A stretch of DNA of 64,000 bases, from contig NC_020911.1 of NCBI RefSeq assembly GCF_000155675.2, forward strand, positions 1,354,501 through 1,418,500. The letters run 5' to 3'. This document shows, piece after piece, positions 1 through 64,000 of this stretch. This DNA is from Octadecabacter antarcticus 307. Its GTDB lineage: Bacteria; Pseudomonadota; Alphaproteobacteria; Rhodobacterales; Rhodobacteraceae. Position numbers and translations under genes: made by a program. Numbering within the stretch: position 1 is the first letter of the stretch; the number at the start of each line of letters is the position of its first letter. The notes under the pieces were generated by a model. It was given only the letters and a program-made list of their open reading frames with translations, made no database searches and was not told the origin of the DNA.

Positions 1-482
1 GTTGCTTCCTGAACACCTCGACGATTATGTTGATGAGAATAGCCACGTCCGCGCCATTGATGCTTTTGCCGACATGCTTGATTTGGCGGTTCTTGGCTTC
101 AGCGCGCAACCTGCCGCGACGGGTCGGCCTGGTTATCATCCGGGGCTGATGCTGCGGATTTATCTCTACGGATACCTCAATCAAGTGCAGTCGTCGCGAC
201 GTTTGGAACGTGAGTGCGGGCGCAATCTGGAGCTCATTTGGCTGACGGGTCGGTTGAGGCCAGACTTCAAGACGATTGCGGATTTTCGGAAAGATAACGG
301 GCCCGCGATCCGCAAAGTATGCCAGCAGTTCGTCGCCCTTTGTCGCAACATGGATCTACTTGATGGGGACGTGGTCGCCATCGATGGCAGCCGCTTCAAG
401 GCCGTGAACTCTAAGGCCAAAAATTACACGCGCGGCAAGTTGCGCCAGAAGTTGGGCGAGGTCGACAAAGCAATTGAGCGTT

Positions 483-1650
483 GAAGGCTTATCCCCTTTG
501 CTCCGGCGGCACCTGATGTAGTGTGAAGCGGCTTGCCAATCTACAATGTTCTTGTATTGTTCTACCCATGCCAGCCAGATGGAAAAACGACAAACCCATG
601 TCCCGCCCGGCGTTCGACGCCAGGTTTTCTGATGAGGAAGCGTGTTCGCATTATCTGGCGGAACATCGTTGGCCTGAGGGCTTTGTGTGTCCTTCCTGTG
701 GCACCTGCAAGGGCTGGCCGTTAAAGCGAAATCGCGCGACTTGGGAATGTGCCGGTTGCGCACGGCAGACATCCGTGACGGCTGGCACGGTGATGCACAG
801 CAGCCATTTGCCGTTGCGAATTTGGTTTCTTGCCGCGCACATCATCACCAGCCATTCCAACGGCATGTCAGCGCTGCAACTTCAGGCGCAACTTGGCCTT
901 GGCAGCTACAAGACGGCGTGGCTCCTCTTGCAAAAGCTGCGGCGGTCGATGGTCAACCCTGACCGCAACCCCCTGAAAGACCTTGTCGAGATCGATGAAA
1001 CAGAGATTCCGTTCCGGTCCCGGCATGATCCCGAGGACCGGCCAAAGGGTGGGCGGAGCCCGGTCGGAAAGATGTTTGTCGTCTGCGCCGTCGAGTTATC
1101 AAGAGACGGACATCCGCGCCGTATCAGGATGAAACACATTCCCGACGGCGCATCAAAGACGCTACACGGGTTCATTGGTCAGGCTGTAGAGCCTGGCGCT
1201 CACGTCATCACGGATGGCTGGCTAGGTTACGAAAATCCCCCTGCAAACACGCATGAGGCGAAGGTCGTCAGCGGCAAGAAGGCACATGACATACTCCACT
1301 GGGTCCACCGCGTGTTCTCCAACCTAAAAACGTGGGCAAAAGGCGTCTTCCACGGCCTCAGAAAATGCCATCTGCAACGCTATCTCGACGAATTTGTGTT
1401 CCGCTGGAACCGACGGCGACACATGCGAAGCGCCTTCGACACGCTGCTGGGGATCGGTGTTGGTATTGGCCCAGCGACATATCGTGATTTTGTTGAACAG
1501 CGCGCCTGAAGGCCCTTGTTCACGGCAAAAGCCACGCCCCATAAACCCACCAGATGTTACAAACTGATCCGATCCGCCTCTCAAGCCACAAGGGCGAGGT
1601 TCTGCGCCGCGTCAACATGTGGGGCAACCGGACTAAAAGGGATAAGCCTT
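483..1650 (+). mobile_element. IS1595-family insertion sequence, complete, with 8-bp target duplication
   Basis: The ends are near-perfect inverted repeats: AAGGCTTATCCCC on the left and the complement of GGGATAAGCCTT on the right. The flanks TGAGCGTT at 475-482 and 1651-1658 are identical, the 8-bp duplication typical of IS1595. Length is about 1168 bp with one transposase gene. The boundary is certain to within one base, because the repeat and inverted repeat abut. Confidence 0.9.
568..1509 (+). CDS. IS1595-family (ISXO2-like) transposase
   Basis: Transposase of the ISXO2-like DDE type. The N-terminal half has a zinc ribbon (CPSCGTC about residue 35, then CAGC about residue 56) and the catalytic core follows with VEIDETEI, VITDGWLGY and a C-terminal HWVHRVFSNLKTW segment leading to the last acidic residue. 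Length is about 313 residues, normal for the family. The frame is open from 523, but ATG at 568 (MPARWKN) or 598 (MSRPAF) fits the family start; the former is used here. It lies inside the IS1182 transposase and appears intact and potentially active. Confidence 0.88.
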   Translation: MPARWKNDKPMSRPAFDARFSDEEACSHYLAEHRWPEGFVCPSCGTCKGWPLKRNRATWECAGCARQTSVTAGTVMHSSHLPLRIWFLAAHIITSHSNGMSALQLQAQLGLGSYKTAWLLLQKLRRSMVNPDRNPLKDLVEIDETEIPFRSRHDPEDRPKGGRSPVGKMFVVCAVELSRDGHPRRIRMKHIPDGASKTLHGFIGQAVEPGAHVITDGWLGYENPPANTHEAKVVSGKKAHDILHWVHRVFSNLKTWAKGVFHGLRKCHLQRYLDEFVFRWNRRRHMRSAFDTLLGIGVGIGPATYRDFVEQRA

Positions 1651-2581
1651 TGAGCGTTATTTGGGCGAGTTGGACCGTGCCGATGAGGTCTTCGAGCAGA
1701 CTGGCACGGTGCTGCCAGAAGCCCGCATGGAACGCACCCTGCGAAAGCTGGAACATCTGCAAAAGGAGGCCTTGCGTTACAGATCGATTGAACAGCGGAT
1801 GGATGAGACTGGAGAAACGCAGGTCTCATTCAGCGACCCAGACGCCAGATCAATGGCAACAACAGCGCGGATGCCACGTATTGTTGGCTATAATGTTCAA
1901 ACGGCTGTCGAGGCTGATAACCATCTCATCGTTGCGCACGAAGTCACGATGCTTGGGTTTGACCGGGATGCTTTGTCGATGATGGCGGCGGCAGCGAACG
2001 ACGTCATGACAACGGATCAGCTCACAGCAATCGCCGACAAGGGCTATTACAAGGGCGAGGAAATTGTCGCTAGCGAAGAGGCTGGTATCTCAGTTGTTGT
2101 CCCCAAACCCGTGACATCAAACGCGGGTGCGCGCGGTCAGTTTGATAAGGCTGACTTCGCCTACGACAGCGACCATGATGTCTATGTCTGCCCAGCAGGT
2201 GAGAAGCTGACCTACAGATTTACTGGCCAACAAGACGGCAAAGCTCTCAGATCATATTGGTCGGGGGCCTGCGCTGAATGCGTTCTCAAAGCAAAATGCA
2301 CCACTGGCAAAGAACGGCGCGTTCGTCGGTGGGAACATGAGGACGTGCTTGAGCGCGTGCAGGAAAGGTTGGACGCAGACCCGGCCCAACTTGCTGTTCG
2401 CAGCATGGCCGTCGAGCATCCCTACGGCACCATCAAATCTTGGATGGGGGCCACACACTTCAAGATGAGACGGTTGAAAAACGTGGCCACCGAGATGGCG
2501 CTGCATGTGCTGGCCTACAACATGACCCGCGTGATGAAGATCATGGGCATTCCGGCGATGATCGCGGCCATGAAGGCGTAA

Positions 2582-3027
2582 GAGGCTTCGTTTGCCCTGA
2601 AATAGGGGCCTGAAATGCTGGATCTGTCACAAATGGCTACCGTTGACCCCACGAACCCTCGAAACAGTTGAAATAAAAACCCCACGCCAAATGAACACAA
2701 ACGGCAGAAGCTACAGCCGCACTCAATATCAGCAGAGTTTCCACACAGCCTCCGGACTTAGCTGCCGTTTGCATGTTCGTTATAAATGTCTGCTTCAAAT
2801 GTAGGGCGGACAGCCTAAGCCTTTAGACCTAATCTAATCTTGTCAGCCATCCTTTTCAAATGCCATAGTTGACCATCCCCATCATCGTCTGGGCCACGAG
2901 CCACCCCACCAGTCAATTCTATACCTGATAGCCGGACGTCCGTGTGGCCTTAGTCTACGGTCAATAAACTGCTTGACCTCAAACCAGTTGCTCAATATAT
3001 GTAATTACGATAGTTGGAGTTGATATT
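2582..3027. other. Intergenic stretch: presumed IS1182 right end and MarR-gene upstream region
   Basis: No gene is recognised. The first part should hold the right end of the IS1182 element. Around 2755-2815 there is a motif (TGTCTGCTTCAAATGTAGGGCGGACAGCC is the full stretch there) related to degenerate repeats seen in other gaps of this window. The last 60 bases are AT-rich and probably carry the promoter of the MarR gene. Confidence 0.4.
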
Positions 3028-3480
3028 ATGAATGAAGAAACTGAAGTACTAAGAGTTCGCCCGTTCGAAAGTGAGCGCCAGAAAGCGATGTTCAACCTTG
3101 CTTACAGTTACCAAATGATTCTTGGGCTAACTATGCAGGTGCTCAAGAAATATGAACTCAACGATCAGCATTATAATATTCTGAAGATCCTTCAGGAGGC
3201 AGATCCTGCCCAACTTCTGATTGGGGAGGTAAAAAAACAACTGATGGACAAGCGGGGCGACCTGAGCCGTCTCATTGACAAGCTGGTGAGAAGAAACCTG
3301 GTTTTGCGTGAAACCAACGTAGAAAACCGGCGAGAAGTCCTCGTTGCCATTGGCAGGGAAGGGGTCACGTTGATTGTCGATATCGACCGGCAGCTTCGCG
3401 AGGAGAGAGACACGAAGATCGGGTTGTCGGAACCGGAGGCGAAGCAGCTCAATACCCTTCTAGATAAGCTAAGAGGTTGA
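3028..3480 (+). CDS. MarR-family transcriptional regulator
   Basis: Small winged-helix regulator, 150 residues, the usual size for MarR. The recognition region is ILKILQEADPAQLLIGEV followed by KRGDLSRLIDKLVRRNLV and the wing ENRREVLVAIGREG. Such proteins dimerise and repress neighbouring genes until a small ligand or oxidant releases them. It precedes a DUF2798 membrane protein and an NmrA-like gene on the same strand (66 bp, then an overlap), so it probably controls that operon and itself. The ligand cannot be told from sequence. Confidence 0.85.
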   Translation: MNEETEVLRVRPFESERQKAMFNLAYSYQMILGLTMQVLKKYELNDQHYNILKILQEADPAQLLIGEVKKQLMDKRGDLSRLIDKLVRRNLVLRETNVENRREVLVAIGREGVTLIVDIDRQLREERDTKIGLSEPEAKQLNTLLDKLRG

Positions 3481-3545
3481 CTCTTCGCGCATTTACTTTA
3501 ACATATGTAACAACAAATTATGTATCAACACAAAAGGATTACCTA

Positions 3546-3779
3546 ATGTTCGTCAAACCCGCAACCTTTGGAATGCTCACCGGCCTTATGCTGGGACTAG
3601 TGATGTCATTCTCAATTTCATTCGTCTTGCTCTTTTTCAATCTTGGCCCCGTGCCCGATTTTCTAGCGATCTGGCTAAAGGGCGCAATGACGGGCTTCGC
3701 GATTTCGATCCCCATTGCTCTTGTCGCCCAGCCCTTGATCGTGCGGCTCCTTAATCGTTATCTTAAGGTGCAATCATGA
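3546..3779 (+). CDS. DUF2798 small membrane protein
   Basis: A protein of 77 residues with two hydrophobic segments (GMLTGLMLGLVMSFSISFVL and an equally apolar second helix ending FAISIPIALVAQPLIVRLL), matching the two-helix DUF2798 family of unknown role. ATG at 3546 was chosen because it puts MFVKPATFG at the start of the membrane domain; the open frame extends further upstream without family resemblance. Its stop overlaps the next ATG (ATGA), so it is translationally coupled to the NmrA-like gene. Confidence 0.8.
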   Translation: MFVKPATFGMLTGLMLGLVMSFSISFVLLFFNLGPVPDFLAIWLKGAMTGFAISIPIALVAQPLIVRLLNRYLKVQS

Positions 3780-4669
3780 GTGGGATCCAAGGCTCAAAAG
3801 CGTTGACCGTCGTTGTTGGCGCGGCTGGAACTGTCGGGCGCGAGACGATGAGTGCTTTGGCATCAAATGGCCCGGTTCGCGGCGTTGTACGACGCCCATC
3901 AATCGACACACATGTTCCGTCTGCCACCTACGTTATGGTCGATCATGAAAGCACCGACGACATGGCGAGGGCCATGATGGACGCCCAAAGCCTTGTCATC
4001 GTAATGGGCACAAGCCCCCAGTTGGTTGCAATTGAGAAAGTAGCGATCGACGCTGCACTTAGGGTGGGTGTGTCACGGATTGTGAAGATATCCGCACCCA
4101 TTGTGCCGAATGTGGAAGTATCTCGGTGGCACCAAGAGAGTGAAGATTACCTTTCCAAAACAGGGTGTGACTATACGATCATTCGCCCCACAGCGTTTAT
4201 GCAGAACTGGCTTCGAAACGCTAAACCAATCAAATTCACAGGGCGCATTTTCGGATCATCTGGCTTCGGCGCTCGCAACTACGTCGATGTACGTGACGTT
4301 GCCACCATCGCGGCGCAAGCGGCACAGCAATCCAAATCAAAGAAACAACTGGAGCACATTTTAGACGTGGCAGGGCCAGAGGCGCTTAGTCACCAAGAGG
4401 TTGCCAATCGTTTGTCATCCGTACTTGGGAAGAAAATCTCATTCGTTGATATGCCGCCTGAGGAGTACCGAAAGACCTTAAACAAGAAAGCGCGCCTTGC
4501 CCCTTGGCTGATTGATCATCTTGTCGAATTAGACACATTGGCTAAGGCACATCCAGAAAAGGGCAGCGGCAGTATCAAAAGGCTGACCGGAAGGTCGCCG
4601 CGAATCTTTGATGAGTTCATATACGAGCATCGCTCTTCATTTGAGCGACCAACCTTCTGGTCGATTTAG
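3776..4669 (+). CDS. NmrA-like NAD(P)-binding protein
   Basis: Atypical short-chain dehydrogenase of the NmrA/NAD(P)H-binding type, 297 residues. The N-terminal Rossmann motif is VVVGAAGTVGRETM (GxxGxxG), followed by a VKISAPIVPN strand and DYTIIRPTAFMQNWL, both typical of this group. Members either sense NAD(P) or reduce quinones and azo dyes; the substrate here is unknown. It overlaps the DUF2798 gene by 4 bp and sits in the MarR-led operon, a context common for quinone- or electrophile-responsive genes. Confidence 0.82.
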   Translation: MSGIQGSKALTVVVGAAGTVGRETMSALASNGPVRGVVRRPSIDTHVPSATYVMVDHESTDDMARAMMDAQSLVIVMGTSPQLVAIEKVAIDAALRVGVSRIVKISAPIVPNVEVSRWHQESEDYLSKTGCDYTIIRPTAFMQNWLRNAKPIKFTGRIFGSSGFGARNYVDVRDVATIAAQAAQQSKSKKQLEHILDVAGPEALSHQEVANRLSSVLGKKISFVDMPPEEYRKTLNKKARLAPWLIDHLVELDTLAKAHPEKGSGSIKRLTGRSPRIFDEFIYEHRSSFERPTFWSI

Positions 4670-5066
4670 ACCCGACAGATTTGCAACTCCTATGTGGCGC
4701 AAAACTCATGAAGCTTTCCTCCAGGTATGCCGTACCAGGTCGACCATAGTTCCACTTACTGGACTATTAGCAGACATTGGTACGTCAGCTGCATCTGTCA
4801 CAAAGGGCTCCTTGCCGCCATTCGCTGCAGGAAGCACCAAGGTCGGCTAAGGGACTGAAATTACTAGAATAAGTCTAAGTGCGAGCACGCCAACAATAAC
4901 TGGTCGTCTGCTCAAGTCAGCCTGCACTTCACGAAGCGCGGTTGGAAAAAGCCTGTCAGTCACGTTGAATACATATCCGTTTACGAATTGAACATTGATG
5001 CGGTTTGCCATCGTACCCAAGAATCTTGGCAGCTTTATCAACAACTGCCAAGAAGAAGGATAGCCC
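4670..5066. other. Intergenic region with a 47-bp repeat
   Basis: No convincing gene. It contains the first copy of a 47-bp repeat at 4807-4853; the remainder is the likely promoter region of the DUF2306 gene. I see no clear terminator for the NmrA-like gene. Confidence 0.4.
4807..4853. repeat. 47-bp direct repeat, copy 1
   Basis: Begins GCTCCTTGCCGCCATTCGCT and ends AAGGTCGGCTAAGGG. It is identical to 5611-5657, so the DUF2306 gene is bracketed by the two copies. Looser relatives occur at 37750-37910. Confidence 0.9.
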
Positions 5067-5573
5067 ATGTCACTTGACCCAATTCTGAACGCCTCACTTG
5101 TCATTCAACTCCACGTTATAGCAGCACTTTGTGCCGTGATCGTGGGACCCTTGGTTCTGTTTCGGCGATCTCGGGATGCCTGGCACAAGCGTCTTGGGTA
5201 TGTGTGGGTAATAGCCATGGCCGGGACTGCGCTGTCTTCCTTTGGTATTTCGGAAGCGCCTGTCCTAGGCCCTCTCAGCCCCATCCACGCTTTGTCTTTT
5301 TTTACGCTGTGGAGCCTTTGGTATGGGATCAACGCCGCGCGTCAGGGCCGCATTGCTGCACACCAAAAAGAAATGCGAAGCATTTACTTTTGGGCACTAG
5401 GTATTGCAGGGATTTTCACGTTCCTTCCCGGCCGACGGATGAACGCTGTAGTGTTTGGCGATGCATCTATGTTTGGGTTTCTCTTGATGGGTGGTTTGAT
5501 TAGTGCTGGTTTGGTGTATTACTATTACGCTAATCAGAAAATTAAGGGTGAAAGTAAGCTTGTTTCGAGATAA
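5067..5573 (+). CDS. DUF2306 family membrane protein
   Basis: Predicted inner-membrane protein of 168 residues with four or five hydrophobic helices. The family pattern is visible: an HVIAALCAVIVGPLVLFRR helix, W-H-K/R-LGY after it, then IHALSFFTLWSLWYGI and AAHQKEMRSIYFWALGIAG, with the conserved His residues that make some authors suspect haem or redox roles. Function is unknown. It is a single-gene unit flanked on both sides by the same 47-bp repeat, so it may have been moved or duplicated as a cassette. Confidence 0.78.
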   Translation: MSLDPILNASLVIQLHVIAALCAVIVGPLVLFRRSRDAWHKRLGYVWVIAMAGTALSSFGISEAPVLGPLSPIHALSFFTLWSLWYGINAARQGRIAAHQKEMRSIYFWALGIAGIFTFLPGRRMNAVVFGDASMFGFLLMGGLISAGLVYYYYANQKIKGESKLVSR

Positions 5574-5610
5574 CGGTCATTAGTGAATGATTCAGCTTAG
5601 GTAGGTTTAA

Positions 5611-5657
5611 GCTCCTTGCCGCCATTCGCTGCAGGAAGCACCAAGGTCGGCTAAGGG
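5611..5657. repeat. 47-bp direct repeat, copy 2
   Basis: Identical to 4807-4853. Its last bases run directly into the terminal sequence of an IS1182-type fragment at about 5656. Confidence 0.9.
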
Positions 5658-5957
5658 CCTATTCTGTTGAAAAACTCTTGTTGATTTAGGTCTTTGCTGC
5701 TGATTCAATATCTGTATTGATATTGGAGTTTGATCGCGATGATGGGACCACGTCAGGAGGCACAATCTGCTCTTTTTTACGATTTCTCGATAGGAGATCA
5801 CGTCCCCACGGATCATGTGTTGCGAGCGATTGAAAGTGTCATTGATCTGTCCAGCGTTCGAACGCATCTAACGGAGTTTTACAGCTCCACTGGCCGTCCC
5901 TCGGTTGATCCAGAATTGATGATGCGGATGTTGTTGGTGGGATACGTCATGGGCAAA
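5656..5957 (+). mobile_element. IS1182-type fragment (left end and transposase N-terminus)
   Basis: The terminal sequence GGCCTATTCTGTTGAAAAAC is the same as at 36160, marking the left end of one IS type. A transposase start follows at 5739 (MMGPRQEAQSALFYDFSI) and runs through TGRPSVDPELMMRMLLVGY before homology stops at about 5957. Everything after the first 70 or so residues is missing, so this is a dead remnant. It is paralogous to 36241-36540 and belongs to the same family as the 14756-15060 fragment. Confidence 0.8.
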
Positions 5958-6172
5958 TGACTAATCATACTGAGTGGTGGTATAAATTTTGTGAATAGAG
6001 ATAGCCCATGTTCTGCCCAAGTTCTATTCAAAGGCTCAATGGAGAGATCCAAGTCTGGTTGAAAAATAAGCAAAAATTATCCACTATGTGAGGGCGTCAG
6101 TACCAACAGAAGTTTGAAACTAATGAACGAGGGCATTAGTGGACTGGCATTCGTATGCGGAACTATTCCAGT

Positions 6173-6661
6173 TCAAAAGGGAATTTCGTCATCATCACCG
6201 TTTAGTTTATTTCCTGCCTTGTCATGATTAACAATAATAATTGCAAACTCCACTCCTTCGTCGGTGTCTAAAGTTGCGTATTTCCCTAGATTGATCGCTG
6301 CCGATTTTGCCCCACCAAGGTTTTCTGCCCAATTATTCAGATTAGTATTATCTAGGTTCTGTTTGTTTTCAACTATGAGTTCAACTGAAAGGGAAATTGT
6401 AGGCCCTTATTTTCCAAGCTCAATATGATACTCAGCGATGTCAACAAATTTTGGATTCAAATCAATCTTGAAATTCCTGTCCTCACGCGAACCCTGAAGT
6501 ACAGCGTCTCCATGGTCATCAGCTTTGTTCGCATCAAATTCAAAATTAATATTTTTTCGCCGCTTCCAGTTCTGATACTTCGACTTATCTTCGAACGTAA
6601 AACGCGCCTTTTTAATGTGACAAATGATCAACTGTGACGATGTGGGCATTATAATTTCCAA
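6173..6661 (-). pseudogene. Hypothetical gene interrupted by one in-frame TAA
   Basis: Read from 6661, the frame gives 84 codons ending IELGK, a TAA at about 6407-6409, and then 77 more codons in exactly the same frame (GPTISLSVELIVENKQN … DDDEIPF) to a TGA at 6173. The second half is AT-rich and gene-like (NNWAENLGGAKSAAINLG, GVEFAIIIVNHDK), so a single nonsense change in a gene of about 161 residues is the simplest reading. It starts 7 bp behind the integrase stop on the same strand, so it is probably mobile-element cargo. The family is not recognised; two independent short genes is a weaker alternative. Confidence 0.55.
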
Positions 6662-6668
6662 TTCGATT

Positions 6669-7265
6669 TCAGATTATGTCAACGATGCTTCGACGAGCCT
6701 TCTCAGAATACTCTATGTATCGCTCCGTCGTCTGTAAAGACGAGTGACCAGCCAAGTACTGCACATCACGCAGCGATCCACCAACTGTCGTGATTTTTTG
6801 AGCAGCATTGGTGACGAATGTCCTGCGTCCGCTGTGAGACGAACATCCAATCAAGCCAAGGTCTCGGTACCAGCCGCTAAACATGTTAACGATGGCCTGC
6901 GGGCTTGTTCGATCTGACCGCTCTGTCCTGATCACGTGATCTGCTGCACCAAAGCCTTTTCCCTTCAACCGCACATCATAGAGCTCGTTCAGTTTGGCCT
7001 TCAGGTCTTTGTTCAATGGTATCCGTCGACCAGAATTGCCCTTCGAGGCATCGTTGGACAGGCTGAGATGGGCGGAGAGCGTGCCGTCAGCATCAAGCAC
7101 CATCTCCCACCGTAGTTTTGCGATCTCCTTGGCCCTCAGACCTGCTTTGATCGAGAGCAAGAATATTGTCTGATTTCGAAGTGTGTTTCGTCGGCCAGCC
7201 AAGTAGTTTTGAACTGCGCTGACCTGACTCCTGTTGAGTACCTTCGCTTGCTTGCCGAGTGCCAT
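6669..7265 (-). CDS. Tyrosine recombinase (short, catalytic-domain-only integrase)
   Basis: Site-specific recombinase of the tyrosine class, 198 residues. The catalytic set is visible: Arg in AGLRAKEI, His and Arg in SSHSGRRTF, His in LAGHSSLQTT and the nucleophile in ERYIEY. There is no N-terminal SAM-like core-binding domain, so the protein is essentially the catalytic domain, as in some short integrases of mobile elements. It is followed by a broken orphan gene and surrounded by IS remnants, which points to a decayed mobile island. It may still be functional, since every catalytic residue is present. Confidence 0.85.
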   Translation of the reverse strand: MALGKQAKVLNRSQVSAVQNYLAGRRNTLRNQTIFLLSIKAGLRAKEIAKLRWEMVLDADGTLSAHLSLSNDASKGNSGRRIPLNKDLKAKLNELYDVRLKGKGFGAADHVIRTERSDRTSPQAIVNMFSGWYRDLGLIGCSSHSGRRTFVTNAAQKITTVGGSLRDVQYLAGHSSLQTTERYIEYSEKARRSIVDII

Positions 7266-7712
7266 TTGAACCTCATTATAAAATCTTCTATTTAGATTAT
7301 ATGGTCATGGGTTCTGAGGGAGCACTATGGATCTGCTAGTAGATATCGCATATTAACAATTGTTTAGGGTGACTGATGATAATTTCTAAGTTCTATCATC
7401 AGTCAGATTATCGGCTTCTGGTGTCATCTGTTCACGTTGTTGGAAGGGCCGACTACGTAAACCATTTAGCAATTATTGTCTGCGGCCATCTGGATTCCTG
7501 AGTTTAGGTCCTGCGCCTGCGCTTTGGCGAACTGATGGATCATCACCTTGAGGTGGGCCGTCATGCAAACGTTCTGCCTTTGGCATGCTCGCCAAGGTCT
7601 AAACTGCAATGTTTTTGGTACCCTGAAGCACATCATGATTATGTTGGCTAAATATGCCATTCAATTACTCTAAGGGTTGGGCATACTTAAGATTGAAAGC
7701 TCCAAGTGGGGC
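7266..7712. other. AT-rich gap between integrase and IS3
   Basis: No gene recognised. Between 7360 and 7405 is an inverted arrangement (GACTGATGATAATTTCTAAG … CTATCATCAGTC) that could form a hairpin upstream of the recombinase, which might be a recombination site or a promoter element. The rest shows no motif I can support. Confidence 0.35.
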
Positions 7713-8920
7713 GGTAATCCCCCTGAAAAATGGTTGTGTTGAAAACTAGAATTTTCACGGCAAGATAAGCCAAGGAGATTCACGATGAAGAAATCACGTT
7801 ATTCAGAGGCACAGATTGTCTCGATCTTGAAAGAGGCTGAGAATGGTGTGCCTGTATCTGAACTGTGCCGGACGCATGGAATGAGCAGCGCTGCGTTTTA
7901 CCAATGGCGATCAAAGTATGGTGGCATGGATGCATCGCTCATTTCGGAGATGAAGCATTTGCAGGCTGAGAATGCGCGTCTGAAACGCATGTATGCGGAT
8001 ATGGCGATGCAAAATGAATTGGTGAAGGAAGCCCTCGCAAAAAAAGTAATGAGGCCGTCTTTCCGACGAGAGATGGCCCAATATGCAGTTGATGAGCGTG
8101 GCGTAAGCGTTGCTTTGGTGTGCCGTGCTTTCTCGATCAGCCAACGGTGCTTTCGGTATGTGCCGCTGTTGGCTGACGAAAATGAAGAAATCGAGGATTG
8201 GTTGATTGCGTTGACCAAGGCCCGCAAGAACTGGGGCTTTGGTCTGTGCTTCCTGTATTTGCGCAACATTAAGGGCTTCAAATGGAACCACAAACGGGTT
8301 CGTCGGATTTATTGTGAGCTGGAATTGAACCTGCGGATCAAGCCCCGTAAACGGCTAAAGCGTGAGCGCCCTGAGCCACTATCTGTGCCAGATCGACCTA
8401 ACCAAGTGTGGTCTATGGATTTTATGTCTGATCAGCTGTGGAGCGGGAAAACGTTCCGCACGCTGAATATCATCGACGACTTTAACCGCGAAGGTTTGGC
8501 CATTGATGTGGACTTCTCACTGCCAGCGGCGCGGGTCGTGCGCAGCCTAAACCAGGTCATCGCGTGGCGAGGGAAACCTGCAATGATACGCGTAGACAAC
8601 GGCCCGGAATATGTCAGTGGCAAGCTCATCGAGTGGGCCAGCAAGCACCACATAACGCTAAGCTACATCCAGCCAGGAAAACCACAACAAAACGCTTACA
8701 TTGAGCGATACAACAGAACTGTGCGCAACGAATGGCTTGGAACTCACATCTTTCACAGCATTCAGGAGGTGCAAGATCATGCCACACAATGGCTATGGAC
8801 TTACAACAACGACAGACCCAACATGGGGATAGGCGGCATCACACCCGCTATGAAACTGAACCAATACAAAATGGCCGCGTAGTTCTAGCTTTAAACAGCC
8901 CCACAAATGGGGGGATTACC
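7713..8920 (+). mobile_element. IS3-family insertion sequence, apparently complete
   Basis: The ends GGTAATCCCCC (left) and the complement of GGGGGATTACC (right) are inverted repeats, with further similarity inward (AAACTAGAA versus AAAGCTAGAA). Length is about 1.2 kb with one long transposase frame. No target duplication is obvious, and the right side abuts a truncated primase-like gene. A degraded second copy of the same type lies at 38788-39505. Confidence 0.8.
7785..8882 (+). CDS. IS3-family transposase, OrfA and OrfB in one frame
   Basis: 365 residues. Residues 1-85 are the OrfA-type part (helix-turn-helix [20 protein letters not shown], then a leucine-zipper-like helix [17 protein letters not shown]). 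The rest is the OrfB-type rve integrase core with [11 protein letters not shown] (first Asp), [12 protein letters not shown] (second Asp) and [17 protein letters not shown] (Glu). IS3 elements normally join these parts by a -1 ribosomal shift; here they are already fused through a run of seven A at about 8038-8045. Either this subtype is naturally single-frame or an indel has fused it. It appears intact. Confidence 0.88.
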
Positions 8921-9265
8921 CAGGGATGCATATTTCTTAACCACATCTAGGGCCAAGCACTCTTCGATAGTAATACCACCGTCAAAATCGACTGCTAGAA
9001 AATCTGTTGCGACGAAGTTGGCAGCTTTGCGTTTCTCGTCCTTGTATACATAGCTAAATGCCCAGCCACGCTTAATGGTTTCTTCGAATTGGGTGAGGGT
9101 GACTTCGATCGGTTGAAAACCTTCAGCGAGGTGTGCCAGATTGTCAGGTTTTTGCTTGTTGATCAGTATGGGATTGAATGATGTCCAGAAGGCTCTGTCT
9201 GATGACATTGAATTGCTCCCGATGGCTTTGCTGCCTAACATTGAGTTGATAATGCTCAACTGCAA
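8921..9265 (-). pseudogene. Primase-like protein of a mobile element, truncated
   Basis: Only the N-terminal part remains (about 115 residues) before the IS3 end. It shows FWTSFNPILINKQKPDNLAH and, near residue 93, LAVDFDGGITIEECL, the pattern I associate with the start of plasmid or phage primase-like proteins carrying an acidic catalytic pair. The continuation expected beyond KKYASL is not found on the far side of the IS3 element, so more than a simple insertion happened. The homology call is from memory of the pattern and is moderate. Confidence 0.45.
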
Positions 9266-9324
9266 TTTAAGCGATCCTTTGACGATAACTGAAAGTAGGT
9301 TCGCTGCAAGTCGGGCGTCCTGGA

Positions 9325-9501
9325 GTGCCGGACGATACGTTTAAGCAAAGCGCCCGCGATGGGCTTAAGCAGGAAATTTATGATTTGCTCTACGATGAAA
9401 AGACCGGTTTCCCTGCAGAAAAATACGACGACGAGGCATTGGACACGAAAACCGATGCGTTGTTTCAGCTCTTTGAAAGCAGATATTCGATGCGAGTTTG
9501 A
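9325..9501 (+). pseudogene. Short C-terminal coding remnant, family uncertain
   Basis: A 58-codon frame with convincing protein character (VPDDTFKQSARDGLKQ, then LLYDEKTGFPAEKYDDEAL, ending FESRYSMRV and TGA). It has no proper start. The acidic LYDEKTGFPAEKYD stretch suggests the tail of a large DNA-processing enzyme such as a helicase or restriction subunit, but I cannot name it. It lies in the same debris field as the primase-like remnant. Confidence 0.35.
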
Positions 9502-9655
9502 AGCGCGGCATATGCATGACTTTTTAACTCGTCCCACAGCCGGGGAGCTGAAGGAAGACGTTAAAAAACTCACCCTAATCAGACCTTGGAGTTACACCCA
9601 AAGCCCGGATTTTAAGCCGTCTGTCTTTGAAAGGGCGCGTGGGTGATCGCGTTGC

Positions 9656-11056
9656 TCAGCTGTCGACCAGGACACTTGGATTGGCCAGCAAGTCGTTCAT
9701 GTCGTTCAAAGCTCTAAGGAATAATTCGTCGGCTACGCAGGTGTTGATGGCAAGGCGTACAGCGTTAGGCGCGAACCCATCAGATAATGAAAACTCGTCA
9801 GCGGGCTTAATCAAAATGCCGCGCTTTTCACAGGCGAGTGTAAAACTGGATGCGCGCCAACCTTGTGGCATGTTCAAATAGACAAAGGGTGCATCGTCAC
9901 GCCAACGCAAGTCCCATGCGCCCAATATATTTACGGCGATACGTACACGACGACACGTTTCCAATACGACACGATCGCGAATTTCTCCCGCCGCACCGCT
10001 CGTCAGGAGATCATGGCACAGATCTAATATCGGTTGTGACACGCCATAAAAAGAACTTTGGGCTGTTTGCCGCAGCCCTTTGTTCAAACCAACAGGCGCA
10101 ATGACATAGCCAAACCGCAATGAGCCGCTCACCGATTTGGTAAGGGATGACACAAGGTAGCTTTGTTCGGGCAATATTGCGCGGTAGCTAGGAATGTCAG
10201 TTACAGTTGTCGTGTGGCAATCGTCTTCGATAATTGTGATATTCATTTGCTGCGCAACCCGCGCAATCTCAATCTTTCGGGCAAGACTGGTGCGGGTTGT
10301 GGTGGGGCTATGAACTTCAGCTGCGGTTAACAGGACCTGTCCTCCATGCGTGCGATATGCCTGAACAAGGGCGTCAGGCAGAATTCCTTCGTCATCCATT
10401 GGCAACCCAACAGTCTGCGCACGCAGTAACCGGCCAGCGTGGCGCGTACCGGGATAGGCTAGCTCTTCGGTCAAAATTACCGGATTGGGACCGTGAAGTT
10501 CAGTTTGTAGCGCAAGAATACAACAGTTCTGTGCGCCGTAGCCCAAAACAATGTCTTCTGGCGTCACATCACCAAGTCGCTTTTGATCAACCCAATTTGC
10601 AACTGCAGCGCGCGCCTCAAAATCGGTCTCCGCTGTTGGATAATTGATGTGCCGCCGTCGATGGCTTTCGCCAATTCGAACCAATGCCGCATCAATGATG
10701 CGTCCTTGACCCACGTCCGGAACCCGACTGCTGCGAAAGTCGGCCAAAGTATCAAGCGGCAAATTCACCAAGGGCGACACAGCCTCAATCGGACGCGCGC
10801 GGTCTTTGGCGACAAATGTTCCGCGCCCCACTTCGGCACGCAACAACCCTTCTTCGGTCAACAGTGAGTAAGCCCGCGCGACAGTTCCCGGTGTAATCTT
10901 GACCCGAAACGCCAAGTCACGCACCGGTGGCAATTTCGAGCCTGGAACGAGCTGGCCAGATACAATGCCGTCACGGATAGCTTGGGCCAAGGCTTTGTAC
11001 TTGGATTTCCCCGCGTTTGTGAGGCTTGGCTCCCATATTGTACTTGATACAATCAT
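9656..11056 (-). CDS. MocR/PdxR-type regulator (GntR domain fused to aminotransferase fold)
   Basis: 466 residues. Residues 15-80 form a GntR winged helix (KYKALAQAIRDGIVSGQLVP, GSKLPPVRDLAFR, TPGTVARAYSLLTEEGLL). The rest is a fold-type I aminotransferase domain with IIEDDCHT and SSLTKSVSGSLRFGY, whose Lys should hold pyridoxal phosphate. MocR proteins use PLP adducts as signals rather than as catalysts. ATG at 11056 was chosen because the longer frame has no family resemblance. It is divergent from a DUF1127 gene 85 bp away, the usual target in Rhodobacterales, so it probably regulates that gene and itself. Confidence 0.88.
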   Translation of the reverse strand: MIVSSTIWEPSLTNAGKSKYKALAQAIRDGIVSGQLVPGSKLPPVRDLAFRVKITPGTVARAYSLLTEEGLLRAEVGRGTFVAKDRARPIEAVSPLVNLPLDTLADFRSSRVPDVGQGRIIDAALVRIGESHRRRHINYPTAETDFEARAAVANWVDQKRLGDVTPEDIVLGYGAQNCCILALQTELHGPNPVILTEELAYPGTRHAGRLLRAQTVGLPMDDEGILPDALVQAYRTHGGQVLLTAAEVHSPTTTRTSLARKIEIARVAQQMNITIIEDDCHTTTVTDIPSYRAILPEQSYLVSSLTKSVSGSLRFGYVIAPVGLNKGLRQTAQSSFYGVSQPILDLCHDLLTSGAAGEIRDRVVLETCRRVRIAVNILGAWDLRWRDDAPFVYLNMPQGWRASSFTLACEKRGILIKPADEFSLSDGFAPNAVRLAINTCVADELFLRALNDMNDLLANPSVLVDS

Positions 11057-11141
11057 TCTATAGCACTCTTTTTGACAAATTTGTACTAATACACATACTG
11101 AATGATCAAACTGTGTCAATACAATCCATAAAGGAAAGCCC
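11057..11141. promoter_or_regulatory. Divergent promoter region, MocR regulator / DUF1127
   Basis: An 85-bp shared upstream region, AT-rich. It has a TTGACAAATTTGTACTAATA stretch and, nearer the DUF1127 gene, GTGTCAATACAATCC. Related pieces (ATTGTATCAAGTACAAT) sit just inside the regulator gene. These may be the repeated half-sites expected for a MocR operator, but no exact operator can be fixed. Confidence 0.45.
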
Positions 11142-11369
11142 ATGTCTCCCTTAGAACACAACACACAGCTCATCTTTCTCGATAATCAAGTTCGCATTCC
11201 TTCACTTGCGCGCCTGCTTCTAGTTTCCGCTGTCGTTGTCACTAAGTGGGACCGACAGCGCACAACACGCAAAACGCTAAAGAGCCTAGAGCCGCATCGC
11301 CTAGATGACGTTGGCATCAGTAAACAAAGTGCGAGGATTGAGGGAGAAAAGTCCTTCTGGAAAGACTGA
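11142..11369 (+). CDS. DUF1127 family small protein
   Basis: 75 residues. The C-terminal 45 carry the DUF1127 (YjiS-like) pattern: W-x-R-x-R-T-R-K/R spacing in KWDRQRTTRKTLKSLEPHRL followed by DDVGISKQSARIEGEKSFW. The N-terminal region is hydrophobic (LARLLLVSAVVV). These Arg-rich small proteins are abundant in alphaproteobacteria; some are linked to RNA turnover and phosphate physiology, but the role here is unknown. It is paired head-to-head with a MocR-type regulator. A good AAGGAAAGCCC ribosome site precedes the ATG. Confidence 0.82.
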   Translation: MSPLEHNTQLIFLDNQVRIPSLARLLLVSAVVVTKWDRQRTTRKTLKSLEPHRLDDVGISKQSARIEGEKSFWKD

Positions 11370-11845
11370 TAAAGCTGAGTCGGAATAGAGTTCAAACGGT
11401 TTTGTCGCACAAATTGAGTTCCGGGGATTCACCACATGAATCCAGCGTGGTAGCTGGAGCGAATAAGCAACTGGACATCGACGACTTACAAGATCAGGAA
11501 TTGGCCTCACTACAACCAAGCCCTAAAGCAGCGTAGTTCGCTATCGATTTGGTTTGACGCAGGGATGGCGTGGAAGGCGATACCATCTGGCAATAGGGGA
11601 CGTCAGCAGGTTTATACTGATGCGGCGAAACAAGCTTGCCTGACGATCAAGGTGCTGTTTGGTTTGCCTTTGTTTGAGGCAAGCGACTGGGTTCGTTGAA
11701 AGCTTGCTGGAATTGGCCGGGCTTGACTGGTCAGTGCCAACCTTCAGCTCTTTGTGTCGACGGAAGAGAATGTTGCCGATCGCCATTCTCTATCGCGGCT
11801 CAATGAGGCCGTTACATCTGCTTATCGATAATACGGGCATTAAAG

Positions 11846-11889
11846 CCCCCCTCTCTGCAGATTGCTTTGCAATCGCCTGCCGGGCAGCG
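11846..11889. repeat. Palindromic mini-element A in IS5
   Basis: Head CCTCTCTGCAG, hairpin GATTGCTTTGCAATC, tail CTGCCGGGCAG. The sister IS5 copy has only two bases here. The same hairpin type recurs at 39168-39207. Confidence 0.85.
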
Positions 11890-11922
11890 GAGGGCGAAGG
11901 GAGGTGGAACGCCCGCAAGCAC

Positions 11923-11959
11923 TCCTCTCACACATGCAAGCATGTGTTGCTGGGCAAGG
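11923..11959. repeat. Palindromic mini-element B in IS5
   Basis: 37 bp absent from the sister IS5 copy. Head TCCTCTC, perfect stem ACACATGC/GCATGTGT around AA, tail TTGCTGGGCAAGG, a variant of the usual tail that keeps its own self-complementarity. Confidence 0.85.
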
Positions 11960-12057
11960 GGTGGTTCTAAACGCGGCCTCTGGCGCAAGATACACATTGG
12001 TATTGATGAGCAAACACTGGAAATACGCGCAGTCGAGGTCACGAGTAGCAGCATCAG

Positions 12058-12096
12058 CCCCTTTCATGGTTTGCAAACAAACCACTGCCGGGCAAT
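12058..12096. repeat. Palindromic mini-element C in IS5
   Basis: Head CCCTTTC, hairpin TGGTTTGCAAACAAACCA, tail CTGCCGGGCAA. The same hairpin occurs at 56162-56202, at a different point of the other IS5 copy. Confidence 0.85.
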
Positions 12097-12237
12097 GGAC
12101 GCACCTATTTTACCTGATCTGCTCAACCAGATCCCGTCGGACCAGGAAATAGGCAGCGTCACAGGGGACGTGGCTTACGATACCCGCAAATGCCATGATG
12201 CAATTTCTGCCCGCAATGCAAATGCTGTAATCCCCCC

Positions 12238-12299
12238 AGGGCTCCGCCCGTCCAGGGCTGAATTGATTCACTGGATCAATTTCAAAACGCCCCAAACCC
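12238..12299. repeat. Second type of insert (about 62 bp) in IS5
   Basis: Extra sequence relative to the sister copy, between the codons for IPP and RKN. It contains inverted arms AATTGAT/ATCAATT around TCACTGG and a GC-rich part (GGGCTCCGCCCGTCCAGGGC). It lacks the CCTCTC head and the standard tail, so it is treated as a different element. Confidence 0.65.
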
Positions 12300-12641
12300 G
12301 CGCAAGAATGCGAAGTTGTGGAAGCCTGACACACCCGGAGCCAGCGCGCGAAACGAAGCGGTGCTATCCTCAAAGTATCTGGGTCGAGCGTTGTGGCGAC
12401 AGTTAACTGGATATCACCGTCGAAGCCGCGTTGAGACGAAAATGCATTGTGTGAAATTGCTTGGTCAATGCCTGTTGCCGCGCGACTTTGATCGCCAGGT
12501 TGCGTAGGTCCAGATCCGCGTCGCGATACTAAACGGCTTCATAGCTCTTGGCATATCCAGTACCGTTGCCATAGGCTGAGTCCGTCTGGGGTGAGAGGAA
12601 GCACAACCTTAGGGAGATTTGTGCAACAAAGCCGTTTGATG

Positions 12642-12800
12642 TGCTAACACAGTATCTCAACACAATAATGCAACATAGTTTTCGACCACAGTGTTTGCGT
12701 GCATCGTTAAAATACTTTGATGTTGAACACTGTTGTTTCGCATGGCTTGTTGATGCTGACTTTTGTTGGATTTGACGTTGTGGGCGGGAGCAGGGTGTTC
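12642..12800. repeat. Dispersed intergenic repeat, copy 1
   Basis: Starts near TGTGCTAACACAGTATCTCA and has the core TTTTCGACCACAGTGTTTGC followed by a GCATGGCTTG segment. Related copies lie at 18678-18810, 19917-19994 and 20924-21065. No gene is seen between this repeat and the OYE gene end. Confidence 0.75.
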
Positions 12801-12907
12801 GCTGCTCAATGCACACAGACGGACTATCCGGGCACTCCAACCTATTGCCATCGATCCATCAATGGCCGCTTCAGGAGTTCACTGGAGACTACTTAGCGCA
12901 TCCAATG

Positions 12908-14131
12908 TTATTGGCGTCTGGTCTCGATCCACTTGTCCGTCGTGATCTTGATCTGCTGCATATAGCTTTCATGCCCCTCAATGACTGACAACGACAAGTC
13001 GGGTTGACCCGTCTTCCCGGCAAGCGCCAACTGAGCGCAAAACCAACTGAGAACTGCGCCACGAGGAAGAGTGTCAGCGGGAGGGAAATCTTGCTCAATC
13101 GCAGGAGCTTTATCAATCGTACCGTTGAGCAATTTTGCAGCGAAGCTTGGCTCGGTAATGAATGGACGTCCCATGCCAATCAGATCAGTCTTGCCATTTT
13201 CAATAGCATCGTTCATGATGTTTGCCGACCTGAACCCACCCGTGACCATCAACGGAATGTTTAGCACCGCCTTGATTGCGACGGCATAATCCAGAAAATA
13301 GGCTTCACGCGCTTTGGTTGATCCATTTTTTGATGTGTGTTGATAAGCAGTTGGTTCCTCAAAATTGCCACCTGAGATTTCGATGAAATCTACACCCTCA
13401 TCTTGCAGCATAATAGCAACCTCAACCGAGCCCGCGTGATCAAAGCCACCTTTTTGGAAGTCGGACGAGTTCAGCTTAATTGCTACGATAAAGCGAGGAT
13501 CAACAGCTGCGCGGACGGCCCTGACTACATCCAACGCCAACCGCGCCCTATTCTCCAAAGTGCCGCCCCAACGATCGGTGCGGGTGTTTATCCGTGGCGA
13601 AAGGGCCGAGCTCAGCAGATAGCCGTGGGCTGCATGAATTTCGATGCCATCAAATCCGGCGTCTTGCGCAAGCTTCGCTGAATGCACGAATTTCTTGATG
13701 ATTATACCAAATTCGGCTTCTGTCGCAGGGACCGGCTCACCATAACCAGCAAGGTTCAATTTCACATTAGAAATCGAGGTTGGGTGAGCATTTATCGCCT
13801 CAGGTGTTTGCCGCCCCGCATGGGCGAGCTGCACAAGAACTTTAGCCCCACCGCTTTGAGCTGCTGCCACAAGTGCTGACACTTGCTTCATGTCCGAATG
13901 TGCGTCCAAGACAAAATTTCCAGCATGTTCAAGGTGCATCCTGTCTACAGGCGTGTTGCCAGTGATCAGCAGGGCCGCTCCGCCGACGCTCCATTGTGCA
14001 AAGAGGTCAATTTGGGCCTGTGTCGGATTGTTATGCTCATCCGCAAGTGCCTCTGACATTGCAGATTTCACAATGCGGTTCTTGAGCAAAACACCGTTTG
14101 GCAGGACAAGCACTTTGTTGATCCCGTTCAT
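12908..14131 (-). CDS. Old Yellow Enzyme-type NADH:flavin oxidoreductase
   Basis: 407-residue FMN-dependent TIM-barrel reductase. Visible family marks are LPNGVLLKNRIVKSAMSE at the start, LVQLAHAGRQ, FDGIEIHAAHGYLLSSALSP (the H-x-A-H-G-Y-L pattern), NTRTDRWGGTLENRARL, and MVTGGFRSAN and DLIGMGRPFI for phosphate binding. Such enzymes reduce activated alkenes or enals, often detoxifying electrophiles; the substrate is not evident. It overlaps an upstream ArsR-type regulator by 4 bp, so the two form one operon probably induced by the stress that the enzyme relieves. Confidence 0.88.
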   Translation of the reverse strand: MNGINKVLVLPNGVLLKNRIVKSAMSEALADEHNNPTQAQIDLFAQWSVGGAALLITGNTPVDRMHLEHAGNFVLDAHSDMKQVSALVAAAQSGGAKVLVQLAHAGRQTPEAINAHPTSISNVKLNLAGYGEPVPATEAEFGIIIKKFVHSAKLAQDAGFDGIEIHAAHGYLLSSALSPRINTRTDRWGGTLENRARLALDVVRAVRAAVDPRFIVAIKLNSSDFQKGGFDHAGSVEVAIMLQDEGVDFIEISGGNFEEPTAYQHTSKNGSTKAREAYFLDYAVAIKAVLNIPLMVTGGFRSANIMNDAIENGKTDLIGMGRPFITEPSFAAKLLNGTIDKAPAIEQDFPPADTLPRGAVLSWFCAQLALAGKTGQPDLSLSVIEGHESYMQQIKITTDKWIETRRQ

Positions 14132-14430
14132 TGCAGCTCCTCTGACAGTTTGCTGAGTGTGGCCGCAATAACGTCTTCATCGCGACGGTAGAACGTCCAC
14201 TGGCCGTGCCGCTCCGATACAACAAGCCCTGCGTCTTTAAGCAACTTCATGTAGGTGGAAATCGTCGATTGCGAGAGACCTGCCTTTTCTTGAATGTAAC
14301 CAACGCAGACCCCGCTCAGGTCAGTATGCTCTGGTAGTGCGGGGGGGAAGTTGGAGCGTTTCTTGAGCCAGACAAGGATCTGGCGGCGAGTGGAGTTATT
14401 GAGGGCCGAAATGACCTTATCTACATTCAT
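14128..14430 (-). CDS. ArsR-family transcriptional regulator
   Basis: 100 residues from ATG at 14430 (MNVDKVISAL); the longer frame upstream has no family support and would run through the operator. Winged-helix marks: NSTRRQILVWLKK, VGYIQEKAGLSQSTISTYMK and LKDAGLVVSERHGQWTFY. It has a Cys (GVCVG) near the recognition helix, so redox or electrophile sensing is possible but not shown. It lies directly ahead of the OYE gene with an ATGA overlap and behind a palindromic site. Confidence 0.85.
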   Translation of the reverse strand: MNVDKVISALNNSTRRQILVWLKKRSNFPPALPEHTDLSGVCVGYIQEKAGLSQSTISTYMKLLKDAGLVVSERHGQWTFYRRDEDVIAATLSKLSEELQ

Positions 14431-14450
14431 ATATCGATATATCACGATAT
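14431..14450. promoter_or_regulatory. Likely ArsR-type operator
   Basis: ATATCGATATATCACGATAT is an imperfect palindrome directly before the chosen start of the ArsR gene, the usual place and shape for autoregulation by this family. Confidence 0.6.
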
Positions 14451-14566
14451 AAACCTTCAATGTCAAGGCCGAAACTAAATCACATCAAAGAAAGCGACGT
14501 TAACTGTCTTTCAGCTGACCCACACTTTCTGGCTGACAACTCCAACACACGAACATACTGTGTAAT

Positions 14567-14755
14567 TCAAAGATTATATCAAGGTCGTTGAGAGCTACTT
14601 CATTCCGTTCTTTGGCAAAGTATTCATTACCAACATCGACCATCAAAAGATCCAGGAATTCAATGCATGGCGCGTTGCGCAAATTGGCCATGAACCCAAA
14701 GCGTCAACGTTGAACACGCACAACTAAGCCATTAACAAGGTTTACGCTCAGGCTG
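14567..14755 (+). pseudogene. Integrase core-binding-domain remnant
   Basis: A frame without a start reads VVESYFIPFFGKVFITNID, then IQEFNAWRVAQIG and KASTLNTHN, a stop, and AINKVYAQAA. This is the SAM-like core-binding region of a tyrosine recombinase of the type seen at 45284-46193. The C-terminal catalytic part is missing; an IS1182-type fragment follows immediately. Confidence 0.6.
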
Positions 14756-15060
14756 CTGGGCAAATGCATGGGCGCTTTCGCGTCAGTGATTTGTTGCGTC
14801 ATCTGTTTAAGACGACTGTGGTGTGATGCATGGCGGAGGGGTTGGTGAGTGGCCAGCTCTTTGCGGCAGATGCCAGTTTAATCGAGGCAGATGCCAAAAA
14901 GCAGAACTCAACGCCGAAGGGAGATTGGGATGCATCGACGATAAATCCCGAAGATGCGTCGCGTGCTGTTCGCGAGTACCTCGACGTTCTGGGGTTCTGT
15001 CGCCTGATTTGCAGGAGAAGCTCGAGGCAAAAGCGAAAAATAAAAAGAAGATTTTATCCA
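14756..15060 (+). mobile_element. IS1182-type transposase fragment
   Basis: Internal piece of a transposase: HGRFRVSDLLRHLFKTTVV, a TGA stop, then MAEGLVSGQLFAADASLIEA and DASRAVREYLDVLGF. Both ends and the catalytic C-terminus are missing. It is of the same general type as the fragments at 5656 and 36159 but covers a later part of the protein. Non-functional. Confidence 0.7.
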
Positions 15061-15103
15061 AACCATATCTAGACCATCTTTTTGTTCGGTTGATCAACTA
15101 CGT

Positions 15104-15130
15104 CGCCCGGGCAAGCTGGCTGCCCGGGCA
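15104..15130 (-). terminator. Stem-loop behind katG
   Basis: GCCCGGGCA and TGCCCGGGC pair as a 9-bp GC stem around AGCTGGC, 10 bp after the katG stop. No long T tract follows on the katG strand, so termination strength is uncertain. Confidence 0.55.
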
Positions 15131-15139
15131 AATATTAGG

Positions 15140-18374
<3,235 letters not shown>

Positions 18375-18488
18375 CGGCAGTGTTGCACAGATCAACTTAA
18401 GTGCGGAACGCGCCCTACCCGAGATGGATTTCAGGCCGTGCGTTCGAAGTTGATCTTGTCACGCTTACGTTCCGGTCTCCCAACTCAT

Positions 18489-18598
18489 TTATGCAGCCTT
18501 TCGTTCAAAGCCCAAGGGACTTTTGCCCCCCAGCGATGAATGGCGGCGGCGCGGGCTATAGAATCCGTTGATATACTGGAAGATAGCCCCTTCGTTGC
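18489..18598 (-). mobile_element. IS3-family OrfB C-terminal remnant
   Basis: Reads IFQYINGFYSPRRRHSSLGG and KSPLGFERKAA then stop on the minus strand, the classic end of an IS3-type OrfB. Nothing else of the element remains beside it. Confidence 0.75.
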
Positions 18599-18677
18599 AC
18601 AGTCATTGCACAGTTTTTGGTGTGTTCACGAGCTTTTTGGCTGGGTAATTTACTGTGTTGAACACAGTGTTTGGGTT

Positions 18678-18810
18678 TGCTGTGCTAACACAGTATCTCA
18701 ACACAATCATGCGACACAGTAATTGAACACAGTTTTCGACCACAGTGTTTACGTGCACCTTCAAAACACAGCGTTGCTGAACACTTCTGTTACGCATGGC
18801 TTGCTGCACT
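18678..18810. repeat. Dispersed intergenic repeat, copy 2
   Basis: TGCTGTGCTAACACAGTATC start, core TTTTCGACCACAGTGTTTAC, then AAAACACAGCGTTGCTGAAC and ACGCATGGCTTGCTG. It is preceded by further AACACAG/CTGTGTT inverted pieces from 18655. Confidence 0.75.
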
Positions 18811-18920
18811 ACTGAAAACTGTAGGTATGAACTAAGAACGCAGCTGGGACAGGATACAGCATACTCAAAAAATTGCTGTCGATATTGTTCGGATCTTTGC
18901 GATTAACCTTTGATGTGACT

Positions 18921-19805
18921 TCAAAGCGACCTTCTGCGGACACTTATCAACAGTCCAACCGTCAAACTGATAAGTGCTGCGATGCTTATAGGGCTGAGGC
19001 TTTCACCCAAAATCAGCACTCCTAACAATGCACCACCGCCTGGCACCGCAGCAAGGATGGAGGATGTATTCCCATTTCCAATAGTCCTTGATGCATGGGC
19101 AATGAAGAGTAGACCAATTAAATTTGGTACAAAGCCTTGGTATACGGCCTGCAGCAACAATGGGCCTAAAGGCGCGCTCGCAAGACCTGAAGGCAGCCAA
19201 AGCGCCCAAACTGGCAGGTAGAGAACCGCATTGACGACTGTCCCACAAAAGATGATCTGCATGGCTCCGAGATTCCACCGCTCGGATAGAACGATAAAGG
19301 ATGAGAAAAAAAGGGCACCAATCACAAAAAATAGATCACCAATCCATGCATTCGCGCCGCTTGTTACGACAGCGTCCCATGCCAATACTATGGCAGAGGC
19401 CAGGATGAGCGTTGCGCCCAGAACCTGCCGCAAGCTGGGTGCTGTCCGGACAAGAACAATCCCGAAGAGAATACTGAAAAGAGGGAGTACGCCGTTCATG
19501 AATATCCCACCATGTGCAGCAGGTGCATAGAGGAAGCCTGAAAAGACGAAGAGAATATAGACTGGCCCCAATATGAAGGACAGCAGGGCAATCTGCGTGA
19601 GGCGAAGCCCTCGCCAGGGTTTGTAGTAAAGGCAGAGTGGCACAGCAACCAGCGCAGCCAACCCATATCGCATTGCGGCCAGATCATAGATTGTAAGCCC
19701 ACTGTCATTGGCAATCCGGCTAACGATGAGCCAGAATGACCAGACAAAAACGATGGCCCATGCAGCGGCATAACCGGAGTAATGGGAAGAAATACTGGTG
19801 GTCAT
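18921..19805 (-). CDS. EamA-family (DMT) transporter
   Basis: 294-residue inner-membrane protein with ten hydrophobic helices in two EamA-type halves (first half from AAAWAIVFVWSFWLIVSRIA; second half from WIGDLFFVIGALFFSSFIVL). It ends GVLILGESLSPISIAALISL, the typical last helices of drug/metabolite exporters. The substrate is not predictable. It is a single gene, flanked on both sides by copies of the dispersed repeat; sequence similarity to the 22663-23613 transporter is only at family level. Confidence 0.85.
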   Translation of the reverse strand: MTTSISSHYSGYAAAWAIVFVWSFWLIVSRIANDSGLTIYDLAAMRYGLAALVAVPLCLYYKPWRGLRLTQIALLSFILGPVYILFVFSGFLYAPAAHGGIFMNGVLPLFSILFGIVLVRTAPSLRQVLGATLILASAIVLAWDAVVTSGANAWIGDLFFVIGALFFSSFIVLSERWNLGAMQIIFCGTVVNAVLYLPVWALWLPSGLASAPLGPLLLQAVYQGFVPNLIGLLFIAHASRTIGNGNTSSILAAVPGGGALLGVLILGESLSPISIAALISLTVGLLISVRRRSL

Positions 19806-19916
19806 TTACGATTTGATCAATCTGAAATAATAAGGGAAAGTCCGCAATCCAACTAGTAGGATCTGGCTAAGTTAGAGACAAGAGAGTGCTGTTAAAAACT
19901 GGTCTCCATCTCAGCT

Positions 19917-19994
19917 CAACATAGTTTTCGACCACAGTGTTTGCGTGCAACTTCAAAACACAGGGTTGTTCAACACTTTGGTTACGCACTGAAC
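19917..19994. repeat. Dispersed intergenic repeat, copy 3 (short)
   Basis: CAACATAGTTTTCGACCACA core with TTTGCGTGCAACTTCAAAAC and a truncated end, lacking the first 35 bases of copies 1 and 2. Confidence 0.75.
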
Positions 19995-20004
19995 GTTAGG
20001 AAGG

Positions 20005-20880
20005 TCACACACCGTCCCAACGCCTCAACATCCAGTACCACTGTTCTGGATCAGCCATGATCCGCGCAGATAGGCTGTCATTGAAAGCATGGGTCATTGT
20101 AATGCTGTCGGTGTGTGGAATTGGGGCTTCGAAATCAACGTGGAAGGCGTTCCCGTCTTCAGTGCGAGTACCATAGGCTGGTATCATGGGTAGGCCGTAT
20201 TTGAGTGCGAGCTGGGCCGCTGATAGCGACGTTAAAGCATCATAACCAAGGAAAGGTATTCGCACACCTTCCGAATACTTCTCATCTAATAAGATTGAAA
20301 TAATACCGCCACCCCGAAGATGTCGCACAAGGGCCTTGGTTCCCACGCGGCCAGTTGCCAAAACTGGCTTTCCCCCTGCTTCAATTCCCGCGAAAATGCG
20401 GCGTTCGTAATGGCGGTTCTTGTTTGGCCGATACACAGCTCCGCTTTCAAGCCCCTGCATTTTAATAGCGGCGCGAACAGCTTCCCACTGGCCGAAATGA
20501 CCAGAAACGATGATGGCGCCCTTGCCGACCGCGTGAGCTTCTTTCAGGGCAACAAGACCAGAGCCTGAGGCGTTGAATTTGTGGTGTTGGGTTTGAAATT
20601 CAGCGTCGTGATAAATCTCAAAAAGTGTTCGCCCCATATGTCTGCCCATATTTTGGCCAAGATGAGCGCGTGCACTACGCTTCATATTGGGAAAAACCCG
20701 TTTTGCTTCACGGTCAAATCGGCGTCTTGCTGGCGGAAAGCAACGCATAATCACACCAAATGTCGTTCCCAGCCCACGCGATCGCAAATCAAAGGCGCGC
20801 CATCGAAGAACAGTCAACGCCGACCACAAAGGGAAATATTTGACGTGATGTAAAACTGATTTTAGAGAAGTTGAAATCAT
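20005..20880 (-). CDS. Lysophospholipid/lipid A lauroyl acyltransferase-like protein
   Basis: 291 residues of the LpxL/HtrB (LPLAT) family. The catalytic HX4D-type region appears as VSGHFGQWEAVRAAIK, with GAVYRPNKNRHYERRI and GGIISILLDEKYSEGVRIPF as the later blocks, where family members keep R and D/E residues for acyl-acceptor binding. These enzymes add a secondary acyl chain to lipid A or act on related lipids at the inner membrane. ATG at 20880 (MISTSLKS) was preferred over an upstream start whose extension runs into the repeat. Single gene between two copies of the dispersed repeat. Confidence 0.82.
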   Translation of the reverse strand: MISTSLKSVLHHVKYFPLWSALTVLRWRAFDLRSRGLGTTFGVIMRCFPPARRRFDREAKRVFPNMKRSARAHLGQNMGRHMGRTLFEIYHDAEFQTQHHKFNASGSGLVALKEAHAVGKGAIIVSGHFGQWEAVRAAIKMQGLESGAVYRPNKNRHYERRIFAGIEAGGKPVLATGRVGTKALVRHLRGGGIISILLDEKYSEGVRIPFLGYDALTSLSAAQLALKYGLPMIPAYGTRTEDGNAFHVDFEAPIPHTDSITMTHAFNDSLSARIMADPEQWYWMLRRWDGV

Positions 20881-20923
20881 AGCCCTATATGGACGGCTTA
20901 AACAGCGATACCAATCGAAAACA

Positions 20924-21065
20924 TAGTATCTCAACATCGTTTTCGACCGCAGTGTTTGCGTGCACCGTCAAAAACGCAGCGTTGCTCAACAATGCTGTTA
21001 GGCATGGCTTGCTGGTACTGGCTTTGGTTGGCTCTTACGGGGTTTGATGTTGTGTGCGGGAAGGC
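20924..21065. repeat. Dispersed intergenic repeat, copy 4
   Basis: CATAGTATCTCAACATCGTT, then TTCGACCGCAGTGTTTGCGT and a GGCATGGCTTGCTGGTACTG segment as in copy 1. The following stretch to 21299 holds no gene I recognise. Confidence 0.75.
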
Positions 21066-21299
21066 GAATTGGTTGCTGCGCCGCGCGGAATCGTTTGATG
21101 CCCATGAATCGAACCCAGCCATGATAACGTTGCAGAATGACCGTCATGTGGCATACCTGAAGTCACCGAAGGTTTTGAAGGGTAACTTGCTGGTGAACCG
21201 ACGGTCCGGCCCTAAGGGGATATGAAACCAAAGCCGTCAGACATAACCTCATTATAAAATCATCTCAGGCACTACGCCTTTCACAATAGTGGAGCATTA

Positions 21300-22556
21300 A
21301 TGAATTTTCCGATTTCGCACATCCGTTCGTTGTTCCCAGCTTTGGCTCTGACTGATGATGGGCAGGCACGCGCCTATCTCGATAATCCTGCGGGAACACA
21401 GGTGCCTTTGTCTGTAGCGTATGCCGTTCACCACTATATGCTGAACGATGTGTCCAACGGTGGTGGGCATTTTCGCACCAGCGTCAAGACAGATCAGGTT
21501 TGGCAAGAGGCCCATGAAGACGCAGCACTTTTTATAGGTGCTGCGTCTGCGCGTGAAGTGATCATAGGTCAAAGCATGACATCGCTTACTTTTCACTTGT
21601 CGCGGAGCATCTGTCGGGACTTTCAATCAGGCGACGAGATTGTGATCAGCCGTGTCGAGCATGAGGGCAATGTGGGCCCGTGGTTTGAGATTGCGAAAGA
21701 CAAAGGTCTTAAAATTGTCTGGGTCGATTTTAACCATGAAACTTGGCAGGTCGAACCTGACGACTTAGCGGCGGTTCTGACGGATAGAACGCGCTTGGTG
21801 GCGTTGAACTACGCGAGTAACCTAACCGGGTCTGTTAACGACATACCAGCTTTGACCAAGCTGGCCAAAGACGCTGGGGCATTGGTCTTTGTGGATGCAG
21901 TGCAATTTGCGCCTCACCACCTGTTGGACGTCCAGGCGATCGGCTGTGATTTCCTTGTGTGTTCATCATACAAGTTTTTTGGACCACACCTCGGGCTGGT
22001 TTGGGGCCGCGAAGAGTTACTTCAATCTTTGTATCCTTACAAAGGTCGGTGCGTTTCAAATGACACGCCAGACAGGTTCGAAGCAGGCACGCCGCAATAT
22101 GAACTGCTGGCTGGATTAAGTGCGACCGTTGCATATTTTGAGCACATTGGCGGTCTCAGTGGCGAAACTACTAACCGTCGCGAGCTAATTGCATCAGCAT
22201 TTCAAATGTCGCGGGACTATGAAGAGCCTCTGACCAACAAATTGATTGAAGGACTTCAGCAGATCCCCGGCATTGTGATTTATGGGATAACAAATTCAAA
22301 CCGAATGCACGAGAGGGTGCCAACTGTTTCAATTCGGCACAGCAACGTTGCGCCATCGGACATCGCGCGCAAACTGTCGGATGAGAATATTTTTGTATGG
22401 CATGGCCACAACTATGCCTACGAGCCAACTCGTTCGCTGAATTTGCCCGAAGATGAGGGCGTCGTTCGGATTGGACTAGCGCATTACAACACCGCTCAAG
22501 AGGTCCAAAAAGTTCTCCAAGGGATCGAAATGTCTGTCGCTAAGGTTGGAAGATGA
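21300..22556 (+). CDS. Cysteine desulfurase-like class V aminotransferase
   Basis: 418 residues, fold-type I PLP enzyme of the class V group. Start MNFPISHIRSLFPAL, then YLDNPAGTQVP, ISRVEHEGNVGPWFEIA, VFVDAVQFAPHHLLDV and the PLP Lys in CSSYKFFGPHLGLVWG. The C-terminal part (VPTVSIRHSNVAPSDIA, GHNYAYEP, VVRIGLAHYNTAQEV) matches the cysteine desulfurase-like subgroup rather than IscS or SufS, because no active-site Cys loop of the IscS type is seen. Its true substrate is unknown. Single gene. Confidence 0.82.
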   Translation: MNFPISHIRSLFPALALTDDGQARAYLDNPAGTQVPLSVAYAVHHYMLNDVSNGGGHFRTSVKTDQVWQEAHEDAALFIGAASAREVIIGQSMTSLTFHLSRSICRDFQSGDEIVISRVEHEGNVGPWFEIAKDKGLKIVWVDFNHETWQVEPDDLAAVLTDRTRLVALNYASNLTGSVNDIPALTKLAKDAGALVFVDAVQFAPHHLLDVQAIGCDFLVCSSYKFFGPHLGLVWGREELLQSLYPYKGRCVSNDTPDRFEAGTPQYELLAGLSATVAYFEHIGGLSGETTNRRELIASAFQMSRDYEEPLTNKLIEGLQQIPGIVIYGITNSNRMHERVPTVSIRHSNVAPSDIARKLSDENIFVWHGHNYAYEPTRSLNLPEDEGVVRIGLAHYNTAQEVQKVLQGIEMSVAKVGR

Positions 22557-22662
22557 ACTTGCAGACACGTTCTGCCAGCCCCCGCATAATTCGCACGACG
22601 ACACTCGATCGACATGGTCCTGCCAAGCACATGCGCTTCGCGTACGTTAAAACTACGCCAGA

Positions 22663-23613
22663 TTAACGCGCCACGATATGCGCCGTTGTTTTCTGCAGCT
22701 GGTGTTCACGCCAGACGGTGTAAAGCCCTGACGAGAGAATTAGCCCAATCCCGCACCATGCCACTGCGTCTGGCCATGTGCCAAACACCAATACGCCCCA
22801 TGCTATGCTGAGTGGCATCACGAGGTATTCCACCGGCGCAACAATCGCCGCTTCACCCAATCGATAGGCCCGTGAGATGCAATAGCCCCCGATAGACGCG
22901 AAGATGCCAAGGATCAGCATCAAGGGAAGATCGGCGGTATCTGGAACTCGCCATTCGCGAAACAGGAACGCCAAGGATGCGTTGCTTTGCTCTGCAAGTT
23001 TGCCGTCTTCAAAGAGCAGACCAAACACGACGCAAACCACAATAAAGACGATCTGGATGTAAAATGTCATCGATACTGCGTTCTCTGTGTCCCGCAGGAA
23101 CCGCGTCATGATGTGCAGACCTGAATAGCCAAACGCAGCGGCCAGCGGTAGGAGTGAAGCCACTTGAAACGCTTCTGTTCCTGGCCGCAGTACGATCAGA
23201 ACGCCGATCATTCCGAAGGCAATTGCGCTCCATCTGCGCCGTCTGACCACTTCGCCCAGAAAGAGGACGGAAGCAATTATGATCAAAAAAGGCGATATGA
23301 AAAAAATTGCCACAGCATCGGCCAAGGGCAGGACAGCGAGGCCAAGGAAAAAGCAAAGGTTCGCAAACACAACAAAGCTCGCGCGGAGCACATGCATGCC
23401 CAATCGGCGGGTCTTGAGAATGGAAAGTGTACCGTTTAGGGGGACCATGATGCACACGACAACGGCAAGGCCGACAATCGAGCGTATCAGCACCAATTCG
23501 TGCAAGGCATAGCCACTACTGAGGACTTTCATGGCCACGTCGTTCAAAGAGAACATGACCATCGCCACGCTCGCAAATAGCGGACCGGCAGCCGTTGCTG
23601 ACACCCTGAACAT
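22663..23613 (-). CDS. EamA-family (DMT) transporter
   Basis: 316 residues with ten predicted membrane helices in two EamA repeats (SVAMVMFSLNDVAMKVLSSG at the first; AFGYSGLHIMTRFL in the second; PVEYLVMPLSIAWGVLVFG near the end). Members export metabolites or amino acids. The proline-rich loop before the final pair is typical. It is convergent with the class V aminotransferase gene, 106 bp apart. Substrate unknown. Confidence 0.85.
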   Translation of the reverse strand: MFRVSATAAGPLFASVAMVMFSLNDVAMKVLSSGYALHELVLIRSIVGLAVVVCIMVPLNGTLSILKTRRLGMHVLRASFVVFANLCFFLGLAVLPLADAVAIFFISPFLIIIASVLFLGEVVRRRRWSAIAFGMIGVLIVLRPGTEAFQVASLLPLAAAFGYSGLHIMTRFLRDTENAVSMTFYIQIVFIVVCVVFGLLFEDGKLAEQSNASLAFLFREWRVPDTADLPLMLILGIFASIGGYCISRAYRLGEAAIVAPVEYLVMPLSIAWGVLVFGTWPDAVAWCGIGLILSSGLYTVWREHQLQKTTAHIVAR

Positions 23614-24246
23614 CTATGTGGCTCCTTACGTGTAATGACTTGGGATAAGCTGGTGGCAAGGTCCAGCAGTTTGAACGCATTCGAAATTGAAACGGCTTGA
23701 TTTCCGCTCCTCTAGTCTGAACATCTTTGGTCCGTGAACGATGTAAGTTGGAAGCTAGTTTCTGATAAAACTTCTCCAGCCAACACAGAATTTGGGCACA
23801 TACATCGAAGTGCCCGTCAAATTGGTCAACATCGGCTCCGATCTGCGCAGCATTCCGGGAAAGCGTCGTCTCGTGCCAAGCACGGAAAAACACAGAAAGT
23901 CTGCCGAGGCAGCTCGTCAACGACCCCGATATCACCGCGGCGCATGGTTTTGAGCGCCATCACTGGCCTCTGCTGTATCTACGAACATTAGGTTCGGTCA
24001 GCTGCCGATCAGTGCTTTCCCCATAGCTCCAACCAAGCCCCCGCAGCTTCCTCCTTCCAAGGTTTGTCAACGCGGGCCGACACCGATTCAGCAACAAACG
24101 TCGCGCAGCGGCCCGCATCGAAAAACCTTCAGGGAAGCGGCCCTTCGCTACGGGAAGCGTGGGTGTCTGCACTGCGGACGAAGCGACCAAGCCACCCATT
24201 TGGCCCAATGTCCGCTTTGCTTACTGCTAAGATGTAACTGGGCTCG
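23614..24246. other. Long gap with no recognised gene
   Basis: Short frames on both strands (for example about 23734-23991 plus, 23516-23935 minus) show no family features and are low-confidence. Near 24125-24230 there is a GGGAAGCGTGGGTGTCTGCA / CCCAATGTCCGCTTTGCTT type sequence, related to the degenerate intergenic repeats at 2755 and 36780. This looks like gene debris. Confidence 0.4.
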
Positions 24247-25710
24247 TCATTCCACAGAAGCGTGGACCCAATGTACGATTTGATCGAGCGATTGCTGATT
24301 GAAAGCATCTCTGCCCATACCCAAAAACACATACTGAAGGTACCAAGGCCAATCGGATGGGAGTTGGTAGTTGAAAATATCAGCGCGAAGCAAGCCGTGC
24401 GTGGCGTTTGGTACCATCACAACCTGTCTATTTTCAGTGAGTGGCATCAGCTGTTCTTGGAAGGTTACTGAGTCCGAACCTGCGTCAACATTCAGATCAT
24501 CCTGACCCCAGATGGCAAGTATGGGACCCTTCATGCCTGAAATGAAATCAGTGGAGTCTTCCCAATATGCTCCTGCAACAAATCTAAATCGTGCAGGATC
24601 CATGTCTGTCGTTGGCGGTGGTGCAACGGATGCATCAAACAAGGCATCGTTTCGGAGAACCCGATCTGCCAAACGCTGCTCGATTTCCTCTTCAGCGACA
24701 CCCTCTGATCCCATTCTGACGCGCCTGTAGTAAGTGCCCTGATCACGCCAAGACACGGCCCCACCGACGAGGACTGTAAATGCTGGCGTCATTTGTTTTG
24801 CTACACGCGGTAGCACCCAGCCTGCCTGTGAGAACCCCAAGAAACCAATTTGGTCGACACCTATATTATCCAGCGCGGAAATGGCCTGAAATGCCGCCAA
24901 TGCCTCACCTGCGCGATCCTCCATCGTTTGATCTAGCCAGTTGCCCGTACTCTGCCCGACACCAGCCTTGTCCCAAGTAAAGACGCCAATACCAGCATCG
25001 ACCAGCGTGTTGATGAGGGGTAGAGCTCCACCATCAGAAAAACGATCCTGTGCCCCATCCCCGTGGACGATAAGGGCGATGGGTGGGCTCTTGGCATTTT
25101 TGGGCATTACCAATGATCCTGACAACACCGCGTCGTCAAGTTCAAACGAGACTTCGCTGACGTTATGTCCAATGAGATCAAAATCAGAGAGGCCGCGCAC
25201 TACCCAGATGGCGGCTCCGATACCTATGATGAGCATGCGCCCCACAGATTTGTCAGAACACACACAGAGAACATCAAAGGGTTGGTTAAATGCTGCTGTC
25301 CACTCTCGCATGGTTTGCCCAAGTAGGTTGAGTGACGGCAGAAGGACCAAAGTGGTGTTGGCTTGGAGTTGTTCCTTGATCCAAAGCGTCGTGAACGTCT
25401 TTCCAGTTCCGCAGGCCATAATAAGTTGACCACGGTCGTGGGTCTTCAGCCCCTTAGCAGTTGCATCAATAGCTTCTCTTTGATGGTCCCGTGGCTTGGG
25501 CTTCTTCTTTGGTTTAACTTTGTTCAATTCTGAGATGTGCTCAGGGTAGTTGACTGCCGCTTCCTCAAAGTTTTGAAGCATGAATCGGACAACATCTTTT
25601 TCTTGATGATCACAAGTTCGGATGGCGTTCGCACTCATCAGGTCTGTGGATGTCAGCAAAAGCCGTTTGTGAATGAGGGCACGGTTGGACTCGCTTAGAA
25701 AGGTGTCCAT
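24247..25710 (-). CDS. Chimeric ORF: DEAD/DEAH helicase N-terminus fused to alpha/beta hydrolase
   Basis: 487 residues in one frame. Residues 1-155 are the start of a large superfamily II helicase, as in restriction-type or COG4889-like enzymes: RDHQREAIDATAKGL, Walker A in MACGTGKTFTTLW, and LLPSLNLLGQTMREW up to CVCSDKSVG. From about residue 158 (IGAAIWVVRGLSDFDL) it becomes an alpha/beta hydrolase nearly colinear with the protein at 34974-35999, with VHGDGAQDRFSDGG, GFLGFSQAGWVLPR (nucleophile Ser), WGQDDLNVD (Asp) and NATHGLLR (His). The fusion falls inside the hydrolase's N-terminal membrane anchor, at about 25235-25245. Whether it is expressed as a fusion is unknown. Confidence 0.75.
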   Translation of the reverse strand: MDTFLSESNRALIHKRLLLTSTDLMSANAIRTCDHQEKDVVRFMLQNFEEAAVNYPEHISELNKVKPKKKPKPRDHQREAIDATAKGLKTHDRGQLIMACGTGKTFTTLWIKEQLQANTTLVLLPSLNLLGQTMREWTAAFNQPFDVLCVCSDKSVGRMLIIGIGAAIWVVRGLSDFDLIGHNVSEVSFELDDAVLSGSLVMPKNAKSPPIALIVHGDGAQDRFSDGGALPLINTLVDAGIGVFTWDKAGVGQSTGNWLDQTMEDRAGEALAAFQAISALDNIGVDQIGFLGFSQAGWVLPRVAKQMTPAFTVLVGGAVSWRDQGTYYRRVRMGSEGVAEEEIEQRLADRVLRNDALFDASVAPPPTTDMDPARFRFVAGAYWEDSTDFISGMKGPILAIWGQDDLNVDAGSDSVTFQEQLMPLTENRQVVMVPNATHGLLRADIFNYQLPSDWPWYLQYVFLGMGRDAFNQQSLDQIVHWVHASVE

Positions 25711-26455
25711 GTCATTCTTGATGACGCCAGCGGGCCTGCGTATTGGAACTGAATGCCTGAGTATGTTTGAGCAAGTGCCAACTGTTGGATCAAAATACGT
25801 CCATTTTCACTGAGATCGTTCACCCAACTTGGAAGCCCTTGATCAAACCTATGTCTTTTGACCGCGCTTGCTTTTAAAGCAGATTTGAATTGCCTGGAAT
25901 CCTCTCGGAGCCGTCTGCGAAGGTCTTTTAGGTTTCCTTCGAATGTATCTAGCCTCGTTTTTACGTTTGGAGTTGACGCTGTATGGATCGTCAATAAATA
26001 GGCGATCAGCTTAACTAACTCGTCGTCATCGATGGGGTTTCCAAAATCGAGCAAAGAGAATGGACTTCGCAACGACTCTGAAAGTACAATGGCTGAATTA
26101 TTTAAAAAGTTGTACATTAGAGCTCGTTTAGGTTCCTCGTAAGCCTTCTGAGCCAGATACAGCCTAAAATCCAGTAGCGCAGGCGAGAACAACTCTTCCT
26201 TTACCCGGCTTGAAATCCGTGTGTAATCGCGTGAATTAACCAAGCCCTCTAACGCTGATAACTTATGAGGGAGCTCGCAATGCTGCATAACCAAAAATAA
26301 CAAGCTTTGCACCGATTCATCGTAGTTAAAGACCTTGGCCAGAATATTTAATGCAGCCCGAAAGGTTGTCGCTTCTGTACCTCGCCGTGCAAAAATACTC
26401 GTAACAAAGTCGCGATACTCTAACTGATCCAAGAAATATCCCTTGGCACCGTAGA
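25695..26455 (-). pseudogene. Hypothetical protein, N-terminus removed by IS3 junction
   Basis: About 250 residues remain from GAKGYFLDQLEYRDF to MTWTPF and stop. The protein is mostly helical and charged (NLKDLRRRLREDSRQFKSAL), with no domain I recognise. The open frame continues into IS3 sequence at 26456, so the original start is lost. Its stop overlaps the start of the helicase fragment by 16 bp in another frame, so the two were probably an operon, perhaps of a restriction or defence type; that is inference from the helicase alone. Confidence 0.5.
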
Positions 26456-27172
26456 TCAGGCTGCAACCACTCAGCCAGGTCACCGGATACGTAACTGGAT
26501 CCGTTGTCGCTCAGCAGCCGTGGTTTGTGAACGACGTGAACCTGATCACAGCCGGACGCCTTAAGGGCCAAGTCGAGCGTGTCAGTCACGTCCTCAGCCC
26601 GCATATTGGTGCAGAGTTTCCACCCTCTCGGGACATTGCTGCGCAATACCCTGCCGGGCAGCGGAGATGATGTAACGGCTGTAATCGTCTAGGATCGTAC
26701 TGAGATAGAACCAGCCCCATCCCAGAACCTTGAGATAGGTGAAGTCAGTTTGCCAAAGCTGGTTGATCGCTGTGGTTTTGTCTTTGAACGCACTGGCGGC
26801 TTTCATGACGATGAAGGCTGGGCTGGTGATCAGGTCATGCGCCTTCAGCATACGGTATACGGAAGCCTCTGATACGAAGTAGCTTTCCTTATCTGTGAAG
26901 GTCACTGCCAGTTCACGCGGTGACAGTTCTGTCTCTTCCAGCGCAAGGTCCACAACCCGACGTCGCACCTCGTCAGGAATACGGTTCCAGACGTGCTTTG
27001 GCTTGGGAGATTGGTCTTGCAAGCCAGCCTCACCACGCTGCCAATACCGATCATACCAACGGTAGAATGTGGTGCGTGGAATGCCGAGCTTGGCCAAAGT
27101 CAGGCGGGCCGGCAGATGCGACCCCTCGACCAGCTTGATGATCTCCAGCTTCTCTGATGCGGGATACCTCAT
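26456..27172 (-). pseudogene. IS3 orfB transposase, truncated and interrupted
   Basis: Integrase-type OrfB starting MRYPASEKLEIIKLVEGSHL, helix-turn-helix LGIPRTTFYRWYDRYW, then WQTDFTYLKVLGWGWFYLST with the first catalytic Asp and DDYSRYIIS. A 40-bp palindromic mini-element at 26623-26662 shifts the frame at IIS/WKLCTNM. The reading then resumes to SDNGSSYVSGDLAEWLQ, where the IS is cut. The Glu-bearing C-terminus is gone. Not functional. Confidence 0.85.
26623..26662. repeat. Palindromic mini-element D in IS3 orfB
   Basis: 40 bp: head CCCTCTCGGGAC, hairpin ATTGCTGCGCAAT, tail CTGCCGGGCAGC. The same insert is at 44693-44732 in copy 2; the hairpin type recurs at 39372-39412 in another IS. 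Confidence 0.9.
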
Positions 27173-27592
27173 TCGTGGTCGCCCCCACCGTCGAACATGC
27201 TTTTTTTGAGCAAGCGGAGTTCAAGTGTTTGCTCCGCAACGACTTCCTTCAGATCACGTGCTTCACGGCGCAGATCCTTCACCTCGTCGGTTGTGGCGGC
27301 GCGGGCGGTATCGCCCGTAAGGCGCTTCTTACCGGCCTCCATAAAGTCCTTGGACCATTTGTAGTAGATGCCTTGGGAGATGCCTTGGGAGATGCCTTCA
27401 CCCCTCTCGTGCATGTAAACATGCACTGCCGGGCAGTGGACCACACAGCTCGGCAATGCTGTCTTCCCCACGCAGACCGTCTAAGACGATCCTAATCTTC
27501 TCTTCAGATGAATAATGCTTGCGGGTCGCCCGTTTGATATCTTTGACGATCTTCTCGCCCGGGCTTTTGCGTGTTCCAGTTGTCTGTCTCAT
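27169..27592 (-). pseudogene. IS3 orfA, interrupted by a mini-element
   Basis: Starts MRQTTGTRKSPGEKIV with helix-turn-helix SSEEKIRIVLDGLRGEDSI and AELC, then the frame is broken by the mini-element at about 27401-27437. It resumes GISQGISQGIYYKWSKDFME and ends KKSMFDGGGDHE, overlapping orfB. OrfA normally supplies DNA binding to the transposase. Confidence 0.82.
27401..27437. repeat. Palindromic mini-element E in IS3 orfA
   Basis: Head CCCCTCTC, perfect stem GTGCATGT/ACATGCAC around AA, tail CTGCCGGGCAG. Copy 2 of the IS carries the same insert at about 43930-43967. Confidence 0.9.
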
Positions 27593-27803
27593 GTCCCACT
27601 CCTCAGTGGTTACGATGAGCCAACAACACTCTCTTATCAAATATGCCTATTTGGACCCAGAAGCGCTGACGTCTGACATGGCAGTTATCCAAAGGAAGAT
27701 TTGGAGCACTAAGGGCTGAGACGCGAGTTCATAATTCGAGGTTCATATGCAGTATATTCGGGTGGATTACAAAAGACACTGTGGGTTGGGTAAATCACAT
27801 CTG

Positions 27804-28418
27804 TTAATTTGGCGGACAAGTAATCGCATTCTTGATGAAGTCCCATAGCTCTGTGTGATCAACCGTCGTTTGACCAGTTTGCAAGGTTGCCCTTAACGCT
27901 TTGCCTTCCATCGCGTCCAAGATCAGACTCGCTGCTTCTCGGGTGTTAGGCAACAAACGAAAACAACCGTCTTTTACGCCACGCGCCAAAAGGACGGCCA
28001 ATGCATCAAGCAAAGCATTTTGGTTCTCCAAGAACATTTTAGCGATATCAGGTTTTCGCACAGCCTCGCTAGCGATCTCAAGGCTAAGAATCACATTCTC
28101 CGGTGCGGAAAGATGGATGAGATAGTTGCGCACAAAACCTTCGAGAACTTTCAATGGTGCCTCATCGCTGCTCAACTCGGTCAGGAACGGCTGGAACTCT
28201 TCACGTTCTAAGGCAGCGATTTCTGCCAACACTGCGTGCTTGCCACTGAAGTGATTGTAAAGATTTCCTAAACTCACGCCTGCGCGTTTCGCAATGTCGC
28301 GGACACCGGTCTGGTGATACCCTTTTTCAAGGAAACTCATTAGCGCCGCCTCAAGAATATGAGCGCGGCGAGACTTTAGTTCTTTGTCGCGTTTTGTTTC
28401 GATTGGGGGCTCTTGCAT
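27804..28418 (-). CDS. TetR-family regulator, probable repressor of the RND operon
   Basis: 204 residues. The TetR helix-turn-helix is at residues 17-63: RRAHILEAALMSFLEKGYHQ, TGVRDIAKRAGVSLGNLYNH and FSGKHAVLAEI. The C-terminal ligand domain is unremarkable. It is divergent from the membrane-fusion gene with a perfect palindrome between them, the standard set-up for a repressor that lets the pump genes on when a substrate binds. Confidence 0.88.
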   Translation of the reverse strand: MQEPPIETKRDKELKSRRAHILEAALMSFLEKGYHQTGVRDIAKRAGVSLGNLYNHFSGKHAVLAEIAALEREEFQPFLTELSSDEAPLKVLEGFVRNYLIHLSAPENVILSLEIASEAVRKPDIAKMFLENQNALLDALAVLLARGVKDGCFRLLPNTREAASLILDAMEGKALRATLQTGQTTVDHTELWDFIKNAITCPPN

Positions 28419-28445
28419 ATCTATATTTCTTGGGCTAGGGGCTTA

Positions 28446-28465
28446 GCGAACGATCGTTCGTTCGC
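28446..28465. promoter_or_regulatory. Palindromic TetR operator
   Basis: GCGAACGATCGTTCGTTCGC between the divergent TetR and pump genes contains the perfect palindrome CGAACGATCGTTCG, close in form to known TetR/AcrR operators. Confidence 0.75.
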
Positions 28466-28531
28466 GGGATGTCTATACTTCTGGGCATGAAGTAGGGCGG
28501 TTCACGCAACATGTGAAGTAGGAAAACAGTG

Positions 28532-29683
28532 ATGGCAGACCAAATCGAACTAGCCGGGAAAGCGCGAATGCGGCGCGGGATTTGGATATTGCTTTCAGCG
28601 GCCTTGCTAGTAACTGTCGGGACCATTCTGGTTTTAACAGAAGATACGGCGGACGTCACGCAAGCCAACGTTCCAGCTGCGCTGCAAATTGTTTCTGTCA
28701 GGGATTTGGCTGTCAGCGATGTTACCGCTTCGGTTGAAACTTTTGCCGAAGTACATCCACGCTGGTCAGCTGACATCCGGGCCGCCGTTGGTGGCCGGAT
28801 TGTAGAGGTACGCGAGGCTGCTCTTGCAGGTGTGCAGGTTCCCGCTGGCGCTGTCCTATTCCAGATAGAAAGCACCCAGTATGACACGGCAGTGGCCGCA
28901 GCAGAGCTGTCGCTGGCAGAGGCGGAGTTTGCCTTGCTGCAAGCCGAAAACAAGACAACCGTCTCGCAGCGTCAGTTTGAACGCGACACCACCAGCGCAC
29001 CAAATGACCTAGCCTTACATTTACCAGAGCTCAGGATCGCAGAACGCGGGGTAGCTTCTGCTGAAGCACAGCTTCGCGCGGCACAGCAGCAGCTTGCTGA
29101 TACCACTGTCACCGCGCCATTTTCAGGTTTCATCACGGAGCGGCTGATCAGTCTGGGCCAAACAGTGACTGCAGGAGAGCCGTTGTTGAAGTTAGTGGAT
29201 GATAAGCAGTTTGAAATGACGGCCGAATTGTCACGTGAAAGCTGGGCCTTGTTGGATCACCCAATTACCGAACAAGTTGTGCAACTTGTAGATACGATCG
29301 GGACGCCGATGGGGACAGCTATCGTTCGGCAAGGTGGTGGTTTCCTTGATCAAAACACCCGCCAATACCGCGTATTTCTTGAAGTGAGCGAAACTAACGA
29401 CCAACCTATTTTGTCAGGTGACTTCCTGCGGGTGCTTCTGACGGGGCGCGTTCTCGAAGACACCTTGAGTATTCCAGGCACCGCGCTGACCAGAACTGGG
29501 CACGTGTGGTTTGTTGATCAAAATGACCAGCTAATGCGCTTTACACCTGATATATTGTTCCGGCTCGATGATCAGATTGTGATCACGGCACCTGAAAGTG
29601 ACCATAAGCAGCGCGTTGCAATCACGCCGCTGGCTTCGTTCCTCCCCGGCCAGCGTGTCGCACCACATAGCCTGGAGGATTAA
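28532..29683 (+). CDS. RND efflux membrane-fusion (periplasmic adaptor) protein
   Basis: About 383 residues. An N-terminal membrane anchor (RRGIWILLSAALLVTVGTIL) is followed by the lipoyl halves (GRIVEVREAALAGVQVPAGA and VTAPFSGFITERLISLGQTV), a coiled-coil hairpin between them (AELSLAEAEFALLQAEN … GVASAEAQLRAAQQQLAD) and a C-terminal beta-barrel. It links the inner-membrane pump to the outer membrane. It is 3 bp from the RND permease and divergent from TetR. ATG at 28532 directly follows a possible GTG start. No outer-membrane channel gene is in the window. Confidence 0.88.
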   Translation: MADQIELAGKARMRRGIWILLSAALLVTVGTILVLTEDTADVTQANVPAALQIVSVRDLAVSDVTASVETFAEVHPRWSADIRAAVGGRIVEVREAALAGVQVPAGAVLFQIESTQYDTAVAAAELSLAEAEFALLQAENKTTVSQRQFERDTTSAPNDLALHLPELRIAERGVASAEAQLRAAQQQLADTTVTAPFSGFITERLISLGQTVTAGEPLLKLVDDKQFEMTAELSRESWALLDHPITEQVVQLVDTIGTPMGTAIVRQGGGFLDQNTRQYRVFLEVSETNDQPILSGDFLRVLLTGRVLEDTLSIPGTALTRTGHVWFVDQNDQLMRFTPDILFRLDDQIVITAPESDHKQRVAITPLASFLPGQRVAPHSLED

Positions 29684-29686
29684 GCT

Positions 29687-32600
29687 ATGCATGCATTGAC
29701 CGGATGGTTCATTCGCAACCCTGTGGCAGCGAACCTAATGATGGCGCTGATCCTTTTTATGGGCGTCCTGACTGCCTTTACGATACGGATCGAAGGTTTT
29801 CCCCGTATTCCGCCGGACAGCATCCAGATCACGACCGAATACAACGGCGCTCCCGCCGAGCAAGTCGACGAACTTGTCACCCGAAAGATCGAACAGGCCC
29901 TAGAAGGTCTTGAAGGTGTTCGCAGCGTAACTTCGCGATCTGGCGACAGTACTTCTTTTGTCAGTGTTCGCCGCGCAGGTGGGCAAGACCTGCAACGTCT
30001 GCTGGACCAAGTGCGCTTGCGTATTGATGCGATAACGGGTCTGCCAGCCAATGTGCGTCGGCCTGTGATTGACGCTGCGGGATTTGATTTCCCAGCACTT
30101 TACGTGAACTTGCACGGTGATACCGACCCTGCAACGCTTCAGACGCTGGCACGGCGGTTGAAGGAAAATCTATTGTCTCAGCCGGAACTGTCACGTCTTA
30201 ACATCTGGGGCCTGATCCCGCGCGAGATGCGTATTGAGGTTTTTCCTGAACGTCTTCGCCAGCTTAACCTGACGGTTTCGGATGTCGTAAGTGCCATTCA
30301 GGCGAACTCTATAGATTTTCAGGCGGGAACCCTGCGTACAGCGGGTGGCAATATCTACCTGCGTGCTGATGATCGGGCCCGATACGCTGGGGACTATGCA
30401 ATGCTACCGGTAATTGAGCGTGCAAATGGTTCAACCGTGCCGTTAAGCGATATTGCCACTATCACGGATACATTTGTTGATGGCGATTTCCTGTTTCGCC
30501 TGAATGGTGATGCAACCGTTGGCATGGAAATCCTGATTGGGCAAAAAGAAAACCTGCTGCAAATCTCCCAAGTGGTGAACCGTGTCGTCGCAGACTTTTC
30601 CCCCCAATTGCCATCCGGCATTCAGGCCACCGTCTGGGGGGACAGCGCCAGCTATATCTCAGATCGTTTAAGCCTACTCACCTCGAACGGGGTGCAGGGG
30701 TTGCTGCTAGTCCTACTTGTCTTGTCGATTTTCCTGAATGTTCGCTTGGCTTTTTGGGTCGCAATGGGAATTCCCATCTCAGTGATGGGGGCGCTGGCGG
30801 TGGCCGGCACCAAGTGGGTGGATTATTCGCTGAATGACGTCACCACGTTCGGACTGATCATCGCGCTTGGCATTCTTGTTGATGACGCCGTTGTGGTGGG
30901 TGAAAGCGTGTACGAGGAGCGCCGTAAGACCAAAGACCCCATCGTGGGAACCGAAAACGGGGTGAACAAGGTTGCGGTTGCAACTGTCTTTGGTGTGTTG
31001 ACCACTATTGCAGCCTTCTTTCCAATGCTTCTGATCGATAATCCACTCGGCAAAGTGCTGGCGGGTTTCTCGGGGATCGTGATCTTGTCGTTGATCTTTT
31101 CGCTGATCGAAAGCAAGTTCATCCTGCCTGCTCATCTGGCGCATACACAACTGGATGCAAAGCCTAGATATTTACTGACGCGGGGCTGGGCAAAAGTCCA
31201 AGACGCAGCGCAGGCTGGATTGAATTGGGTGCGCGATAGCCTTTATCTGCCCGCTCTCCATGCCTCATTACGTCATCGGTATGCAGTGTTGGTCCTGTTT
31301 CTTGCTGCGGGCCTCCTTGGGTTGGGCCTGATTGGAAAAGGCACAATCAAGACAGTGTTTTTCCCGGATGTGCCCGGGCAAATTATTACCGTTAATTTGG
31401 AGATGGACTCGCGCGCGCCGTTTTCACTCACCCGTGACAATGTTCAGCGGATTGAAGATCTGGGCAACGAACTGAACGTTGAACTGCAGGAAAGTGCCGC
31501 TTTAGATACCCCGCCGATCCGCACCATGTTCGTCATAATTTCGGGTGCCGAAAGCGCACAGATTTATGCCGAACTGTCCCCTGTGATCGAAAGGCCGGGC
31601 GTTGAGACTTTGGGCATCGCACGTGAATGGCAAAGGCGAACTGGACAAATCGAAGGCGCCACTGAGTTAGAATTTACAGCCTCAGAGTCGCTGGGTGGTG
31701 GATTTCAGTTGCAACTGTTGTCGAAAGACCCCGACCTGCTGCGTGAAGCCAGCACCGAACTGCGCAGTTTTTTGGCTGGCATCGATGGGATCAGTAATAT
31801 CCGCGATACCATGGCGGGTGGTCAGCCCGAACTCCGCGTGCGAATCCGCCCAGAGGCCCGCAATCTTGGTTTCAGCGCAGAAACGCTCGCCAGTCAGATT
31901 GGGTATGCGTTTGGCGGCGCAGAGGTGCAGCGCATTCGCCGCGATAGTTCAGAAATACGGGTGCTGGTCCAGAACGCCCGCCCTGCGCGCAATACGGTTG
32001 ACGATTTGCTGCAAACTCGACTGCGCAGCGATACTGGTGCCTGGGTGCCGCTAACAACCGTGGCTGAAGTAAACGGCGGCTATGTCGCGGGTATGACACA
32101 CCGCTTGAACGGTCAAACAGTTAACACCGTGGCCGCCGCCATTGACCGCTCAGTTGTGTCCCCGGCAGAGGTTGCCCAGGCCGTGACAGAGCAAATGGTG
32201 CCGCTTCTAGCGCAAAAATACCCATCCGTTCAGGTGTCCTTTGGGGGTGAACTAGAAGAGATGGGAGAAATTCAGGGTGGGCTTTTGCGGGCGTTGTTGT
32301 TGGCCACCGTGCTTATATACGTGCTTATGGCAGTGCCGCTGAAATCCTATTCGCAGCCCTTCATTATTCTTGCAATCATACCATTCGGTTTCGTCGGTGC
32401 CGCGATTGGGCATCTGATCATGGGGCTGCCTTTGTCGCTGTTTTCGTTCTTTGGTATGCTCGCGCTTACCGGTGTGGTGGTGAATGACAGTTTGGTGCTG
32501 ATCACGCGCTACAACCAAAATCGCACGTCAGGAATGGATGTGATCGCAGCGTTGCACGAAGCTGGTGTCGGGCGGTTTAGGGCAATTTTTCTAACCACTG

Positions 32601-32815
32601 CGACCACAGTTATTGGCCTTCTTCCTTTGTTGACTGAAACCTCTGAGCAGGCGCAGTACCTTATCCCTGCAGCCGCATCTCTGGCCTTTGGTGAGATCTT
32701 TGGCACGGCCCTGATGCTCATCCTTGTACCGGTTTTAATAGCCATTGCTGAAGATATCCGGACTGCGGTTTTTCCCGCCGGGGTTGCGGCTACCGCCCAG
32801 AATTCAGAAGGCTAG
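29687..32815 (+). CDS. RND-family efflux permease
   Basis: 1042 residues, full length for the AcrB/MmpL-like HAE families, with 12 membrane helices in two halves and two large periplasmic loops. Marks: GWFIRNPVAANLMMALILFM at the start, YNGAPAEQVDELVTRKIEQA, the TM4 proton relay in IALGILVDDAVVVGESVYEE, and FGMLALTGVVVNDSLVLITR in the second half. It uses the proton gradient to export amphiphiles from the periplasm or membrane. It is the second gene of the TetR-controlled operon; the substrate is unknown. Confidence 0.93.
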   Translation: MHALTGWFIRNPVAANLMMALILFMGVLTAFTIRIEGFPRIPPDSIQITTEYNGAPAEQVDELVTRKIEQALEGLEGVRSVTSRSGDSTSFVSVRRAGGQDLQRLLDQVRLRIDAITGLPANVRRPVIDAAGFDFPALYVNLHGDTDPATLQTLARRLKENLLSQPELSRLNIWGLIPREMRIEVFPERLRQLNLTVSDVVSAIQANSIDFQAGTLRTAGGNIYLRADDRARYAGDYAMLPVIERANGSTVPLSDIATITDTFVDGDFLFRLNGDATVGMEILIGQKENLLQISQVVNRVVADFSPQLPSGIQATVWGDSASYISDRLSLLTSNGVQGLLLVLLVLSIFLNVRLAFWVAMGIPISVMGALAVAGTKWVDYSLNDVTTFGLIIALGILVDDAVVVGESVYEERRKTKDPIVGTENGVNKVAVATVFGVLTTIAAFFPMLLIDNPLGKVLAGFSGIVILSLIFSLIESKFILPAHLAHTQLDAKPRYLLTRGWAKVQDAAQAGLNWVRDSLYLPALHASLRHRYAVLVLFLAAGLLGLGLIGKGTIKTVFFPDVPGQIITVNLEMDSRAPFSLTRDNVQRIEDLGNELNVELQESAALDTPPIRTMFVIISGAESAQIYAELSPVIERPGVETLGIAREWQRRTGQIEGATELEFTASESLGGGFQLQLLSKDPDLLREASTELRSFLAGIDGISNIRDTMAGGQPELRVRIRPEARNLGFSAETLASQIGYAFGGAEVQRIRRDSSEIRVLVQNARPARNTVDDLLQTRLRSDTGAWVPLTTVAEVNGGYVAGMTHRLNGQTVNTVAAAIDRSVVSPAEVAQAVTEQMVPLLAQKYPSVQVSFGGELEEMGEIQGGLLRALLLATVLIYVLMAVPLKSYSQPFIILAIIPFGFVGAAIGHLIMGLPLSLFSFFGMLALTGVVVNDSLVLITRYNQNRTSGMDVIAALHEAGVGRFRAIFLTTATTVIGLLPLLTETSEQAQYLIPAAASLAFGEIFGTALMLILVPVLIAIAEDIRTAVFPAGVAATAQNSEG

Positions 32816-32824
32816 GATATCGTG

Positions 32825-33709
32825 ATGTTGAATGATGGCCCCCTGACTGTTCGGGCACTTTTGCGGGCGTTCCGCTGGCGCATAGCACTTACCTGGATGC
32901 TGATCTTGTTTGAGGTCGCCCTTACTGCACTTGTTCCACTTTTCATCGGTTTTGCGATCGACGGGCTACTGGCTAGTGATACGCAAGCACTGTTCCAGTT
33001 GATCGCGGTGCTAGCAGTGCTGATTGTGGTCAGCGTGATCCGTCGTGCCTACGATACGCGTGTTTTCGGCACTGTGCGTGTTGAAATGGGGAAAACCCAG
33101 GCTGCACGCGCGGCCAACCTACCTGTATCGACGTTGAATGCCCGGCTAGGGATGGGACGCGAGCTGGCAGATTTTCTTGAGGCTGACCTGCCGCTGGCGA
33201 TGACATCGCTTGTCCAACTCATCATCTCGGTCATCGTCCTCTATACATTTGACCCCGTGTTGGCGCTGGCAGGGGCGAGCGCAGTGGCGACGATGTTGGC
33301 AATATACAGTCTGTCGCATGGTCGTTTCTATCGGCTCAATGGCCAACTTAACCAGCAGACAGAACGGCAGGTTGGCATTCTTGAGACACGAAAACCGCAA
33401 AGCCTATCAACCCATCTGACGCGGTTGCGCCGTATCGAGGTGCGGATATCTGATACGGAATCCATCGTCTATGGTGCGATATTTGTCGTTCTTCTTGGAT
33501 TGGTGGTCTTCAACCTTTGGTATGCGACTGCCAATTTGACGATCACATCGGGCACCATCTTTTCGATCGTCACCTATTCATGGGAACTTGTTGACGCAGC
33601 TCTCGCGTTCCCGATGGCGCTTCAGGGCTGGTCACGCTTGTCAGAGATTATGAAACGGATCAACCACGCGGTGCCTTCTGATTTGTCAAAACCGCAGGCT
33701 GACCAATGA
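32825..33709 (+). CDS. ABC-type six-helix membrane protein lacking an ATPase domain
   Basis: About 295 residues forming only the membrane domain of an ABC exporter: six helices (WRIALTWMLILFEVALTALV first), the long cytoplasmic loop motif RVEMGKTQAARAANLPVSTL and the second-half helices ending ITSGTIFSIVTYSWELVDAA. There is no Walker A, signature or Walker B, and no ATPase gene adjoins it. It starts 9 bp after the RND permease, so it belongs to that operon. It may work with an ATPase elsewhere or have a non-transport role. ATG at 32825 was preferred over GTG at 32822. Confidence 0.8.
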   Translation: MLNDGPLTVRALLRAFRWRIALTWMLILFEVALTALVPLFIGFAIDGLLASDTQALFQLIAVLAVLIVVSVIRRAYDTRVFGTVRVEMGKTQAARAANLPVSTLNARLGMGRELADFLEADLPLAMTSLVQLIISVIVLYTFDPVLALAGASAVATMLAIYSLSHGRFYRLNGQLNQQTERQVGILETRKPQSLSTHLTRLRRIEVRISDTESIVYGAIFVVLLGLVVFNLWYATANLTITSGTIFSIVTYSWELVDAALAFPMALQGWSRLSEIMKRINHAVPSDLSKPQADQ

Positions 33710-34299
33710 CTATGTCAAAAACACCAATCACGTTGGCCGTATTCAGCGTTTTCTTCGTCCTTTCTTTACTGTTCACAAGTTGGGGAAATGAACTTCTCGC
33801 GAAGTTGCCCCCGCGTGCGTATTACCCAAATGACAGGCAATATGCAGTTACGGAGGTCAGAGCGGTGCTTGAGATTGCTGCGCTCGCTCATCGGAACCCT
33901 GCGCTTTCTGGCGATCAACAACCCTTCCAAGACATCGTCCTTGGATTACCAAAAACGCCCCCAGAAGCCCTTTGGTTGACCCAAGACCTATCGCTGACAG
34001 TTGCCAGTGGTGCCTGTGGCGTAGGCTCAATTAGTCTTTGCGCAGTGATCGTTGGCATTAATGATCCCAGCATCAGAATTTGGGCCACAGAGATATGCGG
34101 GCTACCCATTTTCTGGGAGCTGCTGCCCGAAGCTGAAACCAGTGATTGGAACAATGGCCGCATCCTTGATCTCGAAACGCTACAAAATCACTCACTGAAA
34201 GTATCTGTCACCTCAGGTTGGTTGATCCTGCACATCAGTGATCAGGCGCCCATCCAATGGCAACAAACCACCGTTTTGCCAGTTGGTTGTGGCTCATGA
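33706..34299 (+). CDS. Hypothetical membrane-anchored protein
   Basis: 197 residues, not recognised. An N-terminal hydrophobic segment (PITLAVFSVFFVLSLLFTSW) acts as anchor or signal; the rest (ASGACGVGSISLCAVIVGIN, then EICGLPIFWELLPEAE) looks like a compact extracytoplasmic domain with several Cys that could pair. Its ATG overlaps the stop of the ABC-type gene (ATGA), so it belongs to the same transcript and presumably assists the pump in the envelope. Confidence 0.7.
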   Translation: MTMSKTPITLAVFSVFFVLSLLFTSWGNELLAKLPPRAYYPNDRQYAVTEVRAVLEIAALAHRNPALSGDQQPFQDIVLGLPKTPPEALWLTQDLSLTVASGACGVGSISLCAVIVGINDPSIRIWATEICGLPIFWELLPEAETSDWNNGRILDLETLQNHSLKVSVTSGWLILHISDQAPIQWQQTTVLPVGCGS

Positions 34300-34339
34300 G
34301 CAATCCATTCACATCATCTTATTAGGAAATACCAGTACA

Positions 34340-34909
34340 ATGTTTCGAATAACTTTAGGCGCAAGCCGCGCCATCGCCGTCGTCTTCTCGTTTAACATGG
34401 TTGTGGCCTGCACAATGACGCAGGATCCACCCGCCGAGACATTCGGTGACCCGATTGAAGGCGTCTGGCTGTTAGGTGATGAACTGTCCCCTATTAACAT
34501 CGCGCCATGCAGTAACGACAAAGACGATGGGCTTTGCGGTACTTTGATGCAGGTGTCCGAAGGTGACGACGCTTGGAGCAGTCAAAGTAATGCAGAGTGG
34601 TGGCAAGAAGGCCCCACACCAACGGTCACGCAGTTGCGGCCAACTGAGGTCGAAGGAGAGTATGTTGGTTTCATATATAATTCAGATATTGCCGAGACCC
34701 TGCATCTCCAGCTTGTCCTTGCGAACGACAGAACCATTGAAGCAGTCGTTTATTTTGGTGCCAACCTCGATGAAGCGGTGGATATGGCCATAGGTGCCGC
34801 ATTCTCGCCTGTTCAAATAGTCGATCTGGCTTGGTACCTGACACGGGCCGGTGTTGGAAAAACATGGCTCAGCAGCGATCAAACATGGCGTCGGCCAACG
34901 TCAGGATGA
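34340..34909 (+). CDS. DUF2147-like putative lipoprotein
   Basis: About 189 residues from ATG at 34340. The first 27 residues form a signal with a lipobox-like end (FNMVVAC), so Cys may be lipidated. The mature part starts DPIEGVWLLGDELSPINIAP and has CGTLMQV, the G-x-W … C-G-x-L pattern of DUF2147 proteins such as the one at 62133. A later segment (SPVQIVDLAWYLTRAGVGKTW) has no equivalent in the short family members. It is likely periplasmic and co-transcribed with the RND operon, 40 bp behind the preceding gene. Confidence 0.65.
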   Translation: MFRITLGASRAIAVVFSFNMVVACTMTQDPPAETFGDPIEGVWLLGDELSPINIAPCSNDKDDGLCGTLMQVSEGDDAWSSQSNAEWWQEGPTPTVTQLRPTEVEGEYVGFIYNSDIAETLHLQLVLANDRTIEAVVYFGANLDEAVDMAIGAAFSPVQIVDLAWYLTRAGVGKTWLSSDQTWRRPTSG

Positions 34910-34973
34910 TCGGTGCAAAACGTTGATAGTTTATCCAAAAACCAATAGTCTGAAAGCATACAGGTTCAGTGAA

Positions 34974-35999
34974 ATGAAAAGAGCATTCATCTACGCAGCA
35001 GCGATCGTTGTTGCAGTCAGCATTGCCGCAGTATTTTGGGTGCTGCGGGGACTATCGGACTTTGACCTATCCGAACACACGCAAAGGGAAATTACTTTCG
35101 CAGTCGACGACGCTGTGTTGTCAGGCACCCTTATTATGCCAAAAGATATCATTGCCCCGCCCATCGCCATCATCGTCCACGGGGATGGTGCGCAAGACCG
35201 TTTTTCAAATGGGGGGGGCCTTCCGCTTATCAGTACGTTGACCGATGCCGGTATTGGGGTGTTTTCATGGGACAAGGCTGGGGTCGGAACAAGCACCGGC
35301 AACTGGCTGAACCAAACAATGGATGATCGCGCAGACGAAGCGCTTGCCGCATTGCAAGCCGTTTCCAGACTAGATGGTATTGAAGGCAATCGCGTTGGTT
35401 TTCTGGGCTTCTCACAGGCTGGATGGGTTCTTCCACGCGTCGCAAACCGTATTGTTCCATCGTTTACAGTCATCGTTGGTGGAGCGGTTTCGTGGCGCGA
35501 TCAGGGCACATACTTCAATCGGATCGAGCTCACTTCGCAAGGTGTTCCAGCAGATATGATAGAACAGCGTTTGGCTGACCGCATGCGCGACAACGATATA
35601 GTTTTTGGCGTGTCAGCGGACCCGTCATCGAGCCCTGAAATGGAGGCGGAACGCTTTGGATTTGTTGCTGGCGCGTACTGGGAAGATAGTACGCAGAGCA
35701 TACCAAACATGAACGGTCCTGTGCTCGCTATCTGGGGTGAAGATGACCTGAATGTTGACACGCGCAACGACTCAGAAATATTTCGCGAACAACTAATGCC
35801 GCTCAGCGATATTCGGCAGGTCGTTCTGGTGCACAATGCCACGCACGGCTTGCTGCGCGCTGATCTATTCAACTACCAACTCCCGTCCCAATGGCCTTGG
35901 TATCTGCAGTATATCTTTTTGGGGATGGGGCAAAAAGCATTTGCCGAACACTCGCTTGATCAAATTACAGATTGGATTTTGACAGTAACAGAGAACTGA
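34974..35999 (+). CDS. Membrane-anchored alpha/beta hydrolase
   Basis: 341 residues. An N-terminal membrane anchor (FIYAAAIVVAVSIAAVFWVL) is followed by the alpha/beta hydrolase fold: oxyanion region IVHGDGAQDRF, nucleophile elbow GFLGFSQAGWVLPR, Asp in IWGEDDLNVD and His in NATHGLLRADL. It is likely an esterase or acyl hydrolase acting outside the cytoplasm; the substrate is unknown. A close paralogue forms the C-terminal two-thirds of the chimeric gene at 24247-25710. It ends the export operon (spacing 64 bp). Confidence 0.82.
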   Translation: MKRAFIYAAAIVVAVSIAAVFWVLRGLSDFDLSEHTQREITFAVDDAVLSGTLIMPKDIIAPPIAIIVHGDGAQDRFSNGGGLPLISTLTDAGIGVFSWDKAGVGTSTGNWLNQTMDDRADEALAALQAVSRLDGIEGNRVGFLGFSQAGWVLPRVANRIVPSFTVIVGGAVSWRDQGTYFNRIELTSQGVPADMIEQRLADRMRDNDIVFGVSADPSSSPEMEAERFGFVAGAYWEDSTQSIPNMNGPVLAIWGEDDLNVDTRNDSEIFREQLMPLSDIRQVVLVHNATHGLLRADLFNYQLPSQWPWYLQYIFLGMGQKAFAEHSLDQITDWILTVTEN

Positions 36000-36158
36000 A
36001 CCCTCGCGCCGACAAAGCGGTTATTGGCGCTCCCGCAGCGAAAGCTCAAATTATCCGCCGAGCCGCCTTCCTACCTGCAAAAATGCTGCAAGTTCGATCA
36101 ATGTCCGCTTCGGTAAAGCTGCACTGCGGCATCGACGCTCCCGTTGAACGGCAACGAT

Positions 36159-36755
36159 GGGCCTATTCTGTTGAAAAACTCTTGTTGATTTGAGGCTTGG
36201 CCCCTAATTCAATTGTTCCTGACAACAAGGGGTAATTGCGATGTTGGGACCGAAACAAGAGGCACAAGGCGCGTTGTTTTATGAGTTTTCGATTGATGAT
36301 CACGTTCCTCAAGATCATCTGCTGCGATCCATTGAGCGGTTTATCGACCTGTCCGGCATTCGCCAACATCTCACCGATTTCTACAGCCATACAGGCCGTC
36401 CTTCGATTGATCCGGAACTGCTTATTCGCATGCTGTTGGTGGGATATTGCCTCGGCATCCGCTCTGAGCGTCGCCTCTGCGAAGAGGTTCACCTGAACCT
36501 TGCTTACCGCTGGTTCTGCCGACTGGATCTGAGCGACAACGTGCTCCACGAGAGTCTGAACAACGTCACGCCGTCTGACGTCTACTTCGGCCGTGACAAA
36601 GCCATTCTACAACAAAGGGAAAGGATCAAACGAAAGACACTCGAAGCGCGCCGCTTGCATCACAGCCTGCACGCCACATAATGAAACCAACCAGATGAGC
36701 CGAACGCTCTCTTAATTTAAGCCGCCTTTGGTGCCAAAAACCCTGACGACGTACA
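36159..36755 (+). mobile_element. Hybrid IS scar: IS1182 left end joined to IS3 right end
   Basis: 36159-36545 is an IS1182-type left end (GGCCTATTCTGTTGAAAAAC start, as at 5656). From about 36546 the sequence is identical to the 3' end of the IS3 element at 45070-45277, through GACGACGTACA at 36755. The junction is a short shared-looking CCACGAGAGTCTG. It fits a deletion or recombination between two elements. Confidence 0.85.
36241..36681 (+). CDS. In-frame hybrid of IS1182 transposase N-terminus and IS3 OrfB C-terminus
   Basis: 146 residues. The first about 100 (MLGPKQEAQGALFYEFSIDD to RWFCRLDLSDNV) are the IS1182-type N-terminal domain; the last 46 (LHESLNNVTPSDVYFGRDKA to RRLHHSLHAT) are the end of IS3 OrfB. 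The junction preserves the frame. Neither half includes a complete catalytic triad, so no transposition activity is expected; the DNA-binding N-terminal part could in principle still bind IS ends. Confidence 0.75.
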   Translation: MLGPKQEAQGALFYEFSIDDHVPQDHLLRSIERFIDLSGIRQHLTDFYSHTGRPSIDPELLIRMLLVGYCLGIRSERRLCEEVHLNLAYRWFCRLDLSDNVLHESLNNVTPSDVYFGRDKAILQQRERIKRKTLEARRLHHSLHAT

Positions 36756-36924
36756 CTGCAGTGCAGCGCGGCACGCAGGGCGGAATGTAGTCATTCGTTG
36801 CAACATGGACAGAAGTCCGCAATGCGGACGAAGTTGACGATGGATGACCCCATCCCGTAACGTTAAAGGTATGCCTTCTTTCTGCACCATGTGGTCAGAG
36901 AGGATGGGTAAGGGGGAACGTCCT

Positions 36925-37716
36925 ATGTCATTTCAACTCTCTGGCAGCGCACCAGAAATTTATGAAAATAGTATGGTGCCGCTGTGGTTTGGACGTTGGG
37001 CCGAAGCCCTTCTGACCTTCGTTTCCCTAAAAACTGGCGAAACGGTTCTGGATGTTGCTTGCGGCACCGGCGTCACCACCCGGATAGCCAAGCGGGATGT
37101 CGGCAGCGACGGAAGAGTGACTGGATTGGATATCAATGCAGGCATGCTCGCGAAGGCACGGGAACTAGCCGACGACATGGACATCACTTGGATAGAAAGC
37201 GATGTCATAGGAACAGGATTGCCGAAGGACAGTTTCAATGCCGTCATATCCCAGCATGGCTACCACTACTTTCCTGATCAGCCTGCCGCATTAAAAGAGT
37301 TTTACCGCGTGCTTGCCCCGTCGGGGCGCATCGCGATGTCTATATGGGATGGCCACAGTGCCTATACCAAAGCCCTCTGCTCCGCTGTCGAAAAATTTAT
37401 CTCGCCTGAGATTGCGAAGAAGCAACGCGGCCAGAGGCAAACACCCTCAGCAAATAGGTTGATTGCTGGTCTTTCCGAAGCCGGATTTCGTAATGTTACT
37501 GTGGCTCGCCAAGAACTGTCGATCAAAGTCCCCTTGGCCGCAACGTTCGTGCCGCTACACCTCGGATCGATGCCCATTGCCAACGCTTTTCACAGCCTTC
37601 CCAATGAAGAAAAAGAAGCCCTTATCGCTGATGTCGCCCACACATTAAGAGGCCAAGTCGTCGATGATCAGATTGTTTATCAAGATGCCGTTAATGTTGT
37701 GACGGGGCTGAAATAG
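36925..37716 (+). CDS. Class I SAM-dependent methyltransferase
   Basis: 263 residues from ATG at 36925, chosen because AAGGGGGAACGT precedes it at ideal spacing and MSFQLSGSAPEIYENSMVPL is a typical start of UbiE/Methyltransf_11-like proteins. SAM-binding motif I is VLDVACGTGVTTRIA, motif II GLDINAGMLAKAREL, post-motifs FNAVISQHGYHYFPD and EFYRVLAPSGRIAMSIWD. The substrate is not predictable. It is a single gene next to IS debris. Confidence 0.82.
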   Translation: MSFQLSGSAPEIYENSMVPLWFGRWAEALLTFVSLKTGETVLDVACGTGVTTRIAKRDVGSDGRVTGLDINAGMLAKARELADDMDITWIESDVIGTGLPKDSFNAVISQHGYHYFPDQPAALKEFYRVLAPSGRIAMSIWDGHSAYTKALCSAVEKFISPEIAKKQRGQRQTPSANRLIAGLSEAGFRNVTVARQELSIKVPLAATFVPLHLGSMPIANAFHSLPNEEKEALIADVAHTLRGQVVDDQIVYQDAVNVVTGLK

Positions 37717-38028
37717 GCAAAACAGCTATTGCCAGCACGGGTTTTTCTTAGGTCACTCTGGGCTCTTTGCTGCCGTTCGCTGCGCGTTGCACCAAGGTCG
37801 GGTTTGGGCCGTTTGTGACAAATGCTGCGTTGCGCACATATCGACATGAAGGGCGGATTGCGGACTTTCGCTGCGCGTTGCACCGAGGTCCGCTGTGCGG
37901 ACAAAACTGCAGTTCCTCATTTTGGAGTAGGGTACGCTACACTAGTAATGCTTTTCTTTTAAGCGTACGCAATAGTCAGAGAGCTTGTGGTTACCTGCTG
38001 TAAATTCAAACCGAATTAAGGACTTATT
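37717..38028. other. Gap with degenerate GCTCTTTGCTGCC-type repeats
   Basis: No gene. 37758-37805 (GGCTCTTTGCTGCCGTTCGC … CACCAAGGTCGGG) resembles the 47-bp repeat at 4807 and 5611, and 37860-37905 repeats part of it (TTTCGCTGCGCGTTGCACCG). The last 100 bases are AT-rich and should hold the promoter of the next gene. Confidence 0.5.
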
Positions 38029-38664
38029 ATGCTTCGCACTAGCCTTGTTTTAACACTGCTTTTGTCCACAAACCTAATATTTGTCGGAGAAGCATTTGCG
38101 CAGGGTCAAATATCCAGCAATTATGATCAGTTTAAGTTTGAGGATTGCCCTCTTGTGAGAACCGGCGAGTGGCGGGTCTTATCAAGATGCGAGATGGAGA
38201 ATGGACCGGACTTCTTGGTTGAGAGGAATGAACATGCTTCATATTTCACGCCTGTAACAGAATATTATTTGACTGAAAACGATAATGAAAACCCCAACTA
38301 TAAGTGGGTTAGCGGCCTTTTTGGTGACGATAATGAAAACCCCAACTATAAGTGGGCAGTGAGCGGCCATTTTGGTGATCTGTTTGCCAACGATGAAGAC
38401 GTGATAACTATTGAGTGGCGGGTTGAGGCAGTGGATGGGGTTTGGACACCGTTCGCTGCTATTTTCCGGACAATTTATGGACCGGATGAATATACGGCAC
38501 AACGCTTGGACATCATGAAATTTGGGTCAGACCATGCCTGCCCGATAGCGATAGTCAATTACAGAGGGCCAGAATCTAACGTTAGGGCCCGTGAAATTGC
38601 GGATGCCGCGTGGGGAACTAATCCATGTAGGCAAATTGATCCGGGATATATTCCACGCGAATAA
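38029..38664 (+). CDS. Secreted hypothetical protein with internal tandem duplication
   Basis: 211 residues with a signal peptide (TSLVLTLLLSTNLIFVGEAF, cut after AFA). The family is not recognised. Residues 85-117 contain two consecutive copies of DNENPNYKW-x(1-2)-SG-x-FGD, encoded by DNA repeats at about 38280-38327 and 38328-38378 that differ by a few bases and one codon. Cys residues elsewhere (FEDCPLV, SRCEMENG, ACPIA, NPCRQ) may pair in the periplasm. It is expressed alone. Confidence 0.65.
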   Translation: MLRTSLVLTLLLSTNLIFVGEAFAQGQISSNYDQFKFEDCPLVRTGEWRVLSRCEMENGPDFLVERNEHASYFTPVTEYYLTENDNENPNYKWVSGLFGDDNENPNYKWAVSGHFGDLFANDEDVITIEWRVEAVDGVWTPFAAIFRTIYGPDEYTAQRLDIMKFGSDHACPIAIVNYRGPESNVRAREIADAAWGTNPCRQIDPGYIPRE

Positions 38665-38823
38665 TTCAGGCTTTACCACAGCATCTATGACATCACCTGA
38701 CGATTATTCGCAATCAGCCTCCAATCTGGGATGCTAAAAGTGGGCTCAAATCACGCTCAGTATTGCAGCTACGAAACACCTCCTGAATGCTGTGAAAGAT
38801 GTGTGTTCCGAGCCTTTCATTAA

Positions 38824-38860
38824 CTGCCCGGCAGTCGATGCTAAGCATCGAAGAGAGGGG
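38824..38860. repeat. Palindromic mini-element F in IS3 fragment
   Basis: On the minus strand: head CCCCTCTCT, stem TCGATGC/GCATCGA around TTA, tail CTGCCGGGCAG. The intact IS3 copy has only the codons for RNEW at this place. Confidence 0.88.
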
Positions 38861-39167
38861 CGAACCGTCCGATTGTATCGCTCGGTATAGGCATTCTGTT
38901 GGGGTTTCCTGGCTGGATGTAGCATAGGGTGATGTGATGCTTTGATGCCCATTCCTGCAGCTTTGAACTGACGTATTCAGGGCCATTATCCACGCGTATC
39001 ATCGCGGGCTTTCCGCGCCATTGGATGACTTGATTAAGGCTGCGCACAACCCGTGCTGCTGGCAGTGAGAAGCCCACGTCAATGGCCAAACCTTCGCGAT
39101 TGAAGTCGTCTATGATGTTCAATGTCCTGAACGATTTCCCGTTCCACAACTGGTCTACCATAAAGTT

Positions 39168-39207
39168 CCTTTCTGCAGATTGCTTCGCAATCGCCTATCG
39201 GGCGAGG
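39168..39207. repeat. Palindromic mini-element G in IS3 fragment
   Basis: Exactly 40 bp between the codons for WSM and the next Asp/Asn-Phe. Head CCTTTCTGCAG, hairpin GATTGCTTCGCAATC, tail CCTATCGGGCGAGG, a diverged version of the standard tail. Confidence 0.88.
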
Positions 39208-39371
39208 CATAGACCACACTTGGTTTGGTCGATCTGGCACTGACAACGGGTCGGGGCGCTCACGCTTAAGCCGTTTGCGGGGCTTGATCCGCAGGTTCAG
39301 CTCCAGCTCACAATAAATCCGGCGGACCCGTTTATGGTTCCATTTGAACCCTTTCACATTGCGCAGATACA

Positions 39372-39412
39372 ACCTCTCGGGACATTGCTTCGCAATACCC
39401 TGTCGGTCGATG
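39372..39412. repeat. Palindromic mini-element H in IS3 fragment
   Basis: 41 bp within the codons for GLCFLYLRN. Head CCTCTCGGGAC, hairpin ATTGCTTCGCAAT, tail CCCTGTCGGTCGATG, the most diverged tail in the set. Confidence 0.85.
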
Positions 39413-39554
39413 GGTAACACAATCCAAAGCCCCAGTTCTTACGGGCCTTGGTCAAAGCAATCAGCCAATCTTCAATCTCTTCATTTTCGTTAGCGAAGAT
39501 GGCACCTGTAGAGTGGGGAGACGTATAACACGAACCCACAACTGGCGAGATATC

Positions 39555-39586
39555 CTTTGGCACGGCTGAAACACGCCGTGCCAAAG
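39555..39586 (-). terminator. Strong stem-loop behind the DUF2125 gene
   Basis: CTTTGGCACGGC and GCCGTGCCAAAG form a perfect 12-bp stem around TGAAACAC, 8 bp past the gene's stop. No T tract follows, so it may act as terminator or as 3' end stabiliser. Confidence 0.65.
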
Positions 39587-39594
39587 GAGCGTGC

Positions 39595-41454
39595 TCACTG
39601 CAAACGTTGACCATTCGCGAAGATTGATCCGTCTTCTTCGATCACGACCTCCGAGGTGATTGTATCCTCTGAACCTACAACTATGGTGGCGAAAAGCCCC
39701 ATCATCATGCGAGCGCCCATGGCCTGTTCTTCTGGCACCACGCCCATCGCAATCAGCTTATCCAGCAGACCATTGCCACCGATCAACTGCAGATTGGCGG
39801 CGCCTGTTGGCTTTGGCAAGCCAGCGAACGTCGTCATGTCGCTATAGTCGAAAGTGAATTCACCTTTGCCAGTCAATTCACTGCCAGCAGCGCTCAATAT
39901 CAGTTCATTGAGTGAGGCTGAGTGAATCATCCCCATCATTCCGCCTGACGTTGTCTCTTGGGCGTCAGGGGCAAAGATATCGATCAGCCAATTTCCCATG
40001 CCTGAAAAATCCAAGACCAGTGTGGCAGGGTCACGGGGCAGGACACCTGCTGGATCAAAGATACCCCAGATGTTATCGTTTGCGGAAAGACCGACAAGCC
40101 TGACCAGCATAGCAAATTCACTTGGGAAATCGCTTTTTGAAAGTGGCATTATGAAATTGAAGGCACTTTCATCCAAAGCAGCATTTATCGGAGGGAAGGG
40201 CATATCTGACCCGGATAGCGCGAGCGCGACCCCGTTGAAGCCGCCGCTTGTGGAAAGTTGCCTCTCATAAATCTCAAGATTCAGCATGCCTGACGCGATT
40301 TCTCCGTTAGACGCAAACGAAGGAGTGCTCGCAATGGTTGCCGTGTTGTACGATACCGCGCCATGAGTGATGTTGCCGGCAACTGTGAAATCTGTACTCA
40401 ATCCTTGTTCAATGGTCGTATCCGCGAGCATGCTCCCGAGGTTGCCTTGAATGCTGGATGCGAAGCCAGCAAGGCTCCCGTTCATAAGGAAGCCTTGGCC
40501 CGTATCCGGATGTGCAAAGTTGATATCGAAATTCATCATTTCCAAATCAAGGAACGATTCCAGCGATAGACCGCTCGTTTGATCATAGCTTACGGCGCCT
40601 GAGAAACCCAATAGCGATAGATCGAGAGTAAGGTCGTTGGAACGGGTTGCCTCCAACGTAATATCCGTCGTCGGGGCAGAAAGAATGTAGGACATGTTGC
40701 TTTCGCTGCCTGACACAACAAACTCCATTTCAGGTTGGCTGACCGTCAGTTCAATTCTGTTGTCATTTGCTCCGTTCAGAAGCGATAGAGAATACACGTC
40801 TGACATCGTAACAGTTACGGACCCATCATCGATTTCGGTAAGGACAATCTCGGGTACGGAGATCGATAGGCTGTCATTTTGCAAATTTCTTGTTAAGGTA
40901 TAATCGCTGATAATCAGGCTACTGTCAGTTATGTCCAAACGTGCAACTGATGAGAAACCTGGAGTGGCCGCAAACAGAGAAGTCCAGCTGTCCCAAACAC
41001 CTTGAGCGGTAAGAGATTCTTTGGCGGTTTCCACCTCGGTCTTAGCCCCGCGTGTACCATCGAATGCGTATGTGAGCGGCTCATCGCAATAGCTCCATGA
41101 CCCCTCCCAGCTTTCGCTCTGGGTATCAAAGGACATTTCCAGCTGACCCCAGGCATCGGTTCGTATTTCGCCGAAATCCTCGATCGTATCACAAGGGGCG
41201 TCTGATTCAGGTTCCGCCCAATAGCCAAAGTACTGACCTTCAACAGCGTTTCGGTCTACGAAAAGAAATGACTGTCCCTCCTCGTATGTCGCTGTGCAGT
41301 TCCAATACCCCGTTTCAGTACAGCTCATCTCAACTGTGCCAAAGTCAGTATCCGAATATGTGCCGTTGGGCAGGGGGGTAGCGACCGCTGCTGAGCTTAG
41401 GAAGAGGTAAGCAAACTGTGCCACCCCCAAGGTCTTCAAGTGAAGGTGTTTCAT
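39595..41454 (-). CDS. DUF2125 family envelope protein
   Basis: 619 residues from ATG at 41454 (MKHLHLKTLGVAQF), with a signal peptide ending AAVATPLP. The large C-terminal region fits DUF2125, a Rhodobacterales-type extracytoplasmic family: repeated beta-strand segments and the conserved ending LLDKLIAMGVVPEEQAMGAR then EDGSIFANGQRLQ. An extra Cys-bearing module near the N-terminus (EMSCTETGYWNCTATY, SWSYCDEPLTY) precedes it. Function unknown; probably periplasmic or outer-membrane associated. It is 157 bp downstream of the Sel1-type gene on the same strand. Confidence 0.78.
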   Translation of the reverse strand: MKHLHLKTLGVAQFAYLFLSSAAVATPLPNGTYSDTDFGTVEMSCTETGYWNCTATYEEGQSFLFVDRNAVEGQYFGYWAEPESDAPCDTIEDFGEIRTDAWGQLEMSFDTQSESWEGSWSYCDEPLTYAFDGTRGAKTEVETAKESLTAQGVWDSWTSLFAATPGFSSVARLDITDSSLIISDYTLTRNLQNDSLSISVPEIVLTEIDDGSVTVTMSDVYSLSLLNGANDNRIELTVSQPEMEFVVSGSESNMSYILSAPTTDITLEATRSNDLTLDLSLLGFSGAVSYDQTSGLSLESFLDLEMMNFDINFAHPDTGQGFLMNGSLAGFASSIQGNLGSMLADTTIEQGLSTDFTVAGNITHGAVSYNTATIASTPSFASNGEIASGMLNLEIYERQLSTSGGFNGVALALSGSDMPFPPINAALDESAFNFIMPLSKSDFPSEFAMLVRLVGLSANDNIWGIFDPAGVLPRDPATLVLDFSGMGNWLIDIFAPDAQETTSGGMMGMIHSASLNELILSAAGSELTGKGEFTFDYSDMTTFAGLPKPTGAANLQLIGGNGLLDKLIAMGVVPEEQAMGARMMMGLFATIVVGSEDTITSEVVIEEDGSIFANGQRLQ

Positions 41455-41611
41455 GAGTATTTCGTTTCCAAATTGTTTTGTTCGGTGCCGCGTTTGGGAC
41501 ACCGAACTGGTTCTGCTGATATTCTGTGCATCTTAGAGGGTGAAAACGCAGAAAATTATCTTCGGTAGGGGCGGTACTCGGATGCAAAAGTCTGACGTCT
41601 CGAAGTCGCGC

Positions 41612-43219
41612 TTAGTGTAAGAAGGTCAGTTCAAACGGGACTTCATAAAAAATGTGTCCGCCGACCATCATGTCGCCGATAAGGATTGGCTCGTCCGCAT
41701 TCTTGGGGCGCGCACCGCCAGCCACACGGTAGTTCATCTGACTTTCTACGCGTAGGCCGTCGAATTCGGCCGAGAAAAAGATGTCGCCCAAAACTTCATT
41801 GTAGCCACGAAAAGAAAGCTTTTCTGAGCTGACTTCATATGATGTCACTTCAAACCTTAATTGATCAGCGCGGTATCCGTTTCCTGCTTCGTCCATCTTG
41901 ATCTCTTCAGATTCATTCCAGAACTCCACATAAACGGCGGGTTCAAATCCCTCAGAAGTGGCTGGCATAAAGCCATCTTTCCCACCGAGCGAGATTCGAC
42001 GAAGTGAATACTCGCCGACCGTGATCTCGCTTTCAGGTTCGAAGACGCCACGTGGTTCAAAGTCACCGACAAATTCTTGAATGTTATAGCCCTCGTCATT
42101 CAGCTTGTACCGCTCATGGCGGACACCTGAAAGAATGATGCTGTCGTCGATAATCTCCAGCGCTACACTCTCGAGATAATCATCCAAGCGTAAAAAGCCA
42201 TCCCGAGCGCTCCACGGGCCGGATCTGTTCGATATGCCGTCTGACCTGACATACGTGCCATTGGGATTAAAGGTAAGAACCTCTGTTTGGCCCGTACCAG
42301 AATTCTGCACTGGCATCCAAGAGCCCATGATGAATGCGGGCAGACCGCTATTACATTCCTCAGGCACATGCCCTTCAAAGGCACCTTGAAGGACGCCATT
42401 TTCAGAAATCCAGGTTTCGCGCACATATCGAAGGCCACCCCACATTATACTGTCACGCAGAATTTCCAACCGGCCCGGCAGGCGATCGTTCAGCTGCAAT
42501 TCACCGTTCGAAATTTCCCAGGTGCTGGAAGGCCGCAAAGGACCGCTGTCGTCACCCACTTCAAGCGATCCATCCGCGCCAAACGTGAATCTGTGCATAC
42601 GGCGCCGTTCGGTGTCAGGAACTGGGAACCAGGAACCGACTAAGAATTCAGAAAGGATGAGGTCGCAGTGATCCATCGCAAGATTTTCTTCTCCACTCCC
42701 TTGCTCAACGTGTTCCAGAAACAGCAAGTAGGGGTTATCTGGTTCCAGCTGCGCAATGAACCTCTCGTGCCACATTTCGGACACGGCTAAATCCTGTTCA
42801 ACACCGTAGCCATTCATATAAATTTCATACAGCTGGTATTGCGCACCGATATGGCCTTGCTCGCCAGCCATTTCGTACCACTTTGCGCCAATAACCATGC
42901 GATCAAAATCTTCCAAATCAGAAAGATAATGTTGACCGATTGCTTCTTGCGCACTGGCATCTCCGTTTTCAGCGGCAAGGAAGAGCCATTTCAGACCTTC
43001 AACCTCGTCGATTTGAACACCAAGACCCCAAAGGTAGGCTTGGCCAATATAACTCTGAGAAACGACATCGCCTTGCTCGGCCAATGGGCGCCAATTTTCG
43101 TTTGCAGTCGCATAGTCGCCTGTGGTGTATGCCTCTAGGCCGGCTTCAAAATCTTGCGCAAGTGCAGTCATTGGTGTCAACAACATCAACCCAACATAGA
43201 TCTTTTTCAATAGTTGCAA
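41612..43219 (-). CDS. Sel1-repeat protein with duplicated C-terminal domain
   Basis: About 535 residues. A TTG start at 43219 is preferred: AAAGGAG lies 6 bases ahead and it begins the signal peptide (LKKIYVGLMLLTPMTALAQ); a longer frame begins at 43270. Residues 25-180 contain Sel1/TPR-like repeats (YTTGDYATANENWRPLAEQG, SYIGQAYLWGLGVQID, AKWYEMAGEQGHIGAQYQL). Two similar blocks follow, GSWFPVPDTERRRMHRFTFG and GSWMPVQNSGTGQTEVLTFN, each ending with a W/D-I-x-D-S-I-x-x-G-x-R pattern. Likely a periplasmic scaffold or adaptor; no enzyme motif seen. Confidence 0.72.
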   Translation of the reverse strand: MQLLKKIYVGLMLLTPMTALAQDFEAGLEAYTTGDYATANENWRPLAEQGDVVSQSYIGQAYLWGLGVQIDEVEGLKWLFLAAENGDASAQEAIGQHYLSDLEDFDRMVIGAKWYEMAGEQGHIGAQYQLYEIYMNGYGVEQDLAVSEMWHERFIAQLEPDNPYLLFLEHVEQGSGEENLAMDHCDLILSEFLVGSWFPVPDTERRRMHRFTFGADGSLEVGDDSGPLRPSSTWEISNGELQLNDRLPGRLEILRDSIMWGGLRYVRETWISENGVLQGAFEGHVPEECNSGLPAFIMGSWMPVQNSGTGQTEVLTFNPNGTYVRSDGISNRSGPWSARDGFLRLDDYLESVALEIIDDSIILSGVRHERYKLNDEGYNIQEFVGDFEPRGVFEPESEITVGEYSLRRISLGGKDGFMPATSEGFEPAVYVEFWNESEEIKMDEAGNGYRADQLRFEVTSYEVSSEKLSFRGYNEVLGDIFFSAEFDGLRVESQMNYRVAGGARPKNADEPILIGDMMVGGHIFYEVPFELTFLH

Positions 43220-43270
43220 CTGAAACTCCTTTTCTAAAACTTGTCGAAAACTTGAAATGTCCCAACGCAC

Positions 43271-43583
43271 CCTTCCTATTTAGGAAGGGGTCCGTTGATC
43301 GTTTAATCTGATCTCAATCCGTTGCGTGAACAACGGGTCGTGTAAGACGCCAACAGCCGTCCCGCTGCTAGGGCGGATCGCACGGAAATTATTACACATC
43401 AACTGGAACACGATTCTCTGTCGCGAGTCCAATCGTGTAGGTGGGACATCGCAGAGTTTAGCAAGGCAAAGAGAGTTGCTGAAAGTTGGAGATGGCCGTG
43501 GTGGGCGGCATATCATGGCGTTGTTGACAAAAGGGGCAGAACGGAGACCTTCGCTGCGGGCGGGCGGGCGGGCGGGCGGGCGG
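43271..43583. other. Gap with GGGC microsatellite, no recognised gene
   Basis: Frames on either strand here have no family features. At the right end, 43556-43583 is a (CGGG)n tract of about six units that abuts an IS left end. Confidence 0.45.
43556..43583. repeat. (CGGG)n tetranucleotide tract
   Basis: About six perfect CGGG/GGGC units in a row, directly before the terminal sequence TGTGAAGTGGTCCGG of an IS3-type remnant. Confidence 0.9.
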
Positions 43584-43688
43584 TGTGAAGTGGTCCGGCG
43601 AATTCGGACAGCGTGCTAAGGTGTATCCAACACGAATGAATGGATACGAGAATGACGAAGCGACGGAACTTTTCAGACAACTTTAAAG
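43584..43688 (+). mobile_element. IS3-type left-end remnant with first codons of orfA
   Basis: TGTGAAGTGGTCCGGCGAAT is a typical IS3-type terminus, and ATGACGAAGCGACGG (MTKRRNFSDNFK) at 43651 is the start of the usual orfA of that group. The rest is replaced by the IS3 element at 43689. Confidence 0.65.
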
Positions 43689-43774
43689 TGTCTGACGTCA
43701 GCGCTTCTGGGTCCAAATAGGCATATTTGATAAGAGAGTGTTGTTGGCTCATCGTAACCACTGAGGAGTGGGAC

Positions 43775-44186
43775 ATGAGACAGACAACTGGAACACGCAA
43801 AAGCCCGGGCGAGAAGATCGTCAAAGATATCAAACGGGCGACCCGCAAGCATTATTCATCTGAAGAGAAGATTAGGATCGTCTTAGACGGTCTGCGTGGG
43901 GAAGACAGCATTGCCGAGCTGTGTGGTCCACTGCCCGGCAGTGCATGTTTACATGCACGAGAGGGGTGAAGGCATCTCCCAAGGCATCTACTACAAATGG
44001 TCCAAGGACTTTATGGAGGCCGGTAAGAAGCGCCTTACGGGCGATACCGCCCGCGCCGCCACAACCGACGAGGTGAAGGATCTGCGCCGTGAAGCACGTG
44101 ATCTGAAGGAAGTCGTTGCGGAGCAAACACTTGAACTCCGCTTGCTCAAAAAAAGCATGTTCGACGGTGGGGGCGACCACGAATGA
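43775..44186 (+). pseudogene. IS3 orfA, interrupted by mini-element J
   Basis: Starts MRQTTGTRKSPGEKIV and reads normally to SIAELC. The mini-element at about 43930-43967 then shifts the frame by one; the rest (GISQGIYYKWSKDFMEAGKK to DGGGDHE) is open in the second frame. Lacks the 12-bp duplication of copy 1. Confidence 0.85.
43930..43967. repeat. Palindromic mini-element J in IS3 orfA (copy 2 of E)
   Basis: Complement of element E: CTGCCCGGCAG tail, stem GTGCATGT/ACATGCAC, GAGAGGGG head. It is at the same site as in IS3 copy 1, so it was inherited with the IS rather than inserted twice. Confidence 0.9.
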
Positions 44187-45203
44187 GGTATCCCGCATCA
44201 GAGAAGCTGGAGATCATCAAGCTGGTCGAGGGGTCGCATCTGCCGGCCCGCCTGACTTTGGCCAAGCTCGGCATTCCACGCACCACATTCTACCGTTGGT
44301 ATGATCGGTATTGGCAGCGTGGTGAGGCTGGCTTGCAAGACCAATCTCCCAAGCCAAAGCACGTCTGGAACCGTATTCCTGACGAGGTGCGACGTCGGGT
44401 TGTGGACCTTGCGCTGGAAGAGACAGAACTGTCACCGCGTGAACTGGCAGTGACCTTCACAGATAAGGAAAGCTACTTCGTATCAGAGGCTTCCGTATAC
44501 CGTATGCTGAAGGCGCATGACCTGATCACCAGCCCAGCCTTCATCGTCATGAAAGCCGCCAGTGCGTTCAAAGACAAAACCACAGCGATCAACCAGCTTT
44601 GGCAAACTGACTTCACCTATCCCAAGGTTCTGGGATGGGGCTGGTTCTATCTCAGTACGATCCTAGACGATTACAGCCGTTACATCATCTCCGCTGCCCG
44701 GCAGGGTATTGCGCAGCAATGTCCCGAGAGGGTGGAAACTCTGCACCAATATGCGGGCTGAGGACGTGACTGACACGCTCGACTTGGCCCTTAAGGCGTC
44801 CGGCTGTGATCAGGTTCACGTCGTTCACAAACCACGGCTGCTGAGCGACAACGGATCCAGTTACGTATCCGGTGACCTGGCTGAGTGGTTGCAAGGGAAA
44901 GGCATGAAGCATTCTCGCGGCGCGCCATATCATCCGCAAACACAGGGCAAGATCGAGCGATGGCATCAAACCTTGAAGAACCGCATCCTCTTGGAAAACT
45001 ACTTCCTGCCAGGTGATCTTGAAGCCCAAATTGAAGCATTCGTCGATCACTACAACCACCAGCGCTTCCACGAGAGTCTGAACAACGTCACGCCGTCTGA
45101 CGTCTACTTCGGCCGTGACAAAGCCATTCTACAACAAAGGGAAAGGATCAAACGAAAGACACTCGAAGCGCGCCGCTTGCATCACAGCCTGCACGCCACA
45201 TAA
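44183..45203 (+). pseudogene. IS3 orfB, complete but interrupted by mini-element K
   Basis: OrfB of about 325 residues with DDE core: WQTDFTYPKVLGWGWFYLST (Asp), LLSDNGSSYVSG (Asp) and TQGKIERWHQTLKNRI (Glu). The reading frame is broken only by the 40-bp insert at 44693-44732; removing it joins YIIS to WKLCTNMRAEDV in frame. The C-terminus LEARRLHHSLHAT is intact. Confidence 0.88.
44693..44732. repeat. Palindromic mini-element K in IS3 orfB (copy 2 of D)
   Basis: 40 bp, complement of element D, at the same codon position. Removal restores the orfB frame exactly. Confidence 0.9.
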
Positions 45204-45283
45204 TGACACCAACCAGATGAGCCGAACGCTCTCTTAATTTAAGCCGCCTTTGGTGCCAAAAACCCTGACGACGTACATTAAAG

Positions 45284-46193
45284 AATGTCTGAAAGTGGCT
45301 GACATAGCCGTTCAATGTCCGGATGGAGGCTTTGGGCAGGCCCTTTAATTTCAACATGTCATCGAGCGACAGCCCTTTTGTAGCAGGGGACTTGTTTCTG
45401 TTCTTCGGTAGGTTGTGCAATGCCGCTTTAACCATGCGTGCGTCAGCCTTAGTAAAATCGCCCATCGGCATGTTCTTGGTAAGCTGTGATAACAGGTTCA
45501 GCGCATCGCGTTTTTCGGTAAGGGTTTTTGCAACCCACAGGTTAGACCTCTCACCCTCTGCCATATGGAGTTCAGTGACATCGCTTATTCGGTGTTCTGC
45601 AGTCGGCGACTTAGCCCTGAAATTCTGGGTTTCAGCGAGGGCGTCTTCAAGTTCAAACTCAGAATAGCGAGCGTTGTATTCAAGGTCCGCTCTGGAGGTC
45701 TGCAAGTGCGCTCGCTGGAAATCATGAAGGATCAGGCGTCGGTCTTCGGCGGTTAGCTTTTCTGTGATGGCTTCCTTTTCACAGAAATCGCTCAGGAGCC
45801 TATCTTCGTCGTCTATGTAGGTGTGCTAACGAACGTCTCTTGGTCGCTCTCAGCGGCGCGTATGACAGCTTGCAGGCCCCGCACTCTATCATCGGAAATG
45901 GGACCAGCCGTAGCTACATGTTTTTTGAAGCTGGCCAGCCGTTTGCGGAAATGGTTTTGCACGTGTCGGCGAATGTCGGTGTACTTCATGGCTTGCACCG
46001 TGGGGGGCGCCAGCAGTAATTGTCCAGCGACGATGAGCCTTCGAGACAAGTGCGCCGCAACCTTCGGGCATCGCGTCCCGAGCGATAGCTTCATATCAGT
46101 GCAATTGCGGTTCGGGTGCAGGCGGGTCGGAATTGGTAAGCGGAAGTAGAAAATGCCGTGTCTTGAGGTGCTTAGATAGGCTGCATGACGCAT
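45284..46193 (-). pseudogene. DUF6538-type tyrosine recombinase, frameshifted and cut
   Basis: Read from 46193: the N-terminal DUF6538-like module (AAYLSTSRHGIFYFRLPIPT) runs in one frame to 45813 (…SDQETFVSTPT stop). The next frame continues without a gap (YIDDEDRLLSDFCEKEA, then AHLQTSRADLEYNARYSEFE) to PKASIRTLNGYVSHFQTFF, where the IS3 element ends the gene. So there is a one-base frameshift at about 45813 and the catalytic domain is missing. It lies beside a tRNA-Tyr-derived repeat at 46258-46284, the position expected for an integrase of a tRNA-targeting island. Confidence 0.8.
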
Positions 46194-46257
46194 GGAATTG
46201 TCTCACCAGTTTGTCGCACCGGAAGTCAAAGCGTTCTAAGTCACTGATAAGAAGGTA

Positions 46258-46284
46258 AATGGTGGGCGACCCTGGAATCGAACC
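46258..46284. repeat. Putative attachment site: partial tRNA-Tyr 3' end
   Basis: 27 bases identical to 56923-56949, starting AATGGTGGGCGACCCTGGAA and ending CGAACC. In the second place they are the 3' end of tRNA-Tyr including the encoded CCA. The remainder of a tRNA is absent here. Same orientation as the real tRNA. Confidence 0.85.
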
Positions 46285-46678
46285 GCCTTTGGGTTTCACA
46301 TCATAATAAACAAATTTATAACAGTGACTTAGCGGGTCTTTTATTTATAGCATCCCTAAATTTTATCGAATTTTCCCAAATTTGTATCGAAAATCAAGGA
46401 GAGGGTGCCTTTTCTGGGTATTATCCTTGAGACAACCGAGCCGAAATTTTGCAAAGCACTTAAGGTCTGCTCTTTGGAACGGACGCAGCAAGGCCATCCC
46501 GTCTGAACACGTGCTGTACCGAGGCTTAATGAACTCAAACGATCTGTGAAGACGTCGTTTAAAACTCCTTGCAGTCATCCAATGCTATACAAGCAGTTTG
46601 TTAAAATGCATTGGCGGAAAATATGAGTGTTGTGGTCCTGTCGATTGACTGGTCATGATGCGCTTGCATTGGATAGCG
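46285..46678. other. Island end: arm-site-like repeat, no gene
   Basis: AT-rich. The 32-bp sequence at 46364-46395 (TATCGAATTTTCCCAAATTT … TATCGAAAATC) corresponds to one at 56834-56865, each just inside the island next to the tRNA-derived repeat. No gene is recognised in the rest. Confidence 0.55.
46364..46395. repeat. 32-bp end repeat, distal copy (candidate integrase arm site)
   Basis: Same length and nearly the same sequence as 56834-56865; both contain TATCGAA near the start and TATCGAAAATC at the end. Confidence 0.65.
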
Positions 46679-47101
46679 TCAAGACTTCTTGAGCCTACGC
46701 ACCCTTGAAACCGAACGTTGGCTGAGAATTTCATAGCCAAGCTCAGCAGCCAGACGTGATCTTAAGGTGGCCAACTCTTCAGATGCCAATTCCAGCACCT
46801 CACCATTGTCCACATCGACCAAATGGTCATGTTCTGTTTCATGTGCCATTTCAAAACGGGCAGGGCCATCGTCGACCGCGAGGCGTTGAACGATACCGGC
46901 ATCAACGAGCGTTGCGAGCGCGCGGTAAACGGTGGCAAACGACACGCTGCTGTCGACCGACTTGGCGCGGGCATATACGTCTTCTGCGGTTGGGTGATCG
47001 TGGCTTTGGACTAAAGCTGCAATGACGGTGCGGCGCTGTGACGTCACACGAATGCCCGCGTCACGTAACATGCTTTCGATTCTGTCAGGCTGGTCTGTCA
47101 T
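46679..47101 (-). CDS. mur: Fur-family regulator, probable manganese uptake regulator Mur
   Basis: 140 residues from ATG at 47101 (MTDQPDRIESMLRDAGIRVT). The Fur winged helix is clear (TSQRRTVIAALVQSHDHPTA, VSFATVYRALATLVDAGIVQ) and the metal-site strand reads FEMAHETEHDHLVDV. The structural CxxC of true Fur is missing (VDVDNGEVLEL), as in alphaproteobacterial Mur. It is divergent from sitA with a palindrome between them, so it should repress the manganese transporter when manganese is plentiful. The symbol is inferred from context. Confidence 0.8.
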   Translation of the reverse strand: MTDQPDRIESMLRDAGIRVTSQRRTVIAALVQSHDHPTAEDVYARAKSVDSSVSFATVYRALATLVDAGIVQRLAVDDGPARFEMAHETEHDHLVDVDNGEVLELASEELATLRSRLAAELGYEILSQRSVSRVRRLKKS

Positions 47102-47151
47102 AGTCGTCTCCTGGGGCTTTATTATTCTATAATGCAGCCTTTGACCATAGT

Positions 47152-47171
47152 TGCAAATAGTTCTCATTTGC
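47152..47171. promoter_or_regulatory. Candidate Mur/Fur-type operator (MRS-like)
   Basis: TGCAAAT-AGTTCTC-ATTTGC palindrome in the mur-sitA intergenic region, followed by TTGACA at 47174, which could be the -35 element of sitA. A second TTTGCATTTAC follows downstream. Confidence 0.7.
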
Positions 47172-47232
47172 GCTTGACAGTTGCGACTGATTTGCATTTA
47201 CATGGCGTAGATTTCATCCAGAGGAGAACTAA

Positions 47233-48135
47233 ATGCTATCCCGATTTCTAAAAACGACATCTATCGCGGCGATCACTGCGATCTCTGCAACCGGTGCCTT
47301 TGCCCAAGACCGCATGAAGGTTGTGACGACCTTTACGGTCCTTGCGGACATGGCTTCGAACGTTGCGGGCGACGCGGCTGACGTGGTTTCGATCACCAAA
47401 CCGGGCGCTGAAATTCACGGCTACGAGCCGACACCGCAAGACATTGTACGCGCTTCCGACGCCGATCTGATTTTGTGGAATGGTATGAACTTGGAACTTT
47501 GGTTCGAACAGTTCCTCAGCAATATGGACGACGTGCCATCCGCGACGTTGACGGATGGTATCGACCCGATTTCGATCTCAGGCGGCAGCTATGAGGGTAA
47601 GCCAAATCCGCATGCTTGGATGGGTTTGGACAATGCGCTGATCTACATTGACAACATTGTTGCGGCCTTTTCTGAACAAGACCCTGGTAACGCGGAGATT
47701 TATGCGGCGAACGCCGAAGCATATAAAGAAGAACTGCGTAGCACCATCGAGCCTCTACGTGCTGCCATTGCGGAAATCCCTGAAGAAAACCGTTGGTTGG
47801 TCACATGCGAAGGTGCGTTCAGTTATCTTGCCCGCGATTTCGGCATGAAGGAATTATACCTTTGGCCAATGAACGCCGACCAAATGGGGACGCCGCAACA
47901 GGTTCGTGCCGTGATCGACGGTGTGAATGATAACGACATTCCCGTCGTGTTCTGTGAAAGTACTGTCAATACGGCTCCCGCCGAACAGGTGGCCCGTGAA
48001 ACTGGCGTGGCATACGGTGGCGTGCTCTATGTAGACAGCCTGAGCGAACCTGATGGCCCAGTGCCAACATACCTTGACCTGCTCAGCGTGACATCGCGCA
48101 CAGTTGCTAATGGTCTTACGTCCGCGACAAACTAA
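47233..48135 (+). CDS. sitA: Manganese/metal ABC transporter substrate-binding protein
   Basis: 300 residues, cluster A-I metal-binding lipoprotein-like receptor, here with a cleavable signal peptide (AAITAISATGAFAQ). The metal ligands appear as His in AEIHGYEPTP, His in NPHAWMGLD, Glu in TCEGAFSYLARDF and Asp in LYVDSLSEPDG, as in SitA/MntC/PsaA. It captures Mn2+ (or Fe2+) in the periplasm for the SitBCD importer encoded next. GAGGAGAACTAA precedes the ATG. A stem-loop lies between it and sitB. Confidence 0.9.
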   Translation: MLSRFLKTTSIAAITAISATGAFAQDRMKVVTTFTVLADMASNVAGDAADVVSITKPGAEIHGYEPTPQDIVRASDADLILWNGMNLELWFEQFLSNMDDVPSATLTDGIDPISISGGSYEGKPNPHAWMGLDNALIYIDNIVAAFSEQDPGNAEIYAANAEAYKEELRSTIEPLRAAIAEIPEENRWLVTCEGAFSYLARDFGMKELYLWPMNADQMGTPQQVRAVIDGVNDNDIPVVFCESTVNTAPAEQVARETGVAYGGVLYVDSLSEPDGPVPTYLDLLSVTSRTVANGLTSATN

Positions 48136-48158
48136 GTCGTAACAACGTGACAAAACCG

Positions 48159-48182
48159 ACCTGCGGCCTTCGTGCCGCAGGT
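48159..48182 (+). terminator. Intra-operon stem-loop between sitA and sitB
   Basis: ACCTGCGGC/GCCGCAGGT, a perfect 9-bp stem around CTTCGT, followed by TATTTG. Lacking a T tract it may be a partial attenuator or a 3' stabiliser that lets the receptor be made in excess of the membrane parts. Confidence 0.6.
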
Positions 48183-48226
48183 TATTTGCGTTAAACTGCT
48201 AGGGCTTTATGGCCAAAGGAACGAAT

Positions 48227-49120
48227 ATGCTTGACGATCAAAATCCTCCTGAACACAGCGATTTCAAAACTAAAGTAGGCATCTCGGCGCAGGATGTAAC
48301 GGTGACGTACCGCAACGGTCACACCGCGCTTTGGAACGCGAGTTTTGAGGTTCCGCGCGGTACTGTTACCGCACTTGTTGGGGTGAACGGTTCGGGTAAG
48401 TCTACGTTGTTCAAGGCGATCATGGGGTTTGTTCCAGCCGCCAAAGGCACGATCAAAATCCTTGGCCTCGATGTAAAAGAAGCCCTTGCCAAAAACCTTG
48501 TGGCCTACGTGCCGCAATCTGAAGAGGTCGACTGGGCCTTTCCGGTGCTGGTTGAGGACGTCGTGATGATGGGGCGCTATGGCCATATGGGGTTTCTGCG
48601 TCGACCCAAGAAAGTTGATCATGAGGCCGTGAACGAGGCCCTGCGCCGCGTCAGCATGCAGGACTTTAGAACCCGTCAGATCGGTGAATTGTCCGGTGGT
48701 CAGCGCAAACGTGTATTCTTGGCGCGATCCCTGGCGCAAGACGGGCAGGTGATTTTGCTGGACGAACCATTCACCGGTGTAGACGTAAAAACCGAAGAAC
48801 AGATTGTCGGCCTCCTGCGCGAATTGCGGGATGAAGGTCGCGTGATGCTGGTCTCGACCCACAACCTCGGGTCGGTTCCGGAATTTTGCGACCGAACGGT
48901 TTTGGTCAAAGGCACGGTCCTTAGTTATGGGCTGACGGAAACGACATTCACCCGCGAAAATCTTGAAGAAACGTTCGGTGGTGTACTGCGGCATTTCACG
49001 CTTGGTGGCGATGCGCTGCATGATGATGAAGACGCGCGTTCAATCACAATTATTACCGATGACGAACGCCCGCTGGTTCAATACGGCGACAAGACACAGC
49101 ATGCGAAGCGAGGTGAATGA
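48227..49120 (+). CDS. sitB: Manganese ABC transporter ATP-binding protein
   Basis: About 297 residues. Walker [16 protein letters not shown]-loop [10 protein letters not shown], signature [17 protein letters not shown], Walker [13 protein letters not shown] and H-loop [10 protein letters not shown] are all present. ATG at 48227 is preferred because AAAGGAACGA precedes it; an in-frame ATG at 48209 is possible. The acidic tail ([12 protein letters not shown]) after the ATPase core is longer than in most homologues. Drives uptake through SitC/SitD; overlaps sitC by 4 bp. Confidence 0.9.
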
Positions 49121-50001
49121 TGGAATATGTACTTGAACCATTTACCTACGGCTTCATGATCAATGCGATGTGGGTGTCCGCCCTCGTCGGTGGCGTATGC
49201 GCATTTTTATCCGCATATTTGATGCTCAAAGGCTGGTCTCTGATCGGGGACGCGCTGTCCCATTCGGTCGTTCCGGGGGTGGCAGGGGCCTATATTCTTG
49301 GCCTGCCGTTTGCATTGGGCGCGTTTGTTGCTGGCGCACTGGCGGCGGGTGCGATGCTATTTTTATCCGAACGGTCAGGCCTGAAGGTCGATGTGATCAT
49401 CGGGTTGATTTTCACGTCCTTCTTCGGGCTGGGCCTGTTCATCGTGTCGATCAACCCGATGTCGGTGTCGATCCAGACGATCACTATGGGCAATATTTTG
49501 GCCATCACACCGGAAGACACGCTACAGTTGGCTATCATCGGGTTTGTGTCGCTGGCCGTGTTGCTGGCCAAATGGAAAGACCTCATGGTCACGTTTTTTG
49601 ATGAAAATCACGCGCGCACGATTGGTCTGCGCCCTGGCATGCTCAAGGCGGTTTTCTTCATTTTATTGTCTGCGTCTGTGGTTGCCGCCATGCAAACCGT
49701 CGGTGCGTTTCTAGTAATTGCCTTAGTCGTCACACCCGGGGCCACGGCCTACTTGCTTTGCGACAGGTTTCCGCGTTTGATAATCACATCCGTCGCCATC
49801 GGGTCGATCACCAGTTTCATCGGCGCTTATAGTAGCTATTTCCTAGATGGCGCGACCGGCGGCATCATCGTGACATTGCAAACCCTTATCTTCCTCGTGG
49901 CGTTTGTTTTTGCCCCCAAGCACGGGTTACTGGCCGCCAAACGCAAAGCCAAACAGGCGCTGGAACGTGGTCCTGGCGATCTAGCAGCGGAGTTTAAATA
50001 A
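49117..50001 (+). CDS. sitC: Manganese ABC transporter permease
   Basis: 294 residues, ABC-3 family permease with eight or nine helices. [20 protein letters not shown] is the family hallmark near the N-terminus, and [20 protein letters not shown] the conserved C-terminal block. The basic tail ([13 protein letters not shown]) is cytoplasmic. Overlaps both neighbours (ATGA with sitB, TAATG with sitD), so translation is coupled. Confidence 0.9.
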
Positions 50002-50852
50002 TGGATACCCTTCTTTTACCGTTCCAGTTCGCGTTCATGCAGAACGCGTTTTACATCTCGATGATTGTGTCCGTTCCAACGGCCTTATTGTCGTGTTTTC
50101 TGGTGATGAAAGGCTGGGCGTTGATGGGTGATGCCGTCAGTCACGCGGTGCTGCCGGGCATTGTTCTGGCCTACATCATCGGTATCCCCCTAATCATCGG
50201 TGCGTTCATCGCTGGGATGACCTGTGCACTTGCGACTGGTTACCTGTCCACCAACAGTCGCGTGAAGCAGGACACCGTCATGGGTGTTGTGTTTTCGGGC
50301 ATGTTTGGTGTTGGCATCGTGCTGTACGTGTCGGTCGAGACGGCCATGCACCTCGATCATATTCTATTTGGCAACATGCTGGGTGTTGAACCGCACGAGC
50401 TATGGACCGCTGGCATGATCTCTGCGGGCGTTGGTCTGATACTGGCGCTAAAATGGAAGGATTGGTTGCTGCACAGCTTTGACCCCGCACAGGCACGCGC
50501 GTCAGGTCTTTGGGTCAATTGGCTGCACTATGGATTGCTCGCCGCGCTTTCGCTGACCATCGTGGCCACTCTATCTGCCGCGGGCCTGATCCTTGCGATT
50601 GGTTTACTGATTGCACCGGGTGCCATTGCGTTCTTGGTCGTGCGCAAATTTTCCACAATGTTATGGGTGTCTGTCATAGTATGTATGGCATCGATGCTAT
50701 TGGGAACTTATGCCAGTTTCTTTCTCGACAGTGCGCCTGCGCCAACGATCATTCTCGTTATGACCGCATTGTTTATCGCAGCGTTTATCAGACGTCAGAT
50801 CATCACGCGGCAAGCCTCTATGCAGCGGGTAGATGATGCGGTAAATTCTTGA
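50001..50852 (+). CDS. sitD: Manganese ABC transporter permease
   Basis: 283 residues, second ABC-3 permease. Family blocks are ALMGDAVSHAVLPGIVLAYI and AGLILAIGLLIAPGAIAFLV, and it is clearly paralogous to SitC. Likely forms the SitC/SitD heterodimer channel. It overlaps the stop of sitC by one base and precedes an Irr-like regulator gene with a start just past its own stop. Confidence 0.9.
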   Translation: MDTLLLPFQFAFMQNAFYISMIVSVPTALLSCFLVMKGWALMGDAVSHAVLPGIVLAYIIGIPLIIGAFIAGMTCALATGYLSTNSRVKQDTVMGVVFSGMFGVGIVLYVSVETAMHLDHILFGNMLGVEPHELWTAGMISAGVGLILALKWKDWLLHSFDPAQARASGLWVNWLHYGLLAALSLTIVATLSAAGLILAIGLLIAPGAIAFLVVRKFSTMLWVSVIVCMASMLLGTYASFFLDSAPAPTIILVMTALFIAAFIRRQIITRQASMQRVDDAVNS

Positions 50853-50866
50853 ACTATGATGACGAC

Positions 50867-51295
50867 ATGGCGGCGCACCTGTCTGTGCATGGCGTGCGCC
50901 CCACACGGCAACGGCTTGCGATTGCTAATGTCCTTTTCAAAGACGGAGGGCGCCATATCGATGCAACGTGCCTGTATGTAGAGCTTGGGGCTTCCGCGAC
51001 AAAAGTGTCCCTTGCGACGGTCTACAATGTTTTGAAGGCGTTTGACAAAGCAGGCCTAGTAAGGCGTGTGGCCTTGGGCGGTGAGCGAGTTTTGTATGAT
51101 ACCGACACAAGCAATCACCACCACTTTTTTGTTGTCTCGGAAGATAGGGTCATTGATATAAAAGCGTCGAACGCAGATGGTACCTCGCCGACAATTCCAG
51201 ACGGCTATCGTATTTCGCGCGTCGAGACAGTCATCCACCTCGTTCAGGATGATGCGCGCGTGTTTGCGGCGGGGACATTGCTTGGCAACGCCTGA
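50867..51295 (+). CDS. Fur-family regulator, Irr-like
   Basis: 142 residues from ATG at 50867 (MAAHLSVHGVRPTRQR); a TTG at 50849 would overlap sitD. The recognition helix region is VSLATVYNVLKAFDKAGLVR and the metal or haem region has YDTDTSNHHHFFV, the three-His pattern of Irr proteins, without the CxxC pair of Fur. Irr regulates iron and haem genes in alphaproteobacteria and responds to manganese. Its place at the end of the sit operon ties iron status to manganese uptake. Could be another Fur subtype. Confidence 0.78.
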   Translation: MAAHLSVHGVRPTRQRLAIANVLFKDGGRHIDATCLYVELGASATKVSLATVYNVLKAFDKAGLVRRVALGGERVLYDTDTSNHHHFFVVSEDRVIDIKASNADGTSPTIPDGYRISRVETVIHLVQDDARVFAAGTLLGNA

Positions 51296-51307
51296 CAGTA
51301 TGCTCGC

Positions 51308-51757
51308 CTATTCAATAAACTTGGCAAAGGCGGCAAGGCTCTGTTCGCTAACGTGGTGCTCAATGCCCTCGGCGTCCGCTTCGGCAGTCTCCGCGTCTAC
51401 TCCAAGCGAGATGAGAAAATCACGCACAAGCACGTGACGGCGACGCGATGTTTCGGCGAGGTTACGGCCCGCGTCGGTCAGGACCAAAGGCTGATAGGGT
51501 AGCTCTAGGATCATCCCCTCGCTTACCAGACGTTGCACATGATTGCTGACCGTTGCGTTGGAGACGCCGAACCGTTCGGCCAGATGGCCAGTGCGAACAT
51601 CACCCTGCGTACGGCCTAGCTCGGATATCATCTCGACGTAGTCCTCGACGATCTCACGACGGTGCGCGTCTCGCACGCGTAGAAAATTGCGGGCCTGTGC
51701 ATCTGGGAGGAGCATTTCAGTGTCTACGGGATGTGGCTCAGGCCGTTGTGTTACCAT
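51308..51757 (-). CDS. mntR: DtxR/MntR-family manganese-dependent regulator
   Basis: 149 residues. Helix-turn-helix TGHLAERFGVSNATVSNHVQ, then LPYQPLVLTDAGRNLAETSR and the metal-binding helix HVLVRDFLISLGVDAETAEADAEGIEHHVSEQ (33 residues), with the E-x-x-x-HH pattern of MntR. It is convergent with the Irr-like gene, 12 bp apart, and adds a third manganese/iron regulator to this locus. Its own promoter region faces the 51864 gene. Confidence 0.87.
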   Translation of the reverse strand: MVTQRPEPHPVDTEMLLPDAQARNFLRVRDAHRREIVEDYVEMISELGRTQGDVRTGHLAERFGVSNATVSNHVQRLVSEGMILELPYQPLVLTDAGRNLAETSRRRHVLVRDFLISLGVDAETAEADAEGIEHHVSEQSLAAFAKFIE

Positions 51758-51863
51758 GCATCAATTCTGGACCAATATAAAATTCTCTACAATTTTTAGC
51801 TCAGGCTAAATATATTGATGTAGCGTGTTACCGTGATGTGCTAACACACCAGAAAGACGGCAG

Positions 51864-52367
51864 ATGGCAAATTTGAACGTAGCATCCCGATACGCGCCGG
51901 ATACCAATACCTATTCCGACAAAACCTGGCAAAATCTTACTCTAGCGGCAAACAGCGCTTGGGAAGAAGGCGACGATCACGCAGCGTGTAGTTTTTATAA
52001 TTCTGCGTTGAAAGAAGCGAAACGTTTGCTGAACCTAGCCGAGCATGGTTCAGGACCTACGGAAGCACCAATGATCATGGTGATCTCGCATCACAATCTG
52101 GCGGAAGCTGCGTTGCGGATCGGACAACCCGATGTCGCACTCGCTCACTACCAAACACCGTTTGACCGTTTGCTGGTACTTGCTAGCCTGAAATCGACAC
52201 CCGCAGATTTGCGTCAAACCTGCATCGCCAATCTCAAAGAAGCGACGACCGCACTTGTGGTCCATCTGCAATTTACAGGTGCCCACGTTTGGCACGTCGG
52301 CGATATTATTCGCAAAGCGCAATTCGCTGTTGCGTCACGGCCTGCGGTGGGCGTTCGCCTTTCTTAA
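51864..52367 (+). CDS. Hypothetical TPR-like cytoplasmic protein
   Basis: 167 residues, no named family. Helical pairs such as AANSAWEEGDDHAACSFYNS / ALKEAKRLLNLAE and MVISHHNLAEAALRIG / QPDVALAHYQTPFDRLL look like TPR repeats. No signal peptide or membrane segment. Divergent from mntR and directly upstream of a superoxide dismutase remnant, so a role in manganese or superoxide physiology is possible but unproven. Confidence 0.65.
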   Translation: MANLNVASRYAPDTNTYSDKTWQNLTLAANSAWEEGDDHAACSFYNSALKEAKRLLNLAEHGSGPTEAPMIMVISHHNLAEAALRIGQPDVALAHYQTPFDRLLVLASLKSTPADLRQTCIANLKEATTALVVHLQFTGAHVWHVGDIIRKAQFAVASRPAVGVRLS

Positions 52368-52391
52368 TCTTAGACTAAAAAGGGAAGCTAC

Positions 52392-52523
52392 ATGTTCAAG
52401 TTACCCGATCTGCACTACGCTACGAATGCCTTCGATAACTGCTTCATCATATGGCGCGGAAGGGGAAGGGGACATTCGTCGCCTTGTGCTCAGAGAGGGT
52501 TATGTCATTGTATTGAAGAGTGA
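52392..52523 (+). pseudogene. Fe/Mn superoxide dismutase N-terminal remnant
   Basis: 43 codons beginning MFKLPDLHYATNAFDN, which matches the conserved start of Fe/Mn superoxide dismutases (F-x-LPDLPYA-x-x-AL). After residue 18 the reading is unrelated (IIWRGRGRGH) and ends at TGA. A ribosome site (AGGGAAG) and position directly behind the hypothetical gene suggest a former two-gene unit whose dismutase has been deleted. Similarity rests on about 12 residues, so the call is moderate. Confidence 0.5.
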
Positions 52524-52536
52524 GGGCGGCCCCGAC

Positions 52537-53080
52537 ATGACGACGAGACAAGACATCGAAGACATGATCCACAGGGTCGCGCTGCATGACCGCGGTGCGT
52601 TTGAGACGCTTTATTCGGCGACCTCTGCGAAACTATTCGGCATTATCCTGCGTGTATTGAAAGACCGCGCCGCAGCAGAGGAGGTTTTGCAGGAGGTATA
52701 TCTGCGGTTATGGCAGGGCGGGGCGGAAACGTTCGCGGCTGGTAAAGCCAGCCCGATCAGTTGGCTGGCAACCATTGCGCGCAACCGTTCAATTGATCGG
52801 TTGCGAAAAAAACAGACCCAGCAGTCCACTTGAGGACGCGCCAGAAATTGCAGAGCCGGGATTGGGGCCAGAAGGCCTTGCGATCGCGGCATCTGAACGG
52901 GCACAGATCAACGGATGTTTGGACGAACTAAAACCCGACCGTGCGGCAGCAGTACGCAGCGCCTATCTGGACGGGGAAACTTATGTTGACCTTGCGGCGC
53001 GTTTTGACGTGCCGTTAAATACAATGCGAACATGGCTGCGGCGCAGCCTGATAAGTTTGAAAGACTGTTTGAGCAAGTGA
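52537..53080 (+). pseudogene. ECF sigma factor, frameshifted in a seven-A run
   Basis: Region 2 is read from 52537 (TTRQDIEDMIHRVALHDRGA, then AAAEEVLQEVYLRLWQGG and WLATIARNRSIDRLRKK). After CGAAAAAAA at about 52804 the frame runs into a stop at 52833, while region 4 continues one frame over (NRPSSPLEDAPEIAEPG, then VRSAYLDGETYVDLAARFDV and TMRTWLRRSLISLKDCL) to 53080. One A fewer would give an intact protein of about 181 residues. Next to it is an RskA-type anti-sigma gene. It may be inactive, phase-variable or rescued by slippage. Confidence 0.8.
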
Positions 53081-53784
53081 TCGACGAGAGCATCACCCCA
53101 GAAGACGGCACGCCGCGCGACGATGTTCTCGCGGCGGAACTCAGTCTTGGGCTGCTCAAAGGGGATGAGTTGGCGCAGGCGACACGTCGTGCACGCATTG
53201 ATCAGACCTTTGCAGGTTTGGTGGAAGATTGGGATGTCCATTTCAGCACTTTGACTGAAGAAATAGCGCCGGTTGCGCCGCCCAAAGGCCTGTTCAAAAA
53301 GATTAAAGCAGACGCATACCCCGAAAGCCCGAAACGCATTTGGAAAAACCTCAGGATTGTGCCTGCCTTTCTGTGTGCCGGTGCCGCGGCGCTGACCCTA
53401 TTGGTGGCGTTGCATCTCGGCGGCTACATGCAGACAAATCCTGTTACGCCGACATCCGTGGCCCGCCTGGTTGCGCAAGACAACAGCCTCGTGGTTGCGG
53501 CGGCCTACGTTGGGGGCAGTGGGCAGTTGTTTGTGGAACGCCAAGTCGGGGCCAGCGCGCAAGGTCGTTCACTAGAACTATGGGTCATTGCAGGCGACGC
53601 GGCCCCTGTATCGTTGGGTATTCTGGCGATAGATGAAACGATCGATGAAATTATAGTCCCCGAAAACCTTCAGGACCAAATGGTTGGTGCGACGCTTGCA
53701 ATCTCTGACGAACCCTTTGGCGGATCACCAACTGGCGCGCCGACCGGTGCCGTGCTTGCTGCGGGCGAAATCACCACGCTGTAA
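53077..53784 (+). CDS. RskA-family anti-sigma factor
   Basis: About 235 residues. GTG at 53077 is chosen because it overlaps the sigma stop (GTGA) and gives the typical DESITPEDGTPRDDVLAAEL start; the open frame begins at 53032. The N-terminal domain (ELSLGLLKGDELAQATRRAR) is cytoplasmic and binds sigma; a membrane helix follows (IVPAFLCAGAAALTLLVALH), then a periplasmic RskA domain (FVERQVGASAQGRSLELWVI). It would hold the ECF factor inactive until an envelope signal. Intact despite its frameshifted partner. Confidence 0.85.
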   Translation: MIDESITPEDGTPRDDVLAAELSLGLLKGDELAQATRRARIDQTFAGLVEDWDVHFSTLTEEIAPVAPPKGLFKKIKADAYPESPKRIWKNLRIVPAFLCAGAAALTLLVALHLGGYMQTNPVTPTSVARLVAQDNSLVVAAAYVGGSGQLFVERQVGASAQGRSLELWVIAGDAAPVSLGILAIDETIDEIIVPENLQDQMVGATLAISDEPFGGSPTGAPTGAVLAAGEITTL

Positions 53785-53910
53785 GTCACGTGGTTTTCAC
53801 GTCACTGTGAACCTATGAAATGTCCCGAAACTCTCCTTCCATATGATGCGTTGCTTTTGGCATCGGGATCGCAATCGTGCGGTCCTTAAAGACCAATTTG
53901 GAGACGTTTT

Positions 53911-54471
53911 ATGACCATTAAGACATTCGCAACCGCTGCCGCACTTACACTAACCGCAGGTATGGCTTTCGCTGACGCGCACGCATCCAACCCAATGGTT
54001 GGCGGCGCAGAAATGCTGGCCGAAAAGAACATCATCGAGAACGCAGTAAACTCCCCGATCCACACAACACTCGTGGCGGCTGTTATGCAGGCTGGCCTCG
54101 TTGAAACATTGTCCGGACCTGGCCCGTTCACAGTGTTTGCCCCAACCGACGAAGCATTCGGCCTGATCACCGACGAGACACTCGGCGCGCTGATGATGGA
54201 CGAGAACAGGGCACAGCTAGCCACGATCCTGACCTGCCACGTTGTCGGCGCTGAAGTCTTCGCTGACGCAATCGGCGGAATGATCGCAGGCGATGGCGGC
54301 GCTCACCCAGTTGAAACACTTGGCGGCTGTACATTGATGGCAGAAATGTCCGGCGATGCCATAACGTTGACGGACGAAAACGGCCGGTTGGCTACTGTCA
54401 CAATCGCAGACGTTGATCAGTCCAATGGTGTGATCCACGTCATTGACCGCGTGATGCTGCCCAAGCAGTAA
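53911..54471 (+). CDS. Fasciclin-domain secreted protein
   Basis: 186 residues. A signal peptide (TFATAAALTLTAGMAFADAH) is followed by one FAS1 domain: NAVNSPIHTTLVAAVMQAGL, GPGPFTVFAPTDEAFGLI and, at the end, SNGVIHVIDRVMLPK. FAS1 proteins mediate adhesion in the envelope; in roseobacters they often sit beside ECF sigma/anti-sigma pairs, so this is a likely target of the adjacent factor. It is 126 bp behind the anti-sigma gene. Confidence 0.88.
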   Translation: MTIKTFATAAALTLTAGMAFADAHASNPMVGGAEMLAEKNIIENAVNSPIHTTLVAAVMQAGLVETLSGPGPFTVFAPTDEAFGLITDETLGALMMDENRAQLATILTCHVVGAEVFADAIGGMIAGDGGAHPVETLGGCTLMAEMSGDAITLTDENGRLATVTIADVDQSNGVIHVIDRVMLPKQ

Positions 54472-54618
54472 GTCCGACTTCTAAGATCAGACGAACGGCC
54501 GAGGGCAGCAAACCATCCCAGGGGGAGCCTTCGGTCACATCTGCGTGCGCTATGTCATATTTTGTCCCAGAGACACAGCGCACGTTTTACAACACCCCCG
54601 AACAATAAGGAGTTTGTC

Positions 54619-55086
54619 ATGAATCGCCGGACCTTTTCGATAACCGCCCTTACCGCTGCCGCTTTTGGCACAACCCGCGTTGCCGCAGCCGAGAGCCCGT
54701 TTGAGATCACCCGCACACCAGCAGAGTGGCGCGCCCTGCTAACCGACATACAATACAATGTGATGCGGGAGGACGGTACCGAACGGTCGGGGACATCGCC
54801 TTTGGATAAGAATTACGCAGCAGGCATTTATCACTGCCGTGGTTGCGATCAGGCGCTCTATTCTTCGGAGCACAAGTTTGACAGCCGCACTGGATGGCCG
54901 TCGTTCTTTGATGTCTTGCCAAACGCGATCCAGACCAAAGCGGACGACACATTTTTTTCGTCGCGCACAGAATGCCATTGTGATCGATGTGGCAGCCATT
55001 TGGGACATATTTTCGATGATGGCCCAGCCCCAACAGGCCTGCGCCACTGTTTGAACGGTGTCAGCTTGGTATTCCGCGCCTCATAA
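54619..55086 (+). CDS. msrB: Periplasmic peptide-methionine (R)-S-oxide reductase
   Basis: 155 residues from ATG at 54619 (AAGGAG before it). A Tat-type signal starts MNRRTFSITALTAAAFG. The MsrB fold follows: structural zinc Cys pairs HCRGC and CHCDRC, GWPSF, HLGHIFDDGP and the catalytic Cys in LRHCLNGVSL. It repairs oxidised methionine in exported proteins with reduced thioredoxin-like partners. Likely in the stress regulon of this island, 147 bp behind the fasciclin gene. Confidence 0.9.
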   Translation: MNRRTFSITALTAAAFGTTRVAAAESPFEITRTPAEWRALLTDIQYNVMREDGTERSGTSPLDKNYAAGIYHCRGCDQALYSSEHKFDSRTGWPSFFDVLPNAIQTKADDTFFSSRTECHCDRCGSHLGHIFDDGPAPTGLRHCLNGVSLVFRAS

Positions 55087-55292
55087 ATCCATTGAACAAC
55101 ACCTGAGTGGGCGGCGACTGCCTGTGCCAGAGTGCTTAGCCGGTTTTTGTGCCGTTTCCTGCCACACTGCGGCGGCTTTCTGGTTACATCCCGGGTTGAC
55201 TGTCCCCTTAACCGCATCATCTCATGGCGCAGATATCCTAGCCTACTAAAGGGCTTGCGCTCTAATGTCTGGGTTAAAGCTGTATAATTTAC
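55087..55292. other. Gap before IS5 element, no recognised gene
   Basis: About 205 bases with no gene features and no clear terminator for msrB. The right boundary is the IS5 end. Confidence 0.4.
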
Positions 55293-55356
55293 CACCTTCT
55301 TCGGCTTTGTTGCACAAATCGCCCTTATGGCGTGCTTCCCCTGACCCCTGACGGAT

Positions 55357-56328
55357 TCAGCCTACAGTAACGGTGTTTGGGATGCCAAGGGCGGTGAAGC
55401 CGTTGAGTATCGCGGCACGGATTTGGACTTCCGCAACTTGCCGGTCAAAGTCTCGTGCGGCCAGGCGCTGCCCGAGTAGTTTCAAACAATGCATCTTTGT
55501 CTCAACACGACTCCTGCGGTGGTATCCGCTCAAGCGACGCCATTGAGCGCGGCCGAGATCCTTTGAGGACTGTACCGCTTCGTTTCGGGCTCTGGCCCCC
55601 AGCGTATCCGGCTTCCATAGCTTGGCATTCTTGCGTGGCGGGATGACAGCACGGGCATTGCGGGCCGCAATCGCATCATGGCATTTGCGGGTGTCATATG
55701 CCCCATCTGCTGTGACACTGCCAATCTTCTGATCTGGTGTGATCTGACCGAGAAGGTTGGGCAACATGGGTGGGTCTCCAATGCTGCTACTCGTCACTTC
55801 GACCGCGCGTATCTCCAACGTTTCTTCATCAATCCCTATATGTATCTTGCGCCACACCCGACGTTTCGGCCCGCCATGCTTGCGAGCGTTCCACTCACCT
55901 TCGCCCTCAACTTTGATGCCGGTACTGTCGATAAGGAGGTTTAGCGGGCCCTTTGAGCCCTGATACGGGATGGTAACCGATAGCCTTTTCTGACGCCGAC
56001 ATAACGTGCTGAAGTCTGGGACCTCCCAGTCAAGGTCGATCAATTTCAACAGGCTTTCCACAAAGCCCGTCGCCTGCCTCAAAGGCATTCCGAACAGCAC
56101 TTTCAACGTGAGACAGGCTTGGATCGCCGCGTCGCTATAGCGTGGCTGGCGGCCCCGTTTGCCCCCCTCTCATGGTTTGCAAACAAACCACTGCCGGGCA
56201 ACGGTAGGCGCAGCTTTCCAAGTGACCTCTGGGTTAAACCAAATGGTCAGTGACCCGCGTCGCTTCAGGGCCTTGTTATACTCAGGCCAGTTCCTCGTGC
56301 GGTAAATCGGGGCGATAGGTTTACTCAT
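55357..56328 (-). pseudogene. IS5-family transposase interrupted by a palindromic insert
   Basis: Starts MSKPIAPIYRTRNWPEYNKA and runs to TWKAAPT, where the mini-element brings in VARQWFVCKP and a stop. The rest is open again from GKRGRQPRYSDAAIQACLTL to LGIPNTVTVG. DDE core: LLIDSTGIK (first Asp), SVTADGAYDTRKCHDAIA (second Asp) and GYHRRSRVETKMHC (Glu region). With the insert in place no functional protein is expected. Confidence 0.88.
56162..56202. repeat. Palindromic mini-element I in IS5
   Basis: Head CCCCCTCTC, hairpin TGGTTTGCAAACAAACCA, tail CTGCCGGGCAA. Same subtype as element C but at a different point of the IS5 sequence. Confidence 0.9.
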
Positions 56329-56395
56329 GACGCCAGCTACCATGCTGGATTTACAACATGAATCCCTGATACGAGACTATTTGTGCAACAAAGCC

Positions 56396-56832
56396 AGTGT
56401 GGATAGTTCAGGTTTATAAGGTTGTGCGGGATTTCTGAGATAATCGAGAAGTCTTATCTCCTGAATTGCATATCGCCAAAATGGCCGTTTAATCAACTCT
56501 GGGCTTATTAAGTCGCCATATATTCGCACTATTGGAACATAATTTTCGGTGGGGGGAAGAATGAACTCTCGTTCACTGTCTTCGTGCTCTCGGCGCTTGT
56601 TAGTTTTAAAGCTTTGGAATTTGGTAGGGTCTTTCATGCGATCTATGAAAGCATCATCTTCTTCGGCCCAACCCACTACCAATTGAACAGCTTTTGCGTA
56701 AGTGACGTTCCCACAAGGCCTACACCAAGTGGTTTCTTCAAAAAGAGGCTGTAAATGCTTGGGAACCCTGCGTTGATAGTTGTATCGACCTCTATCAATT
56801 TTTAGGTATTTTACTCGTTTCATGTCTATCAT
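56396..56832 (-). pseudogene. DUF6538-type integrase N-terminus, cut by IS5
   Basis: About 145 residues remain. The start MKRVKYLKIDRGRYNYQRRV then PKHLQPLFEETTWCRPCG is the DUF6538-like arm-binding module of tRNA-targeting tyrosine recombinases. After PYKPELSTLALL the gene enters the IS5 element and the core and catalytic domains are lost. It lies inside the island, its start 93 bp from tRNA-Tyr, and runs away from the tRNA, the classical place for the island's own integrase. Confidence 0.75.
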
Positions 56833-56833
56833 G

Positions 56834-56865
56834 TATCGAAATTTTCCCAAAATGTATCGAAAATC
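56834..56865. repeat. 32-bp end repeat, proximal copy (candidate integrase arm site)
   Basis: TATCGAAATTTTCCCAAAAT followed by GTATCGAAAATC. Matches 46364-46395 and lies between the integrase start and the tRNA end, where arm sites are expected. Confidence 0.65.
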
Positions 56866-56924
56866 GACCATTATCAATGGGATCGTACCACCATTCACCC
56901 ATAAAATCAATGGTTTGGAGGTAA

Positions 56925-57008
56925 TGGTGGGCGACCCTGGAATCGAACCAGGCGTGCGTTTCCGCGAGAGAGTTACAGTCTCCTGCCACACCTTGCGGCC
57001 TGACGCCC
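56925..57008 (-). tRNA. tRNA-Tyr (GTA anticodon)
   Basis: 84 bases on the minus strand from GGGCGTCAGGCCGCAAGG to GTCGCCCACCA with encoded CCA. Anticodon loop CTGTAAC in stem GGAGA/TCTCT gives GUA (Tyr); T-arm CCTGG-TTCGATT-CCAGG; a long variable arm as in bacterial tRNA-Tyr. Its last bases recur at 46258-46284, indicating use as an integration target. Confidence 0.92.
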
Positions 57009-57120
57009 ACTGAGCGCGTGAATAGCTACGGCCACTGTGGGCGTCAACCTCAATTCTCTGGCAACACTTGCGGTTTTTGGTGATGGTCGCCATGAGGGAG
57101 CAAATGCAAAGGATCGCGAC

Positions 57121-57912
57121 ATGAAAAAACCAACCTGGGTTGTTGATAAAGAACGTAACAAGCGCGCTGCTGCCAATGAAACGGTATGGCTGTTTGGCAT
57201 CCATGCGGTGCGTGATGCCCTGCTGAATCCCGTTCGTGAGAAATTGCGTTTTGTTGTTACCAAGAACGCGTTTGATCGACTTGGCGATGCGGTCTCCATC
57301 GGATTGAAAGACGGTGGACCGGAGCCTGAAATGTGTGAGCCGCGTAATTTTGCGGCGCCAATTGATCCGCAATCAGTGCACCAAGGTGCTGCGTTGGAGG
57401 TCAAGCCGTTGGACTGGGGCAAGATCGAGGATCGCTGCATGGGGGACGGGGTAAACCCGCCGCGTGTGGTGTTGCTGGATAAAGTGACTGACCCGCATAA
57501 CGTCGGCGCGATTTTACGATCAGCCGAGGTGTTTGGCGCACAAGCGGTGATCGCGATGAACCGCCATGCCGCCCCCGAAACAGGCGCGTTGGCAAAGACA
57601 GCCAGTGGTGCGATGGAACGCCAGCCTTATCTGCGGGTGCGCAATTTGGCGGACGCGATCGTAGAGCTTCAGGGCATGGGATACATGGTGCTGGGGTTGG
57701 ACGGCGAGGCCGAACAAACGATTGAGCAGGTTGTTGACGGCAAAACGGATCGTGCGATTGCGTTGGTATTGGGCGCTGAAGGGCCGGGATTGCGCGATAA
57801 GACGAAAGAAACCTGCGACGCGCTGGTGAAAATCGATTTTGCGGGTGAATTTGGTTCTCTCAATGTTTCGAACGCGGCGGCTGTTGCCTTATATGCGACT
57901 AGATCGTCCTAA
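57121..57912 (+). CDS. rlmB: 23S rRNA (guanosine-2'-O-)-methyltransferase RlmB
   Basis: 263 residues from ATG at 57121. SpoU/TrmH family: an N-terminal substrate-binding domain (WLFGIHAVRDALLNPVREKL) and a knotted catalytic domain with VVLLDKVTDPHNVGAILRSA, AIALVLGAEGPGLRDKTKET and SLNVSNAAAVALY as motifs I-III. It methylates G2251 of 23S rRNA. The open frame begins upstream inside the tRNA region; the chosen start has AAAGGATCGCGAC before it. Located beside tRNA-Tyr on the opposite strand. Confidence 0.9.
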   Translation: MKKPTWVVDKERNKRAAANETVWLFGIHAVRDALLNPVREKLRFVVTKNAFDRLGDAVSIGLKDGGPEPEMCEPRNFAAPIDPQSVHQGAALEVKPLDWGKIEDRCMGDGVNPPRVVLLDKVTDPHNVGAILRSAEVFGAQAVIAMNRHAAPETGALAKTASGAMERQPYLRVRNLADAIVELQGMGYMVLGLDGEAEQTIEQVVDGKTDRAIALVLGAEGPGLRDKTKETCDALVKIDFAGEFGSLNVSNAAAVALYATRSS

Positions 57913-57924
57913 ACCGCAAACCGC

Positions 57925-58236
57925 ATGCCTGTTCAAAAACCTGGCCATAAGATCGCGACCTGTTGTTCTTGTGGCACATGCGCCGCGCCTCGTTTTACGC
58001 GGCAAAGACTGTCATGAGGTAGGGTGTTCAAGCTGTGGCGCGCCGTTGCACAACCTTAAAATGTTACCGATCAATGGTGGGCGGGTGACTGCGCGTGCGG
58101 CGACACCCACTCGCCCAGCACCCAAACCTGTGCACCCCAGACAGCCACATCCCAAGCCGAGTAAGGTGGAGAAAACGTAAGAAACGCAAAACGTTGCGAA
58201 AAAAAGACGACTGAGGACCTGTGGGGCGAAATCGAA
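57925..58236 (+). pseudogene. Small zinc-ribbon protein, multiple frameshifts
   Basis: Three frames together read like one short Rhodobacterales protein: MPVQKPGHKIATCCSCGTCA in the first, RLVLRGKDCHEVGCSSCGAP and LHNLKMLP in the second, and KKTTEDLWGEIEDNL in the third. The two CxxC knuckles and the basic, Pro-rich middle are recognisable. Frame changes near 57965 and 58170 mean no full protein can be made. It follows rlmB by 12 bp, its usual place as I recall it. Function unknown. Confidence 0.6.
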
Positions 58237-58351
58237 GACAATCTTTGATTGAAACAATTTCGCTTGCTCTGTCACAGATTGGCGAGGTGGGTGTTTTTAC
58301 GCGCACGGATGGGCCAAATAGTGTTCAATGCCAATCTGATCGGAGATTTTT

Positions 58352-58807
58352 ATGCTGAACCGTCGCACCCTAATGGCCGCAGCTGCCGCTGCACCGCTGG
58401 CCGCATTTTTTACCCGCCCCGCCGTGGCCGCTGAACCATATGTTTTTGCAGTGGATGGCATTGCCATTCGCGGCGCGGACCCAGTTGCATACTTGTCACA
58501 AGGCGAACCGGTACAAGGCAGTCGTGATCACGCGCTGATGTGGGGCGGTGCGACGTGGCATTTTTCCAGCGCCGCCAACATGGAGTTGTTCATGGCCGAC
58601 CCACGGGCCTACGCGCCCCAGTACGGTGGGTACTGCGCCTATGCGGCGTCGCAGGGCTATGTCGCATCCACCGTCCCTGAGGCGTGGACGATCCATGAGG
58701 GCAAGCTTTACCTGAATTTTTCATTGGGTGTGCGCCGCCGCTGGGCGCGTGACATTCCGGGTCACATTGCATCCGGTGATGCAAACTGGCCCGCTCTGCT
58801 TGCGTAG
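58352..58807 (+). CDS. YHS-domain protein with Tat signal
   Basis: 151 residues. A Tat signal peptide begins MLNRRTLMAAAAAAPLAAFF with AVAAEP cleavage; the mature part is a YHS domain (AIRGADPVAYLSQGEPVQGS, then MELFMADPRAYAPQYGGYC and AYAASQGYVAS). YHS domains are thought to bind metal such as copper through Cys/His; here the Cys is in GGYCAYA. Exported to the periplasm folded. Single gene; role unknown. Confidence 0.85.
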   Translation: MLNRRTLMAAAAAAPLAAFFTRPAVAAEPYVFAVDGIAIRGADPVAYLSQGEPVQGSRDHALMWGGATWHFSSAANMELFMADPRAYAPQYGGYCAYAASQGYVASTVPEAWTIHEGKLYLNFSLGVRRRWARDIPGHIASGDANWPALLA

Positions 58808-58967
58808 GTATGCATAAATGGGTGGGGCGAACGTGATCACAAGAGATCGCGCAGCGTTCACGTTTTGCTGAAGGCCCTTTAATGACTGGGCGTCGTACCC
58901 ATCTTTGTAGGGCGAGCAAGGACTGGAACCCCCTTGTTCAAATTCACTGTCCCTCGTTCCGCACTCC

Positions 58968-58997
58968 GCGCCCGGTTTATTGACCGGGCGCTTTTTT
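58968..58997 (+). terminator. Rho-independent terminator before the CoA-binding gene
   Basis: GCGCCCGG/CCGGGCGC stem with loop TTTATTGA and six T residues. It ends whatever is transcribed from 58808 to 58967, where no protein gene is seen. Confidence 0.85.
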
Positions 58998-59026
58998 GTG
59001 GCGCAAAGATCGGCTAAGGAGACGTC

Positions 59027-59491
59027 ATGTACAGCGATCAAGTGCTCAAAGATGTGTTGAACGCCATGAAAACCGTGGCAGTGGTCGGCGTGTCCGCCAA
59101 TCCGGTGCGGCCCAGCTATTTTGTGGCGCGATACCTGTCGCGCAAAGGCATCCGCGTGGTGCCTGTTAATCCGGGGCTGGCGGGGCAAGTGCTGTTCGGC
59201 GAAACGGTCTCTGCGACTCTGTCAGACATTCCGTTCAATGTGGATATGGTGGACGTGTTCCGCAGGTCCGACGCGGTGCCCGCGATTATCGATGAGGCGC
59301 TGGCGCACTGGCCAAACCTGCAGACGATCTGGATGCAGATCGGGGTTGAGCATGCAAGTGCTGCTAAGGTGGCAGAGGCGCGCGGGGTGACTGTAATTCA
59401 GAACCGCTGTCCAAAAATTGAATATCAGCGGCTGTTTGGCGAGTTGCGGATGGGTGGTTTTGCGACGGGTGTGATTTCGTCGAAATTATAA
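59027..59491 (+). CDS. CoA-binding (YccU-like) protein
   Basis: 154 residues, Rossmann-like CoA_binding_2 family. VAVVGVSANPVRPSYFVARY is the nucleotide-binding strand, then GIRVVPVNPGLAGQVLFGET, VDMVDVFRRSDAVPAIIDEA and LQTIWMQIGVEHASAAKVAE, ending VIQNRCPKIEYQRL. These short proteins resemble the CoA-binding half of acyl-CoA synthetases without a catalytic domain. TAAGGAGACGTC precedes the ATG. Single gene after a terminator. Confidence 0.88.
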   Translation: MYSDQVLKDVLNAMKTVAVVGVSANPVRPSYFVARYLSRKGIRVVPVNPGLAGQVLFGETVSATLSDIPFNVDMVDVFRRSDAVPAIIDEALAHWPNLQTIWMQIGVEHASAAKVAEARGVTVIQNRCPKIEYQRLFGELRMGGFATGVISSKL

Positions 59492-59573
59492 TGGCGTAAG
59501 GCGTGCTGCTGCCCCGTCCTGCGGACTCCCCGGGATATTTGTGAGACAAAGACAGGATCAAGAAAGATCGACG

Positions 59574-59873
59574 CTACGACGGGTCTTCGATCATCAGGTC
59601 GGCGGCGACGCGGATGTCGCGCAGCGGGCGCACGCGGCGGATCGATTCTGCGTACAGCGGGTGGGCCTTGTAGGCGGTGAGCGCAGTTTTGTCTTTGATG
59701 TCAGCCATGACGACAAAATCGGGGTGTGGACCGGGAATTTCGTCCAGAGCAAGGTTGCGCGAGACGCTAAACGTTTCAGCGTGCGGATTGTCTTTCAGGA
59801 TCCAAAGGCCCGCTTCGATTTCGTCCAGATCATTGGGGTCGATGGCGCTGAAAAACGCGATGTGGCGGATCAT
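59574..59873 (-). CDS. Dabb-family alpha/beta-barrel protein
   Basis: 99 residues with the stress-responsive A/B barrel (Dabb) pattern: MIRHIAFFSAI at the start, DLDEIEAGLWILKDN, HPDFVVMADIKDKTALTAYK and HPLYAESIRRVRPLRDIRVA. Such proteins are small dimers of varied or unknown role. Its start overlaps the end of hisE by 4 bp, so it is the last gene of this part of the his operon. Confidence 0.85.
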   Translation of the reverse strand: MIRHIAFFSAIDPNDLDEIEAGLWILKDNPHAETFSVSRNLALDEIPGPHPDFVVMADIKDKTALTAYKAHPLYAESIRRVRPLRDIRVAADLMIEDPS

Positions 59874-60172
59874 CGGTTGGCCTTTTCTGTGACGCCAGAT
59901 TGGGTGGCGCGGCTGGCAAGTTCTGCTTCGATATCATCAAGGGTGACATCGTGGGCGGCGCACATCACAAGCAGGTGGTACAGGACGTCTGCCGCCTCAG
60001 ATGTGAGCCGCGCCTTATTGCCTTTGGTGGCTTCGATGATCGCTTCTACAGCTTCTTCGCCAAACTTTTCCGCGGCCTTGTCGGGGTCGGCAAGCAACTG
60101 GGCAGTCCAACTGGTGTCGGGGTCTGCACCTTTACGGGCAGCGATGGTTTGGGCGAGTTCTTTTATCGACAT
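59870..60172 (-). CDS. hisE: Phosphoribosyl-ATP diphosphatase
   Basis: 100 residues, normal length. MazG-like all-helical fold with the metal site EEAVEAIIEA and TSEAADVLYHLLVMCAAHD. It hydrolyses phosphoribosyl-ATP to phosphoribosyl-AMP, step 2 of histidine synthesis. It follows hisF by 1 bp and overlaps the Dabb gene. Confidence 0.93.
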   Translation of the reverse strand: MSIKELAQTIAARKGADPDTSWTAQLLADPDKAAEKFGEEAVEAIIEATKGNKARLTSEAADVLYHLLVMCAAHDVTLDDIEAELASRATQSGVTEKANR

Positions 60173-60173
60173 A

Positions 60174-60932
60174 TCAGAGCCTTACAGGAACACCAGCGGC
60201 GTGCATATGCGCCTTGGCTTGCGGGATTGTGAAGGTGGCAAAGTGGAAAATCGACGCCGCGAGGACCGCAGATGCGCCGCCCAGCGTGACCCCTTCAACG
60301 AGATGATCAAGTGTGCCGACGCCGCCTGATGCAATGACCGGAATAGACACTGCATCGGTGACGGCTCGGGTCAGAGCAATGTTAAACCCCGCCTTTGTGC
60401 CGTCATTATCCATTGCAGTGAGAAGAATCTCGCCCGCGCCTTTGGCCTGCGCCATGAGCGCAAATTCAACAGCATCAATGCCCGTCGCGCGCCGCCCGCC
60501 ATGGGTGAATATTTCCCAGCGATCGGGGGCGACCGTTTTGGCGTCAATGGCGCAGACGATGCATTGGCTGCCAAAGCGCAGGGCGGCTTCGGTCAGCACA
60601 TCAGGATCGGCAACTGCGGCGGAATTGAACGACACCTTGTCCGCCCCCGCCAGCAACAGATTTCGCACGTCCAAGTGGGTGCGCACACCGCCGCCGATTG
60701 TCAGCGGCATAAAGCACGCCTCAGCCGTGCGGGTGGCCAGATCATACATGGTGCCGCGGTTTTCCTCAGTGGCCATAATGTCGAGGAAGCACAATTCGTC
60801 CGCGCCCGCGGCGTCATAGGCACGCGCAGTTTCAACAGGGTCGCCTGCGTCGACCAGATCGACGAAGTTCACGCCTTTGACAACGCGGCCATTGGCAACG
60901 TCGAGGCAGGGGATGATGCGGGTTTTAAGCAT
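60174..60932 (-). CDS. hisF: Imidazole glycerol phosphate synthase, cyclase subunit
   Basis: 252 residues, TIM barrel. Catalytic Asp in [20 protein letters not shown] and in CAIDAKTVA; phosphate sites in LTIGGGVRT and [15 protein letters not shown]. With HisH it turns PRFAR and glutamine-derived ammonia into IGP and AICAR. Overlaps the preceding small membrane gene by 8 bp. Confidence 0.95.
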
Positions 60933-61257
60933 TCTTCTTCCTGAATAGGCCTATTGAACTACTTGTATTCAAAAGAAGTAAGCCAAATGCCAGATAAAGC
61001 CCACGCCCGATGAATCGCACGATGCCGACGAAGTGAGACCTGACCGCCGGATGTCTTGGGTCGAGTTTGGCAATTCCCGCGTCAACATCTTTAGCAGCAA
61101 ACCAGCCCAGTGCGGCTCCAATAGCTCCAAACACTGGCGTCCCAGCACCAGCACCAAAAAAGAAGCCTGCAACGCTCCCTGCCATCCCCAATGTGGTCCC
61201 AAGGAGTGCGCCAATTGGTCCTAAGATGGCCGCAAGTATCAGTCTGGCCTTAAGCAT
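60925..61257 (-). CDS. Small membrane protein between hisA and hisF
   Basis: 110 residues, Gly/Ala-rich with two or three hydrophobic helices ([54 protein letters not shown]). No catalytic motif. It overlaps hisA by 8 bp and hisF by 8 bp, so it is a real operon member, not spacer. The role in histidine synthesis is unknown; such insertions in the his operon are seen in some Rhodobacterales. Confidence 0.75.
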
Positions 61258-61972
61258 GGCTCAAAACCCGTAGCGCAGCCGTCAGATCAATCGCGCCGTC
61301 ATACAAGGCCCGCCCCGAGATCGCGCCGGAAATCACGCCCGTCGCCTTCAGCGCTTCTAGGTCGGCCAGGGATGACACACCGCCTGACGCGATGACGGGA
61401 ATATCCACAGCCCGCGCCAAGCTTTCGGTCGCTTGGATGTTGGGGCCTTTCATTGCGCCGTCGCGCAGGATGTCGGTGTAGATGATCGCGGCAATGCCTG
61501 CGTCCTCGAACGATTTGGCCAGATCGGTGACTTTGATGTCAGTCTCATGGGCCCAGCCCTTGGTCGCAACAAAGCCATTGCGCGCGTCCAACCCCACGGC
61601 CACCTGACCGGGGAATGCACGCGCAGCCTGTCGCACCAGATCGGGGTTTTCGACGGCCACGGTGCCAAGGATCACGCGGGTCAGCCCACGGGTCAGCCAG
61701 CGATCAATCGTCGCCATATCGCGGATGCCACCGCCCAGTTGTGTGTGGACAGGGCAGGCCGCAAGGATCGCTTCGACAGGGGCGGCATTCACGGGTTCAC
61801 CGGCAAAGGCACCATTTAGATCGACCAAGTGCAGCCATTCACAGCCCGCATCGACGAATGCGCGGGCCTGTGCTGCGGGATCATCGTTAAACACGGTTGA
61901 TTGCTCCATGTCACCATGCACAAGCCGCACGGCTTGCCCGTCTTTGAGGTCGATTGCGGGATAAAGGATCAT
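61250..61972 (-). CDS. hisA: Phosphoribosylformimino-5-aminoimidazole carboxamide ribotide isomerase
   Basis: 240 residues from ATG at 61972 ([20 protein letters not shown]); the longer frame is not family-like. Half-barrel repeats with catalytic Asp in AIDLKDG and in [15 protein letters not shown], and phosphate motifs [15 protein letters not shown] and [16 protein letters not shown]. It isomerises ProFAR to PRFAR. First gene of the hisA-orf-hisF-hisE-Dabb unit. Confidence 0.95.
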
Positions 61973-62132
61973 GGTCTCACCTGTGTTATCGGATTGTATG
62001 CTTTTATGCACGCAGCGCAGCCAGATGCAACGCGACGTAAATCACCGCACCAAACGCGCGACCCTACGTTATACTTGTATGGAATCAGTTTTCGCAGGCA
62101 ATATTTCCGCAATCTCAGGGAGGAGATACGTT

Positions 62133-62519
62133 ATGAAGAAAACAGCACTCACACTCGCGGCCACGATTAGCTTTGCTGGCGCAGCTTTTGGCGACCCACT
62201 TGAAGGGGCTTGGCGCACGCCAGCAGACGACAATGGCAATTCCGGTCTTGTTGTGGTGGCCCCTTGTGGGACGGCTCTTTGTGGCACGCTGTCGCAATCG
62301 TTTGATAGTTCGGGCGCACAGATGGAGTCGCCGAACATCGGCCGCCAGATTATTTTTGATACGACCCCATCTGGGGACGGTGCGTATCGCGGGCAGGTCT
62401 GGTCGCCAGATCGTGACAAGACCTACAATTCGCGCCTTCAGCTGACCGGTGACACTTTGTCGGTTTCCGGCTGTGTGTTCGGCATTTGTCGTGATGGCGG
62501 CACATGGATACGCAATTAA
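62133..62519 (+). CDS. DUF2147 family secreted protein
   Basis: 128 residues from ATG at 62133 (GGGAGGAG upstream). A signal peptide (KTALTLAATISFAGAAFG) is followed by DUF2147: GDPLEGAWRTPADDNGNSGL, VAPCGTALCGTLS and GQVWSPDRDKTYNSRLQ, ending LSVSGCVFGICRDGGTW. Periplasmic beta protein of unknown role. It lies on the opposite strand between hisA and hisH, convergent with hisH. Confidence 0.87.
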   Translation: MKKTALTLAATISFAGAAFGDPLEGAWRTPADDNGNSGLVVVAPCGTALCGTLSQSFDSSGAQMESPNIGRQIIFDTTPSGDGAYRGQVWSPDRDKTYNSRLQLTGDTLSVSGCVFGICRDGGTWIRN

Positions 62520-62564
62520 GGTATCGCCTTAACTGAGCGCCCTAGTGATCTGAAATAATGCAAC

Positions 62565-62599
62565 AAAGCCGCGTTTGCAAAATTCCAAACGCGGCTTTT
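62565..62599. terminator. Bidirectional terminator between DUF2147 gene and hisH
   Basis: AAGCCGCGTTTG/CAAACGCGGCTT, a perfect 12-bp stem with T residues on the plus side and A residues on the other, between two converging genes. Confidence 0.88.
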
Positions 62600-63238
62600 C
62601 TATGGCGTCCACTGCAGGAAATTCGCAATCATTTGCAGGCCAGCGCTTTGGCTTTTTTCGGGATGAAACTGCGTGCCAATAATGGTGTCGCGCCCAACGA
62701 TGGCCGTAACGTCGCCGGCGTAATCACAATGGGCCAGACGTTGCGCCCGATCCCCCATCACCATCTGGTAGGAATGGACGAAATACGCGTGATCGCCGGT
62801 CTTGATGCCGTTTAGGACAGGGTGTGGCGTGTCGATCACAAGATCGTTCCAACCCATGTGTGGCACCGGCAGCGTCGGGTCGTTGGGTGTGATCTTGTGG
62901 ACCTCACCATTGATCCAGCCAAAGCCTGCGGCTTCCTCGTACTCAAACCCCTTGATCGCGAGCATTTGCATACCGACGCAGATGCCCATGAAGGGGACCG
63001 CACGGATTTCAACACTTTCGCGGATGGCGTCAGCCAATCCAGAAATACCATGTAGTTCCGCCTGACAGTGCGGAAACGCGCCGTCACCGGGCAAGACGAT
63101 TCGATCAGCCTTAGCAACGATATCAGGGTCGCCAGTGACGATGATGTTGCCCGCATTCGTCTCAGCCGCCATGCGTTCAAACGCTTTTTGTGCTGAATGC
63201 AAATTGCCGCTGTCGTAATCAATCAGGACAGTTATCAT
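62600..63238 (-). CDS. hisH: Imidazole glycerol phosphate synthase, glutaminase subunit
   Basis: 212 residues from ATG at 63238 (MITVLIDYDSGNLHSAQKAF). Class I amidotransferase with nucleophile Cys in FMGICVGMQMLA and the His-Glu pair in GTQFHPEKSQ. It feeds ammonia from glutamine to HisF. 22 bp behind hisB. Confidence 0.95.
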   Translation of the reverse strand: MITVLIDYDSGNLHSAQKAFERMAAETNAGNIIVTGDPDIVAKADRIVLPGDGAFPHCQAELHGISGLADAIRESVEIRAVPFMGICVGMQMLAIKGFEYEEAAGFGWINGEVHKITPNDPTLPVPHMGWNDLVIDTPHPVLNGIKTGDHAYFVHSYQMVMGDRAQRLAHCDYAGDVTAIVGRDTIIGTQFHPEKSQSAGLQMIANFLQWTP

Positions 63239-63260
63239 ACGATTTGTCCTGCGCCGTTTG

Positions 63261-63848
63261 TCACAAGGCACCCTTGGTCGACGGGATCGCATCCGCCTTA
63301 CGTGGATCAGTTTGCACCGCGACGCGCAGCGCACGGGCGAGAGCTTTAAACGCGGCCTCAACGATGTGGTGGCTGTTAAAGCCGTGTAAGCGGTCGATGT
63401 GCAACGTGATGCCGCCGTGTGTCGACAGCGCCTGAAAGAATTCGCGCACCAGTTCAGTATCAAAACTGCCGATTTTCGCTGTGGGCAGATCTAGGTTGCA
63501 GATCAGGTAGGGACGGGCGGATAAATCCAACGCACAGCGCACCTGCGCGTCGTCCATCGCAAGGTGGCAGTCACCGTAACGATTGATGCCACGCTTGTCG
63601 CCAAGGGCCTCTAGCAATGCCTGACCAAGCGCGATGCCCACGTCTTCGACCGTGTGGTGATCGTCGATGTGCAGATCACCCGTCGCGCGCACGGTCATAT
63701 CGATCAGCGAATGGCGTGCCAGTTGATCCAGCATGTGGTCAAAAAAGCCCACGCCGGTCTGATTGTCATAAAGTCCTGTTCCGTCGAGGTTTATTTCAAC
63801 TGAAATATCCGTCTCAGCGGTTTTGCGGGTGATTGTGCTGGTGCGCAT
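63261..63848 (-). CDS. hisB: Imidazoleglycerol-phosphate dehydratase
   Basis: 195 residues, normal length for the monofunctional enzyme. Manganese-binding HHxxE motifs are [20 protein letters not shown] and [19 protein letters not shown]; start [17 protein letters not shown], then [15 protein letters not shown]. It dehydrates IGP to imidazole acetol phosphate. First gene of the his segment seen here. Confidence 0.96.
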
Positions 63849-64000
63849 GGGGCTACTTCCTCGATGTTGTGGCTCTTATAGGGGGCGCGGCGCGCATCGC
63901 CAAGCGGCGTCGCGCGGAATGTGGGGATGCGGGCGCAATAGCCACAGGCCCGCAAGGGGTTGGAATCGGTGCCATAATTGCGTCAGATGCGTCAGATGCG
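63849..64000. other. Upstream region of hisB; gene beyond not visible
   Basis: Probably the hisB promoter. The last bases contain GCGTCAGAT two to three times in tandem at the window edge; no further gene can be judged. Confidence 0.4.

What the first reader, a model, noticed from the sequence alone, without database searches (positions are those of the whole stretch)
11846..56202. Family of about 36-44-bp palindromic mini-insertions found only inside IS transposase genes
Eleven copies (11846, 11923, 12058, 26623, 27401, 38824, 39168, 39372, 43930, 44693, 56162) share a plan: head CCTCTC or close, a short hairpin, then CTGCCGGGCAG or a variant that is itself self-complementary. Sister sequences in this window show them to be true insertions: the intact IS3 transposase at 7785 lacks the three in 38788-39505, and removing the 40-bp insert at 44693 restores the orfB frame. 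All eleven lie in transposase genes of three IS types and none in host genes or gaps. Where the reading frame is clear, they inactivate it. The pattern differs from REP elements, which are intergenic. A non-autonomous element homing to IS genes, or surviving only there, would be new to me.
Basis: partly seen in the sequence, partly recalled or inferred. Interest (0 to 1): 0.85.

Follow-up and report, generated by a model that had tools for sequence, protein, structure and literature searches.

The report
Tiny mobile hairpins inside transposon genes
DNA hairpins of about 40 letters have inserted themselves again and again into the transposon genes of a marine bacterium and its relatives, by a mechanism that is not yet known.

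Summary
The window's eleven copies (nine insertion events) belong to a family with 295 pattern matches in the host genome, by size probably Octadecabacter antarcticus 307. The element is CCCTCTC, a freely varying but self-complementary stem, then TGCCGGGCARYG, usually 37-43 bp. Of 160 non-redundant empty-site alignments, 79 are gap-free and show insertion without target duplication, preferring |GAYR. Stem changes are compensatory. In a held-out 800-kb sample 97 of 100 copies lie within 600 bp of transposase homology (random 15.6%). Of 95 distinct events none lies over 1.5 kb from such homology.

"Only in IS genes" is too strong: other Rhodobacteraceae carry copies in intergenic repeats, a traG-like gene and methylase genes of viral contigs. 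One IS5 carrying a copy was seen at 11 places, probably 22.

Best reading: very small non-autonomous mobile hairpins moved by an unknown enzyme, a new variant of the small-dispersed-repeat/REP kind. Unexpected lead: insertions fall exactly before catalytic-aspartate codons more often than expected (11 of 113 against 1.4). That test is post hoc but suggests true homing.

The parts
11849..11889 (+). element copy (stem TGCAGATTGC..GCAATCGCC) in an IS5-type transposase relic
   Evidence: covariance model E 5e-5; DDE_Tnp_1 in window:11807-12403:+
11923..11959 (+). degenerate element copy in the same IS5-type relic
   Evidence: stem scan; covariance model E 0.65
12059..12097 (+). element copy (ATGGTTTG class); the same site holds other stem classes in L134 and L137
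   Evidence: E 2e-11 (a training sequence of the model); shared site
26623..26663 (+). element copy in an IS481-type transposase (gene on - strand)
   Evidence: E 3e-6; HTH_32 and rve in window:26597-27220:-
27402..27438 (+). element copy in the same IS481
   Evidence: E 7e-7; empty homologue of the twin site, L051:2678 against L166:4630
38822..38859 (-). element copy in an IS3-type transposase
   Evidence: E 1e-4; missing from the sister IS3 at 7785-8882
39167..39207 (+). degenerate element copy in the same IS3 region
   Evidence: sequence only; not found by the model or the stem scan
39372..39412 (+). degenerate element copy in the same IS3 region
   Evidence: E 0.04; not found by the stem scan
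43929..43965 (-). element copy; same insertion as 27402 in the second IS481 copy
   Evidence: E 7e-7; copies 98-100% identical
44692..44732 (-). element copy; same insertion as 26623 in the second IS481 copy
   Evidence: E 3e-6
56165..56203 (+). element copy near the 5' end of an IS5 transposase gene (gene on - strand); this IS with its insert was seen at 11 places
   Evidence: E 2e-12 (a training sequence of the model); DDE_Tnp_1_5 and DDE_Tnp_1 in window:55360-56169:-
7785..8882 (+). IS3 transposase ORF lacking the insert: empty-site comparator for 38822-38859

Best explanation
These are very small (usually 37-43 bp) non-autonomous mobile elements of Rhodobacteraceae. SHOWN: constant ends (CCCTCTC; TGCCGGGCARYG) flank a stem of very varied sequence that stays self-complementary; copies are insertions without target duplication, preferring |GAYR, in both orientations; nearly all sampled copies in the host genome lie in or close to IS DNA; at least one IS carrying a copy has multiplied. 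INFERRED: an enzyme supplied in trans recognises the folded strand plus its conserved ends. Read on the bottom strand this is a hairpin with a 5-nt tail (CRYTG) inserted 3' of YRTC, the geometry of single-strand (HUH, IS200/REP-type) insertion. The new copy joins another mobile gene, favoured by target choice as well as by survival, and is then multiplied with that IS. Stem arms are kept complementary at least partly by replication template switching rather than only by selection.
For: Copy number and controls. Location: held-out 97 of 100 within 600 bp of transposase homology against 15.6%; 0 of 95 events in distant host DNA, where about 83 would be expected in intergenic DNA alone at the density seen in transposase DNA. 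Empty sites: 160 non-redundant alignments, 79 gap-free at 72% identity or more giving -1 C .49, +1 G .75, +2 A .62, +3 Y .82, +4 R .74; exact flanks in L055:18630 against L055 and L117:6598 against L218. Recent movement: same-genome pairs with and without the insert at 95-99% identity over 40 bp each side (L013:980 against L059, L009:2234 against L274; both of the second junction class). Covariation: 43 double-changed cells against 9.4 in shuffles, score 0.318 against 0.076, G-T pairs 5 of 440 cells. Template switching: five loci (three independent by eye) where the 3' side has become the exact complement of the CCCTCTC head. Multiplied IS. Clade: of 144 genomes drawn across the class only two, both of the host's family, had matches (strict E, one length class, candidates capped).
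Against: No mobilising enzyme found. PF01797 (Y1, HUH) matches are absent from G031 and G020, which have 17 and 12 pattern matches, although G000 and G014 have 24 and 40. Of seven Y1 loci looked at, five have no element nearby, one (L262) has one in a neighbouring IS5, and one (L267, a fragment) has elements on both sides. No longer relative with these ends was evident. Some insertions follow a second junction pattern (empty NGGY, filled GGAY) that the simple model does not explain. DNA folding of six copies is only modestly better than shuffles (z -0.8 to -2.9).
Confidence: 0.62

Rival explanations
1. Survival only: insertion is nearly random at GAYR, and copies last only in IS DNA because nothing there matters; IS relics are the genome's long-lived junk.
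For: Dense arrays sit in degraded relics (13 copies between 13.9 and 16.9 kb of L051). Elsewhere copies exist in DNA judged intergenic. O. antarcticus has 361 pseudogenes, 282 of them TE-linked (PMC3646047, passages).
Against: No event in about 156 kb of intergenic DNA far from transposases although 83 would be expected at the same density; if only 20% of it tolerates insertion the chance is 6e-8 (assumes equal exposure). Survival does not predict an excess at catalytic codons.
Confidence: 0.2
2. IS as vehicle: insertions gather in IS lineages over many hosts and long times and are carried in, so IS DNA has had far more exposure than local intergenic DNA.
For: A loaded IS5 has multiplied. Seven of 284 insertion sites are shared between this genome and other loci, three of them with the same stem class (by eye). 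Stem classes recur across genera.
Against: 226 of 284 sites are single-copy in the sample, and close in-genome presence/absence pairs exist. By published counts O. arcticus has nearly twice the TEs (1175 against 626; PMC3646047, passages) but 46 against 295 pattern matches, taking G014 to be O. arcticus.
Confidence: 0.3
3. True homing to transposase genes: target choice recognises features shared by transposases of several IS families, notably the codons of catalytic aspartates, either as parasitism of IS or as a host device that silences them.
For: 11 of 113 empty sites lie exactly before a catalytic-like Asp codon; expected 1.4 from the target preference, 3.3 after a rough upper bound of 2.4-fold for detection bias (P 3e-4), in IS3, IS5, IS481 and IS1182. 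11 of 25 Asp-codon junctions against 11% background, P 3.5e-5. Seven of 58 multi-copy sites hold unrelated stems (by eye), i.e. repeated insertion at one site or exchange of the stem in place.
Against: The motif patterns were chosen after looking; the DGAYD site counts three times among the eleven. Copies also occur outside IS. No recognition device is known.
Confidence: 0.15
4. A divergent REP family moved by a RAYT-like Y1 transposase.
For: Imperfect hairpin of REP size with a conserved short tail; no target duplication; insertion 3' of a short motif on one strand.
Against: Not extragenic in this genome; no GTAG/CGTC tag; no consistent Y1 presence.
Confidence: 0.12
5. Chance or ancestral palindromes rather than insertions.
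For: Short palindromes are common.
Against: No hits in shuffled or reversed sequence; empty-site alignments.
Confidence: 0.01

Closest known systems
Small dispersed repeats (SDR) of cyanobacteria, Elhai et al. 2008
   Same: Very small, differing sequences sharing one fold with compensatory changes, often inside other mobile DNA or nested, recently mobile, one clade (all recalled from the abstract; paper not held; cited in PMC2884548 and PMC3116915, passages).
   Different: Here 37-43 bp, not 21-27 (recalled); constant ends around one variable stem; mainly in IS transposase genes; different phylum; no sequence link tested.
REP / REPIN elements with RAYT transposases
   Same: Short imperfect hairpins with conserved ends, high copy, non-autonomous.
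   Different: REPs are usually extragenic and most carry a GTAG or CGTC tag (PMC12306157 and PMC3733652, passages); these are mainly intragenic, untagged and without a consistent Y1 gene.
Rickettsia palindromic elements (RPE)
   Same: Palindromic insertions inside protein genes of Alphaproteobacteria (recalled).
   Different: RPE are about 100-150 bp, in host genes and kept in frame (recalled); here 19 of 98 events have a length divisible by three and no host-gene event was seen among 95.
IS200/IS605 insertion geometry
   Same: No target duplication; insertion 3' of a short motif when read on the bottom strand (family features recalled).
   Different: No transposase linked, no guide-to-target pairing shown, stem sequence not conserved.
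MITEs
   Same: Non-autonomous, high copy.
   Different: No terminal repeats of a parent found, no target duplication, much shorter.

Membership tests
REP | extragenic location | tested here: not met
   (host genome); some intergenic copies elsewhere
REP | short palindrome in high copy | tested here: met
REP | GTAG or CGTC tag (most REPs) | tested here: not met
   edges of 70 distinct copies
REP | associated RAYT/Y1 transposase | tested here: inconclusive
   Y1 matches in 16 of 96 genomes, absent in copy-bearing G031 and G020; five of seven Y1 loci without a nearby element
MITE | target site duplication | tested here: not met
MITE | autonomous parent with the same ends | tested here: inconclusive
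   no pair of half-elements framing a longer element was evident in the sequence held; the rest of the genome was not searched for it
SDR-like very small mobile elements | shared fold supported by compensatory changes | tested here: met
SDR-like very small mobile elements | recent mobility | tested here: met
   close presence/absence pairs
SDR-like very small mobile elements | lying inside other mobile DNA, nesting | tested here: met
   two distinct nested cases in three loci
SDR-like very small mobile elements | sequence relation to SDR families | not tested
   SDR sequences not held
IS200/IS605-type mobility | strand-specific ssDNA excision and insertion by a Y1 enzyme | not testable with these tools
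   needs biochemistry
RPE | in-frame insertion in host genes (recalled) | tested here: not met
   19 of 98 lengths divisible by 3; 0 of 95 events in distant host DNA
Rfam RNA family | match to a curated family at the gathering score | tested here: not met
   0 matches in the window

The most novel reading that the evidence does not exclude
A homing system for transposases: a roughly 40-nt hairpin, inserted without target duplication, is directed to transposase genes of unrelated IS families and preferentially to the codons of their catalytic aspartates, acting either as a parasite of parasites or as a device that cripples transposases while leaving IS ends mobile.
Probability: 0.13. Interest if true: 0.93.

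Novelty: new variant of a known kind. Interest (0 to 1): 0.72.

Why it matters
It would be among the smallest mobile elements known and the first I know of concentrated in transposase genes. Its stem can take very many sequences provided it pairs, which implies recognition by shape plus short fixed ends. If target choice truly favours catalytic codons of transposases, it would be an unknown way in which mobile DNA is attacked or parasitised. The genomes, empty sites and covariance model make this testable now. I found no description of it in the held library, which lacks most subscription papers.

Tried and rejected
Rfam gave nothing in the window. Translational-bypass or intron-like function: rejected because elements sit in both orientations (44 sense, 30 antisense, 24 unplaced of 98) and lengths are not coordinated with frame. 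Rickettsia-type in-frame elements: rejected. A Y1 transposase as universal driver: not supported. An autonomous parent: none evident. The intergenic GAGTATTT..AGATGAAG family as ancestor: rejected; it is a separate repeat, into which elements seem to have inserted in L118, L127, L156 and L212 (by eye). A test of frame disruption by any open frame was uninformative: of 70 empty sites with a long open run only 10 filled ones were clearly interrupted. The first stem table had a strand-offset bug and was redone. The scan hits L053:6249 and L268:12006 (inside an IS630-type gene) and L151:6544 look false and were left in the counts. One search used transposase queries partly picked from the copies' own neighbourhoods, and three of them unassigned; one search dropped those three and added the held-out set. 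In one search, 18 of 120 genome loci and 9 of 22 viral loci held only a strict match without a scored stem and are not in the 152 and 14; by eye about 14 of the 18 are real copies with irregular stems, and the 9 viral ones are chance. A first catalytic-codon test (11 of 19 against 7.8%) was biased by requiring alignments that end at the junction, and one of its eleven (DEGW) is not catalytic; hence, where 42 empty sites without a spanning transposase alignment and 5 with an element in the subject were dropped from 160.
Full report
WHAT IS THERE. The eleven copies in the window exist where stated, and a covariance model built from 44 copies recovers ten of them. The strict pattern CTCTCN{10,30}CTGCCGGGCA has 295 matches in the 4,875,481-base genome and its reversed control none. 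Two contigs of 4,812,600 and 62,881 bases match the published 4.88 Mb and 63-kb plasmid of Octadecabacter antarcticus 307 (PMC3646047, passages); the identification is an inference, as is that of G014 with O. arcticus 238.

ANATOMY. Profiles of 70 distinct copies and empty sites fix the element as CC-CTCTC-[stem]-TGCCGGGCA-RYG; 373 of 385 copies are 37-43 bp long. The stem takes 230 sequences in these 385 copies yet keeps pairing: for 44 copies of one length, 94.3% of cells pair against 78.9% in shuffles, 43 cells are changed on both sides against 9.4, and sliding the partner by one column halves pairing. G-T pairs are rare (5 of 440 cells), which fits DNA-level palindromes. Five loci (three independent by eye) have the tail changed into the exact complement of the head, CCCTCTC-stem-GAGAGGG, as expected of template switching at quasipalindromes; that such switching can make and keep hairpins is in print (PMC8794818, PMC7202029; search listing and start of abstract). 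So covariation here need not mean selection on structure.

INSERTION. Of 383 distinct flank pairs, 276 had a candidate empty homologue, 160 after removing redundancy; five of the 160 subjects proved to hold an element nearby. The insert equals the pattern plus five bases and no target base is duplicated. In 79 gap-free alignments the empty target is -1 C .49, +1 G .75, +2 A .62, +3 T/C .82, +4 G/A .74. In a minority the empty site reads NGGY and the filled one GGAY, which I cannot explain. Pairs with 95-99% identity over 40 bp each side in the same genome point to recent movement. Orientation relative to the gene is mixed: 44 sense, 30 antisense, 24 unplaced. Two distinct nested insertions were found, in three loci.

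LOCATION. Forty stretches (39 evenly spaced on the chromosome, one on the plasmid) plus the window held 92 copies. A second, held-out set of forty held 100, of which 78 lie within 30 bp, 97 within 600 bp and 100 within 1.5 kb of transposase homology (random 7.9, 15.6 and 23.1%). Of the 80 stretches and the window, 31 had no transposase hit and no copy. Ninety-five distinct events: 70 in transposase DNA, 25 within 1.5 kb of it, none in 156 kb of intergenic and 1.11 Mb of coding DNA farther away. By Pfam domains (family names mine) contexts in this genome include IS3, IS5, IS1182, IS481, IS110, IS21 and IS30, and an IS6-like one by homology to a typed gene; elsewhere also IS66, IS91 and IS256 and IS630 by alignment only.

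WIDER FAMILY. Of 148 genomes, host included, 58 had pattern matches, the largest others 46, 35 and 26; matches outside the host's family look stemless by eye where listed. In a class-wide draw of 144 genomes two had matches to the model, the host and one other of its family (E at most 1e-4, at most 46 candidates scored per genome). A scan of species genomes stopped at 120 stretches; of the 80 printed titles 76 are Rhodobacterales by name or by my knowledge, the rest a Labrenzia, a Vreelandella and two unclassified alphaproteobacterial records. In these and 22 viral stretches, 113 of 152 and 4 of 14 scored copies were within 600 bp of my transposase set (random 23.5 and 4.9%). Of the other 39, Pfam put 13 in or beside transposases, two of them weakly or only nearby. 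Twelve lie elsewhere: L195 (TraG-like gene), L126 (between phage portal and terminase genes) and, judged intergenic by position, L118, L127, L138 (two), L156, L185, L187, L212 and L219 (two). Fourteen stay unassigned. Among viral copies, L222 and L234 sit at the same place of a C5 methylase gene, L242 in an IS5-type gene and L229 in a frame with a weak IS match. Four intergenic copies sit in one repeat (GAGTATTT..AGATGAAG) and those of L138, L187 and L219 in another (by eye). So the rule is mobile or repeated DNA, chiefly IS, not IS alone.

FATE OF THE HOST IS. 79 of 98 distinct insertions have a length that shifts the frame, but the IS5 at about 55.3-56.4 kb with its insert was seen at eleven places at about 99% identity, and 22 genome matches share its exact model score. 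A loaded IS can therefore still be spread, probably in trans (inference).

TARGET CHOICE. Seven of 58 multi-copy sites hold clearly different stems (by eye), e.g. before the first catalytic Asp of IS5, LLI|DSTG, in L046, L188, L200 and L254; this means repeated insertion at one site or exchange of the stem in place. Among 113 empty sites with a transposase alignment across the junction, 25 fall right before an Asp codon and 11 of those fit catalytic motifs, background 11%, P 3.5e-5. Against a target-preference model built from all 113 sites the expectation is 1.4; allowing a rough 2.4-fold detection bias 3.3, P 3e-4. With one pattern added after seeing hits it is 13 against 1.1. The motifs were post hoc and DGAYD counts three times, so this is a lead, not a proof; but it is not what pure survival predicts.

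MECHANISM AND JUDGEMENT. The lack of duplication, hairpin shape, conserved short tail and one-sided target motif resemble single-strand HUH insertion, but Y1 genes do not track the copies and no parent was evident. I file the family as a new variant of very small mobile repeats (SDR/REP-like in working), a proven member of neither by the tests made.

Noticed in passing
L222:8882-8913, L234:1529-1560 (viral contigs): Elements with different stems sit at the same place of a C5 DNA methylase gene in two viral contigs.
   Followed up: partly
L138, L187, L219 (other Rhodobacteraceae): Copies lie in a second dispersed sequence (GGTTCTATTTCAA .. GGAAAATCCGTCAAACCCG), seen by eye.
   Followed up: no
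G023, G053, G055, G059, G061 and others: A repeat GAGTATTTN{3,8}AGATGAAG occurs up to 30 times per genome in 9 of 41 genomes of the family; its spacer looks genome-specific.
   Followed up: partly
L056:5040: Left flank reads as the first and right flank as the second catalytic motif of an IS5 gene: looks like a deletion between two elements.
   Followed up: no
G000 and G014: 24 and 40 matches to Y1 (IS200-type) transposases, against matches in 16 of 96 genomes searched; none of seven looked at has a mini-element inside the gene.
   Followed up: partly
L039, L053, L245, L265, L271: Element variants that have become perfect palindromes, CCCTCTC-stem-GAGAGGG-CAGTG.
   Followed up: partly
L090:2791 and L193:7925: In two genomes a copy lies beside a gene for a beta-helix/PKD-domain protein; the L090 copy aligns with an IS5-type N-terminal reading.
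   Followed up: no
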